In this document: positions 1 to 64,000 of the stretch, piece by piece
Numbering within the stretch: the first letter of the stretch is position 1
How the letters are laid out: the number at the start of each line of letters is the position of its first letter
Origin: Owenia fusiformis
Lineage: Eukaryota > Annelida > Polychaeta > Sabellida > Oweniidae
Direction: 5' to 3'
Assembly (NCBI GenBank): GCA_903813345.2
Contig: CAIIXF020000009.1
Coordinates: 7,434,030-7,498,029, forward strand
DNA: 64,000 nt
Notes under the pieces: generated by a model
The model's input: only the letters and a program-made list of their open reading frames with translations
The model's database searches: none
Told to the model about the DNA's origin: nothing
Translations under genes and position numbers: made by a program

Positions 1-188
1 TACTTGTTCATCTCTCTGCGAATCAGCAGCTTTCCCAAATGTGTGGACATATTTTGTACAAACGACCTGCCCCGAAACATCATCCAAATAAGGTCAATGA
101 CATCCCGTGTGTATATAAAAAGATAATGCCACCCTAATTGGCCGAGTTTTCACAGTTTTGTGCAACTTAAAAACAATCAACATACATG
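1..188. other. No feature recognised
   Basis: Short AT-rich stretch at the window edge before the first transposon end. No open frame or repeat was recognised. Confidence 0.4.
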
Positions 189-1095
189 CAGGGTGGGCCA
201 AAAAAGTTACTGATTTTAAAATGTTATAACTTATTCATTAATTATTTGCATGATTGGTCTCAAGCGTTTTGAGAAGGCTAAGAATTGATGTCAGTTTTGT
301 TCCACATATTCTACATTATTCAAGTGGTTTTCATGCACGTCGGCTGCCAATCAAATCACTATGTCCATTTTAGTGTTCAATCCATACGCCATCCTGGCCA
401 AGAATTGCTTAGGCAAACACATTGAAGTCTGGATGCAGGGATGGTGTCACACGGAATCACACGGATTTCCGTATGGTGTCCATATGTTTGGGATCCTACT
501 TGAGATAAGCCTATCACTAGGAAATACTCTCTTTCTCTCTAGATATTCTTGTACTGCTGTTAGAGCAATGAGGAGGTGGTCCATCCTGCTGCAAGACGAC
601 ACAGCTTTGCATTCTCATCCATCTGTTCTGTCTCAAGGCAAGTAGGAAACACTCACGTATGATCAGGTTCTCGGCATGGTTCCTTTCAGAATTAATTACT
701 GTTACAGGGTACCCTTTGCATTCGTTTGACTTCACTTCTTAAAAGAGAGCTTCGTCTTGTAGTTTAACTAGACTCTGCACGCAGGGTAGTTACAGGGTTT
801 CCTTTGGCATCTTCGAATCCGAATGGTATAGCACACAATAATACTGTTACATTCTCATTACTAAGTGGCCTTTATTTTATCTTTGCATGGTTATCAGCAG
901 CCCAGAATATCATGTTATGTTTATTGACATGTCCAGATAGATGAAAGTGAGCTTCGTCATACATACCATCCACTAAAATGGACATGATGATTTGATTGAC
1001 AGCCACCATCATCTCAGCAAGTTTGAGACCAATCACGCTAATAATGAAGGAGTTATTACATTTTAAAAATCAGTAACATTTTTTGGCCCACCCTG
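189..1095 (-). mobile_element. Degenerate mariner-like transposon with inverted ends
   Basis: The ends are inverted copies: CAGGGTGGGCC on the left and GGCCCACCCTG on the right, each followed inward by a matching stretch of about 80 bp (ACTGATTTTAAAATG and its complement). The minus strand at about 517-735 reads through LQQDGPPPH, which resembles the QQDGAPPH block of Tc1/mariner-IS630 DDE transposases, followed by a Trp-Pro-Tyr region where W-P-SPDL is usual. Stops and frameshifts break the frame, so this is a dead copy. Family placement rests on the ends and this one motif. Confidence 0.7.
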
Positions 1096-2342
1096 TACAT
1101 AATAAGCTACTAACAGTTGGAAAAGTCATAACAAAAATACTAATAATTAGGTAAATTATGCGTGCATGAATGACCTAATAGGCTTAGTTTCTCATTACTA
1201 CATGCGACAACGTACTACATACCCTGCGCGCAGAGTCAACGAATGCAAAGGCTACGTACTACTAATACAGACAACAACTTGCAACAACTACAGTACACGA
1301 TGGAAGAACACTGAAGCCGTGGAATTTTTTGGATCTAGATCCTGTTTTAAGGTAGTTCCGTATGTTCAGACATTTTTATGGCATCCTAATTGGAGTCCTA
1401 TATGTTATTTTCAAAAGCACATAACTCATTCAAAACATGATCTACATTTTTTAGTTTAGCACAAAGAATGCATATATAATATACCTAGATTAGTTGAGGG
1501 TTAATGAATATTTGAAGATGTAAGCTTACATGTATAAGAAAGGGGGGATTTGGCGCTTTACATTTTTGTACTTTTAAAGGTTGGTCACTGAATTTTCTGA
1601 ATATTCATACATTAAAGACCCCCATCTAGTATGTATCCAACAGACCGAATATAATATTTATTCAGACGAAGGATACAGTCTAGACCCCCATCAGGCCCGT
1701 AGCATGGATTCGCCAAGGGGGTCACTTTTTAAAAATTTCCAGGGGTGGTCTCTTTTGACAACTGTGACCCAAAATGCCCCAAATCAAATAGTGGAGGATT
1801 TTGCAAAACTGAAATATGTAGTATGTATCCAACAGACTGACTAGAAGTCAGTTTGTTATGATGTATTACTTTCCTGTGGAAATTACAGTGAAATTTTTTG
1901 CACAAAATTATCAATTGGAGGAACCATTTCCTCAATGAAATAAACATTACAAAATTTCAATTAAATTGTAAGGTACAGTTAAATGCAATAAAAAGTAACA
2001 CAGCATATTGTTAAGTGGAAATAAAGCTAGTTGAAGTAACAAATGTGCAAATTAATTTTACCCAATCGGCCATTTTGAATAGCACTTCTTATGTAAACAA
2101 ATATTTAGAATAACCATACTTTAACATATGTGCCTAATAGTCTGAATATAATTCAGACTAAATAGGATATAGTCTACTGAAATATGTAGACCTAAAATGG
2201 AACTCCAATTAAGAAGCCATTAAAATTACTGAACATACGGAATTACATATAATCCTTGGTCCAAGGGTATTTCATTTCTCTCCATATTAATTGAAACATA
2301 AATAAAGTCCTTTGATGAAATGTGGAATAACCTTTACACCTT
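1096..2342. other. Non-coding stretch, scattered short repeats
   Basis: No convincing gene. Short direct repeats are present: GTATGTATCCAACAGAC occurs near 1630 and near 1820, and runs around CTGAATATAATTCAGAC near 2140 are palindromic. Open frames here are short and lack protein-like composition. Confidence 0.5.
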
Positions 2343-3062
2343 ACAGTCTGTTACACTGCTTCAAAGGCAAGCGGTTTAACCTGAAAAATAAGAAATATTT
2401 AGACGGGTTATGTCACTATCGTGGCATATATGCCCGAGGTCTCAGTGATATATGACCCGACCTTGGGAGGGACATTGATCTCTGAGAACCGAGGGCATAT
2501 GTGCCACGATAGTGACATAAACGATTTATAACATACCTATGATGATGTAGACTTGTCAGAGAGTACCGTTTTCTAATAGAATTGACAAACAAATGGTTTG
2601 AAAATGATTGAAATGAGTTTAGAAAAATTGCTCGCGCAGTTTTATCTTCGATTGATTGGTTATGACGTCAGCGCCTTGACCAATCAGAAAGTTAGCGGGC
2701 GTGGGCTTTTCAAAACTTATATTGGCCCGCTGTCTTGTGTACACTTTGCACTATACATCATCATAGGTATGTTATAATTATATATATTTCAGATTATTTA
2801 ATAGTGTTTAGTGCAATAAGCCTGTGCCCTCTTGTAATTTGAGGTCTGTCCGCCATGTTATTTTTTGAGAATTAACATTGTAGAGAAGCATCAAAATATA
2901 AGAGGTTACACACTTTATGCGTCAATTGTACAAGCAGTCCAACATTCACAAATGTCATTCGTGTGCAATATGAATATATGTTTCTATATTATTGCACAAT
3001 ATTATTTAGATTTCTTATATTTCAGGTTTAACTGCTTGCCTTGAAGCAGTGTAACAGACTGT
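2343..3062. mobile_element. 720-bp foldback (nested inverted-repeat) element
   Basis: The outer arms are inverted copies of about 55 bp: the left begins ACAGTCTGTTACACTGCTTC and the right ends with its near-complement at 3062. Inside is a second palindrome (about 2405-2522, TATGTCACTATCGTGGCATAT and its complement) and a third inverted pair (about 2526-2550 with 2755-2778, ATAACATACCTATGATGATG). No coding capacity is seen. It has the structure of a non-autonomous foldback or MITE and lies about 360 bp upstream of the GPCR start. Confidence 0.75.
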
Positions 3063-3419
3063 ACGTTCGAAAGAGCTGTGTGGATAATCATCAATTCTGA
3101 ACTTACATCAAACGTTAAGGTACACTGAAAATTAACGAAAACAACGAGCTAATCTCGGATTATAATGAAAATGTACATACAAGTGTAACTGTGCTTTAAT
3201 CGTTCGAGTGGTAAAAGTTCTGCATCGACGAGCTTCAAGTTGACTGAATCGGGAATCATATTTCAGATACGATTATACTGGACTGTGTAGCGATATATCC
3301 TCGATTGCGATCAATGGATATTATTTTTCTGACTTTGCAGAAATACCCAATCCGTGGTATTTTACCAAATGGAAATGTCTCATATATGAATATTAATTGG
3401 ATCTAATATAGCAACAGGA
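3063..3419 (+). promoter_or_regulatory. 5' flank / putative 5' UTR of the GPCR gene
   Basis: Contains a candidate 3' splice site (TTTGCAG near 3340) and an in-frame TGA 33 bp before the GPCR ATG, so the ATG at 3420 is the first usable one. An out-of-frame stretch at 3362-3406 would translate to a copy of the PNGN-V/I-S repeat found inside the receptor ectodomain. No promoter motif is clear. Confidence 0.4.
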
Positions 3420-4763
3420 ATGGCGGACAACGTAACAGCCAATTGGTTTCCAAATGGAAACATTTCAACTACGTATACAATGGCCAGTGCATCGGGATCT
3501 TCTCTTGACGCTGTACCAAATGGAACCATTTCATTCATGAATGATATTACCAATTCAACAGATGGACCATTAGTCAATGCCACATACAACTGGTTAGAAC
3601 ATGGCAATGTCTCCTTTATGGAGGCTATTACTGGTGCAACCGACACTCCCACAAACATCACAACTGACCCCTTGATAACAACCGCAATAGTATTTAGTTC
3701 AACAAGTTTTACAGTTTTCTACGAGAAGGTCATATTTTGGGTAATCGGAACTATAGGATTTTTGGGGAATTCCCTGGTGATCTTTGTGTTCCTCAGGTCC
3801 CCTAGAATACGTAGTAAAATAACAAATATGCTGATCTTAAATCAAGCTGTCATCGACCTCATAGCATCCACGTTTGTTGCGCTAAATAACGGATTCGATG
3901 ATATTAGTTGGGTTACAACACCAGGGCCTCTAGCGTACTATTTCTGCAAACTTTGGCTGTCCAAATACTCAATATGGGGCTCGATGGTCGTTTCGACATT
4001 TAACCTCGTAGCACTAACGTTGGAGAGATACCTGGCGCTTATTTATCCTCTAGTTTACAGGCGCTACTTCACGAGGAATGGGGTCCGCGTCACTATCTCC
4101 ATCGTTTGGATCACTGGGCTTGCCTTCATGAGTTTTGTCGTGTGGAGTACCGAACTAAAAGGAACTGTGTGTTCAACGTGGACCGAATGGCCAAGCAAGA
4201 TATTTCAGAACATTTTTGGTGTAACCGTTATCGTCGTTGAGTTTATCATTCCTATTTGCTTCTTGGCAGTATGTTATGGTAAGATCGCCTTCAAGATACA
4301 TAAAGAAGCCAAAATGGTCGACGCTAACCCCTCGAACAGAGAGAAAAAACTATTGAAAGCTCGATTCAACGTAATTCGCACACTTCTTCTTGTGTCGATT
4401 TGTTTCTTTTTGTGCTGGATTTGGGACAGTATCTACTTCCTTCTTTATAACATTGGGTTTCAAATCAGTAGTTTCACGAGCCCGATCTACCAGTTTAGCG
4501 TTGTAGCCTGTTTCGCCAATTGCTGCATCAATCCGTTCATCTATGTCTTTAGCTACGAGGCATTTCAAAAACGCTTGAAACCAGCGTTCAGGTTTAAGAA
4601 GAAGTCTCAGAAGAAAAACACCATTTTTCAAAAGTATATGCATGGACGGGCCATCCAAAAGGCCGAAGATACCCCTATTAAAAGTACGTCATTTTCAGCA
4701 ATGTCATCGTCCAACGATTTGTCGGGGATAGATTCTCAAGAGACAGTGGTTACCAAGTTGTAG
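3420..4763 (+). CDS. Class A (rhodopsin-type) G-protein coupled receptor, orphan, single exon
   Basis: A 447-residue seven-helix receptor for the plasma membrane. The ectodomain (residues 1-100) carries about six N-glycosylation sequons (N4, N14, N34, N45, N53, N63, N79 region) in imperfect PNGN-I/V-SFM repeats. TM1 holds the conserved Asn in GNSLVIF (117-122), TM2 the Asp in NQAVIDLIAS (141-150), and TM3 ends in ERY (202-204) instead of DRY. Cys176 and Cys251 are placed for the usual TM3-ECL2 disulfide. TM6 has CWIWD (332-336), so the CWxP proline is missing. TM7 ends NPFIY (371-375). The tail is Lys-rich, then Ser/Thr-rich. The layout suits a peptide-type receptor, but the ligand cannot be named. 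The start follows an in-frame TGA. An AATAAA lies at 5385-5390. Confidence 0.93.
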   Translation: MADNVTANWFPNGNISTTYTMASASGSSLDAVPNGTISFMNDITNSTDGPLVNATYNWLEHGNVSFMEAITGATDTPTNITTDPLITTAIVFSSTSFTVFYEKVIFWVIGTIGFLGNSLVIFVFLRSPRIRSKITNMLILNQAVIDLIASTFVALNNGFDDISWVTTPGPLAYYFCKLWLSKYSIWGSMVVSTFNLVALTLERYLALIYPLVYRRYFTRNGVRVTISIVWITGLAFMSFVVWSTELKGTVCSTWTEWPSKIFQNIFGVTVIVVEFIIPICFLAVCYGKIAFKIHKEAKMVDANPSNREKKLLKARFNVIRTLLLVSICFFLCWIWDSIYFLLYNIGFQISSFTSPIYQFSVVACFANCCINPFIYVFSYEAFQKRLKPAFRFKKKSQKKNTIFQKYMHGRAIQKAEDTPIKSTSFSAMSSSNDLSGIDSQETVVTKL

Positions 4764-4766
4764 GTT

Positions 4767-6829
4767 GGTGTTGGAACTGCCTTTCATAAGCCATATTGTC
4801 CATAATAAGCATAGACTATTACAATGGTATGGCTTACTTTCTCTCTCTTCGAACGATACAATGTTATTTGATACATTTTTCGTACCGTATACGATTTTAA
4901 AAATAAGTTTTTTAATCAATACGATAAAATCGTTTACGAACAAATATTACGTTTATCGTTATTGCAGGTCACAAAGGCTAGAACAAGTAACGAAATCTAC
5001 ATCGCATTTAGCTCGAAAATCGTATCAAAAAAGTTTTGAGGATAAATGTAACATGCAATTGATTTGCAGAAAGATATGAGCCTTTAAGAATCATACAAAT
5101 ATATAACGTAGGCCATTATTTGTATTTTCACCAAAGATTGTTCAGCTTCATACCTGCCAGTTGTCGGCTGACGATTTTACCGTCATTCCATGACCAACTC
5201 ATTTTAATACGAACAGTAGCAAGTACTATATTTAAATACATGAGTTTGCCACAAAATGGTAATCAAATAGCGGTCAAAACGTCATCTGAAAGTCGGCAGT
5301 TGTATACCAGCGAACTATAATACATTAATGTTTTCAGTATTAGCTTACATGTACATTATATAACAGCCTGTGATTTGCACCATAAATAAACTATACATAT
5401 ATAGCATTATGAGCGTAATTCCAAAGTAATTAATTTTTAATTTCCCATGACAATGCTTTTTATAATTAATGTGTTAATTATTCATTGCTCTCATTAAGGA
5501 TGAAGAAGACTCATATTTAGAGAACAAGACCGGACCATTAATGTAATAAGGCTGAAATAAAGAATACAGAATTTAATCAATTTTACAGATTGTACATTAC
5601 CTGCTTCGTACCACTTGGAGTTTTTAATGCAGCGAGTTCAGACCACCCCACGATGCCATCTTTAAAACAACAGATACATTCAAAATATGAAAAACCCTCA
5701 TCTTTTGTTAGAATATTGTAAATGTTCAGTGTTTGTTTGCATGGCCTATGATGGAAGTGAGCTCAATGGCTTCACGGGAGCATAGTGTTCGGAAGATGCA
5801 TGGGGGGGGGGGTCCACATTCGCATTAGATAAATTAATGGACGTTGTATAATATTGCTTTCCATGACTATGCAAGAACTTGTAGATTGTACAATAAACAT
5901 ATTTCAAAATAAAAATGAAGTTGATTGTCTTATAGCACGCCCATATCCACACACCCGGTGATCGGAAGAAATGAAGGTAAGGAGGGGATACAGTCTTGGA
6001 ACAAGATTCAAAAGTAGATTTCACCAACTGGCGTTTTTAATGCAGCGGGTTCAGACCACCACACGATGCCATCTTTAAACAGCAGATGCATTCAAATTAT
6101 GAAAATGCCTGATATTTACAATCATTTCAATAACCCAATGAGGTCAATTATCCACACAAATTCATAAAAATCAATATTTGGGATGCTTTTCACAAAATAT
6201 TTCTCTATATTTTAACATGAAAGACTGAATCAATGCGAATCAATCAATCAATGTGAATGAATCAATAATAGTGGAATTAGCTGTCATTCTCAACTTACTT
6301 CCTTATTCTGAGAAGTTGAATGTCATGAACTCAATGCGTGCTTGTTACCACAGGAGGAGATTTCCCAAAATCTGAGCAATGCCGACTATCACATTCGATG
6401 ACCAAATTTATAAACTTGAACCGCTTGCCATAAAAGTTTATTTCAGATTGTGCCTTGCTGTTTTCTGAATATTATCATAAAGTTTGGATTGCGTAACATA
6501 ATAGTATACCGTAGTTTAGAATTGATGTTGTTGAACTGAGATAGCTGTCATTTCAAATTTTGAATTGAGCATGCGCGATTTTACCCAAACAGGTGTTGCG
6601 ATTGTTCACGTCATCATTTCCTGCAAATTCAACACTCTACTATTCCTTGCATTTGGTGTTCATGAGCAACCCATTTGGCTTATTAGTAATGATTGTGTAC
6701 TTGTTTTATTTGTCTGTTCCTTATTAATGGTTTATCGGTTGAATGTTAGATGTTATTAAGGCACTTTCAAAAATATACTAAACAATACAATTAGACAAAG
6801 TATCGAATGCATTTCTAGGTGTTACTCTA
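4767..6829. other. 3' flank of GPCR and non-coding DNA with a direct repeat pair
   Basis: AATAAA at 5385-5390 may serve the GPCR transcript. A sequence of about 86 bp containing GTTTTTAATGCAGCG and CACGATGCCATCTTTAAA occurs at about 5611-5696 and again at about 6023-6108. An 11-G run sits at 5802-5812. No gene is supported. Confidence 0.5.
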
Positions 6830-7625
6830 CTATCACACCAAACTAGTTTTCACTACGTTCTCGAAAACGGGCTTCAACTGTGTACGAACTAGTACGAACG
6901 GACTGGACGTACTTAGAACCGTTTGGGGACTATTTACAAACTTCATCGAACGTACTCGAACGTGTGGGTCCTCTAGAACTTAGAACATACTTAAAATTTT
7001 CTCGTGGTCGATACGTTCTACAATTAAAACGAGTGACAACGACGAGCTGGACGTACTACGAACGGAACCGTCGTACTTCAATCCTAGGAGCGTTTTTACA
7101 ACGAGTTGAACTGTCTGAGGACGTATTGAGAACGAGGTAGAACTTATTGCAAACGGGTTTAAACTGATTAAGAACGTACTTAAGACTGCTTATGGACGAC
7201 TTAGCAAAAATATAGCTATCACACCAAACAAGTTGCCACTGCGTTCTTCAAAACTGGTTTTAAACTGTGTGCGAACGGAATGAACGTAGCTGCAACTTTT
7301 TAAGTCTATTTACTAACTTCATGAACGTTCTCAGACGGGAAGGTGATTTTAGAATTTTGAATCGATTCAAAATTCGATGGCGACCATACCGTTCTGTAAT
7401 CAGGTCATGATGACCCTCTAGACTAAGGGACGCGTTATATGACGTTGCACACCGACGTCGTGCGACCTGAACGAACTGCGAATGAGATGGACGTATTTGA
7501 GACTGATTGTGAACGAAGTACCTAATCATTTTAGACATATTTCCCGACCACAGCCAGATTGAGCCCGTTTTACGACGTTTTCGTAGAACTGGCAAGAACG
7601 GGTAAGAACTAGTTTGGTGTGATAG
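6830..7625. mobile_element. Foldback/MITE-like element with CTATCACACCAAACTAGTT ends
   Basis: The left end CTATCACACCAAACTAGTT and the right end AACTAGTTTGGTGTGATAG are exact inverted copies. A further copy of the left end (CTATCACACCAAACAAGTT) lies inside near 7207, so two related elements may have merged. The interior is full of degenerate CGTACT-GAACG motifs. Open frames across it are by-products of this repeat composition. Confidence 0.75.
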
Positions 7626-8712
7626 GGGGGTTAGGTCTAAGCTTATTGCGTATTGACTGATGTGTATAATAAATGATTAATAATTTACGAGGGGCACAGA
7701 TAATGCCAAATAATTATGGGAGTTCCTTACTTCCCCTGCTTTAACCTTGTAATGAAATGACGACTCTGAGTTCTGAGAACTCACCATCACGTGATTATTT
7801 GTTTGTTCACTTTAAAAACTAGCGTTGGTTAATGTGTTGGCGTTAGTGAAGTCTGGGTTGTCACAAAGAGCATAGGTAAATATGAACTGAAGTATGTTTT
7901 TTTCTATATAAATCACAGTTAAGTTTTACAGTCAAAATTAGAGCATTCAGAGCATATATTAATTTCTAAACTACATCTTTTGATACAGTCAGGTTTTCAT
8001 AATTATATACAGGTTATACAAGATGGGAGGACAAGATGACTCAAAGAATTAAGGAAGTTACAGTTACTTAAAGAAAAAATAAGGAAATGTCATTACAACA
8101 TAATTTTAACAAAAAATTGAGCTTTGTGTATGCATCATACTTCCCTAACTATAGCGTCAATAACTGCCTAATTATTCGTAATGGTTCTTTTAACTAAAAC
8201 CTTAGGAATATAAATGCAACATTTTCCAATATTAAAAATGCCTAAATTAAAAATACTTATATGATCTAGCATATGGGTAGACTGATCCTAAATCGCGTCC
8301 ATTTTGTATTTGTATGGAGTAGATTTTTTTGTAACTTACATTTTTATACGCTCACCATCGCTTCTATAACTTGTAAATCTTAAACAAGTTGCCTGTTCTT
8401 TTATCAAAGAATGTAGTTTACGAACATGATTGCATATATTTCCCTTGCATTATTGCAGATAGCCTAAGAATATTCGTGCATTAGCAAATATTCAAACATG
8501 CCAAGTGTGTCTCAGTCAATCAGCTAATAAATATATTTGCAGAAACAATAATATGGATACAAAATGAATACCAAATTCAGAAAGATCAGGGCTCTATATC
8601 ATCGTGATATGTCTTAATCATCGAATTATTACCCCCATAAATGTTTGGTTTGCTTTTTTAAATTTTTGATAAGGCAAACCTCATCCAAAGCAGAAACCTA
8701 TTGGAAATTGTG
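7626..8712. other. AT-rich non-coding stretch
   Basis: No open frame with protein-like composition, no RNA gene and no clear repeat was recognised. Confidence 0.4.
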
Positions 8713-9180
8713 TAGTTGGATACCTTGACGAATTGAAGATAGGACTATGGCAGCAGTTTCCTTACATATTCTCTTGTTTTCTTTGACAAAACACTTTTGC
8801 CAATGTAATGATAGATTGATTACTGGAAACAGTGCTTCATATCTGCCTTTTTTCGGCATTAAATATCTGGGTCTTGAAATTTTTCTTATTGTCCACCATT
8901 TTGTTTTAGTTGGATACCTTGATGAATTGAAGATGAACATCTGAACTATGTCAGCAGTTTTCCTTACCTATTTTCTTGTTTTCTTTTACATAATACTTTT
9001 ACCAATGTAATAAGAGATTGATTACTAGAAACAATGCTTCATAATTTATCTGCCCTTTTCAGCATTTATATCTGGGTCTTGACATATTTCCTATTGTCCA
9101 CCATTTTGTTTTGAAACAATGCTTCATATCGGCAATTATTCAGCATTCATATCAGGGTCTTGAAATTGTCCACCATTTTG
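8713..9180. repeat. Tandem repeat, ~194-bp unit, about 2.4 copies
   Basis: The unit starting TAGTTGGATACCTTGA begins at 8713 and again at 8907. Each copy holds TTGTTTTCTTT, GATTGATTACT-GAAACA and TATCTGGGTCTTGA in the same order and ends CCACCATTTTGTTTT. A third, partial copy follows from about 9110. Short open frames on both strands here come from the repeat. Confidence 0.75.
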
Positions 9181-9910
9181 TGCAACTACAAGATTTCGAA
9201 TAGCTAACATTTGTGGAGGAGTTTGCTATCACCGAATGTCAAAAAATGAAAAATGGTCAAAACACCCCCACATTCATGGGGGTACGAATTATGCTCCCCT
9301 GAAAATTGGAGAGACTTTAATTTGCCACACGCACAAATGATTTTTGCCATTTTAAGGGCCATATAAGGTCCTGAACTTTTAGAAAGTGAGGCCTGGTTGC
9401 TAATCTGATGCATCTGTAATTTTGAGAAGTCTAGGTCCTCTAGAATTCCAGATTCGTGCTATCAATGCCAGAATCTTGCTAAAAAAACGACGCAGGTTAG
9501 CATTACTAATACTGATATATAGCACATTCTTATAAATCAATGCCTAAACAATTATTTTCTTAGAATTCTCGAAATGAGGCAAAGTACCATCTCCTAGGTT
9601 TTACCATGATCAAAAACATAAGTCTACTGTATTGAACAACATTTTAAATGAATTTAATGCAAATCAAAGTCGAAAAGTGAAACACCCTACAATAACGGAA
9701 CTGTTTTTATTATGATAACGGAACTACTTTTATTAACGAACTTTATACAAATAAAAATATTCAAGTAACAAACATAATCACGCATTCAATATACAAATAT
9801 TCAATTTACAAATAAATTCATCAATTTACCCATGAATATCCCAAAATATGAATAATGAAACAGAAAAAAAAACATACATAACAGGTGAAATATCCTTCTA
9901 TGTACGCATT
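9181..9910. other. Non-coding stretch
   Basis: AT-rich DNA before the large inverted-repeat complex. No gene or repeat was recognised beyond simple A/T runs. Confidence 0.4.
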
Positions 9911-9997
9911 TAGTGGATGGGTTAACTACATTTGGACTTCATTGTATGATGCAATAGTCCCCGATCTGATTTCCAAAAGGGCTCTAGAAAAGGGGTT

Positions 9998-10650
9998 TTG
10001 TTGTCCGGTACTTTCCCACATAAAATGATTGTACCGTTTGAAAGAACAGACTTCCCTCTTAAAGAAAACACCTCTTCTATTGATGTAAACAGGGGCAAAA
10101 GGCACCAAAACAGGGTTAGACAAGGTGGCATTCTGAAGTCTCACTTTCTTGTCATCACGATTCCAGGTAAACCATTAGACGGATTTACTTCAAATTTTCA
10201 CACATGTTATATGGTAAGAAGTTCTAGAGCTGATTAACTTTGCGGCGGCCATCTTGCATTCTGGCGGCCATCTTGGAATTTTTTTCAGATAAATATTGTC
10301 ATCGCGATTCCACAAAAAAACACATAACAGATTTACTTCAAATGTTCACACATGTAACATGGTAAAAAGTCCTAGACCTCATTATTTTTTCAGTGGCCAT
10401 CTTGCATTCTGGCAGCCATCTTGGAAATTTAAAGATAAAACTTGTCATCACAATTTCAGGAAAACCAAACGGATTTACTTCAAATTTTCACACATATTAC
10501 ATGGTAAGAAGTTCTAGAGCTAATTAACCTTCCGGTGGCCATCTTGCATTCTGGCGGCCATCTTGGAAGTTTTTTGGATAAATCTTGTCATTGTGATTCC
10601 AGGAAAACCACTTTACTGATTTTCTTGAAACTTTTACACATGTTACAAGG
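9998..10650. repeat. Left arm: ~144-bp subterminal repeats (four units)
   Basis: Repeated blocks contain GGCGGCCATCTTGCATTCTG, then CATCTTGG and a run of TTGTCATCACGATTCCAGG, followed by TTTACTTCAAATTTTCACAC and an ATG-TAAGAAGTTCTAGAGC block. Units begin near 10142, 10288, 10440 and 10585. The right arm at 14740-15752 carries the same unit in the opposite orientation. The peptide read from 9998-10237 is nearly identical to that read from 15752-15513, because the DNA is an inverted duplication. Confidence 0.8.
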
Positions 10651-11390
10651 AAGGTTACATGCTACCTTTTATATTGATATAAACAGGGGCAAAAGGCAGT
10701 AAAGTGGGGTTACACAAGGTGGTATTCTAAGGAGAATGTTATCTATTTTTCTGTATTTTAAACCACATAATTTGACATAAATGCATATTTGGTGTATGAT
10801 ATCATGTTTTATATTAATAGAAACATGGGCATGAGGCGCTACAATGGGGTAACACATGGTGATATTCTAAAATACATATTTTTACTCTGCTTCTGTACTT
10901 TATACCACTTAAATGCATTTTGTGTATGACATCGATTGATTTTTAGAATAAATAACTACATTTCATCAAAAAGAAAAAAGATTATTGAAAACGTCAAACA
11001 TTTCTTTGAAATCCATTATTGCACAGTGATTTTTGAGAGCGAAATGTACATGTATGCTAAATTGACCTTGATCTGAGTATATAACGGAATTAAAGCTCTT
11101 TTAAACGAAAATGTAAATGTGTGGAAAACCTTTCACTGTGCATCATGTCAATGAAATGTTCTTCATGCAGTTGAATTATCTTCTGGACAGGTGATCACAC
11201 AGAAGGAGAGACCTGCGTATCATATCCTTACTAAATATTAACAAAAATGACAAATGAGAAAGGAAAAAAGTGTAAAGCAACCTAGTCAGTGGTTTCAGTA
11301 ACTTTTTTTACAAGAGGCAGATGAGAAATACAAGGGGCGGCATTCAAAATAACCAATTTTACACTCCCGGAAATGCAAATTCTTGTTATA
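10651..11390. other. Inner flank of left arm, non-coding
   Basis: Two diverged direct copies of an arm motif (TTTATATTGATATAAACAGG near 10670 and TTTATATTAATAGAAACATG near 10809, each followed by GGGGTAACACA-like sequence). Otherwise no coding signal. Confidence 0.45.
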
Positions 11391-11919
11391 CACTGGTGAT
11401 CCGCTCGATTACACTGGTTACCGAAACGGTTCGTTTTGGCGTAACAAAATGTCGGAACGTCAAAGGTACGATTTTTCTTTTTTCCTTATTTCACGCGTTG
11501 TAGGCAGAATCCCAACGCCATTTTTTCTCAAAAACTAGTATCAGCACCATATGTTTTAGAAAATGTACATGTTTGCGAAAAAATATGTCAGAAGACGACA
11601 GAATCGTCGATTTAATTCCTCACTTTAACGGTTTGGGTTAAAAGTGCAGATCTTAACTGTTTTTCGAAAAACCGTTTATGTAACTTAAGTGAGGAATTAA
11701 ATAGACGATTCTGTTGTCTTCCGAACTATTTAGTCAAAAATATGTACATTTTCTGAAACATATGATACTGATACATGTTTGTGTTAAAAATGTCGTGGGA
11801 ATTCTGCCTACAACGTGTGAAATAAGGAAAAAAAGAAAAATCGTACCTTCGATGTTTCGACATTTTGTTACCAAAACGAACCGTTTCGGTAACCAGCGTA
11901 ATTGAGTGGATCACCAGTG
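11391..11919. mobile_element. Foldback MITE, copy 1 (CACTGGTGATCC ends)
   Basis: 529-bp element whose two halves are inverted copies over more than 200 bp. The left begins CACTGGTGATCCGCTCGATT and the right ends GGATCACCAGTG. Both arms carry GTACGATTTTTC, CATATG and GACGATTCTGT blocks. It has no coding capacity. Related copies lie at 13803-14252 and 37858-38163. Confidence 0.85.
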
Positions 11920-13802
11920 TTATTAGAGCGTCGGCGCACCGAAAGTGGATAAATGGGCAGGGAATGTCAAATTAAATTCACATTCTGATGTGCATTATGC
12001 TATTGCTTTTACGTGGGATCACTGATCAAATGGGTTTGATGTAATCCATGGTTATTATTGTTCTTGTAAGATTAAAGGCAAAATATACTACGTCATGTCA
12101 CAAAAGTGCAAGGATGAACACTTCACCTGTGAATATATTTCAGACAACGTATCTCATACACAAGAGTATTGTACAGTCATTCAAAGTTTTGAACATTGAA
12201 TCCTATTTGAGAGGTGATTTAAAAGATTTTACGTATTGCAGGTTTTCCAAAGTCATTTCCATGTGTGATATTGTCAATTTAATTGACCACAAGACACGGG
12301 CTACACAAAATAACATCTTGAACTGTGGAATGACTAGGGCAACTCATAGAATGCCATTTTTACTTTATATATTCTTATAAAATAAATTATGATTTACTCT
12401 TCCACAGGTTTCATTTTACAAATTCAAATGCACTTCCCGGGTTGAACACTCAATATAGAATGCAACCTGTGTGACGTATAGAATGCAACCTGTGTGTATA
12501 CAATGTACAGGCGTTCAATAAGTACTGATGAAATGATGTGACTTTTTAATCTCAACCTAAAACTTAAGACAATATTTGGCTTCTGACAACCGGCGAATTA
12601 TAGAAAACAAACGGCGATTTTGGACTCTCCCCCCCTGCTATTGAAAGCCCAGCTAGTGGGAAAAGCAAACTGTAAAGTGTAAAACTGGCAAACAAAAATC
12701 AAACCTGAATATCCTAAGACAATAATCTAATATGGGAATAAACAGCATCCACACCGTTTAATGACCAATTTCTCATCAACGACCACAACTCCGAGGGACA
12801 TTCCATTCATACTGAAGTCATTAAAATACATGTTGAAGAAAAATTGAAAATAATGATATCCAATACTCATAAGATCAAAAATAGTTGTAGATACTATAGT
12901 ACTCATAAAAGCTGCAGATAACGTTTCTTCATCGGGAAAGCAAGCTGTCTCTTAGTCAGATATTGACTATCGAGCTGGTTCAGAGCACCAGCATGTCAAA
13001 CTATGTGAATGGGCTCCGTATCCACAATGTTGCGAGTTCGAGACACATGTGCTCTTTGCGTTTAATAATCAACAAAAATCACTTAAACCTGCACTAAAAC
13101 TGTGTGTCAGATCGATATAAGTATAGGGTTTGGAAACTAATTGTACCAACAAAAAGAACTTAAAAACACTGCTACAATATCAACATAAGCTTTCAATAGT
13201 AGTGACGATGCAGAAACATGCAAAATGTCACCACACCTTGTTAAGTATACAGTACACATTAACTACTGAACAGTGTCAAGATAAACATTCGAAGCTATTA
13301 CAATATGTCCCCCAATCACTAGTGGTGGTGACATAAAAATAATGTATAGAAAAAATCTACTGAACCAAAATAACCTTTGTGATAGAAGAACTGATTGTTT
13401 ACTCTAAGTTTATAACTAAATGTATTTCTAATAAGCAATGTTTTATCGAAAAGAAAAAATAATTTCATGTTATATAAAATCAAATAAATTAATTAAATTT
13501 TTTTTCGTTGTGTTAGTTACACCAGTCATAATAAACCTGTTTATAAAGTGGTGTTAACTAGACTATAGAATTTAACAGTCATAAAACCTAAAAAAAATAT
13601 GCCAGGAAGGGACCATTGTGAATGTAAATGTATAAAGCACGGATGCCATAGGAAACGGAACAAAAGTTATAACAGAACCTAGCATGGAGAAAGTGTAACT
13701 GGTAAATTGTAATAAAAAATAGTATAATCATGATCTAACATGACAAAGTATGCCTTACAACTCATCCTCCCTAACATTATTAAAGACTATTAAAGTACAT
13801 TA
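11920..13802. other. Non-coding stretch
   Basis: A short direct duplication (AGAATGCAACCTGTGTG twice near 12458-12500) is the only local structure noted. No gene is supported. Confidence 0.4.
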
Positions 13803-14252
13803 TAGTGATCCACTCGATTATGCTGGATACCTAAACCGTTTGTTTCGGTAACAAAATGTGGGAACATCGAAGGTATGATTTTTCCTTTTACACTTTGTAG
13901 GCAGAATTCCCACGACATTTTTTCTCACAAATGTGTATCAGTATCATATGTTTAAGAAAATGTGCATATTTGCAAACAAATAGTTCCGAAGACAACATAA
14001 TCGTACATTTAATTCCTCACTTAAGTTACATAAACGGTATTTCGAAAAAACAGTTCAGATCTGCATTTTTAACCCAAACCTTTATGTAACTTAAGTTAGG
14101 AATTAAATCGACGATTCTGTTGTCTTCTGAGCTATTTTTCGCAAACATGTACATTTTCTAAGACATATGATACTGATTCACGTTTGTGAGAAAAAACGTC
14201 GAGAGGATTCTGCCTACAACGCATGAAATAAGGAATAAGGACAAATCGTACC
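13803..14252. mobile_element. Foldback MITE, copy 2 (right end truncated)
   Basis: Same family as the 529-bp element at 11391-11919. It begins TAGTGATCCACTCGATTATG and contains both arms, but the right arm stops after AAATCGTACCT and lacks the terminal GGATCACCAGTG. The break lies about 20 bp from the end of the Cys-rich frame that follows. Confidence 0.75.
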
Positions 14253-14272
14253 TGTAATCGAACTTTGACAAG

Positions 14273-14629
14273 TTAGTTCATCCAGTTGTCAGGTAAGAGA
14301 TTTTCAGGTAATTCATTTTCTTCCTGATCTTCAACGTTTGGTGTAATGGTGTCATCAACTGGTTCAAATTCATTGTCCCTCTCATCAACATTATCGTGCT
14401 GATGGGTTGGACAGTTCTCACACACACCTTTGCGGCACTTACACGAACTTCCACAAATGAGATCCTGTTTCTTACAACTACATCTCGTTGAGTCACACGC
14501 TCCTTTACAACTACAAGCAACAAGCTCCATTATTTCTTGTGGGGCAGGACCGTTTTCCATCCACTTAATTTGCAGTTTATTCCCTTTGAATGTCCAACCA
14601 TGTAATGTGAGGGATTGATAATCAATCAT
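14273..14629 (-). CDS. Cys-rich (CXC/tesmin-like) protein, probably a 3' exon
   Basis: A 118-residue frame. Residues 9-33 read HGWTF...KWMENGPAPQEIMELVAC. Nine or more cysteines follow in CSCKGACDSTRCSCKK and CGSSCKCRKGVCENC. This spacing resembles the CXC (tesmin/TSO1-like) domain and Cys-rich tails of uncharacterised invertebrate proteins often linked to repeats. The C-terminus is acidic. An in-frame TGA lies 18 bp before the Met, and a GCAG acceptor-like site 11 bp before it, so this may be a last exon whose upstream exons are missing. It sits inside the inverted-repeat complex, so it could belong to a transposon. Family assignment is tentative. Confidence 0.5.
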   Translation of the reverse strand: MIDYQSLTLHGWTFKGNKLQIKWMENGPAPQEIMELVACSCKGACDSTRCSCKKQDLICGSSCKCRKGVCENCPTHQHDNVDERDNEFEPVDDTITPNVEDQEENELPENLLPDNWMN

Positions 14630-14739
14630 TGATTTGCCTGCGTTTCACCAAATATAGGCCTGATAGTTGGCTCTATTTATATGGAGAATGAGAGCATCCT
14701 TTGTTGGTGGAAAATGCTTTGACTGTATTTTATATTTAT

Positions 14740-15600
14740 CTACAAACTTCCAAGATGGCCGCCAGAATGCAAGATGGCTATCGGAAAGTTAATCAGCTCT
14801 ATAACTTCTTACCATGTAACATGTGTGAAAATTTGAAGTAAAACTGTTACGTGGTTTTCATGGAATCGTGATGACAAGATTTATCTAAAAACTTCCAAGA
14901 TGGCCGACGGAATGCAACATGGCCACCGAAAAGTTAGTCAGCTCTAGAACTTCATACCATGTAACATGTGTGAAAATTCGAAGTAAAACTGTGAAGTGGT
15001 TTTTCTGGAATCGTGATTACAAGATTTATCTATAAACCTTCCAAAATGGCCGCCAGAATGCAAGATGGCCACTGAAAAGTTAATCAGCTCTAGAACTTCA
15101 TACCATGTAACATGTGTGAAAATTTGAAGTTAATCTGTTAGGTTGTTTTCCTGGAATCACGATGACAAGATTTATCCCCAAATTTCCAAGATGGCCACCA
15201 GAATGCAAGATGGCTGCCGAAAAGTTATTCAACTCTATATTTTCTTACCATGTAACATGTGTGGAAATTTGAAGTAAATCCGTTTTGATTTCCTGAAATC
15301 GTGATGACAAGATTTATCTTAAAACTTCCAAGATGGCTGCCAGAATCAAAGATGGCCACAGAAAAAATAATGAGGTCTAGGACTTTTTACCATGTAACAT
15401 GTGTGAACATTTGAAGTACATCTATTATTTGGTTTTTGTGGAATCGCGATGACAATATTTATCTGAAAAAATTCCAAGATGGCCGCCAGAATGCAAAATG
15501 GCCGCCGCAAAGTTAATCAGCTCTAGAACTGCTTACCATGTAACATGTGTGAAAACTTGAAGTAAATCCGTCTGATGGTTTACCTGGAATCGTGATGACA
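14740..15600. repeat. Right arm: six ~144-bp subterminal repeats
   Basis: Units recur near 14740, 14880, 15020, 15165, 15310 and 15455. Each contains ATTTATCT-AAAACTTCCAAG, ATGGCCGCCAGAATGCAAG, GTTAATCAGCTCTAGAAC, CATGTAACATGTGTGAAAAT and GGAATCGTGATGACAAG. They are inverted relative to the units at 10140-10620. Units differ by 5-15% by eye, so the array is not freshly amplified. Confidence 0.85.
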
Positions 15601-15849
15601 AGAAAGTGAGACTTCAGAATGCCACCTTGTCTAACCCCGTTTTGGTGCCTTTTGCCCCTGTTTACATTAATAAAAGAGGTGTTTTCTTTAAGAGGGAAGT
15701 CTGTTCTTTCAAACGGTACAATCATTTTATGTGGGAAAGTACCGGACAACAAAACTTTTTTTCAGAGGGTCCAGATCAGGGACTACAAATGTCCCATTTG
15801 GCATGGGAATACCTCAGGGCAATAGAAATAAATTTATCCAAAGATACAA

Positions 15850-16548
15850 GCTAGATGGCGCTTTATATTGAAAATATACGCATTTTTCAAAATGGCCGCC
15901 AAAAATACACCAGAGACAATATCTTTGCTTCTGTGCATGCTACAATTATAAGATTGGTGTCAAAAAATACAGTGATGTAGTTGTAGAATCTATTTTATTA
16001 GATGTTGAGTCTTGACAATTAAGAACTTCCACTTTATATTCAAGATATACACGTTTTTCAAAATGGCTGCCAGAAATATAACAAAGAAGATATCTTACCT
16101 TACGAATACATACAAATTAAGATATCTTATCTTACAAATGTCCCCTTTGGCATGGAAATACCTTAGGGCAATAGAAATAAATGTATCCAAAGATACAAGC
16201 TAGATGGCGCTTTATATTGAAAATATACGCATTTTTCAAAATGGCCGCCAAAAATACACCAGAGACAATATCTTTGCTTCTGTGCATGCTACAATTATAA
16301 GATTGGTGTCAAAAAATACAGTGATGTAGTTGTAGAATCTATTTTATTAGATGTTGAGTCTTGACAATTAAGAACTTCCACTTTATATTCAAGATATACA
16401 CGTTTTTCAAAATGGCTGCCAGAAATATAACAAAGAAGATATCTTACCTTACGAATACTTACAAATTAAGATATCTTATCTTACAATTGTCCCCTTTGGC
16501 ATGGAAATACCTTAGGGCAATAGAAACAAATTTATCCAAAGACACACA
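15850..16548. repeat. 349-bp tandem duplication
   Basis: The 349 bp starting near 15850 (GATGGCGCTTTATATTG) are repeated almost exactly from about 16199. Each copy is itself a dimer of a ~175-bp unit. Two identical open frames at 16012 and 16361 merely reflect this duplication. Confidence 0.85.
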
Positions 16549-17200
16549 AGCTAGATGGCGCTTTTTATTGAAAATATATACATTTTTCAAAATGGCCGCC
16601 AAAAATACATCAGAGACAATAGTTTTGCATCTGTGCATGCTACAGTTATAAGAGTGGTGTAAAAAAACATTAATGTAGTTGTAAAATCTATTTAATTAGG
16701 TTTCAAGTCTTGTAAATTCAGCACTTGCACTTTATATTCAAAATATATGCATTTTTCAAAATGGCTGCTAGAAATATAACAAAGAAGATATCTTCGCTTC
16801 TAAGCATGCTACAATGATAAGAGTGGTGTCAAAGTATACATTAATTGGGTTGTAGAATCCATCTAAATAGGTTTGGAGTCTTTCATAATAAGAATTTTCA
16901 CTTTATTGGAAATTATGTGTTTCTAAAAATGGCCACCAGAAATATAACAATCATGATATCTTCACATCAGTGCATGCTACACTGATACGATTGGTGTCAA
17001 CATTTTATATTTATGGGATAGGAGAATCAATTTCATTAGGTCTTGTGAGATAATAGTTTTCACTTTATATTGGAAATATACGCAGCTGAAAATATAACAA
17101 AGATTATATCTTTGCTAACAAAGATTGTACCTTTGTTAACAAAGATTGTATCGTTGCTAACAAAAATTGTATCTTTGCTAAAAGTTTCTTTGCTTCTGGG
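15850..17200. repeat. ~175-bp unit satellite-like array, about eight units
   Basis: Units share CACTTTATATT-AAATATA, then CATTTTTCAAAATGGC-GCC, AAATATAACA-AGA-GATATCTT and TGCATGCTACA. Starts are near 15852, 16024, 16202, 16375, 16553, 16725, 16900 and 17055. Inverted copies lie at about 18340-18720. The tail (17097-17185) degenerates into four copies of a ~25-bp motif, AACAAAGATTGTATCTTTGCT. Confidence 0.75.
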
Positions 17201-18339
17201 CATAATATTTCATAAAACTGGCTTCAAAATCTTCATTTTTAGAAATGTAAAACCTATTTAATTACTCAGATGCGAGTAGGTAGTTACCATTTTTCCCACC
17301 AGGTGGCTAATTCGGGTAAAATAACATTGCAGGGTATTACAAAGTTCCCTTAAACTTGAATATTCTTAATTTTTAGTGGTTCACATTTCATATTACTATT
17401 TTGCATCTGAAGTTGTACAAATTAAAATATCTCCAGTAAAAGAAAATATTATCTGCCCAGCACAAGGAAAGATATTTCACTTTTTGTGTTTTACAAGATG
17501 GGGACTATGGGGAATTTCCCTGACCTAAATTTCACATTTTCGAAGAAAATTCAATTTTAAAGTTGATGGACTCTTTTCAAAACCACATTTCTAGATGCAA
17601 TTTTTCATGAAGATTCCAAATTCGACAACAGTTAGACTGAATTTTGAATTTTTGAAGACAAAAATAAAGATTGTTTTCAAACTATTGAGTTTTAAATAAG
17701 TCATTTTGAAAAATGCCTACATGTATGTATACACATACAGCACTGAATATTGTCACATTGAGAAAAATATTTTTATTTTTTTCATTTGAACATTTAAGAG
17801 ATTAAGATTTTAAACTGCATTAATATTTCTTTCACCATGAGTACTTCCTGGCCATAAATACAGTGATTATTATTAAAACAATGTGTTTTCTTTCAAGTGA
17901 AGTCCCCATGATTGTAAAATATCTATCCAGCTTTCTGGAAAATTATGGATTAGGATCCCACCTTGGCACTTCATTTTACATCAACAATTAATTAAAAGGG
18001 GACGGCATTTGAAATGCGCTGAAGTTGAAAACCACATCTCCCATGCTATCCATTGTTTTCAGCATAGTTTCCGTCATCGCAAATTGATACATCCAAAACT
18101 ACTCTTTCAAACTATTCTGCTTTTGAAGAAGTTTTAGAACCCTTGTTAGATATAATTTTTGTATTATTTTCCAAAGCCATTGAGAAAACGGCATACATTT
18201 TCAATAAAAAGTGAAAATAGACATACAGTACATGAATTTCTGCATTTAAACATTTTGGTGACCATTTAGTCAATGGTAAAAATCATATTTAGACAATAAA
18301 AAATTTGAAATCTAACTTAATATAAAGTAAACCTTATCA
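17201..18339. other. Spacer between inverted arms; dispersed repeat at 17260-17420
   Basis: Sequence at about 17262-17420 (GTAGGTAGTTACCA, CCAGGTGGCTAATTCGGG, GCAGGGTATTA-AAAGTTCC) recurs at about 60405-60540. A shorter related piece lies at 53700-53755. The rest is AT-rich without coding signal. Confidence 0.55.
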
Positions 18340-18720
18340 AATGGATTCTACCACCCCATTAATGTATACTTGGACATCAATCTTACTATTGTAGCATGCA
18401 TACAAGTGAAGATATCATATGTGTTACATCTCTGGCAGCCATTTTGAAAGGCATATTTTTTAATATAAAGAGGAAGTTCCTTATTTTCAAGACTCAAACC
18501 CGTACTAAATTGATCCTTCACCCACAAATTGTATATTTAGGCACCAATCGTATCATTATAGCATGCATAGAAGAAAATATATTGTCTCCGTTGTATTTTT
18601 GGCGGCCATTTTGAAAAATGTGAATATTTCCAATATAAAGCGCCATCTGGCGTGTGTCTTTGGATAAATTTGTTTCTATGGTCCTAAGGTACTCTCATGT
18701 CAAAGGAAACGTTTGCATCA
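18340..18720. repeat. Inverted copies of the ~175-bp units
   Basis: TGTAGCATGCATAC, TTTTGGCGGCCATTTTGAAAAA and CCAATATAAAGCGCCATCT are complements of blocks in the 15850-17200 array. They are followed by GTCTTTGGATAAATTTGTTTC, the complement of the flank near 15830. This forms the right arm of a ~2.9-kb foldback. Confidence 0.75.
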
Positions 18721-19312
18721 TAAATTGAAGTCCAGACCCCCTAAAATGCAGTTAACCCATCTACTAATTTTCATATTTTGAGAAAAAGGCATTTGAAGTT
18801 TGAGATTAAATTCCCGTTGTAAAACTGTCATAATGAACATCTCTTTAGTGAAATACTGTGCCCAGCGAACATATGAGTATACTCTATTGAACACCTGTGT
18901 GTAAGCGAACACCAATTCCCAGCCAGTGATTTCAGTAACTTTTAGAGGGGATTGTACCTACAGTAAAACCTGTCTAATCCAAGGGACCAGCTCAGAGCGT
19001 TCGGAGTAGGAGGTGTTCACATTTTGAGGTTTTGCATTTGCAAGATTTGGGTTTTTGAAGAAATAGAAACAAATTCTCAATTTTTTTTTTTTTTTTATAA
19101 GAATTTATTCATTCAAACTTATTAGCAAATACATAATTCCAATCGCCCGAAGGCATTATAGGAAAAATGGACATTTAAACAATATATATTAATACATATA
19201 ATAAGTCATAATAGCACACTATACAACAGGTTAAAGGGGATGCACTTGTAGGGTGGGGATAGGGGAGGGGTGTTTGGAGGGGAGACTAAACAGGTTCACT
19301 TGAGGAGGGAAT

Positions 19313-22300
19313 TCAGATATTGGCAGAAATAAAATCAGCCACTTTGGACAAGAGTTGCGAATTTGTTTCTAAAGGTAGATCAGGATCTCCATAATAGAAT
19401 AAAGAAAGTAAATCAGCTTGATTTTTATGTTTATTAAAGGCTCCTGGTGCAATCAATTCAATGTCATTTTTTAATGTTTGAAAATTCAATTCATTATTTG
19501 GACATTTCAGAAAAAAGTGCCTTGGCGTACTGGTAGCTCCACATGAGCAAATTGGGCCATCAATAAAGGTAAAGTTATGGGCGTATAGTTGAGCCCTAAA
19601 AAGTAAATCAGCTCTAAGTCTGTTTATGATTATTTCTTGTTTTCTTGTCAAATTAAGAAAGGTAGATGGTAGAGTGAGTTTTTTGGGAGCAAAATAAGTT
19701 TTTTGATATTTTTTGAAAGTCTGAAGTGTCTTCTTTTCCCTGATATATGATGGCAGCATTGACCATGAACTGATTGCACCTAGGACTGCCGACTCCAAGA
19801 ATCTGTTGCTACAGCGGATAGGTAGCTTGAAGTCAAAAGTGTTACGATTAGTTCTAATGCTTTTATTTTTGTACTTCTCAAAGATCTCATTTAGATATAC
19901 AGGATTTGTTCCATTGACAACCTTGTACATGAAATTATTAACTTGCATCTTCCTTCTGTCCTCTAATGTATGCCATTGTAGTAAAGTGAGCACTTTGGTG
20001 GTATTACTACCATGGTAACAGCCTGAACACAAGATGGCTGCTTGGTAATACAGCTTATTCAACCGTTCAAGTAAATATTTGGAAGATTTGTTGTATAATA
20101 CAACACCATAGTCAAAATATGGACGGATGAAAGAGGTAAAGATTGTCTCCAAATGTTTGGCTGTCAGTTTACCTTGGAGTTTTTTTAGAGGATTTAACAT
20201 TTTTTTTACCTTTGTACAAATCTCATCAATATGATTTATATTTGAGAGGCATTCATCAAAACAGTAACCAAGATGTTTATGGGTTGCAATTCTTTTGATT
20301 TCAGAGTTATTGAGAAATGATGTGGTCACGTTTTCGATTGGCATTCTTGGAGTATGGAAAATGACTTCGCAGCTCTTCTCAGGTTTAAACTCGAGCTTCC
20401 ATAATTTGGACCAATTTTGAATTGCTTCCAGGTTACTTGCAACAGATTGATCAATCTCATTCGGATTTTTGGGGTCAAAAGAGAACTGCAGTGAAGTATC
20501 ATCTGCGTATATATAGCACTCTGTGTCAATTTTATCTGGGAGATCATTTATGTACAGTAAAAAAAATAGAGGTCCCAAAATTGATCCTTGTGGAACACTG
20601 CAATTGATAAAATTGGCCTCCGACATAGAAGACGAAGCACCAGCTAAATTTACATACATTTTTCTGTCAGAGAGATAGGATTTTATGACATTTAGTAACT
20701 GTCCCCTTATACCATAAGATTTGAGTTTCAATATGAGTAAGTGATGAGGGACTTTGTCAAATGCTGATGCAATATCAAGAAATATTCCTTTTGATGCCTT
20801 TCCTTCTTCAAAATTATTCTGAAGGAAGTGTTCTATAGTCAAAAGTTGGGCTTGTGTGCTATGTCCAGGAAGAAAACCTGCCTGGTGTTTATAAAGTAAA
20901 TTATTAAAAGTCAAATGCGTTCGAATTCGATCAGCTATTACCCTTTCAAACAGTTTGGATATAGTGTTTAATAAGGTAATCGGGCGGTAATTGTTAATGT
21001 CAGACTTGTCACCTTTTTTGAAAATTGGACAAACTATGCCCACCTTCCATGGTTCTGGAAAAACATTTCTTGAACATAGTCTGTTAAATAAGGTAGATAG
21101 AGGTCTTGATATTGTGTGTGCTGTGAGGTTAAGCATTTTGTTCGTGATCATATCAGGTCCACAGGCTTTTGAAGTGTCAAGTGACAAAATTAATTTCATC
21201 AATTCATCTGGATTGGTCGCAACTGAAATGAGTAAAGAGTTGGTTCTGTCAGGAAAATTAGGCAATTGGTCAAAATTTATATTATCCATATGATTTTTGG
21301 ATGCAAACAGCTTTAGAAAGGCATTTGCCTTCTCAAGGTTATCTGTTATTGGTGGTTGATTTTGATTAAGCAGTGGTGGAATTTGGGAATCAGCACTTTT
21401 ACCAAGAAACAGCCTTATTAGTTTCCAATAATTCTTATCATTTTTACTAAAGTTATTAATGGAATCGCGGGTTTTTTTATCATGATATTCTTTAAGATTC
21501 GTAATAAGAGTCATTACTTTGATTGATTGATTGTCATAAAGATGTCTATTGAGGGTGGAAGGTGATGATTTGAGTTTCCTAAAAAGTAATTTCTTTTTGT
21601 TGATTTCTTGCCTAAGATTTTCATTAAACCAGGGCTGATCCTTAGATTTGATAGTGATATTCTTATTTGGAATGTGTTTTGAGTAAATATTCATAAGTGA
21701 ATTGCCAAAATGTGAGGTCACTTTGTTTATATCAATGTCTGAATCAATAATTTTCTGCCAGTCGGTGTTTCGGATTGCATTGTTTAAATTTTCAAGATTA
21801 CACAGATCATATTTCCAAATAGTTTTCCTAACAGGCTGTTCCTTTGTGATGCTTAGTTTTAAATATGATAAAATGGTGCAGTGATCTGCTCTTCCAATTG
21901 GGTCAGTTATACTCCAAGATGTAAAAATATCAGGTGAGTCAGTAAGAATATGATCAATGCATGATTGAGAGTTCTTTGAGAACCTAGTAGGTTTGTTAAT
22001 TAGTTGGGTGAAGTCAAAATCATCAATAAGATCAGATAATAGTTTCCCAGCCAGATTATCATCATTCTGGTACCAGGCTGAGTTTTTGGCATTTAAATCA
22101 CCTGAGATGATGACATGGTCAAAATTAGTAGGGTAGTTTTTTATTATTTGGAATTGTTGTTCGAGTCTCGAAAAATATTGTCGAGTTTCCTGTGCTGTTT
22201 GACTTGGAGACCTGTAACACACCCCTATCAGGATGTGCTTGTGATTCAATATTAGTTCAGTAAAGATACAGTCAAGGTCAGGTACATAGAAATTTTGATC

Positions 22301-23059
22301 AAGTTCCTTAGTTGGTATATTGGAATTAATATAAAGAAGTAGACCCCTACCAAGTTTAGAAAAGATAGGTCTTTTATAGTTATTTATGTCAAGTTGGCCT
22401 AGTGCAACCATTTCTTGTACTTGACCTGCCTCACATATACTAATGACTGATGGAAAATCAAAATTTGCTCTGATTTTTAGATCCTCAAATCTAGCCCCAT
22501 TATCAGCATTTATGCTGTTTATGTTTGAGAATAGGCATGTCAAATTGCCATTTTCAGGCCCGGGATTGGGGTGTATGTCACCACATGAGTGCAGGAGAAT
22601 AGATACAATATTTGGAATATATGCAAAATTACATATACCTGGCACAAATAAAGTTGAGATAAAAATTTTAGATAATAATACAATTGCATGGGCACTATAT
22701 TTGCATTTAACTAGGTTAGTCACTGTTATAGTAATCAAGATGGGGGTTGTCATATAAACGGTGCAAATAATTATGCTATAAAGAGTCAAGATAGACAACT
22801 TGATGACAGAAATGAAAGCATTATGAGCTACACTATTTACATAGTAGATGATCAGAGGAATTATGGAAATTAGTAAAAAGGGCACTACGAGTTCTCCAAA
22901 TAGGTCAGAATGGGTATTTGAGTGGCTTTTTCGAATGGTATTGATTGGGCAGTAACCTTTATTAAAGTTGCCAATAGCTACCCTCCATTGCTGGATACTA
23001 ATACCTATCCTATCCCAAGTCTCCACTCCAACCACCCTACCCCCCAAAAACAAGTGCAA
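19313..23059 (-). CDS. LINE polyprotein: 2A-like motif, APE endonuclease, reverse transcriptase
   Basis: A 1,248-residue uninterrupted frame. Residues 57-150 hold several hydrophobic segments, and CGDIHPNPGP (159-168) follows, a 2A-like ribosome-skipping motif. The endonuclease follows (about 172-410): LFSNINSI, ICEAG, GVCYRSPS, ISGDLNAKN, SCIDHILTDSP and GRADHCTI. The reverse transcriptase includes LDIASAFDKVPHH (about 755-768), SVPQGSILGPL and YADD (about 849-852). A C-terminal CSCG-x6-H-x4-C cluster looks like the zinc motif of such elements. The set fits the CR1/L2/Jockey group. The start is the first Met of the open frame. Initiation could be further in, but must precede the 2A motif if that is used. 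Confidence 0.9.
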   Translation of the reverse strand: MHLFLGGRVVGVETWDRIGISIQQWRVAIGNFNKGYCPINTIRKSHSNTHSDLFGELVVPFLLISIIPLIIYYVNSVAHNAFISVIKLSILTLYSIIICTVYMTTPILITITVTNLVKCKYSAHAIVLLSKIFISTLFVPGICNFAYIPNIVSILLHSCGDIHPNPGPENGNLTCLFSNINSINADNGARFEDLKIRANFDFPSVISICEAGQVQEMVALGQLDINNYKRPIFSKLGRGLLLYINSNIPTKELDQNFYVPDLDCIFTELILNHKHILIGVCYRSPSQTAQETRQYFSRLEQQFQIIKNYPTNFDHVIISGDLNAKNSAWYQNDDNLAGKLLSDLIDDFDFTQLINKPTRFSKNSQSCIDHILTDSPDIFTSWSITDPIGRADHCTILSYLKLSITKEQPVRKTIWKYDLCNLENLNNAIRNTDWQKIIDSDIDINKVTSHFGNSLMNIYSKHIPNKNITIKSKDQPWFNENLRQEINKKKLLFRKLKSSPSTLNRHLYDNQSIKVMTLITNLKEYHDKKTRDSINNFSKNDKNYWKLIRLFLGKSADSQIPPLLNQNQPPITDNLEKANAFLKLFASKNHMDNINFDQLPNFPDRTNSLLISVATNPDELMKLILSLDTSKACGPDMITNKMLNLTAHTISRPLSTLFNRLCSRNVFPEPWKVGIVCPIFKKGDKSDINNYRPITLLNTISKLFERVIADRIRTHLTFNNLLYKHQAGFLPGHSTQAQLLTIEHFLQNNFEEGKASKGIFLDIASAFDKVPHHLLILKLKSYGIRGQLLNVIKSYLSDRKMYVNLAGASSSMSEANFINCSVPQGSILGPLFFLLYINDLPDKIDTECYIYADDTSLQFSFDPKNPNEIDQSVASNLEAIQNWSKLWKLEFKPEKSCEVIFHTPRMPIENVTTSFLNNSEIKRIATHKHLGYCFDECLSNINHIDEICTKVKKMLNPLKKLQGKLTAKHLETIFTSFIRPYFDYGVVLYNKSSKYLLERLNKLYYQAAILCSGCYHGSNTTKVLTLLQWHTLEDRRKMQVNNFMYKVVNGTNPVYLNEIFEKYKNKSIRTNRNTFDFKLPIRCSNRFLESAVLGAISSWSMLPSYIREKKTLQTFKKYQKTYFAPKKLTLPSTFLNLTRKQEIIINRLRADLLFRAQLYAHNFTFIDGPICSCGATSTPRHFFLKCPNNELNFQTLKNDIELIAPGAFNKHKNQADLLSLFYYGDPDLPLETNSQLLSKVADFISANI
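22556..22579 (-). other. 2A-like ribosome-skipping motif (DIHPNPGP)
   Basis: Encodes D161 to P168 of the LINE product. The 2A consensus is D-V/I-E-x-N-P-G-P. Here the Glu is His, a variant that may lower activity. 2A-like peptides at the N-terminus of APE-type LINE proteins are established for several marine animals. Skipping would separate the hydrophobic N-terminal part from the endonuclease/reverse transcriptase. Confidence 0.65.
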
Positions 23060-24690
23060 AAAATATATACTGTCTTCATGTCAGTGATAGGTGGATTTGA
23101 GTTTGTATGTGTAATGAGCAAAAACCATGTGAGCAGATTGCTGAAGCATAGATGATATCAACTTAAAACTTAGAATCAGATTAAGTCTTCAAGACATACT
23201 GTATGTACAATGTAATACTGTCACTGCATACAATACATGTAAGTTCCAACAGATAGTAATAATCGAAGAGACAAGTCATATATTGTGTGCAGATGAACAC
23301 GTCTCCCTCAAGCTTAAGTTCTAGATGAGCAATAAAAAATTATAAACCAGGCTTTCTCACTGAGTCAGTATACTTATTGCCAGCAGTCTAGAGTAGTAAT
23401 GCTACATATATGAACAACTAACCCAAGTTTAAATATAACATGCTTAGATGCCACCACCTAGTTCCCAAGTATGGAGCCTTAAATCAGATTTTAATCAAGA
23501 AAAGGAATGGAGACCATAACAGTATATCAGCACTTTTTGGTGGTGACATAATAATGAGGAAAAAGTGACCTGGTCCCTCCTAAAACACTTGAGAAAGATA
23601 AAAAGGTTATAACCTGGGTTAGTTCATCAAATCGATATACATGTACTGTTCTGACAGCTGTCAGAAGTTTTAAAACTAACTAGTACTAATATGCATTTAC
23701 ATTTAAAGTACAATACTGTATCAAGTTCAAAGAAAAAAAGATGACCCAATGAACATCTGTTCATTTATCGATGTCCCATAGATCCTGGAGTAGGATAGCT
23801 ATTTAGGAGGAAATGTAAACAATGTCTATTCACTTAATATAAGAACAAGTGTACCCTTACTGTGCAGACAAGTATATACATACAAGTACTGAGTTACATG
23901 TACAGGAATTGTACTTTTCAACCTTGCTTGAATGGCAATCAGGCTTGCACAGGATAGAATGTGGGGTGCAGCTAGGATGCAGATACCAATAATAGCATTG
24001 ATATATCTGTCCCAATATAAAAATTGCTAATGTCAATATTGTGAGAAAATTGAGAGTGTAAGACAGGTTGAAATCATGTTCAACATCAGTCCAGAGTCAC
24101 AAAAATACTTTTAGAAATCAATGTTGTCAGTTGATTTTGCAAGTTAAGACACTAGCAGCCTGATTCCCGTTAGCAATTGTGATAAGATTACAAAATTAGA
24201 ACGTAAATCACAGGTTAAACCTACCTGTTAACTAGCATAGCTTGAGAGGAGACGGAAACTCTATGAATTTCGCTAAGTTTTTTTGATTCTCAATAAATAT
24301 TATAGTTCTTTTGACTACTTAGCTTTATGGCATAACATTGACATGAACATCTGATTCAAATGAATTTAGTCATCCTAGAAATCCCCACCATGAGTGAGAT
24401 CGTTCAAGTTTTTTTTCAAATATTTGATCAATTTATGGAACATGTGATATTTTATGTGTTCAGATTAGGTTAATTTTTCAAACATGACTGTTCACTGTCA
24501 AAATTGGGAGATGTTCATATTTCAAGTTTTTTAACATTTGAGTCAATGGGAGAAAAAACGGGACCAAAAAATGTTCAAATTGGGAGGTGTTCGGATTAGC
24601 CAAGTGTTCAGATATACAGGTTCTACTGTACTACAATTGTTTTCAATCTTTTGGAGGAAAGTGTACATCATTCCAGAGAAATAACAGATG

Positions 24691-26655
24691 CACTGTATGT
24701 ACAGTGATCGCCTACTATTAAAAGTGTGTGATCAAAGACTCGACAAGATGCGCAAAATTCAAATATTTTGTAACGGTTTACTTTTAAAAGATTTATTTTT
24801 GTTTATATTACAGGTTACTGGTGATTCAATTAGGTTTTGTAGGCACAAGAACACCCATATCCTTTGAGAAATATATATTAGTTTGACCATTTTTCGTATA
24901 TGTTATTGGTTTTACGATTTTAAAGATATAAATGCGATACAATATGTGTTATTTTATTTAAAAAGCTTGAAAATATCAAAAACAATAGAACATTTTTACT
25001 CTCTTTAATTTTTTATACTTAGGTAGGGTCTTGGACTTCCATTTGACCATGATGAAATTCACGTTTCCTCTTCAATAACATGGAATAAATATTTTAACAC
25101 AGAAACGAATGGATCAGCCAATAGCGTGAGTTTCAGCAAACCATACACCCATATCTATATGCTTTTCAAGAGAAGAAAATGGGGATCTCGCAAAATGTAT
25201 GTCCAAACTGATTCAGTCAATTAAATGGTCACTGTGTGTGTGATTATTTTGTTTTACTGCCTAGATTTGAATACATTACCATTAAATGATATATACACTG
25301 AACCTCTAGAACCTGCTAAGTGAAACACCTCTTGAAGCGTAACACCTTACAAGTGGAATCGTTTTTTAAGTTCCATTTTAGTCCATTTATTTACGCCTCT
25401 GATCCCAAGGTATGAGAACTGTACACCTTGGCATCCAAGATGATTGTCGAATTGTAATGTAATTGTAATAAAATATAAAATCTGAATTGTACATTATCTA
25501 TTTCAAACTCCTCTAAGGTTCAATATTCAGTAGATTTATTGATCAATTTTCAACTAAGGTCTACTAGTGATTAGCTTGAGAATTTTAGAATTGTATGTAA
25601 TCGAATGCAAAATAAATAACCAGTGGGCGTTTTTAGAGAAACTCTACAAAATGTGAAATAAATACCATGCTATTATCTCTAATGACAGAGTTATGTGGAT
25701 CGATGGGACCGAGTAAAAGTTCCAGTTTAGGCTTTACTCATAGGGGTATCATCTCAGATTCACTGGTGGACACTATTGGAGAATGAGAGTCTATTGTAAT
25801 TTCAGAATCATTTATTGTCATTTCGTTACTAATTGATATTCTCGTTCTATTGCAATTTCATTGGTAATTTTATTTGATTTTGTAGCAGTTGTTGAATCAG
25901 AGATTCTGGATGATTTCATTCGATTATTGTCAATCACTGAAATTGTCATGAATTCATCACTTTCTACAAGTATGTGTTTTTATTGATTTCACTTCATTTG
26001 GTATTATTCCAGAGAAATTTCTTGTTATCATTCTAGATTTGCCTCTATTTTCAGTAATCTTTCTCATCTTCATCTCTTCTTCTTCATGATGTTCTACAAG
26101 GTGGTTTATAATGATTTGAAATTTAGGAGTTCGTAATGAAGGACAGTAAAATCATGTAAACCCAACCACTCTGAAATGCAAAGAACATATCATAAGAATC
26201 CACATGGTAAAATCACCCACTTGGCTGATCATAAATTGTTTTCATAACATCCTTCTTACTCGATACTGAAGGGGAGTTGGAACGTCTGATATGCATGTAA
26301 TGTTAAGTATTATGTATATTAAGCATCCATAAGCATGTTGGTTTTGTGGTTTTGGTAATCTAAAAACAGAAAATTTGGTGAAATATACATTTTCATTCGG
26401 CGGGTTTTTGATTTTGCTTCATTTATTAACTCAGTTCAGGTATTTCGGTTGAACCAATCACTGAATCCTGTTACCAAATGAATCTTGAGTCTCTTTTATA
26501 CAGCATATGGAATACCATCTGTAGGTAAAATGACATTAAGGTGGTAAAGAGAAGAGAAACAAACATACCTTTCCTCCGACATTTCGAATTTTGCGCATCT
26601 TGTTGAGTCTTTGATCACGCACTTTTAATAGTAGGCGATCACTGTACATACAGTG
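24691..26655. mobile_element. TIR DNA transposon, copy 1 (CACTGTATGTACAG ends)
   Basis: 1,965-bp element. The inverted ends of about 65 bp read CACTGTATGTACAGTGATCG on the left, with the complement at 26655. They continue inward through GATCAAAGACTC-ACAAGATGCGC. The minus strand near 26000-26230 has remnants of a C2H2 finger-bearing frame, better preserved in copy 2. Frameshifts and stops make this copy inactive. Confidence 0.8.
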
Positions 26656-27802
26656 AGGTGACACACTGTTATGGGAACTGGTCATATCAGATGTTCCCAC
26701 GCTTTTCGTCCAGAAGAGGTCATTTCCCAGGATTATAGATGAACCCTTGGCCAATCAATGATATAGTTTACATAAGAGAAGTATGACTGTATGAATTCTG
26801 GGATATTCCTGTTTTGTTGAGACAAGTGAGAATAAAATTAACCCTTTGCAAATTTGATCAATACTGCCTCCCATCATCCAATACTTGGCTCAGTTAAAAT
26901 AGTTGATTTATATTTGAATTCGATAATAACATTTAAAAATTAAATGTGTAGTTGTAATACTTTAGTACCTCTTCTTGATTAATGTATAATATCACAACAT
27001 ACATAATGATGCAGGCAATTTGTTTCATAAAAATCTAAAAGTAAAATTCATAATTTAAATTTACCCTCTGGGAGCCCCAAAATTTTAGAAAATGCATTTT
27101 CTTGGTGATGTATTTTCTAAACTACCATAAAAACATGTGAAATGATCGTGTGTACATATCACTATTTTACTTCTGCAAAGTCGAGCCTCAAAGTGCTCTC
27201 CTTGAACCTTGTAAAGTTTAAACCACTTTTTTTACTTGTATTGTAGTCTTATCTAAGGTTATCAAAATGTGATAGATGGAACTTTTTTGGATTTAAGTAA
27301 GTTGTGTTTGGAGGACTCTTTGTAAAATATTCAAAGTGATCTCCTCAGAAAAAAACACTCTATCAGTAATCTTTGTACACTCTATCTTCAAAAGTATGAA
27401 TCTATGGTACGGTATACCATGTAGCTTCTACGCGGGCTTCTATGAGACAAACACGTAGACAAATACTTTTTGATAAATCCTGAAATTAAGCCACTATTGC
27501 AAGATCTTAACACATAAGTATGGTAATCTGGCCCAAATAAAAAGCCGAATAAAAGATGGCAGCATTTTATTTTTTTTATTCAGCTATATAGAAACTATTT
27601 TATTGTCATGTTTGCTGTTCTTGTTGTGTTAAAAAGCTGGAACATTTCCAGTCTTTTATAAAATGCGTTGCATAAAGTTTCGAGACAAACTGATTTTGTT
27701 TTTTGTCTTTTATAGATGTAAATATGGGATTCCCCTGGAGCTAGGATTCCAAGATTCGCCAAAAGATACGAGTTGACGTAGCGTCACCGTGAAGCTGTTG
27801 AA
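26656..27802 (+). other. Upstream region of the kinesin gene
   Basis: No coding exon seen. A candidate 3' splice site (TCTTTTATAG, ending 27715) lies 87 bp before the kinesin ATG, so a non-coding first exon may lie further upstream. No TATA box or initiator could be defended. Confidence 0.4.
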
Positions 27803-27844
27803 ATGGCAAATAATGTCAAGGTTGCTGTTAGGGTTCGGCCTTTC
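27803..27844 (+). CDS. Kinesin exon 1: motor beta-1 strand, start codon
   Basis: Encodes residues 1-14, ending KVAVRVRPF, the first conserved strand of kinesin motors. It ends in phase 0 immediately before ATATCCTT, the U12-type AT-AC donor. No GT donor nearby would keep VRVRPF intact. Confidence 0.85.
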
Positions 27845-30800
27845 ATATCCTTGAAAAAAAAGAAAAATATCATTCATAATTTCATTAATACCAGATTACA
27901 TATAAAAGAAAATTGCGACTACAGGGTGTTCCAAAAGTAAAAGAACTGGTGCTGGCATTTCGTCAATTCTGCACCGAGTTTGTTCAAATTTTTACAAATT
28001 ATACTTTGAAGTAGTGCAACTAGAATTGCAAAGTTCCAGAAAAAATGATAAAATGCGGGTAGAGTTATGGGTACTATAGTAACATGACATCACAATACTC
28101 GGGGCAACTTTTTCATGAAAATGTAATATCTAACATTTTTGTATTACCGAAGAAATTATCCAATTCCCCTATTACAATACAACATTTCTTGATTGTTTTA
28201 TTAGTTGCTTTGTAGTAATGGTATTGCTTTACAACTCAGATTCAAATATGATTTCATAATAATAATATTTATTCAATTTCCTGGGATATCACTATGTATA
28301 ACAGCCTGCACAATTCACGGTTGAGTTTTGAAAAGACCCAATTTTAAGCCAGTCGTCCACCTTGGTAACTCGCCTGCACACAAGTCAGCATTAAAGACCA
28401 CTGCAGCTATAGAGGAGCTAGGTCTTGAGGTTTAAAATCATGCACCATGCTCTTCTGATCATGCAATATCTAATTTTTATTTATATGGAGAATGGAATAC
28501 TAATCAGCGTGGTAAGACCTTTAAAGATGAGAATGGCCATCTCCAAGTTGTCCTATCGACCTTGCGTGACATGTCCTCAAATGGGTTCACTCATGTGTTT
28601 GAGTCATGGATACAGAGTGCTACTCTTGGGCTGACCAAAGAGGAGCCTACTTTTCAAAGTAGAGGATACATAGAAATATCAAATGATGTATTTAGCAAAT
28701 ATAATAACCACCGGTTGTTGGATTTTAACTTTGATATGGGATGTACAAAATGCTTAAAGTCTCTGTAACTAGCTGCGTGGAATGTTGCCCCGGGTATTGT
28801 GATGTCATGCTACCATAGCAACCATAGCTCTACCCGAGTTTCATCATTTTTGTCGAAACTTTGCGTTTTTAGTAACAATATATGAAAGTGCATTACATTA
28901 TGTAAAATTTTGAAGATGATTGGGGCATATTTAACAAAATACCAGCACCAGTCCTGTTACTTTTGGAGCACCCTGTATAATTTATTTGATAAAGGTAATA
29001 CGATAAAAATTTGCTATCTAAGATTATCATTTAGGGAACATATATACCCTTCATAATGCCGGCAACGTATTTTTCATAACACTAACGGGCACCCGCTGGC
29101 GTTTCCAGAGTTGAAGAGGTACCGTAAAAACTAAGGTACTCTCTAGGGAGGTATGTTAAAATCTCAAAAAGTAGGTCAAATGAGGCCAAAAGTAGGTCAA
29201 AGTAATAAAAGGAAGAGATTTTTTGTGTATTTTTTAATTTTTCAATTAAGCAACAACATAATGCACATGTAATACGTTATTATTTGACATTGCATATTGG
29301 TTGAGTATTGGCTGAGAAAAAAACGTTTTAGTGCATTACGTCCAGCGAAAACGCAATCTCGCAACTGGCCAAGTGTAAAAAATAGGCATATTTGAGCCAG
29401 AAGTTGCAGCATTAACATGAAATTCAACATAAGTTGGTTGAATTAAGTTACATATTTTGTTCATATTTGTTCCATATAATGTTCAAGATCAATGCTATTC
29501 TACACATTTAAAAGACTATATGACGATTGAATCTTGGTTCTCAGTAGGTGCTGATGTTTTTTATATTTAAGAATTTTAATAATATAATTTTGAAGTAATA
29601 TACTTGATTAATGATTATACCAGAGACATGAAACACACACACACATTTTCAAGATTATCACATTATCTTTAACTGCTGTGTACAGTCAACGTGAATTGGA
29701 CAACCATGCAGAGCTGATTATAGATATGCAAGGACCCACGACGCTACTCACCAATCCAAAAAAGCCTAAAGCTGATCCTCAGAGGTTTACATTTGACCAT
29801 TCATATTGGTCACATGATGAATATGAAGAGACATCAAGCGGATATTTGGAACCAACTTCAACAACTTCAAAATACACCGATCAGGTATCCTACCTCGAAC
29901 TATTCATCAGTTTATAAGCCGGTTTTGTAATATATACAACAAATATTGAATAGATAGCCACAGATAAGCGACATAAAAATCAAAGTATCGTTTTCGAGAT
30001 GTGATTATCCAAACTGGTGGAGTCTTTTAAAATAGGCCTAATAGAGCAAAAGGCAGAATCAGATCTATCGGGAATGACAAAATTGTAAGCACCATGAACA
30101 ATTGGCCTACCACTTCCTTTTGATCTCAAATACTTTATTTCAAAAAATATCCGCGATATGTTATCAATATTGGTGAAGTTTTCAAGATTCAATGTGCAAA
30201 ATTGGGGGCAAAAGGTTTAAATTCTCCCAAATAATAAAAATGGTAACCATAAAAATAGAATAATAAGGTATTATTGGAAAAAACTTTAGTTTTCCTGCAG
30301 GCATTACAAGGAATAACATGAGCAAAAATTTCCAAAAATGGAAACAATATTTTTGTTTAGCTTGCTCGCTTGATCTGATTCTCTCGTTAAATGTTTTTTT
30401 GACATTATATTTTAATTTTCAATATACTGTAAGGAGATCTAGAAATATATGAACACTAGGGTCACTGGTATATATTCCCCCTTACTTAGACACTTTTTGA
30501 CAAAAGTAATACCCATTGGGGATTATTGGTTTTAAATTTTATCAATAGGAAAAAGGACTTCAAACGCCTCTCGCCCCAATCGTTTTCTCAAAAATACCAT
30601 CAGAGATTTCAATTGACAGAAAACATTTGAACATAAAAGGATAGGGAGCATTTATTATGTGTTTCGCATTCAAATGGTTTTACTTTATAGTTGACAATGT
30701 ACAAGGACCTTGGACAGGACATGTTAATTAATGCCTGGGATGGCTACAACTGTTCCATATTTGCCTATGGTCAGACAGGGAGTGGGAAGTCTTACTCCAT

Positions 30801-33800
30801 AATGGGCTATGGGGCAAATAAAGGTATGCTTCAAATAACGCTCCTGTACACGATTCTGTCTGAACCACACACATTTGAAGATCATTAGATTTACTTATTC
30901 AGGATACATACGCAGATAACAATTGTGTAATTCTATCATTATATGTTTTTGTATTTACCACATAGGGGCTAGTTAATCTGCCTTTGTAATACGCTTTTTT
31001 GTTTTAGGTATTGTACCACAGATTGTTCAGAATCTGTTCAAGGATATCGCAAGTAAAGAGAACAAAGACATTGAACACCAGGCAAGAGCAATTTCGAACT
31101 TGATAGTTTTACAACTTAATTAGAATTCCAGTTCCGAAGAAACTGTATTCTAACATTATGATACTCATAGCATCTTTCTGTTTCACCTGATCTCAGGGCT
31201 GAGAAGAAATGGGTTGTCATGGTTTATCATGATGGTATTCTATTGTTATCCGACCGAACGAAGTTCATGGGGATATAGAGAAGCCGTCCATTCGTTAGTC
31301 CGTCCGTCCGTCTGTCCATTCGTTCGTTCGTTTGTCCGGGCGATAATTCAAATACAAGTAGAAGGATTAGTTCAAATTCGATAGGCTTATGCTTCATTGG
31401 TGTAGGGCCTCTGTTGGGGAAATAATTGTCAATATGGCCGCTCAATTCAAAATGGCCATAGTTTTTCTTAAAAAAACGTAATCTTGATAACTCAAGTAGT
31501 ATTTGACGGATTTTGTTCAAATTTTATATGCTGATGCCCAGGGAAAAATGAATTTGTTCCAAAAGAAATGTTCAAGATGGCCGCTGAATTTCGAAATGGC
31601 AACCCTTTCGTAAAAATGTAGTTTATGATAACTCGAGATGGTAGCTGAAATGGCAGCCATTTTTTGTAAAATTTTTGATAACTCAAATACCAACTAGTAG
31701 AAGGATTTGATTCAAATTTTATATGGTGAAACCTAGGGACAAATGAACTCTGTTCAAAAAGAAATTTTCAAGATGACTGCTTTTTTGTTATCAAAACATG
31801 TTTTGTTCGGTGGGATTCGCTACTCCGAGGAGTTGCTGTTTTCTGGTTTTTATTCTTTTGCTTCTTCAACTCGGAGGCTAGTATACACCGTCATATGTGA
31901 TGTCTTCAAGGAGGGAAATGTCATTTTTTAAATAGGCTATCAGGGGCGTAGGAATGAGTATATTCAACACTACGCCAAAAAATATGAATCAGTTGTGTCA
32001 AATCTTCTTTATCAAAACGCCTATTTTATGCTCGTAAATCGTCATTTTATGGCAATACCTTTCTAATGTGCTTAAAATGTTCTAATGTAAATGTTAATTT
32101 TCTCGAACGATAAAGACTACCAATTTCCAGATAACAATTGGAGATTTTTAATCATTTTTGAATAATTGAATTTAGATACATAGTATTGTCTGATTCCGTG
32201 TACCGTGCAATACAGATTAAAGAAAACTAGTATGATCAATCAATTTAAGAAACATATTCGTGGTCAATGATACAATTAACCCTTATGTCTGCACTCTCAA
32301 ACCTTTTTTATAACACTTATTCCCGATACCAAATAACCCCCCCCCCCTCCACGAAGGTCAAATCGAGGTCAACGTAACTTAGGGGGTGCCAAAATGCTAT
32401 ATTTCCTAAAGAAATAATCTATTATCTTTCAAATGAAATCAAAATCCAGGTAATAGCTTTTCTAGAACTGAAGTTATACTTTATGTACTTTCAAAGTACA
32501 TAATCGTACATAATTTAACATTCATATTTCAAGAAGTACTACTACATGTAATAACAAGAAAATAGACAATTGCTGACTTATTATTCCAATATAATTTCGG
32601 TCTATGGTTTTGCCTAGCAAAAAATTGCAAAGGTATTCATCAAGTAGCTTTTGAAAAAATGTTTTTCTCTCAAATTGTGATACACTAGCTGTGATACACT
32701 AGCAATATGGAATAATTACTTTGTATTTTCTACAGTGTTAGAATAGAAACAAGGCAGTAACTTTCAATATTTTATGAATTTAATTTTTCAAAAAATGTCA
32801 TTTATCTTTGGCACAGAAACCTTGCAAAAGAGTACTATTGAAAAAATCGAGCATCTTGTGACCAGCGATGCGTGACCGATAATCACTTGTTTCCAGGATC
32901 TTGGGGGTCTCTGGTACTCACAGGTCGTGATCATTAATCGACAAACGTGATTTATTTTCCGTTCCTCGTTCCTGACTCCAAGTGGCTAAGTTCGAGTTGC
33001 AGCCATATTTTCTAAGTCCGAAATATTGCCGAAATTTCCTAAGACCAAAAGTAGTGAATATTTTCTAAGTCCATTTTGTTTCAGTTTCCTTCCGTAGTTA
33101 AGTTAGCATTTGATTGATTCCAATTTCCGAATGAATTTATTGCAATTCGGCACTTGTTTATATACAGGTAGAGCAACATAGATCATTCTGTCAAAATATT
33201 GCTTATATTAGCTATAATTTGGGCTTAAATTACGCTTAGCTTGCAGATATTTGAAATTGTATTTAGATTTTGATTGGATAATAATAAACATCAATATTAT
33301 ATTTTTGACAGAAAATCGTGTTTTGTTACTATAAATACATATGAACCAGTTCCAACTTGTTGCAGGTGAAACAGTTTAGGTTATGTTAAGACAGAAAATC
33401 TTACATCAAATTGTATTACTCATACCTGTAGACACTTGGATTATTATTACATTAATTTATATAAATTATTAATTGATTAATTAATTATAATTACCAATTA
33501 ATCTGAAAAGCGGGTTGTAACAATATCATATGGTATCCAAAAACATTTCTTTGGGTTAGCGAGCTCGAGATTACGTTTAAAATTTATGCACAATGAGAAA
33601 ATATGACTAAAGAACATAGGAAAATATTTAATTAATAAGCCTTTTTATTCTCACTTTTCAACACTACGCACTGGCGTTTTGGCGTACATTGTTCCTACGC
33701 CACTGGCTATTGACCACCTTTTCATGGCAAAACGCCAATATTTTACATTCTATGTCGTCATGGATTAGTCAGATAATAAGGATGTCCAATCATAAGCTTG

Positions 33801-36800
33801 AAAAGGATTTCTCTTATTACTGAAAAGTGCTCAGTTGCTACAATTGATACCTTAATATTAACATCACTGCTAGATAAAAATTTGACAGCTACTGGAAGAA
33901 TATTAAATTAGACACTGAAAAATCACAAAAAATGATAACAGTAATTAACTACGAACCTGCAGAACTTTCAAGATAGATTTCAAACATGGGAAAATATTTT
34001 ATTACAATTGACAGACTAGATATGCAAAGCATTTACAAAATTGAGGAAAGACTGGCACATTGTATTTAGAACACAAATCAAAGAGATGTTATGACATATC
34101 TGTAATTAAATTATAGGTAACATTCAGCATGCTTGAGATCTATAATGAACGCGTGAAGGATTTGTTAAGTAAGAAAAAAGCTCCAGCAGCAGGACTTAGA
34201 ATACGACAGTCGCCCGAGAAAGGATTCTACGGTAACTTACTTTATATACTAACTTTGCGTTTTCCTTACGTCATGTTTAAGTTTTTCTGATGATTCAGAT
34301 ATTATTTTATCACTTGAATGGGCTATCACTTTAGCATGGGCTCTAATTGAAAGCCCATGGCTTTAGGTAGCAGATTTTCGTAATATATTTTATTATCTCC
34401 ATTTAACCCTATTTCTCTGTTTCACAATTACATAAGTTATGATCTAGCAAACTCGTAGGTGGTGTTGAGAAATACAGCGTTCAAAGAGAAATTCATCCTG
34501 TCTCGGCGAAATAACCATGCGATGTCATAAAGATGATCTTAATGAATTCTTTCGCAAAACTTATCAAATTCAATATTGTTTCCCTTTCTCTGAATTAGAA
34601 TCCGAAATCGAAGTTTTTCAAGATAGATGTACCGAAACTTTCTCAAGAAGTCTTTTCTGCAGTGACTCTAATAAAATAAAATTCTATTTCATGACTTCCA
34701 GTGGTTAATCTGAGAGAAGTTCCCGTGGGAGGTTTTGATGAAGTAAAGTCACGTATGGACGAGGGAAACAAAAATCGTACCATAGGACGAACTAAAATGA
34801 ATGAAACCAGCAGGTACTAGTGGCAATAATAAACTTTGAAGATGAAAGTTGCGACTCTCCGACATTTATTAAGTTTGACTTGTGTTATGCAGATAATGTG
34901 AAGTAGTTGTAGAAAAGGTGTATACTGAGAATAAGGGCAAATGCCATTTATCCTCTCAATAACAGTTTTCCTAAAAAATAGTACATACTATTCCACATAT
35001 TTCGGTTTATATTTTTCAGTCGAGCTCATACTATAGTGTGTATAAACTTCAAGCAGAATCGAATCCATGAAAAAGTGACAAAGTACTGTTCCATTAATCT
35101 AGTAGATTTAGCTGGCAGTGAAAACCAACGGCAAACGCAAGCCGAGGGTCAGCGTTTCAAAGAATCGCGGTCGATCAATTTATCACTATCAACGCTTGGT
35201 CGAGTCATCGAAGATTTAGTGCAGAAAAAGAGACATATTCCTTTTAATGATTCTGTTTTAACAAAGCTGCTGAAGAACGCCCTAGAGGGGAACAGTAAAA
35301 CCACTATGATCGCTACCATTAGCCCGGATTCTGAGAACTATAACCAGACATTGTCCACATTACGATATGGTAAGTTTTGTTCTTGGAAAAACTGGAATTT
35401 TCCATTCTCTGACCTACTGTTCTAGTTTCATGACTTTACATTTAAATTATACGGAATAATGTACTTCGCAAATTCATGAGACTCTTTTTGTAGCTGATAG
35501 GGCAAAATCCATCAAAACAACTGCCGTGGTTAATGAATCCGAGACGAGTAAGCTAGTGAAAGACTTGAAACATGAAAAAGAGATACTTCTTCAGGAATTA
35601 AGCAACATGAAGTCTGCTAGAAGCTATGAGAGACAAGGTTATTCAGAAGAAGGTTGGCATATGAATATCAATTTTAAACATGAACTCTCAACAAAGCTCT
35701 CTTGTTTTCAAACACTGCTGTTACGGGTGTATTGGTAATCACTGGAGAGGTTAAGCTAACGATGTTTTTCACAACGTAACCGTGAACGCAAAGTACAAAA
35801 ATTAACAAAGGAATGTATCGAGCGCTCATAGTTTTATGCGCGCTTAGTCTACTTCAGATACTCTTTCAGCTTCAGAGTTTCGCGTTTAGAACGGGAGATT
35901 ATACAATTTGACGTTGGGTCAACGGGAACCATTTTACTCGTGTCTATTGAACACTATGCTGTCAATTTTGATTTCGATGCACAGTTGAATTCTTGCTGAA
36001 CACGATGATGTATGTCATGCATGATTTAGCGCCAAAAATCTTACGAAACGAGCTCGTTTAAAATATGTATTAGAAAACCAGCTATAAAACCGCATCAATG
36101 ATACTATAGAATCATTACACGCTATGGTGTAGTCTAAACAAACACTGGATTTGAACGGCTATTTATATGAGAAGGCTACATGAATTTGTATATGGTCGAG
36201 TGATACGTACAGGTTCAGTTTCGATTATATATGCAAAGCTTAACCTCTCCAGTAAGTTGCATTAACCCTAACGTTTGCTACCCTTTGCATTCGTTCGACT
36301 GCAGCTCGACTCGACTTCGAGCTTTGTCTTCAACTAGACTCTGCGCGCAGGGTAAATGTTTGCAACCTTTTTATAACACTAATGCCTTGGTCACATTACC
36401 TCCGATTTTTACTACGGCGCCCGGCCGATTGAGTATTTTGTTCAAAATTGAATACAATATTGAACAAAACACTCAATCGGCCGGGCGCCGGCCGATGGAT
36501 CGGAGCATATGTGACCAATGCATAAGTCGCAATGTAAATAATTATCAATGTAAATAAGCACAGTGATCTTGGTTCCTCCCAATAATATTTGATTATACAC
36601 ACCACCAAATCATCTCAATGCGTGAGAACCTTCATATACTTGATTTGAGAGTGGATGGTGTATTATTTCAGTGACTGGTTCATAAGTTTATAATTCCAGA
36701 TATACAAAGAATCAGAGGGGAAATAGAGGCTGACCTTAACAGTAGTATATCAGATTTAGAAAAATCATGGTCTGAGCGATTAGAGCAAGCAAGAAAAGAT

Positions 36801-39800
36801 TTGGAGGTATTGTGTAACTGCATTTATATTGGTAAAATCGTCAAGGTCTTTGCCATCCTCCGATCACAGGGCTTCAAAATCCAGAATATATTCTTTCTTT
36901 TTACCCCCTGTGATAAGCAGTTAGCATTTCCCCGATTAAGAACTCGAAATCTGATTGGCTGTCGCAACACTGCGACAGAAATCATGTATAAGTCATTGTG
37001 CATAATTAGATCACGTGATTCAGTTAAATCGGGCGCTTCCACAGGGGTGAAGAAGGAGGTACGGATTCTGGACACCTGCTTAGGAGGATGGGTCTTTGCG
37101 GAAATGTTGTGTATTGATAGATGCAACCCTAACTCAGAAGTATAAAGTATTGTTATTACACCGCGACATCCACAGGGTGGTCCAGAAGTAAAATAGAGAT
37201 TTTTATCATTTCAATACAACTGGATCAATCATTTTAAAATTCGCACAGATTTCCCCATCACAGTCGTAAAGGATTAATACCCTAAAAAAGACAGGGAAAA
37301 CACTTTCTAGCTATTTTCATTACGTTTCTCACCAGCTTTTAAAAAACAGAGACATCTTTTTGTCTTCAGAGGGGGGTATACCAAAACCAAACCTTTAACT
37401 GTATCATGAAGTTCACTTGCATCAAAGATTTAATCACCGATTTTTAAGGAACAAATAAGGGAGCAGAAAAAAGAGGAAGAAGATATTACAAAATGGCCAC
37501 ACCTTTGGAACCTGAATGAGGATCCGGCTCTCTGTGGCAAAATCATCCACTTTTTAAAGTCAGGTACTGTGTATGTTTCCCATGGTTTATAAGTATTCCC
37601 TAAAAATCTTGTTTGAACGTCTGATTAAATGTAGTATTTAACATATGCATAGATTTGTTGATAAAAACGTTTAGTCCATTCACTTGGTTTTACCTTAAAG
37701 TGTTACATTGATAGTACAGTTTTTGACGTCACATTCGTACAAAATGAAGGACAACATTTTACTAGGATACCACTGTGGACTATTTGTACTGAAACTTATG
37801 AAGAAGTCTATATTGGTTAAATATGTAGAAGTGGCCATTCACTTCTGGTACTATATTCACCGGTGATTCGCTCGATTACGCTGGTTTGTTTCGGTAACAA
37901 AATGTCGGAGAACCTTTTATGTTGAAGTGGAATTAAATCGACGATTCTGTTGTCTTGTGAACTATTTGTTCGCAAACATGTACATTTTCTTAAACATATG
38001 ATACTGATACACGTTTGTGGTAAAAAATGTCGTGGGAATTCTTCCTACAACGTGTGAAATAAGGAAAAAAGAAAAATCGTACCTACGACGTTCCGACATT
38101 TTGAAATTTTGTTACCGAATCGAACCGTTTCGGTAACCATCGTTATCGAGCGGATCACCAGTGATATTATCATATTATCATATATTTGCAGAGAAAGAAC
38201 TAATAGGTAACGGAAAAGGTCAAACAAGTGTGACAATTTGCATCAATGGACCAAAGTAAGCTACCTCGAGTGGGGTTGATTTTTCAAATCACCCCCACAA
38301 CTACTTATGTATTGAAATTTTGGGGTTTTAAATGTTGCCATGAGTTGACACAAAGTTGAATTTTATCTAAATAACCACTAATCCAGCTTATCTTCAACCC
38401 CAAGATTTCAATACACAAATAGTTGTAGGGGTGTTTTGAAATATCAACCCCATATTTATTGGGGTAAAATAAGCATAATTAGACTCCAGTGGGCCGTTCT
38501 TGTACCGTTCGTAGTAACGAACGTTCTCAATTTGTAAATTTATTAATATTCGTAAGTCTATTATGAACGATTAACAAGTTATTAACTAGTTATGAAAACG
38601 TTATTTCTGCTTTCGTTAGCAGATTTGATAGCACCTCTGACCCTTTCATAATTTTGCGAACGACTTCTTACTTATTGTATTTTGTGACGTTTTGTCATTT
38701 TTAAGCAGAGAGGACTGAGGGCGACACATCAATTTATTATCAACTTATTTCTATTTCTATTTTGCTTCAATCTGTATCTTTATACAACTTATCGTACGAC
38801 TTTGATTTTATTAAATCTTGTTTGTTGTGCTATCTGGACTAATGGTCCATTTGTGAATTTATGAATTCAAAACTCATTCATAACTTTTAAATTATTTACG
38901 AATATTAATAAATTTACGAATTGCGAACGTTCATTACTACGAATGGTACAAGAACGGGCCCCTGTCTATCTATCTAACTATCTATTTATCTATCTAGAAA
39001 ATAAAAACAAATCTGTCATCTGGAGTCTGAAATTGAACTTTTTCCAATTTCGAATTGTTATTGTTCTAATGTGCGAGGGTCGTCCCAGAAGTAATGCACT
39101 ATTTGCTCTACCTTTATCAATATGCGGTGTTTTTCCTTGAAATTTTCAGAGAATGATCTTTGGAGATATTTTTATTATTCTACAAAGTTCCTTATAGATC
39201 GATAATAATCCAATGATGTTATAATAAAATCAAGTCGGTGAGTTTGGGTAGGGTGGGGCAGGTTTTTGTCACGTCAAAAGAAATAACAAATTGAAAATAT
39301 GAAATGATTTAATCAACAAATATCATTTTGTTAAGCTTTGATAAGTACGCTCAAAAATAAATTCCAAGTGACTAAATTACTATGAGTACATCCTAGATTT
39401 AATTGATGTATTATTAAAGTGTCCCATTTCACGTTTTCTCAAAATACTGGTCTTTGCAAGTAACACACTTTTGCTGCCTTTTCCCGAGTTCTGGTACGAT
39501 TCTCTGAAATCCTTGTGAGTCAGACTAGCAAAATGATTTGACACTGCATTTTTCAAGTCATTTTAAAATCTCTTCTGCCACTTAATAATTGTAGTTCTAT
39601 CTGGTATATACTCCGTGTATACTTTCTTCATAGTAACTTGAGTGTTTGTGGCTGTGAATCCAAGTGAAGTATGAAATTTGGCCACTGAACTCAAGGTCTT
39701 CTTATCAGGTTTGAGAATTTCAGCCAAATTTTGCAATTTCTTGATTGTGACTAAATTTCCATTTGTTACTATCGAACTGTGGCATTGGGCTTATTATTTG

Positions 39801-42800
39801 TGCTTGGTGAACATCATTCTGAATATATTTAACAATTTCCTAAACACTTTGATCATTTACATGAAAGAAATATAAACTGAATAACACTTAGAGCTTTTCA
39901 TGATTAGAAAAATTGATACCTGCCCCTTCCATTCCTACTCCCGCGTTGCTATAGTAGCCATTTCAAGCCTTAACATTAACGTTTGATGCTTAAATTTTGA
40001 AATATAATATATGACACTTCAATTGCAATTGATACACAAAAGTTTAGCTGAATTGAAGAATATGAAAGAAAATTAGAGCATATAGTGCATTACTTCTGGG
40101 ACTACCCTCGTATTTAGGGTTTTTATTTGACACCAAGTCGAAGCGTACTACTAGTATACCTACATTTACAGTGCTTCCCAAAAAGGCAACAAGCAAAAAC
40201 ATTGCAAAACCACAAAACCAGTGATGATTACATCAATTCAATTTACCATAAAGCCATGTGTCTCCTCTTTCCAATGGTATGTCATTTGTTCATATCTGAT
40301 AATAGACCACTGAATAATCATTGTTTTTCGCGCATTGTTGAAAAGGCATTTGTGCAAAGTTTCATTCAACTGATCTATAAACAGTTAAGTCAGTAAAGGC
40401 ACAATGACTAGCAGTTGTCATCTTATGAAAGATTACATTCCATGCCTCTTCATATGGTCACCATTTCTCTACACAGAGATCGTCTCGTGTCTTCATGTGA
40501 TGAATACCTCTTTGAATCATTCGTGGGTTCTAGCGGAGAGCAGCAACCTAATTGGTGATTCTTTGTCAACTGTTGTTATGTTTAAAATTTGGACCAGAGC
40601 GGATTTTGGCCCGTCATACAAAAGTAATGATTACTATAATATTAAGTGGTTAGTGGTCATATATGAATAAATGACATACCATTGGAAAGATAAGACACGT
40701 GGCCTCATGGTATAATAAATGAAATTGATGTAATCATCACTGGTTTTGTGGTTTTACGTAGTCTTTGCTTGTAGCGTTTTTGGACACAGTGTATAGATAA
40801 TTGACAGTTTAACAAACATAGGAAGTACAGGGTGTCAAATAAGTCCCGTCCCCCCTCTACAGCAAAAAAGCAACATATATGGTACCAAGTGTGATATATC
40901 ATTGGAATGGTCTTCAAAAGTTACATTGGTTGGCATATATTTGACACATGTCAATCAACCTCACAAAATTTTACATTGTATCGATCGAGGTGACCATGGG
41001 CCTAGAAACCTGGCAATTTGGCGTATTTGGCAGGGTTTTAAGAATCGGGTATAAGAAAAGTCAAAGGACCTAAAGATGACAATACATGTATATGGCAATG
41101 GATTAAACCAATTTCTGGATAGGGTTAGATGTGTAGAAAATAGAGGTGCAAGGAAAGTGGTGAAACCTTTTTGTTACAAGTGGAATGCGAAAAAAGGTGA
41201 ACTTTTTGACATATATTTGAGGTCACATCCTTCTCATTTTGATGCAATTAAAGCTGCTTAAGGAGGGTAAACTAACTATAAAAGACATCGTGAAAATATA
41301 GGCAAATTTCATTTAAAATACTTGAGGGTTAATGAGTTAACACAACTTTGGATGATCTTTCCAATGGTATATCACACTAGGTACAATATATTAAGGTTTT
41401 GGCTGTAGCAGGGGGACGGGACTTATTTGACACCCTGTATATGTTCATATTATAGCTTAAAATGTATTTTTAAGTAGAATCGGAATAAAAATTGTAATTA
41501 ACAATGATTTTTAGCATAGTGGAAAATCATGCTTTCATATTCAACCGAGAGGGCAGTGTCTTCTTAGTACCAGATGAAGGTCAAGTTCTACGAAATGGCT
41601 CTAAACTTGATGCCTCTAGTGAGGTCAAACTGTTCCATCAAGACAGGTAAAGAGAAATGTTCCCAATCGACGTGTAAGTCTGCCTATGTTGCTCAGTATT
41701 TTCATTGTATTTTCAATACCTTGAAGGACTGAGTGTGACACAAAGTCTACATTTGCGAAAAGGGAGGCCCAAAATGTAATTTTTATTTAGGCCTTCCTAG
41801 TATGCCATATTTTGTCATACATATTGATAATCTTATGCAATTTAATAAAAGTCATTCAAACAATTTTGCGAAGCTTTATTTTTGTCTTGGAATTTTTGTC
41901 CTCACAATCCGCATATTACATATCAAAATATGTTATCTTTAATTAAAGTGCATAAAGTTAGCAAAGCATTGATTTAACCATATCGATAGGCAATGGATTA
42001 GATAGCCCATATCCCAAATTTCTCTTAAATGTTTGCTTAATAATTACAAGAATAACTCGATATTTCTATTATAGATGTGTAAACAATTTGATTTCGCGAA
42101 ATGAAGTCAATCTTTTATATTCAGTTTTAGAATACGTTTTTTATTCAAGTGTTTTACAGATAGAATCAGAAAAATAAAATGTAAAAACTAGGGTTGCCAA
42201 AGGGGAGTGATTTATAAGCATGTTCAGAAAAGCTATTAATTGTTGGGCATGTTTCATTTTGATGTGACATAGGTATGATGATTTAAAAGTTCATAGCCAT
42301 TCTAACAAATAATACAACCGTTTCTGCTATACAGTGCGTCTCAAAAAACGCAACGAACAGAAACATTGCAATACCACAAATCCAGTGATAATAACACCAA
42401 TTTCATTTCATTTACAACGAAGCTACATGTCAACTCCTTCCAATGATATGTAATTTGTTTATATACGACGATGGACCACTGAACAATCATCGTTTCTTCT
42501 CACACGGGTGAAAATGCCTTTGTGCCAAGTTTGAAACATTATTCAACTGATCCTTATTATGCAATCAGATATTATCATTATGTAATTGTGGCTGAGGATT
42601 AACTTTTGAGACTTCCATGGCATGCATATCAGACTCGGTATCCACGATAGTTTAGTTAGCAGCACATCACACATATGGAAAAGAGAAGAGGAATCATTAA
42701 AACAGTTAGTCAATTAAAGTTACTATCATTTCTGTTATTTTATGAATGATTACTCATGGAAATTACATTCAATGCCCATAATTTCTCTGCAAGTACATAT

Positions 42801-45800
42801 TGGCTCATTTCTTCATGCCACGCAATGCTTTTTGAATCATTTGTGGGTTCTGGCAGAGAGCAGCAACCTCATTGGCGATTCTCTCTCGTAGTGTACAATG
42901 TCTAAAACTTGGTCCAGAGCAGATTTTGGACCGTTGTGCAAAAAGAATGATTATTCGGTGGCCCACATATGAATAAATGACATATCGTTGGAAAGAAGAG
43001 ATACATGGCTTCATGATTAACTAAATTGAATCAATGTATGTATCGCTGGATTTATAATTTTTCAATGTTTTTGTTTGTTGCGTTTACACTGTACACTGTA
43101 CTGGAATATAGCATGTCATTCATTGAGCAAAAAACACTTTATATTTTTCTTTCAGGATTTGTTTTGGAATCAAAACTTTGTATGTGTTCCACTCTCCTGA
43201 TGAGGCCGCAAAATCGAGATTCCAAGACAACGTACTGACTTCCATAAGCTTTGATACTGCATATAGCGAAATGAAGCAGAATTCTGGTATTGATCCATAC
43301 GAGTGTAAGTATTTCTCGGTATTAGACTTGTTTTAACACTATGCGAAAACTGAACAAACAACACACAATTTTAATAAAAATGTCATATCTAATATAATAT
43401 TATGATAATGTACCAGTTTTATGCCTTGGCATGTTGCACCCTAGGTGACATCATCGTGATGTCATTTGTGATGCAAAAACATTTTCAAAAATTAAAAAAA
43501 ATATGTCTGTGTCAATCTTTTTTAAATATGCAGACCGTTCAAAATACACCAATGTTTTCTGTCTTACATGTCTTAGAAGAATATATTATGTTTTGAATAT
43601 TACTGTGCCATTAGTTTCTACGACAACTAAGATTTTAAAAAGCACTTTTCTCTGAACAACTTTCATACATGAATGAATCCATTTCTGGCTTATGTATCAG
43701 CTAATTTTCTTAAATCGACAAAGAAACAGGTTAGGATGAATGCTATGCATTGGTGTGAATTATCGCTTTCATTATATCAAAAGATATGTAAAACCTTTAA
43801 AATTTAGTTTAAAAATAAATTCACGTTTTACGAAATTCAAAAAACAGTTTCATTATGTCACACTTTGATAATATTGGGTAAGTCTACAATATAAGCTAAA
43901 TTGGTTAAAACTTTATATATGGCCTTTAATAATAATTACATTAGATATTGCTGATGAGCCGTTCAATATCGACATACAAAGATTGGATCCAGATGGCATT
44001 GAGGAAGATGTAAATTCTGATGAGGAATGTAGTGAAAATGCCTCAAAGATACAAAGCGATGAGACATTTATGTTAGAAGAAACAAACTTAGAAACAACGA
44101 CTCCCAAAGATGCATTGAATATGCCATTTTCAAGCAATGAGAAGACAGGTACAGTTGTAAATAACATAGCATCTAAAGATTGTACTGAAATAGCTATCCC
44201 AGCATACCTAAAAAATGAGTTCATATTCAGATCTAGTAACATTTATGTCCTATGCATGCCTATGCATCTCTGTAAACAACATAAAACTCCGTTCGGAGGT
44301 AATTGAAATTTTGAACATGCGAACATACCTTACTCAGGTCTATGATTTGTTACACTGTTCCTATAAAATCATACCAATATGATGCTGTTGTCTAAATGTG
44401 AAAAGAATGAAATCCATATCGAATTCAATCCTGTACCTAAAAAGAAGACCTAAATTACAAACATTAATGAATTAATGATACACCTGTTTTTCAAATTCAC
44501 ATTTTCAAGGTATCTAAATTGGAGAATGTATACGGATAAAATCAAGTGTTTAAAAGGTGGTAAGCCACATTAGTTATATAAACATAATATGATGCCATTT
44601 AGATTTAGATGAAGTTTTGAAGAAGGATCCCGACGAAGCATTCAGCCTTGATGGTCAACAATTAAAACTTAAAGGGCAATTCAAACCTGACATAGCATGT
44701 GATGATGACAAATACATGATAAAGGTGTCTAACCTGAAGCCAACAACACATTATGACACCCTGAGTATGTTCTTTGAGAGCGAAGAGAAAACTGGTGCTG
44801 TTGCTGAAAAAGTGGAGTATGAGGGTGGCTCTGGAATGGCCTTCATAACATACGGCGAAAATACAGGTATAAATCTTTAAAAGACAATATATTATGATAT
44901 GAGTAGGAGAGCATTATAGTACAAGTACATAATAAAATCAACATTTCAAGCATATATCTAAGCATGGATAATTAAATATGTGTTTTTTCAGACTTAGATG
45001 AAGTTCTGAGGAAAAATGCTGATGAACCATTTAGTATTGATGGTCAGCAAGTAGAACTAAGTAAAGCGAAACTCAAACCGCATATACAATGCTATGATGA
45101 CAAATACATGATAAAGGTGTCTAACCTGAAGCCAACAACACATTATGACAACCTGAGTCTGTTCTTTGAGAGCAAGAAGAAAACTGGCGCTGTTGCTGAA
45201 AAAGTGGAGTATGAGGATGGCTCTGGAATAGCGTTTGTAACATACAGTGGAAATACAGGTAAAAATCTTTATTTACCCATAAATAGTGAAATCTTAACTT
45301 TTTATCCCTTTCTAGAATATTACAAAATATGATAGAATCAACATTTAAAGTGTTGCAACATTTTATTGTAAGCCCAGCTTAAATATGTAATTCTAATTCA
45401 GATTTAGATGTAGTTATGAGGAAACATGCCGATGATCCATTTAGCCTTGAAAGTCAGCAATTAGAACTAGATAAAGTACAACAAAATCGTATTCACAATG
45501 TGATGATGACAAATACATGATAAAGGTGTCTAACCTGAAGCCAACAACACATTATGACAACCTGAGTCTGTTCTTTGAGAGCAAGAAGAAAACTGGCGCT
45601 GTTGCTGAAAAAGTGGAGTATGAGGATGGCTCTGGAATAGCGTTTGTAACATACAGTGGAAATACAGGTAAAAATCTTTATTTACCCATAAATAGTGAAA
45701 TCTTAACTTTTTATCCCTTTCTAGAATAATACAAAATATGATAGAATCAATATTTAAAGTGTAGCAACATTTTATTGTAAGCGCAGCTTAAATATGTAAT

Positions 45801-48800
45801 TCTAATTCAGATTTAGATGTAGTTATGAGGAAACATGCCGATGATCCATTTAGCCTTGAAAGTCAGCATTTAGAACTAGATAAAGTACAACAAAAATCGT
45901 ATTCACAATGTGATGATGACAAATACATGATAAAGGTGTCTAACCTGAAGCCAACAACACATTATGACAACCTGAGTCTGTTCTTTGAGAGCAAGAAGAA
46001 AACTGGTGCTATTGCTGAAAACGTGGAGTATGAGGATGGCTCTGGCATGGCCTTCATAACATACGGTGAAAATACAGGTATATAAGGGTTATGTACTGGG
46101 AGGTTTTGGATATGGGGTTTATCCAGAGGGAGATATGCATATCTACCTGAGGGACCGTAGGGACCGAAGGTAGATGTGCATATCTCACGAGGGATGAACC
46201 CAATATCCAAACCGACCGTACATAACTGCTTTATCCTATACCAAGTAGAGTTTTCAGGGGCATATGGCCATTCCAGTAATACAAGGTGTAAAAATAAACA
46301 AATCATTCATATGCAAAGTCATTTTATTGCATTACCAGAAGCGGGAAGATATGCACCGGACGCGGGAAGATATGCACCGAAGCGGGAGATATGGCGGGAG
46401 ATATGGAGGTTCTGGATATGGAAACCTCAAAATCAGGATACGGGATATATCTTACCAACTTATCTCCCTAAAACTCTACTTGGCATAGGATAAAAATCTT
46501 TATTTATCCCATGATACTACTACTTCCCTGTGAATAACACCCGGGAATATTTTTGGTATTGAAAAAAATCGTATTGTCCCCCGCTCACGAAAATTGTATT
46601 CACCTCTAAATTCCGCTCGTGAAAATGGTATTCACTTTCCGGGAATTTTTGAGAAACAAAAAAAAGCTTCCTGTTTCGTTCAGTTGGGTCGATAGAGCGT
46701 GCTTTAATGATGTTCTTATGTGAGAAACATTGATTTGGAATTTGAAGGGATGTTTCTTTATATAGATATTTAAAACTGATTAGTTTAGGCATTCTGGATA
46801 ATGCTAAAGCGGCCATGTTGGCCAAACCATTAGTTTCATCTCCGTAAAGGCTTTTCTCGTCTCTCAACGTTTCAAGTCTAACCGTTTCATGGATTGATCA
46901 TCACGTGTCTTGATATCTAAACGGTGGTTCACGATGGACTAATACGTTTTTAAAGTTTATATTTCTATTCAGATTTAGATAAAGTTGTGAAGAAACATGC
47001 CAACGTCCCATTCAACCTTGAAGGTCAACAATTAAAACTAGATAAAGTGCAAAGCAAACCCCGTATACAATGTGATGATGACAAATACATGATAAAGGTG
47101 TCTAACCTGAAGCCAACAACACATTATGACAACCTGAGTCTGTTCTTTGAGAGCAAGAAGAAAACTGGCGCTGTTGCTGAAAAAGTGGAGTATGAGGATG
47201 GCTCTGGAATAGCGTTTGTAACATACAGTGGAAATACAGGTATAAATCTTTTTACCCATCAATGGGAATGTTCATATAGAGTGATTTCTTAGTTACTCAT
47301 CCCTTCTACATAGAACATGATAGAAAATGGCTTTAATACGTACGTATTTCTTTATCCAGATTTGGATGAAGTTCTTAAGAAAAATGCTGATGAACCATTT
47401 AGTATTGATGGTCAGCAAGTAGAACTAAGAAAAGCGAAACTCAAGCCGGATATACAATGCAATGATGACAAATACATGATAAAGGTGTCTAACCTGAAGC
47501 CAACAACACATTATGACAACCTGAGTCTGTTCTTTGAGAGCAAGAAGAAAACTGGCGCTGTTGCTGATAAAGTGGAGTATGAGAATGGCTCTGGAATAGC
47601 GTTTGTAACATACAGTGGAAATACAGGTAAAAATCTTTATTTACCCATAAATAGTGAAATCTTAACTTTTTATCCCTTTCTAGAATATTACAAAATATGA
47701 TAGAATCAACATTTAAAGTGTAGCAACATTTTATTGTAAGCCCAGCTTAAATATGTAATTCTAATTCAGATTTAGATGTAGTTATGAGGAAACATGCCGA
47801 TGATCCATTTAGCCTTGAAAGTCAGCAATTAGAACTAGATAAAGTACAACAAAAATCGTATTCACAATGTGATGATGACAAATACATGATAAAGGTGTCT
47901 AACCTGAAGCCAACAACACATTATGACAACCTGAGTCTGTTCTTTGAGAGCAAGCAGAAAACTGGCGCTGTTGCTGAAAAAGTGGAGTATGAGGATGGCT
48001 CTGGAATAGCGTTTGTAACATACAGTGGAAATACAGGTAAAAATCTTTATTTACCCATAAATAGTGAAATCTTAACTTTTTATCCCTTTCTAGAATAATA
48101 CAAAATATGATAGAATCAATATTTAAAGTGTAGCAACATTTTATTGTAAGCCCAGCTTAAATATGTAATTCTAATTCAGATTTAGATGTAGTTATGAGGA
48201 AACATGCCGATGATCCATTTAGCCTTGAAAGTCAGCAATTAGAACTAGATAAAGTACAACAAAAATCGTATTCACAATGTGATGATGACAAATACATGAT
48301 AAAGGTGTCTAACCTGAAGCCAACAACACATTATGACAACCTGAGTCTGTTCTTTGAGAGCAAGAAGAAAACTGGCGCTGTTGCTGAAAAAGTGGAGTAT
48401 GAGGATGGCTCTGGAATAGCGTTTGTAACATACAGTGGAAATACAGGTAAAAATCTTTATTTACCCATAAATAGTGAAATCTTAACTTTTTATCCCTTTC
48501 TAGAATAATACAAAATATGATAGAATCAATATTTAAAGTGTAGCAACATTTTATTGTAAGCCCAGCTTAAATATGTAATTCTAATTCAGATTTAGATGTA
48601 GTTATGAGGAAACATGCCGATGATCCATTTAGCCTTGAAAGTCAGCAATTAGAACTAGATAAAGTACAACAAAAATCGTATTCACAATGTGATGATGACA
48701 AATACATGATAAAGGTGTCTAACCTGAAGCCAACAACACATTATGACAACCTGAGTCTGTTCTTTGAGAGCAAGAAGAAAACTGGCGCTGTTGCTGATAA

Positions 48801-51800
48801 AGTGGAGTATGAGAATGGCTCTGGAATAGCGTTTGTAACATACAGTGGAAATACAGGTAAAAATCTTTATTTACCCATAAATAGTGAAATCTTAACTTTT
48901 TATCCCTTTCTAGAATATTACAAAATATGATAGAATCAATATTTAAAGTGTAGCAACATTTTATTGTAAGCCCAGCTTAAATATGTAATTCTAATTCAGA
49001 TTTAGATGTAGTTATGAGGAAACATGCCGATGATCCATTTAGCCTTGAAAGTCAGCAATTAGAACTAGATAAAGTACAACAAAAATCGTATTCACAATGT
49101 GATGATGACAAATACATGATAAAGGTGTCTAACCTGAAGCCAACAACACATTATGACAACCTGAGTCTGTTCTTTGAGAGCAAGAAGAAAACTGGTGCTG
49201 TTGCTGAAAAAGTGGAGTATGAGAATGGCTCTGGAATGGCCTTCATAACATACGGCGAAACCACAGGTAAATGTATTTTTATCCATGGATTGGAATGTTC
49301 ATGAAGATAAATGTCTTAGTAGTTATCCTTTTTCTCATGGCGACATTTAATATACGCAAAGCTTTCATTTCATACAGATTTAGATGAAGCACTGAAAAAG
49401 TATGCCAACGTCCCATTCAGCCTTGATGGTCAGCAATTAGAACTTAGTAAAGTAGCACCCAAACCGGATAAGGAATGCGACGATGACATATATTATGACA
49501 CCGTGAGTACTGCTGCTGATAAAGTGGAGTGTGAGGATGCCTCTGGAATAGCGTCCAAAACACATGATGAAAAAACAGGTACATATTATTTAGTTCATTT
49601 GTGAAGTGTAACAGCTGTTTAGTAACAGACGTCTGATGAAAGGCCTTAAATAACGTACACTGAAAGAAATTCGCGGTAAATCAAAATCGGTCTATATGAT
49701 CTAAAACGTTTTCCCCTAACAATAAGCGATTCCTTTATTCTATCCCTAGTAAAACTTGGTATCCATTGAATATCATCATCATATTAAGATATGACTGTCC
49801 ATCTAAATAACTCTAGGGCACGGCGACGGTATGGTGGATTTTCTCAAAGCCTACGACAGTGTCAAGTTTGATTATATTGAGCATGTACTGAGAGTGTTTA
49901 ATTTTGGAGATGGCCTGATCCGATGGGTTAAGATGTTTAATAATGATATTAAGAGTTGCGTCCTTAACAACAACGTGTCAACTGGCTGGTTTAGTGTTAA
50001 ACGTTCATGCAGGCAGGGGGACCCGATTAGTTGTTTGAATTGGACTTTTAGGGATAATAATATCATATGACACGAATGCAAATAACAGAGATAATTTTGA
50101 AAGAAAGTTGAATATGCTTGAAAAGGTTCTTATACTGTGGTCAAAACGAGATCTTACTTTTCATGGAAAGGTACATAATAAAAGAGGCTCTATGCCATAG
50201 GATAGCACAATCAAGACCCCTCTGAACTTTTTTGCATGGTGAGTTTCACCCATATATACCCATCTACTTACCAAAGAAGAAGTCCCAAATCCCCCTCTTT
50301 CAGTGTTAATTTTGCGATTGTGCTGGCCGATCTAATTATTTTCGAAGAAATTAATTCAATCTGAAGTTTGAATATACCGGGAAAGTCCTCCTGTTATCTG
50401 ATTGGTCGTTGAATTTGTTCATCATAAACCTGATTGGCTGCCTGGTTCAACGCGCTTGTGGGCGCCTGTGTGACTCAATGGGGATTCCCCTGGCTAGCCG
50501 AGGAATCGATTGTGTTTACTTCTGGAGTTTGGTTGTTCTATTGATTATTTCCGATATTTCGGCAATAATATACCCAAAAGTTATTCTCAAGATATATCCA
50601 TGGTATGTGAGATATTACATGAGCAATAACAATAGGACATCATTGACCCCTATTACACAGGCCGGTTGAAATGTCTCGTTACGAAGCATTTTGACAAAAA
50701 GCTTCGTAACGAAGCAATTTAGGCCAGTGTAACACCTCCGCCTTCATTAGAAAAGCTTAGTTGATAACGAAGCAATTGAGTAGAAAATTCAACGAAGGTA
50801 AGGTCCCAACGAAGCTTTTTTGGCTAGTGTAACTTCGTTAGAAAACGCTTAGTTTGCGGTTTGCGCATGCGCGTAATAAAGAGCACATTCATCATTTTGT
50901 ATTAAATGAGGGAAATCGCGAGGAAAAATACGTTTTTAAGTACGTATAATATGCTGAGTATTGATTAAAATAATTAGCCTGTCTATTTACGTCACTGATT
51001 ACGTCCCCTGCCTTCCCTCGCATATGCTTGCTTACTAAATAGAATGACGTGGTATACATTTTTGATATTTAGATTTTTGTTCCTCGTATAATCATACCTT
51101 GAATATAATTATAATTAGATGTTAATACCATGATACTATTGCTTCCCATTCAGTCAAATCAGGGATTTAGCTGATTTAATTTATACGAAGATGCCCCTAC
51201 TCAGAAATCGTATTCAACTGCCTATCGCCCTAGCTTTTGCAATTCTTATCTGGTCGTTCCATTATTTTATTATTCGACGATTTTAATAATTGAAGTTAAA
51301 CTTTATATTGAAATAGATTGAATTAATGTTTCAAAACTACCGTTTTACATATGCGGTAAGACCTGCGAACAAGGAACGCTCTGCCAAAACTGTTCCTTGT
51401 TGACAGGTATTTGCAACAGAGAGGGCCTATGTGTTAGGCCTGCAGCCTCGAAAACCAAAGTCCCGCCTAGGCATTCATTATTGTTGCCTTTTAATCATTG
51501 ATGTGTCCTAAGACGTTGCTTACAACTGATATTCAAGTTTCTTCCTATTTGCGTCATTTTCAAATTCAACTGACGGCTGATGAATTAACATACTATTTTT
51601 ATGGCCAGCTCATTCAAATATGAATGGTATAGTGGCGGGTAATATTCATATTAAAATGAATTGGTCATGAAATAGTAAGTTAAACCAGCAGCCAAATCCG
51701 AGATATTTAATAATGGCGACACTATTTGAATCACGTAATATCATGGTATAACTGAGAAGCCCATTTGGGATTCGTTTTTATACGATATTACATACTTGCC

Positions 51801-54800
51801 CCCTGTATAAACACCAAATCCAATCCCACCTAGCAATTAACCTCTAACTATTCCATATGTTTTGCAAGAGAAATGATAGAAAAATTAGAAGAAAATATAT
51901 GTAATCGTATTGACTGAAATATATAAATATCGAAGTATCACACATTCATCTGGTTTTATTTTCCCGGGAATTTCTTTTTTTGTTCAGAATTGTTTCAATA
52001 AAGTTTAAAAGTTATGATCATTGATTTATATTAAAATAATACGAATATTAATAAATAAGTGGGCGGAGCGGAGTAATGCGCACGCACAACGAAGCATTTT
52101 AAGTAACAGTCTCAAATAACTGCTTCGTTAGGGTTGGATAAAGCCAGTGTGGACACAATTTTTTCGCTAACCTTCGTTACAAAAATTCTTCGCTAGACTC
52201 AACCCAGCAGTGTAACAGGTACCATTGATTGTCTGGGGAAGAAACCTATGGCATAATGCATCTTTAAGTCCCATGCAGTTTCCAAGCTAATATACTCGAT
52301 GACAATGACCAATACGTCTGATGATATCTTGACGAAGGCTCAACGACTAGTCTGTTCTTTATATGGGGAGGAAAAATTGATTATATAAAGCGAAATACTT
52401 TAATAGGGGATTTTGAGGATGGGGGTTTAAGAATGATTAACATGTTCACAATGGAGAAAGCCCTGAAACTAATGTGGTTGAAACGTTTACTTGACACGCT
52501 AACTAGTCACTTGAAGCTTATTCCTCAAGTTTATTTCAAGCGTTTTGGAGGACTTAGTTTTTTGCTGCAATGTAATTATGATATTAAAACACTGACATAC
52601 AATGTCCCGGCCTTTTATATGAATTTGCTCCGAAACTATTCAGAATTAAGAAATATGTCATCGCGTAGAACCAGTTCAGAGGTTAAAGGTGAAGTAATTT
52701 GAAATAACAAATCAATTCTAATTAATGATAACACTGTATGTACAGAGATCGCCTAGTATTAAAAGTGGGTGATCAAAGACTCGACAAGATGCGCAAAATT
52801 CAAATATCTTGTAACGGTTATTTTTAAAAGATTTATTTGTGTTTATATTACACGCTACTGGTGATTCAATAAGGCTTTGTAGGCACAAGAACACCCATAT
52901 GCTTTGAAAAATATATATTACTTTGACCATTTTTCGTATATGTGATTGATTTTACGATGTAAAGATATAAATGCGATATAATATGTGCTGTTTTATTTAA
53001 AAAGCTTTAAAATATCAAAAACAATAGAAGATTTTTACTCACTTTAATTTTTTATACTTAGGTAGGGTCTTGGGCTTCCATTTGACCATGATAAAGTTCA
53101 CGTTTCCTCTTAAATAACATGGAATAAATATTTTAACACAGAAATGAATTGATCGGCCTATAGCGTGAGTTTCACCAGATCATACACTATATGTTTTAAA
53201 GAGAAGAAAAATGGGGTTTCATGCAAAATGTATGTCCAAATTAAAATAAACATGTACATCACCGTTCATTGATTCATTCGATTAAATGGTCACTGTGTGC
53301 GTATATTTTGTTATTCTGTTTATGTTTGAATACAATATGATATGTACACTGTACACTGCTAAGAGAAAAACCTCTTGAAGCGTAACACCTTATAAATGGA
53401 ACAGTTTTTAAAGTCACATTTCAGTCCATTTATTTTACCCTTTGATTCCAAGGTATGAAAACTTTACACCTTGGCATCCAAGATGATTGTCGAATTGTAA
53501 TGCAAGAATTGAATAAATCATAATGAAAATGTATGTCAATGTATCACCCATTTTCATGATTGTGGTTGTTATGAACATGGGGTCTCATAATAAACTTATT
53601 AAATCTGAATTGTACACTATCTATTTCATTGGGGAGTTAAATCATTCTTTTGCAGCAAGGTATCAATAAGTTATATAAAAATGTAATGACCTTCAGTAGA
53701 TGCCAGTAGTCAGTTCCCAGTTTCACCACGAGGTGGCTAACTTGGGTCATATGTAAATGATAGGTATAGGGGAAAGCTGCTCTATTGTTCAATATTCAGA
53801 AGATTTATTGATCAATTTTCAACTAAGGTGTATAGGTGATTAGCTTGAAAATGTTAGAATTGTATGTAATCGAATGCAAAATAAACGCCCTGTAGGCGTT
53901 TTTAGAGAAACAGTGTGAAATAAATACTATACTATTCTAAACAACGTTATGTGGATGGGACTGAGGAAAAGTTCAATAAGATATTTTGGATGATTTCATT
54001 CGATTATTGTCAATCACTGAAATTGACATAAATTCATCACTTTCTACAATTATGTGTTTATTCATTGATTTCACTTCATTTGGGTATTATTCCAGAGAAA
54101 TTTCTTGTAATCATTCTAAATTTGCCTCTATTTTCAATAATCTTTCTCATCTTCATCTCTTCATCTTCATGGTGTTCTATAAGGTGATTTAAAATGTTTT
54201 GAAATTTAACAGTTCGTAGTGAAGGACAATAGAAACATGTGAATCCAACCAATCTGAAATGCAAAGAACATATCATTAGAATCCACATGGTAAAATCACT
54301 CACTTGGCTGATCATAATTTTTTTTCATAACATCCTCCTTACTCGATACTGAAGGGGAGTTGGAACGTCTGATATGCATGTAATGTTAAGTTTTATGTAT
54401 ATTAACCATAGATGATATTGGTTTTGTGGTTTTGGCAATCTAAAAACAGAAAATTTTGTGAAAAATACATTTTCGTTCGACTGGTTTTTGATTTTGCTTC
54501 TTTTATCAACTCAGTTCAGGTATTTCGGTTGATTTAATCACCGAATCCTGTTACCAAATGAATCTTGAGTCCCCTTATACAGCATATGGAATACCATCTG
54601 TAGGTAAAATGACTTTAAACTGGTAAAGAGAAGACAAACAAACATACCTTTCCTCCGACATTTTGGACTTTGCGCATCTTGTCGAGTCTTTGATCACCCA
54701 CTTTTGATATTAGGCGATCTCTGTACATACAGTGAAATTGTTCATCGGTGTCACGTGTTGGGCACAACAAAGTATTATATCTTACAGCGCCCCCTATGAT

Positions 54801-57800
54801 TTACATCACAGCTCATATATTTTATTCCCCAGTGTTCATTAAACACCTTGAGCATGGTCACACTTAATTTATATCTAGTTCAGATTATTTACTAAATGTT
54901 AAACACAAAAATTAATTGCCAAAATAGTAAGAGGTATTCTTATTAATTAAATTAGTTATCTCCTATTAAATGCCAAAATTAAGGATTTTTCTAATTATTA
55001 TTCCTTTTTTTCTGGAAATATTATATAATGTTTGGTGATATTATGTACAAAGTTAAATCTGAATTGTACACTATCTATTTCATTGGGGAGTTAAATCATT
55101 CTTTTGCAGCAAGGTATCAATAAGTTATATAAAAATGTAATGACCTTCAGTAGATGCCAGTAGTCAGTTCCCAGTTTCACCACGAGGTGGCTAACTTAGG
55201 TCATATGTAAATGATAGGTATAGGGGAAAGCTGCTCTATTGTTCAATATTCAGAAGATTTATTGACATTTTGGATTTTGCGCATCTTGTCGAGTCTTTGA
55301 TCACCCACTTTTGATATTAGGCGATCTCTGTACATACAGTGAAATTGTTCATCGGTGTCACATGTTGGGCACAACAAAGTATTATATCTTACAGCGCCCC
55401 CTATGATTTACATCACAGCTCATATATTTTATTCCCCAGTGTTCATTAAACACCTTGAGCATGGTCACACTTAATTTATATTTAGTTCAGATTATTTACT
55501 AAATGTTAAACACAAAAATTAATTGCCAAAATAGTAAGAGGTATTCTTATTAATTAAATTAGTTATCTCCTATTAAATGCCAAAATTAAGGATTTTTCTA
55601 ATTATTATTCCTTTTTTTCTGGAAATATTATATAATGTTTGGTGATATTATGTACAAAGTTTGGTGTTCTAACTTGAAGGAGTTTCTGAGATAAGGCTCT
55701 ATTTGCGTTATTTGTTGATCACCCCTTGTATTTTATATTTGTGGCAAGGCGTGTGATCTACGTAAACTTAGCATGTTTATGTACCTCCTATCCTCTGAAG
55801 CAAAAAAAAGAAATATTGACTTCTACTGAGGAAAATGTATTCCATGGGCTTCACATACATTTTGAGGGGCTGTTCTACTTAAGTTAGATACAACTGTTAG
55901 TCTGAGATTGAAAATTATGTCATGTTTAGTTACAGCCTCTTATAACTAGTAACGTTGAGGTAATTGGGCTGTTATTGTAAAAAGTTATATTTCTCCATCA
56001 CAAATGTACCATCCTTTGCATCTGTCTCTGTCAACACCCTTTCAGGTTAATTTTCGGAATTTTGCTTTCGCCATCATTGTACATACAGTATATATTCATC
56101 TTGCTATTAAGAATATTTAGAGAACTTTTCCTTCTTTATTTTCACACTTTCGAAAAAATGACTTAGTCAGAGAATGGCCTCTTACTGGAATGTCCCCTTT
56201 GAAAATATGTTAATATTTTATATTTGGGGGGATACGACAACTAAATGGCATAACTCTCTAAATAATGGCCTAAACCTTCCATTATATCTTTAAAATGAAG
56301 CCGAAATATGTCGCAATTATATAAACACAACAATTGTGTCAGAAAACGTGTGTGTATCAATATAATTGTTGGCGTGAGACTGCTTAAAATGCAGTAACAA
56401 ACACATGTTTTCTCAAGCAAGTATTATAAAATTATGAATTCGAACTTTGTTTTGTAGACCCAAGTGGATAGGTTTACTCTCGTATTATTATTCAAAATGA
56501 ATGTGAAATCCTTGAACAAGGCCAATTCTTAAAAATGCAATCCCAAAGATTTTGAGCATGTATTAAACATAGGCATATTTTGATTTGGCAAACTCCATAT
56601 TTCGATCAGTAGGATTTTTTGTTCCTCGACATTCTGTTCTTCTAAAATTTGAATAAATTTAGTAGTCAAGATTTATTGTATTAAAGTCAATTTTGAGACC
56701 CTGGCTTCCGTAATATATGCATTTTCTTTCTCATTTTCTAATCTATATCAGATGTCAAAATCGTTTTGCAGAATTTGAAGTCTTTAATTGGGATTTGTTC
56801 AATTTCACCAATCTAGTTAACTACATTATTATAATATATTTTTAAGGCCTAGAAACCGATGAAGACGAAGACATGTTAGAAAGTGACAGTGACTTGGATA
56901 CAGAATATCAGAGCGCCCTTCAGAAGAAAACGAATAGATCGGGACATTATATAAGTGATAAAATGCGCGTAAATGTTGGAAATGGGATGGATAAAAGAAG
57001 TTGTATTGTTCCTGGAAAGCCTTCTTTTTATAAAATTTCTGCAATTCGGGCTGGAATTAAGTGGTCTGAGCCAAGGTACGATCAAGGAATGTCAGTAGAA
57101 TCATATGAAATTAAACTGAAAGGTGCAAATGAGAAATCGTGGAAAAGTTTGAATCACGTAGTAAAGCAAAGTACTCCAGGGCGCCAAATCGAAATGCAGA
57201 ATGTCAAGTTACAGGCAAAAAATCCCTATTTTGTCAAAATCGCGGCAAAATATCAAGATAATACAACTAGTGATTATAGTGAGATTAGTGACATGTTTAC
57301 CATAGAGGCGACTGGTGAGGATGTGTTCAAAGCAAAGATTCTCGAGACCTGCTTTACCAGTGCAGAAGACAAAAAACCTGCTGTATACCAAATGAATTTA
57401 ACAAAAACATATGGAGAAAAAGATGGATCGATCTTTAAGTATGAATATGGAAAAAGAAATCCTAAAATGACAAATAAAGTCGTCCTAGTCGTTGGGGCTA
57501 CAGGTGCTGGCAAAAGTACCTTGATCAATGGATTGATAAACTATATTTTTGGAGTAACTTGGGATGATAGCTACAGATTGAAGCTCATAGCTGAACCTCA
57601 TGCAAGCAAACAAGCCGTTAGTCAAACCAGGCTAATAACTGCGTACACCTTACATTATGAGACTGGTTCCAGAGTTCCATATACAATTACGATAATTGAC
57701 ACGCCTGGCTTCGGTGACACGGGGGGTTATTCAAGAGATGAGGAAATCACTGGACAGATACGTGAACTCTTTACCAAATTTGGCACAGAGGTAATTGATC

Positions 57801-59134
57801 ATATTGACGCAGTGGGGTTCGTTACGCAAAGTTCTCTTCCACGTCTCACACCAACACAGAGATACATATTTGATAAGATATTATCATTGTTCGGAAAGGA
57901 CATTGGAGACAACATTCTGATGATGCTAACATTCGCAGATGCTCAAGAGCCACAAGTGTTAAGTGGTATAGAAGAAGCGGGATTTAAATATAAGAAATGT
58001 TTCAAGTTTAACAATTCGGCCGTCTTCGCAGAAAAGAAAGGAGTGGAAAGCGTTGAGATGTTTAACAAAATGTTTTGGAACATGGGCGAGGAGAGTTTCA
58101 AGCTGTTTTTCGATTACCTTGTCCGTTGTCAACCTAGAAGTCTAACTCTTACCAAGGAGGTATTGGAAGAGAGGCATCGGTTAGAACTATACATGGGTGG
58201 GTTACAACAAGACATATCGGAAGGATTAAGCCACTTAGAAAGTTTGACGAAAGAGGTACAGGTTATTATAAAAAACCAAGCACTCATAGACGCCAACAAA
58301 GATTTTGATTACACCGTTGACGAGGAGCACACAGTTCGAGAAGATATTCCCAATGGCAAATACGTGACAAACTGCTTACAGTGTAATTTCACCTGCCATT
58401 ATCCATGCATTCTTTCTGACGACGACGACAAATACAACTGCGGGGCAATGATGGATACAAAGGGACCAAATGCAGTTTGTGCATTTTGTCCGAAACGCTG
58501 TTCGTGGAAACTACACAAGAATATGCCATATCGATTGGTTATACAAATTGAAACAGTACAAAAGACCTCCCAGAATTTAAAGGAACGTTATCAAGAAGGT
58601 GTGGAGGGAAAGATGACAGCCGACAATTTGAAACATCAGGTGAAAAATGATTTCAAAAAACATCAACTTATGATGTACATGCGAACCGAGGCTGCAAGAA
58701 AAACTCTCAAAAGGCTTAACGAAATTGCACTTAAACCAAACGCAATAACGACTGTGGATTACATCGACACACTGATAGAGGCAGAGAGATCAGAACACCA
58801 ACCTGGTTATGAAAAAAGGATAGCCCACCTTCGAAAACTTCGAAAACAAACCGAAATGTTTGATAAAACAGTTAAAAACGGAAAAAATCCATTTGCGGAG
58901 CACATTGATTTGATAATAATATCCGAAGAAAAGAAAAAACATGACGGATACAAGGAGCGAATAAAAGAATGGGAAGAAATGAAGGAAAAAGTAAGTACAG
59001 ATACTGATTTGTCAGAATTGCTCCACGACATGCCAGAGCTAGAAGGAATCAGTGTTCCACAGAAAGGTATGAGTAGCATTTGGTCTGCGCTTAAAAAATT
59101 TGGCAACTTCCTCGTTCCCCAGAAGTTTGCCTAG
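27803..59134 (+). CDS. Chimeric kinesin-FHA-(RRM-like)n-FN3-GTPase gene (whole model)
   Basis: Reconstructed plus-strand gene of 26 exon-like segments. Coding spans are listed separately. Without the frameshifted repeat exon at 45402-45667 they total 6,831 nt, or 2,276 residues and a TAG. Order: kinesin motor (1-345), neck/helical segment (345-426), FHA region (440-560), acidic linker (580-647), RRM-like array (648-1514), FN3-like domain (about 1570-1670), P-loop GTPase (about 1720-1960), Cys/His cluster (about 2024-2080), charged helical tail. The motor resembles the kinesin-3 branch of KLP-6/KIF28. All introns from exon 14 onwards are phase 1, including the join to the last exon. The motor-FHA part is firm. 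Joining the RRM exons is well supported. Joining the GTPase exon is likely but crosses 7.3 kb. The alternative is a second gene starting at the ATG at 56873. Confidence 0.7.
27922..28975 (+). mobile_element. Mariner-family transposon, degenerate, with TA target site
   Basis: The inverted ends CAGGGTGTTCCAAAAGTAA and its complement are flanked by TA. Plus-strand frames across about 28350-28690 read [22 protein letters not shown], then [22 protein letters not shown] and FESWIQ. These align with the mariner transposase C-terminal half (NAPAHKS, SPDLAPSDYYLF, W---C). Stops and frameshifts show it is inactive. A 5'-truncated relative is at 61335-62415. Confidence 0.85.
28976..29683 (+). other. 3' part of intron 1 after the mariner copy
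   Basis: AT-rich intronic sequence. No further repeat or coding exon was seen before the branch site near 29668-29674. Confidence 0.4.
29684..29884 (+). CDS. Kinesin exon 2: motor residues 15-81
   Basis: Encodes [17 protein letters not shown], then the kinesin [12 protein letters not shown] block (kinesin-3 typically FxFDYSYWSH). It starts after the AC acceptor and ends CAG before GTATCC, phase 0. It is long for this region because of a Ser/Thr-rich loop. Confidence 0.9.
29885..30690 (+). other. Intron 2
   Basis: GT-AG intron of 806 bp, phase 0 at both ends. No mobile element with clear ends was recognised. Confidence 0.6.
30691..30823 (+). CDS. Kinesin exon 3: P-loop exon
   Basis: Encodes [18 protein letters not shown], then [14 protein letters not shown] with the P-loop at residues 108-115. 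The following MGYGANKG is close to KLP-6/KIF28-type motors. It starts after TTTATAG in phase 0 and ends in phase 1 (AAA G, then GTATGC). Confidence 0.95.
31008..31081 (+). CDS. Kinesin exon 4
   Basis: Encodes [17 protein letters not shown] (residues 126-150), following the P-loop helix. It starts in phase 1 after GTTTTAG and ends in phase 0 at CAG before a GC donor (GCAAGAG). Confidence 0.9.
31082..34116 (+). other. Intron 4: GC-AG intron with dispersed repeat
   Basis: A 3-kb intron. The donor is CAG then GCAAGAG, the usual strong context of GC-AG introns. The acceptor is TTATAG. Joining gives [16 protein letters not shown] in frame. 31237-31720 holds a dispersed repeat with a degenerate TCCG/TTCG simple repeat (about 31290-31340) and two diverged direct ~190-bp copies (GATAACTCAA...TTCAAGATGG). 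A C run is at about 32338-32348. No exon was seen in the rest. Confidence 0.75.
34117..34231 (+). CDS. Kinesin exon 5
   Basis: Encodes [17 protein letters not shown] and then [13 protein letters not shown] (residues 151-189), the conserved EIYNE-V-DLL segment plus the following strand. It runs from phase 0 to phase 1. Confidence 0.93.
34702..34813 (+). CDS. Kinesin exon 6: switch I approach
   Basis: Encodes [19 protein letters not shown], then [14 protein letters not shown] (residues 189-226). The NETSS-RAH switch I element is completed by exon 7. Acceptor TTCCAG, donor AG-GTACTAG. It runs from phase 1 to phase 2. Confidence 0.93.
35020..35369 (+). CDS. Kinesin exon 7: switch II and microtubule-binding region
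   Basis: Encodes residues 226-342: RAHT (switch I end), [10 protein letters not shown] (switch II DLAGSE at 255-260), [46 protein letters not shown] and TLSTLRY. Loop 11 and the start of helix 4 are unusual: [16 protein letters not shown] replaces the common ERA-STGA-G-RLKEG. Runs from phase 2 to phase 1. Confidence 0.95.
35494..35637 (+). CDS. Kinesin exon 8: neck region
   Basis: Encodes [16 protein letters not shown], then a Lys/Glu/Leu-rich helix ([17 protein letters not shown]), the kinesin-3 neck. The donor is uncertain: CAAG before GTTATT (end 35637) or AAG before GTTGGC (end 35652). Both are phase 1 and differ by five codons. The total length given elsewhere uses the first. Confidence 0.85.
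35638..36699 (+). other. Intron 8, contains a hairpin MITE
   Basis: About 1.06 kb. Contains the perfect-stem element at 36384-36521 and a block near 36285-36356 (CTCTGCGCGCAGGGTA) also seen near 770-790 and 1220. Confidence 0.6.
36384..36521. mobile_element. Hairpin MITE with GC-rich stem
   Basis: The arms CGGCGCCCGGCCGATTGAGT and ACTCAATCGGCCGGGCGCCG are exact inverted copies around a short AT loop. The outer ends (GCCTTGGTCACAT and ATGTGACCAATGC) also pair. No coding capacity. Confidence 0.75.
36700..36806 (+). CDS. Gene exon 9: coiled-coil-like segment
   Basis: Encodes [18 protein letters not shown], then [17 protein letters not shown], a charged heptad-like helix between motor and FHA, as in kinesin-3 proteins. 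From phase 1 to phase 0. Only this frame is open. Confidence 0.85.
36807..37448 (+). other. Intron 9
   Basis: 642-bp GT-AG intron. Two overlapping open frames (36801-37145 plus, 36824-37126 minus) lie in it but show no family features, and the plus one is simply exon 9 read through. Confidence 0.6.
37449..37563 (+). CDS. Gene exon 10: start of FHA region
   Basis: Encodes [16 protein letters not shown], then [26 protein letters not shown] is the signature that precedes the FHA domain in kinesin-3 proteins. From phase 0 to phase 1. Confidence 0.93.
37564..38191 (+). other. Intron 10 with MITE copy 3
   Basis: 628-bp GT-AG intron. About half of it is the foldback MITE at 37858-38163. Confidence 0.65.
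37858..38163. mobile_element. Foldback MITE, copy 3 (internal deletion)
   Basis: Same family as 11391-11919: CACCGGTGATTCGCTCGATT on the left and CGGATCACCAGTG on the right. Most of the left arm between ATGTCGGA and AATTAAATCGACGATTCTGT is missing, giving 306 bp. Its right end is 28 bp from the exon 11 start. Confidence 0.8.
38192..38255 (+). CDS. Gene exon 11: FHA strand
   Basis: Encodes [18 protein letters not shown], then NGPK/N. The GNGKGQ stretch sits where FHA domains have G-R/x. From phase 1 to phase 2, donor AA-GTAAGC. Confidence 0.85.
38487..38964. mobile_element. Foldback MITE with CAGTGGGCCGTTCTTG end
   Basis: 478-bp element with ~65-bp inverted arms. GTTCTTGTACCGTTCGTAGT on the left is mirrored by ACTACGAATGGTACAAGAAC on the right, followed inward by AATTTATTAATATTCGTAA and its complement. 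A (CTAT)n microsatellite follows at once. Confidence 0.85.
39074..40110 (-). mobile_element. TIR element (CGAGGGTCGTCCCAGAAG) with minus-strand transposase remnant
   Basis: 1,037 bp. The ends CGAGGGTCGTCCCAGAAGTA and its near-complement at 40110 continue inward through ATGCACTAT--GCTCT. The minus strand near 39540-39760 reads [20 protein letters not shown], then [15 protein letters not shown], a helix-turn-helix-like N-terminal segment as in DDE transposases. A second copy starts at 63828. Confidence 0.8.
40169..40791. mobile_element. TIR MITE, copy 1 (CAGTGCTTCCCAAAAAGGC)
   Basis: 623 bp with TA on each side. The left arm ACATTGCAAAACCACAAAAC is mirrored near the right end, as is CCATTGGAAAG / CTTTCCAATGG. 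A non-coding Tc1/mariner-type derivative. The second copy is at 42332-43091. Confidence 0.8.
40828..41437. mobile_element. TIR element (CAGGGTGTCAAATAAGTCCC)
   Basis: 610 bp with TA flanks. The ends CAGGGTGTCAAATAAGTCCC and GGGACTTATTTGACACCCTG are perfect inverted copies. The short frame at 41076-41261 may be a fragment of a transposase, but no diagnostic motif is visible. Confidence 0.85.
41515..41646 (+). CDS. Gene exon 12: core of FHA domain
   Basis: Encodes [19 protein letters not shown], then [23 protein letters not shown]-xI and the NG turn are FHA hallmarks (S-x-x-H, NG). The phospho-contact Ser is replaced by Val-Glu-Asn. From phase 2 to phase 2. Confidence 0.9.
41647..43155 (+). 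other. Intron 12 with MITE
   Basis: 1.5-kb GT-AG intron. About half is the TIR element at 42332-43091, which ends 64 bp before the next exon. Confidence 0.65.
42332..43091. mobile_element. TIR MITE, copy 2 (CAGTGCGTCTCAAAAAACGC)
   Basis: 760 bp, TA-flanked. The interior parallels the copy at 40169-40791 (ACATTGCAATACCACAAATC, then TATGAATAAATGACATAT on the right side). No transposase. Confidence 0.75.
43156..43304 (+). CDS. Gene exon 13: end of FHA domain
   Basis: Encodes [18 protein letters not shown], the final FHA strands (RIxFG---LYVF), then [17 protein letters not shown]. From phase 2 to phase 1, donor GAGT-GTAAGT. The frame of the real exon differs from the longer open frame at 43026-43238. 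Confidence 0.9.
43305..43944 (+). other. Intron 13
   Basis: 640-bp GT-AG intron, phase 1. No mobile element recognised. Confidence 0.6.
43945..44148 (+). CDS. Gene exon 14: acidic linker, possible diverged repeat exon
   Basis: Encodes [18 protein letters not shown], then an Asp/Glu/Ser-rich stretch ending MPFSSNEKT. Like all following exons it is phase 1 at both ends. Its start resembles the repeat-exon segment [14 protein letters not shown] at the same offset, so it may be an eroded repeat copy. No enzyme motif. Confidence 0.8.
44149..44602 (+). other. Intron 14
   Basis: 454-bp GT-AG phase-1 intron before the repeat array. No element recognised. Confidence 0.6.
44603..44866 (+). CDS. Repeat exon R1 (RRM-like)
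   Basis: 264 nt, phase 1 at both ends. Encodes [18 protein letters not shown], the core [18 protein letters not shown], then [18 protein letters not shown] and [10 protein letters not shown]. It is the most divergent full copy, with EE for KK after FFES and one codon shorter than the others. Confidence 0.9.
44992..45258 (+). CDS. Repeat exon R2 (RRM-like)
   Basis: 267 nt, phase 1 at both ends. The first half ([20 protein letters not shown]) matches R6. The second half matches the R3/R5/R7 type ([28 protein letters not shown]). Tyr replaces Asp in the first position of the usual DDDKYM. Confidence 0.9.
45402..45667 (+). pseudogene. Repeat exon R3, frameshifted by one base
   Basis: 266 nt, one base short. 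After GTACAAC it has four A instead of the five found in R4 and R7-R10. Inclusion would shift the frame and stop within about 20 codons. Splice sites are intact and both flanking introns are phase 1, so skipping the exon restores the frame exactly. It could also be an assembly error in an A run. Confidence 0.85.
45811..46077 (+). CDS. Repeat exon R4 (RRM-like)
   Basis: 267 nt, phase 1. Encodes [18 protein letters not shown], with SQHLEL where other copies have SQQLEL. The rest differs from R7-R10 by AIAENVEYE and an R1-type end [10 protein letters not shown], so it looks like a recombinant between two copy types. Confidence 0.9.
46078..46972 (+). other. Intron R4-R5 with nested palindromes
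   Basis: 895-bp intron, longer than the ~143-bp introns elsewhere in the array. It holds an inverted-repeat insertion (46230-46494) and an adjacent palindrome (about 46099-46216, GGTTTTGGATATGGGGTTTATCC with a near-complement). Confidence 0.65.
46230..46494. mobile_element. MITE-like inverted repeat in the array
   Basis: TTATCCTATACCAAGTAGAG on the left pairs with CTCTACTTGGCATAGGATAA on the right, with one mismatch. The interior has short GGGAGATATG repeats. Confidence 0.7.
46973..47239 (+). CDS. Repeat exon R5 (RRM-like)
   Basis: 267 nt, phase 1. Encodes [18 protein letters not shown], sharing ANVPF with R11, then the common core and [10 protein letters not shown]. It is flanked by unique introns, so it is older than R7-R10. 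Confidence 0.9.
47360..47626 (+). CDS. Repeat exon R6 (RRM-like)
   Basis: 267 nt, phase 1. The first half is R2-like ([20 protein letters not shown]). The second half has [14 protein letters not shown], the same variant found in R9. Gln-Cys-Asn-Asp replaces QCDD before the core. Confidence 0.9.
47770..48036 (+). CDS. Repeat exon R7 (RRM-like)
   Basis: 267 nt, phase 1, [18 protein letters not shown] type. Identical to R8 in translation except Gln for Lys in FFESKQKTG. Confidence 0.92.
48180..48446 (+). CDS. Repeat exon R8 (RRM-like)
   Basis: 267 nt, phase 1. The consensus copy of the array: [65 protein letters not shown]. Confidence 0.92.
48590..48856 (+). CDS. Repeat exon R9 (RRM-like)
   Basis: 267 nt, phase 1. 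R8-like first half joined to the [10 protein letters not shown] variant of R6. The following intron also shares the R6 form (GAATATTACAAAAT). Confidence 0.92.
49000..49266 (+). CDS. Repeat exon R10 (RRM-like)
   Basis: 267 nt, phase 1. R8-like first half. It ends [11 protein letters not shown], resembling R1 and R4, and the following intron leaves the 410-bp family. It is the last full-length copy. Confidence 0.92.
49378..49578 (+). CDS. Repeat exon R11, shortened RRM-like copy
   Basis: 201 nt, phase 1. Keeps [18 protein letters not shown] and the GIA-region but lacks 22 codons of the core: after [18 protein letters not shown] the strand and helix with KVSNLKPTT and FFES are gone. In frame and with intact splice sites. 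It still supplies the helix-2/strand-4 half to R10. Confidence 0.85.
49820..50165 (+). pseudogene. LINE reverse-transcriptase fragment (Tx1/L1-like), 5' piece
   Basis: Reads [17 protein letters not shown], then [18 protein letters not shown]-like turn and SCRQGDPIS: the RT palm of L1/Tx1-group elements. In another frame it continues [20 protein letters not shown] and LTFHGK, the usual KLN-W--R-LT-GK block downstream. The YxDD block between them is missing. Confidence 0.8.
50650..52220. mobile_element. Insertion splitting the LINE fragment, GTAACGAAGC-rich ends
   Basis: Both edges carry similar inverted wording (ATTACACAGGCCGG and CCCAGCAGTGTAACAGG), with clusters of TTCGTTA/TAACGAAGC motifs just inside (50674-50830 and 52080-52200). 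No coding capacity. The ends are imperfect, so the boundaries are approximate. Confidence 0.45.
52349..52700 (+). pseudogene. LINE fragment (Tx1/L1-like), 3' piece
   Basis: Reads [37 protein letters not shown] and LMWLKRLLD. This is the FIW-----I-R-TL----GGL-M-----A-KL-W block following the RT domain in L1/Tx1 elements. It continues the fragment at 49820-50165. Confidence 0.8.
52732..54734 (-). mobile_element. TIR DNA transposon, copy 2, with C2H2-finger remnant
   Basis: 2,003 bp. The ends CACTGTATGTACAGAGATCG and its complement match copy 1 at 24691-26655. The minus strand at 54076-54315 encodes CFYC then H-x3-HH (C-x2-C-x13-H-x3-H), a C2H2-type finger that could be the DNA-binding part of a transposase. 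Relative to copy 1 it carries ~160 extra bp near 53628-53785. Confidence 0.8.
53600..55660. repeat. Tandem duplication with internally deleted second copy
   Basis: 53600-53811 equals 55054-55265 (212 bp each) and 54659-55053 equals 55266-55660 (395 bp each). So the 1,454-bp unit 53600-55053 is followed by a 607-bp copy that lacks 53812-54658 (847 bp). The unit spans the right end of the TIR transposon, giving that end a second time at 55341. Confidence 0.9.
55661..56846. other. AT-rich intronic stretch, no feature
   Basis: Nothing recognised apart from simple A/T runs and the splice acceptor at its end. Confidence 0.4.
56847..59134 (+). CDS. Terminal exon: FN3-like domain, P-loop GTPase, Cys/His cluster
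   Basis: Open for 762 codons from a phase-1 acceptor to TAG at 59132-59134. Numbered from the internal ATG at 56873: an acidic lead, an FN3-like domain (47-145: [31 protein letters not shown]), then a GTPase with GATGAGKS (208-215) and DTPGFGD (276-282). [10 protein letters not shown] may stand for the base-recognition loop, though a TKxD is absent. A Cys/His cluster follows from C501 ([12 protein letters not shown], then CAFCPKRC and LHKN). The tail is a charged helix. The set resembles large AIG1/septin-like GTPases of fish and invertebrates with unknown roles. It is spliced in phase to R11, but could be a separate gene starting at 56873. Confidence 0.85.
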
Positions 59135-59342
59135 ACAACGTATGCGATTAATCAAGTGAACTATTAAGAATCTAGTAGAATTTATATAATGTGACATATT
59201 TAACGACCAGACCTGATTATAATATCCAATGGTATGTCTACCTAAATGAAAATTAAAAAAGATGTCTTTGTATAATAGCGAATTAACAAGATATATATAT
59301 GTCGTACAGAGGGGGTACAAGAAACATTGATTTTAAAATAAA
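59135..59342 (+). terminator. 3' UTR and polyadenylation signal
   Basis: AATAAA at 59337-59342, about 200 bp after the TAG, is a suitable polyadenylation signal for the GTPase-encoding transcript. Confidence 0.55.
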
Positions 59343-59399
59343 TATCAGCGTTACATCGCTACAAACTGAAAAATAGATACTACAGGTGGATGGGTTATA

Positions 59400-60230
59400 A
59401 AGAAAATTAAACGAGTGTCATTCACTGCGTCTCCAGCAGGCGTCTCAGATCATCACATTTTGCCCCGTAAACTGTCTGCATAATTTCAGTGGGGCTGCGA
59501 TGGTTTGGTCTTTTATATACACGATAAAAGACACCTCTTGACCCAGAGCCACTGTGAGCTGGACTCTGCGACGGCGCCTACTGCTGTAGCTGCTGATTTC
59601 AACTTAGATTGTGTTAGTCCTAGCTGAGGAGTTAGGAGGCTGGGAAACCCCTACATCCGACTTCTGTTGGATACTGCACTGAATGTCACCCCTTGTCATG
59701 GCCTCGTCTACCAAGTCTTGTGGATTTCTTAAGCTGGTTGAACATCTTGAGTCGGTCTTCCCAGGGTACTGTGAACTCGATGGTGATGGTGGTTCTGTTG
59801 CTGTGATATCAGCAGCACACCGGGACAGAGCTTGGCCTGGTGACTGTTTTCTCTATGGGAAGTTTTCAAAGTCCAGGAAGTTGCCTTGGTTAGAATGTTA
59901 AGCTGGAGTAGAGGCTGAGATGGCTTCTGTTCGGCCATATTCCCTTCTCGAAAAACGTAGTTCTGGCCCTGCACTACCTCTACTGGTTTTGTGAAAAAGT
60001 CTGCCAGTCTATCCATTTGGCTATCTCTTAGAGGACCATGTGGTGCCGCTATCTGTATCTTCCGTCGCAAAGGACTTCGGGTCAGCTGCTGACAGTTTAT
60101 TGTGCAGTCAGTAGACATACACTGAGGGCGGTTGGCTGTTTCTTTTTGCCCCAAGATCTGAGAATTGGCGGAGATGGTAGCAGGTCAGAGAAGGCTCCTC
60201 CATGGGCCAAATGTACATTTTTCATTTACA
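59400..60230 (-). other. GC-richer segment with broken minus-strand frames, unidentified
   Basis: Noticeably more GC than its surroundings. The minus strand at 59729-60154 reads a 141-residue frame with DRLADFFTKPVEVVQGQNY and a His/Gln run. Other frames continue it after stops (for example LVDEAMTRGDIQC). It looks like an eroded coding element, perhaps from a retroelement, but I recognise no domain. Confidence 0.3.
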
Positions 60231-60780
60231 AAGTTAGATTTACACGTAGATTTTCTAATGAGTATTGCAATTTTGAAAATATGTTGCCTGGTTATGCCCA
60301 AAATATCTTAAACACCTTCTGGCTGGCATATAAATAATGGATAGCTTGGATAACAACCTTTTGAAAAATTAAGAATTAGTTGGTACAAAATTAACTGCTG
60401 CTAATTACTTAGATGCTAGTGGGTAGTTACCAGTTTCGCTACCAGGTGGCTTATTCGGGGGGAAATAACATGGCAGGGTATTAAAAAGTTCCTTTAAATT
60501 CGAATATTCATCGGTTTCATATAACCACTTTGGATGAATCAGATTTCAAGAGCTTGGGCAGAACGGCTGTATTTGTTTACAATTTGGATAGTTAGGGTGC
60601 AGTTGAGAACATATTTCCTAATATATTGAAAGAGGAACATGAGCAAAACAAGTAGTATTTTGTTTTGTAGTAGCTGTCCAAATAATGCAAAAATAGTATT
60701 TCTGTACATGGGCTTGCTTCCCGGCTTGCTTGTACTTAACATACTGTAAAGGTAGCTATACTATTTGCCAAACTTTACCC
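60231..60780. repeat. Dispersed repeat shared with 17260-17420
   Basis: GGGTAGTTACCAGTTTCGC, CCAGGTGGCTTATTCGGG and GGCAGGGTATTAAAAAGTTCC match the sequence near 17270-17350. The flanking sequence is unrelated to known genes. Confidence 0.6.
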
Positions 60781-61334
60781 CCACATGGTCGGAGGATTAT
60801 TGGATACAACAGATAGTTAATCCCTATATGTTTGATTCAATAAGATGGAAACGACTTTGGATGAGTCGTTTGCATTTTTGACCTACAGCTACCTTATCTC
60901 TATATAGAAAAGAGATTCAAGATTTGCAATTAACGAAACACATATCATATGAACATCACAAAATATGTAGAATAACGTTTGTTATTCAATCATCTCGATG
61001 CATAATTTCAACCAATCATGTATTGTAATACAATGTTATTGACCAGCATTTAAATGTGGCACGTGACACTTGTACGGGTTTTGTCGAAAAATGAATGTTG
61101 TATAAAGGCATAATCGTAGTTAGTATCCTGGTAAATTGATATGTTTTCGAGGAATAAGAACTGCAGTGGAGATATCGCATAACCCCGAAGAAAGTGCAAT
61201 TCTTTCATTATATCAGTATATCACGATCACTACGATAGTAAAAATGAAATTGAAATGCAAAATGCATTCAAATTGGGAATGGACGGTTAAAACGATTCAT
61301 AGATCTCGGTTTTATAGTCTCAGAAAAAATTATT
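60781..61334. other. Non-coding stretch
   Basis: AT-rich, nothing recognised. Confidence 0.35.
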
Positions 61335-62415
61335 ACTTTATTTGTTGCAATGTTACAATAAAGCCTAACTCAGATTCAAGTATGATGTCATAAAATTAAT
61401 ATTCATTAAATTTCCTAGAATATCACTTTGTATAACAGTCTGTACAATTAACGGTTGAGTTTTTGAAAATACCCAATTTAGACCCAGTCATCCACCTTTA
61501 TAACCTGCCTGCTAGGAATTCAGCATTTAATACCATTGCAGAAGAGGTAGTTCTCGAGGTCTAAGGTCTAAGACCGTGGACCATGCTCTTCTAATCATGC
61601 AATATCTAATTTTTACTTACATGGAGAATAATCATCAGTATGCTTATCAGTGTGATAAAACCTTCAAAGATGAGAATGACCTTCTCCAAGTTGTCCAATC
61701 GACCCTGCGATGTCTCACTCATGTGTTTGAGTTATGGATACAGAGTGCTACTCTTGTACTGACCAAAGAGGAACCTACTTTTCAAAGTAGGGGGTACAAA
61801 GGAGTATCAAATGATGTAAAGCAAATGAAATTCCCACCAGTTGTTGCATTTCAACTTTGATATGGGATGTACAAAATGTTTAAAGTCAGTGAAACTTTCT
61901 GCGTGGAATGTTACACCGGGTATTGTAATGTCATGTTACCAAAGCAACCATAACTCTACCCGAGTTTCATAAATTTCGTCGACACTTTTTGTCGGCAGTT
62001 TTAGTTACAATACTATAAGTTATTGAATGATTTGAAGTGCAATACAGGATCTATTCTGTTCGAGAAATTTTGTATTGGAACGAGACGAAGTCGAGTGCCA
62101 ATACAGAATATCGAGGCAGAATAACAGTGTGTCACGTGCCACAAATCATTCAATAACGTTTTTATCGTGTGATCCTCTGTATTGCTACTGAGATTGTCCC
62201 CTCCGTACCTATATTTTCTGTATTGCGACGGAGATGATCAACGGGGACAACCTCTGTAGCAATACCGATTGGTACAGTACAAGAACTGACCAATCAGAGG
62301 GCTTTATTTTACAGATCATACGATAAATGAAAGTACATTATGTAAACATTTAAAAACGATCGGTGCATATTTAACAAAATACCAGCATCAGTCCTGTTAC
62401 TTTTAAAACACCCTG
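61335..62415 (+). mobile_element. 5'-truncated mariner copy with an inserted MITE
   Basis: From about 61335 it matches the mariner at 27922-28975 from about 28215 onward ([37 protein letters not shown]). It ends with the same right terminus, CACCCTG, at about 62415. The left terminus is absent. The homology is interrupted at about 62019-62329 by a foldback element. Confidence 0.8.
62019..62329. mobile_element. Foldback MITE inside the mariner copy
   Basis: Two inverted pairs are present: TTATTGAATGATTTG with CAAATCATTCAATAA (62019 to about 62155), and TTTATCGTGTGATC with GATCATACGATAAA (about 62161-62327). The mariner sequence resumes on the far side, which shows that the MITE inserted later. 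Confidence 0.7.
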
Positions 62416-62416
62416 T

Positions 62417-63827
62417 ACTTTTGGACTTTACCATATTAAATACTGTGTGGGTGTTAGAAAAACATATTGTTAAGAATATATTCTATTTTATGTATCTGTA
62501 TAACCTGCCTTAAATTTTGCATGAAATCAAATGATGTTTGTACAAATTGTAAATTCAATGACGAATGCAATATCAGCTGCATTGTGACATAAAATATAAA
62601 ACTTATTGTTACATTAAAGTTAGTGTTTAAGCCATCAAAACATATCCGTTAAATAATGTATAAGAGTAAAATATGTGCTACATATGCTTATTTTTAAATT
62701 CGGATGAGTATTTGCAAAAATATCTACTAATATTTTTTACATCAAATTGGAAGAAATGATAAGTCAAGTGTGAGTTAACTTGTCTTGCTTGTGTGTTATG
62801 GTATCTAACCCGACCAAAACCACTAATGCCATCTATTAACCTTATTGATCCATTTTACATAATATCAATTAATATACATGTATATTCTGTAACAAGTCGA
62901 GCATGATTATTTTAGATTGTTGTATTTTTGATAATGACATTAAAAGTTGATTTTCCTTATAAATATGTAATTTAGCAGAATTTCTAAGGACATTTACTGT
63001 ATCAATGTATAATTGATGTATGTGTACTGTCAATAAAATGTTGGAATTCCGATGAGATGTATGATAAATGATGTTCCCATGGGATATTCAATAATAACAT
63101 CAGACTGAAGGAATAAGAAAATGGCAAGCCTAATGATATGTGTGTATTTTGCATGGTTTAGTTTAGCATTGCTAATATAGACCGCATTTTCTGTGTTGAA
63201 TAATGTACAAATAGTTTTTCACCGATTGTCTTATTTGATAAGCATGGTTAGTGAATATAGAATGATCTTTTTATAAATGTTACCAAACAAACTCTATGTT
63301 CAGTAGTGTTGTCCTCATTCTTATGGATATTAGAGCTAAAATTCAGCCCCTCCATAAGTTTGGCATCCATAAGTTTGGATCACTTGTGTGCTTGTTTGGC
63401 GATTTAAAAAGATCAATCTGTTTGTACATTTATTAACTATTCTAATTAACGATTGAAATTAAGATTCAAACATTCATAGATTTTGATATGATCAATGAAA
63501 ACTTCCGGTTGCCAAACTTATGGAGGGGAGTGTACAAATTACTTTTTTTGTTTTCATAAACTTTTATTTGCAAATGTAACTGCTTTGCACACGCTGTTTG
63601 GTTAAAATAAAAATAATTTAATTGATGATTGATAAAGAAATGGTTCTTGTTTACCCATATTTTGAAATGTAACGTTCACTTGCAGGAGCTATTTTTGCGA
63701 TTTTGTAGATTTAGCTTGTCATTGTTTTTCTTATAATTATGAAATTTGAGATCGATTGATGTTCTTTCAGTTTTTTACAAATATGCATTCATTTTTTCTA
63801 AACATTAAAGGGGCAACAAGGCCTGTA
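62417..63827. other. Non-coding stretch
   Basis: AT-rich. An inverted pair CCTCCATAAGTTTGG (about 63349) / CCAAACTTATGGAGG (about 63513) marks a small foldback. No gene was recognised. Confidence 0.4.
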
Positions 63828-64000
63828 CGAGGGTTGTCCCAGAAGTAATGCACTATATGCTCTAACTGTATCAATAATTGATATTTTTCCATGAAATTTT
63901 CGTTAAATGATCCTTAGAGACATTTTGATTATTCTACAAATTTTCATGTTGACTGATAAAACTATATTGATGTTATGATAAAATCAAGTTGGTGGGTTTT
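63828..64000 (-). mobile_element. TIR element copy 2, cut by the window edge
   Basis: Begins CGAGGGTTGTCCCAGAAGTA after a TA, and follows the element at 39074-40110 base for base with about 15% difference to the end of the window. Confidence 0.85.

Follow-up and report, generated by a model that had tools for sequence, protein, structure and literature searches.

All exons of the gene model considered here lie on the forward strand between 27803 and 59134 of the window (the whole stretch of 64,000 nucleotides that was analysed, C9:7434030-7498029). Thirteen kinesin motor-FHA exons come first; an acidic exon, eleven exons of the RRM-like type and a single large exon with FN3 and GTPase parts follow. 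We see about an even chance that all of them constitute one chimeric kinesin-3 gene spanning 27803-59134, with its exons predicted to be joined in one mRNA. That the product is a single fused protein, i.e., a kinesin-3 without MBS-MATH tail that carries an RRM-like scaffold and an immune-type GTPase, has in our estimate slightly less than an even chance. The original prediction had read the locus as such a fusion, and this interpretation holds with respect to the identities of the parts and their one phase-compatible frame, whereas its RNA-binding aspect is weakened and the suggested role in immunity is circumstantial. Among the literature matches listed, titles and abstract openings describe no protein of such architecture.

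The model was rebuilt by hand and its splice phases were checked by script (Table 1). It consists of K1-K13, the acidic exon, nine intact RRM-like exons, R11 and the terminal exon, with the frameshifted R3 omitted, and encodes 2,276 residues with no internal stops. Start (27803), stop (59134), length and the continuous open frame are all as first predicted, and the ordered, phase-compatible exons were recovered at the same coordinates. Every join from K13 onward is in splice phase 1, which supports the single reading frame proposed for the locus. The assignment of intron 1 to the U12 type follows the U12 intron consensus.

Table 1. Exons and selected introns of the predicted gene model, in window coordinates.
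Feature	Position	Strand	Remarks
Exon K1	27803..27844	+	encodes the VRVRPF strand of the motor domain and holds the start codon; exon 1 of the C5 paralogue has the same length and phase
Intron 1, AT-AC (U12-type)	27845..29683	+	ATATCCTT ... TCTTTAACTGCTGTGTAC; same intron type at the same position in the C5 paralogue
Exons K2-K8	29684..35637	+	remaining motor, neck linker, neck coil
K2, K3	29684-29884, 30691-30823	+	
K4	31008-31081	+	GC donor (fourth intron)
K5, K6, K7, K8	34117-34231, 34702-34813, 35020-35369, 35494-35637	+	
K9, K10	36700-36806, 37449-37563	+	CC1 and start of FHA; domain edges from the KLP-6 alignment
K11, K12	38192-38255, 41515-41646	+	FHA
K13	43156..43304	+	end of FHA and CC2-like start; ends in phase 1, intron position as in the paralogue
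Acidic linker exon	43945..44148	+	phase 1 in and out; no Pfam match
R1, RRM-like exon	44603..44866	+	acceptor scores weakly
R2, RRM-like exon	44992..45258	+	
R3, RRM-like exon	45402..45667	+	one-base frameshift (an A run lacks one base); apart from this the same as R8
R4, R5, R6, R7	45811-46077, 46973-47239, 47360-47626, 47770-48036	+	RRM-like, 267 nt each, phase 1-1
R8, R9, R10	48180-48446, 48590-48856, 49000-49266	+	RRM-like, 267 nt each, phase 1-1
R11, RRM-like exon	49378..49578	+	truncated and degenerate, yet open, phase 1-1; acceptor scores weakly; no Pfam match of its own
Terminal exon	56847..59134	+	acidic start, FN3, P-loop GTPase, helical part, Cys/His cluster, helical C-terminus, stop

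The thirteen K exons encode 579 residues, which comprise motor, neck, CC1, FHA and the beginning of CC2. Pfam matches confirm the complete kinesin motor and the FHA domain that had been proposed: PF00225 is matched over profile positions 1-327 of 327 (E 1.2e-102), and PF00498 scores 24.5 bits against a cut-off of 20.7 (E 3.7e-5) in a region after CC1. In the alignment to KLP-6 the P-loop is intact (GQTGSGKS) and switch II reads DLAGSE, both being motifs with well-known roles in motor domains. The closest solved structure by sequence is C. elegans KLP-6 (7wrg), with 484.7 bits as compared to 322.6 for KIF1A, and this alignment extends to model residue 573. The difference in score supports the KLP-6/KIF28 identity of the motor-FHA part, which shares with KLP-6 the motor, neck, CC1, FHA, the start of CC2 and an SSRAH switch I.

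A PF00225 profile search of the genome (498 Mb, 525 contigs) returned eight loci including the window, among which a gene on contig C5 is nearest to exon K7 (86% over 117 residues; the next reaches 58% over 67). Exon phases of the two copies agree in 13 of 13 cases, the AT-AC intron 1 included, and exon lengths differ in two. Identity amounts to 434 of 577 aligned residues (75%) and varies along the protein: it is highest in the motor (83%), intermediate in FHA (71%) and in neck plus CC1 (64%), and lowest in K13 (48%). The overall dN/dS between the copies is 0.066-0.128 by three methods, with synonymous sites close to saturation; K13, at 0.38-0.62, lies above this overall value. The window copy is stop-free at 26% nucleotide divergence from C5, and since none of 5000 unselected simulations stayed open at that divergence, the open state of the motor-FHA exons is beyond chance. 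A pseudogene reading of the motor is rejected on the basis of dN/dS, the stop-free exons and the simulations. We conclude from the conservation relative to C5 and the lack of stops that the window copy of motor and FHA is an old, maintained duplicate under purifying selection. Elsewhere in the genome, 18 tandem PF00225 matches of similar scores and 158-159 bp spacing, all to the end of the profile (290-327), are found at C2:23266359-23269174.

Beyond the phase-1 intron equivalent to that after K13, the C5 gene continues with further exons, beginning with the MBS exon. When three C5 pieces are appended to the last part of K13, they match residues 561-732 of KLP-6 (CC2-MBS and on) at E 8.6e-26; the Pfam KIF1B profile on the C5 tail remains below threshold (E 0.003). 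A significant match to this tail was found by tblastn neither in window positions 43305-64000 nor in the 16 kb of C9 that follow the window; the queries were nine C5 pieces, of which three belong firmly to the tail and six are putative exons, and C5 17161000-17174000 in all three frames. The 16 kb downstream (L013, L043) gave no match at E 0.01 either with the tail pieces or with the other queries used. In the positive control, the C5 FHA exons recover the window copy (lowest E 1e-17), which is a better control than the match of C5 to itself, as the latter proves only that the queries function. Within the window beyond K13 and the following 16 kb, the locus thus has neither the MBS nor the MATH part of a KIF28/KLP-6 tail, and the comparison indicates that the window copy ends at the very intron where the MBS tail begins in C5. 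According to passages of PMC9314371, KLP-6 has an MBS and MATH tail, of which both parts contribute to autoinhibition and the MBS probably binds cargo; the window locus has the RRM-like array and the FN3-GTPase exon instead.

In their starts and ends the three blocks seem to complement each other: the motor block shows a start but lacks a proper end, the array lacks both, and the terminal exon has an end with an unconvincing start. The acidic exon contains 14 D/E among the 42 residues preceding its first Met (binomial 4e-8), as against a D/E frequency of 5.7% in intron translations, where none of the 1116 open windows compared (overlapping) attains 14/42. Coding therefore seems to enter this exon from an upstream exon, and we regard the acidic run as the strongest single point in favour of one gene. 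The terminal exon displays the same pattern, with D/E at six of the nine residues before its first Met (2.5e-6). Acidic coding ahead of the first Met in both downstream blocks speaks for a single gene that encodes 2,276 residues. Phase alone is weak evidence, because two phase-1 matches are expected by chance in about one of nine cases.

The splice sites are less favourable. Ten downstream sites were scored on a small matrix built on the two kinesin loci (23 donors, 23 acceptors). Four of them rank below all reference sites, namely the K13 donor (0.1; lowest reference 3.4), the acidic acceptor (0.9; lowest reference 1.7) and the acceptors of R1 (-6.3) and R11 (-0.7). The terminal acceptor scores 2.0, close to the lowest references, and the R11 donor (8.3) is good. 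The matrix is not decisive, as the boundaries of R1 and R11, which are fixed by other copies, also score badly. Nevertheless, the weak K13 donor and acidic acceptor would agree with two genes, i.e., a tail-less KIF28 duplicate that reads through the K13 donor and a separate RRM-array-FN3-GTPase gene with a small unseen first exon. With the K13 donor unused, an in-frame stop follows at 43336 and an AATAAA at 43373, 37 nt later. The faster evolution of K13 (48% identity versus 83% in the motor) and eight short first-exon candidates with looser GTRR donors in the interval between K13 and the acidic exon also fit such a split. By contrast, the 640 nt of this interval hold no first exon running from an ATG to a GTRAG donor in phase 1, which says little because shuffled sequences average 0.10 and the looser candidates exist. 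More directly against the split, coding sequence in the acidic exon begins close to the acceptor and is in the very phase in which K13 ends. We consider two genes divided at K13 somewhat unlikely.

The claim of a single gene has evidence on both sides: the lack of a KIF28 tail nearby, the lack of convincing downstream starts and the phase-1 joins speak for it, while the weak splice sites and the polyadenylation signal past K13 do not. We hold our estimate for one gene down on account of these splice sites and because novel fusions are frequently annotation errors; PMC12964723 reports that most helminth-specific fusion genes in one study were judged to be prediction artefacts.

The array had been described as about nine RRM-like modules. 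We count eleven exons, of which nine are intact, full-length and in frame, R3 is frameshifted and R11 is short and degenerate. A PF23085 (RRM_PARP14_3) match with E 5.6e-39, covering four stretches in four RRM exons when the acidic exon was scanned together with R1, R4, R5 and R6 (4 of the 11 RRM exons), supports the PARP14-type modules of the original prediction. This profile is a feature that the array has in common with PARP14-type RRM proteins. The array differs from them in the recent tandem expansion of one module, in the loss of most RNP aromatics and in that neither a macrodomain nor a PARP catalytic domain is among the families found in the model parts scanned. When placed on the general layout of the RRM fold, the exon edges fall inside the fold, so that each exon completes one module and opens the following one. 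The search for RRM exons in the same genome gave 14 matches, 11 within the array and three at C5:37.939-37.940 Mb, a locus with more PARP14-type RRM exons and a KH_PARP14_1 exon, which by eye seems to share the exon cut inside the RRM.

Full-length RRM exons differ from each other by 0-16%. The 130 nt 3' of R2, R3 and R6-R9 are near identical, whereas those following the older copies R1, R4, R5 and R10 are 40-67% different and hardly alignable (after R5 and R10 this stretch overlaps the following exon). We interpret this contrast between flanks as an indication of recent duplication. In eight copies (R2, R3 and R11 excluded), dN/dS is 0.27-0.82 for each of the 25 pairs whose dS exceeds 0, and the array as a whole appears to be a recent duplication over an older, constrained set.

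A canonical RRM has three RNA-stacking aromatics in RNP1 and RNP2 (consensus). RNP2 is IKVSNL and RNP1 is SG[IM]AF[VI]TY in 9 of 9 intact copies, so that all nine keep one of the three. The lack of two of the three stacking aromatics suggests that the array is likelier to bind protein than RNA and weakens the earlier notion of an RNA-binding array, in favour of which it can be said that the best solved sequence relatives of the modules are the RNA-binding hnRNP A2/B1 and A1 (E 5e-4 to 1e-3). NMI (21nh) is a weak match (E 0.038).

The terminal exon is open for 762 codons. Its FN3 domain, at about residues 50-150 of the exon, is clear by structure, and the GTPase exceeds the cut-offs of two profiles, Septin (32.2 versus 26.2 bits) and AIG1 (32.0 versus 27.0 bits). 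A G1 motif is present and G3 is DTPGFGDT. The G4 motif is usually [N/T]KxD (NKxD or TKxD), as in AIG1/GIMAP and septin GTPases; here the position is TFAD in 9 of 9 aligned copies. Invariant Cys/His positions are likewise observed across the nine copies. The AlphaFold model of the exon, built with nine paralogous rows, is modest (pLDDT 69.7, pTM 0.58). Toc34/Toc33 and FN3 domains come first among its best 50 Foldseek matches (E down to 1e-6), with TM-scores by target of 0.45-0.56 for Toc GTPases and 0.66-0.77 for most FN3 domains, and septin-3 has rank 49 among these 50. Sequence comparison with solved structures finds titin FN3 domains, along with weak matches to septins (E 7.5e-4) and to Toc33 (E 1.2e-3). 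An FN3 domain and an AIG1/septin-type GTPase are thus supported by profiles over cut-off and by fold matches, and the P-loop and Cys/His parts that had been noted in this exon are confirmed with them by profiles, structure search and the nine-copy alignment. The exon shares the Septin and AIG1 profiles and the Toc34/Toc33 fold with the respective GTPases, and differs from AIG1/GIMAP, septin and Toc34 proteins by an FN3 domain before the G domain, a Cys/His cluster behind it and TFAD in place of NKxD/TKxD.

Searching the genome with the terminal exon gave 13 matches, i.e., the window itself, two fragments beside other matches and ten other loci, of which nine (L015-L023) were examined. By eye, seven of the eight aligned related copies (L015, L017-L022) look like single exons with an in-exon start. 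This pattern would suit a stand-alone single-exon FN3-GTPase gene starting from the exon's own Met, 26 nt in at 56873, next to a second gene of kinesin and RRM array. So would the low terminal acceptor and the 7.3 kb intron before the exon, which holds a reverse transcriptase fragment at 49807-50070 (PF00078, weak at E 0.00076 and below cut-off). Against this late split, acidic coding precedes the Met, the GTPase exon of the paralogue L016 is, by eye, spliced in phase 1 to an exon upstream of it, and beyond the well-scoring R11 donor the sole end seen is a read-through stop; we regard it as quite improbable. A tree of eight copies and the window groups the latter with L015, L016 and L017 at 93/95, a grouping on which we do not rely because the branch is below the tool's starred level.

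The frameshift in R3, the degenerate R11, the weak splice sites and the reverse transcriptase remnant in the last intron raise the alternative of three neighbouring genes or decaying remnants that yield no joint product. Decay sits poorly with the purifying selection on the motor-FHA exons, with array exons that are more conserved than the introns and with a terminal exon open over its entire length, and we think this alternative unlikely.

A possible link to immunity comes from relatives of the terminal exon. On contig C8 at about 31.13 Mb (L016/L042), one strand carries in succession a CARD exon (PF00619, E 2.2e-10), a TRADD-N-like exon that matches weakly (E 0.0051, under the cut-off; leaving at phase 1 by eye) and an acidic-FN3-GTPase exon, and this arrangement is likely to represent an immune receptor or adaptor gene. 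Passages of PMC7053062 describe an AIG1-type GTPase joined to CARD in the snail Biomphalaria, where the GTPase is combined with N-terminal immune modules like in the L016 copy; the terms kinesin, RRM and fibronectin are absent from the main text of PMC7053062. By analogy with these relatives, the window locus may take part in innate immunity as had been proposed, with the position of its GTPase paralogue downstream of CARD and weak TRADD-N-like exons as circumstantial evidence.

If all blocks belong to one gene, exon shuffling could explain its origin. A KIF28/KLP-6 duplicate would have retained motor, neck, CC1 and FHA and lost the MBS-MATH tail, and splicing from the intron after K13 would have added phase-1 modules, namely the acidic linker, an expanding PARP14-type RRM-like array and the FN3-GTPase exon. 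Kinesin-3 motors are tail-controlled. The predicted protein would be a kinesin-3-type microtubule motor, presumably plus-end directed as its family, in which other parts take the place of tail cargo binding and of some of the autoinhibition. The RRM-like array, multivalent with many weak sites, would probably bind proteins (or RNA), either as cargo or as a scaffold. The G domain, being of septin/AIG1/Toc34 type, could pair in a GTP-dependent manner and so dimerise and activate an otherwise monomeric motor. KLP-6 is a monomer and becomes processive once dimerised according to passages of PMC10945585, and a tail with a pairing G domain might activate the motor for this reason. We predict such a GTP-controlled dimerisation step as a speculative and rather improbable element of the model.

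If true, a defence-type GTP switch would drive the microtubule transport of an assembled complex. The locus would then represent a natural tail swap, evolution's own experiment on how a motor's cargo choice and its autoinhibition come about. Two questions would become testable: whether the G domain gates the motor, and whether immune-family phase-1 modules get grafted onto transport machinery.

Several other features are present in and near the locus. Similar open stretches at 28436-28768 and 61531-61860 flank it and are, by eye, likely copies of one repeat; the former has no Pfam match. The minus strand carries a fully open LINE-like ORF of 1255 aa at 19313-23080, with endonuclease and reverse transcriptase domains, and a single-exon rhodopsin-type GPCR lies at 3390-4763 (PF00001, E 1.6e-34).
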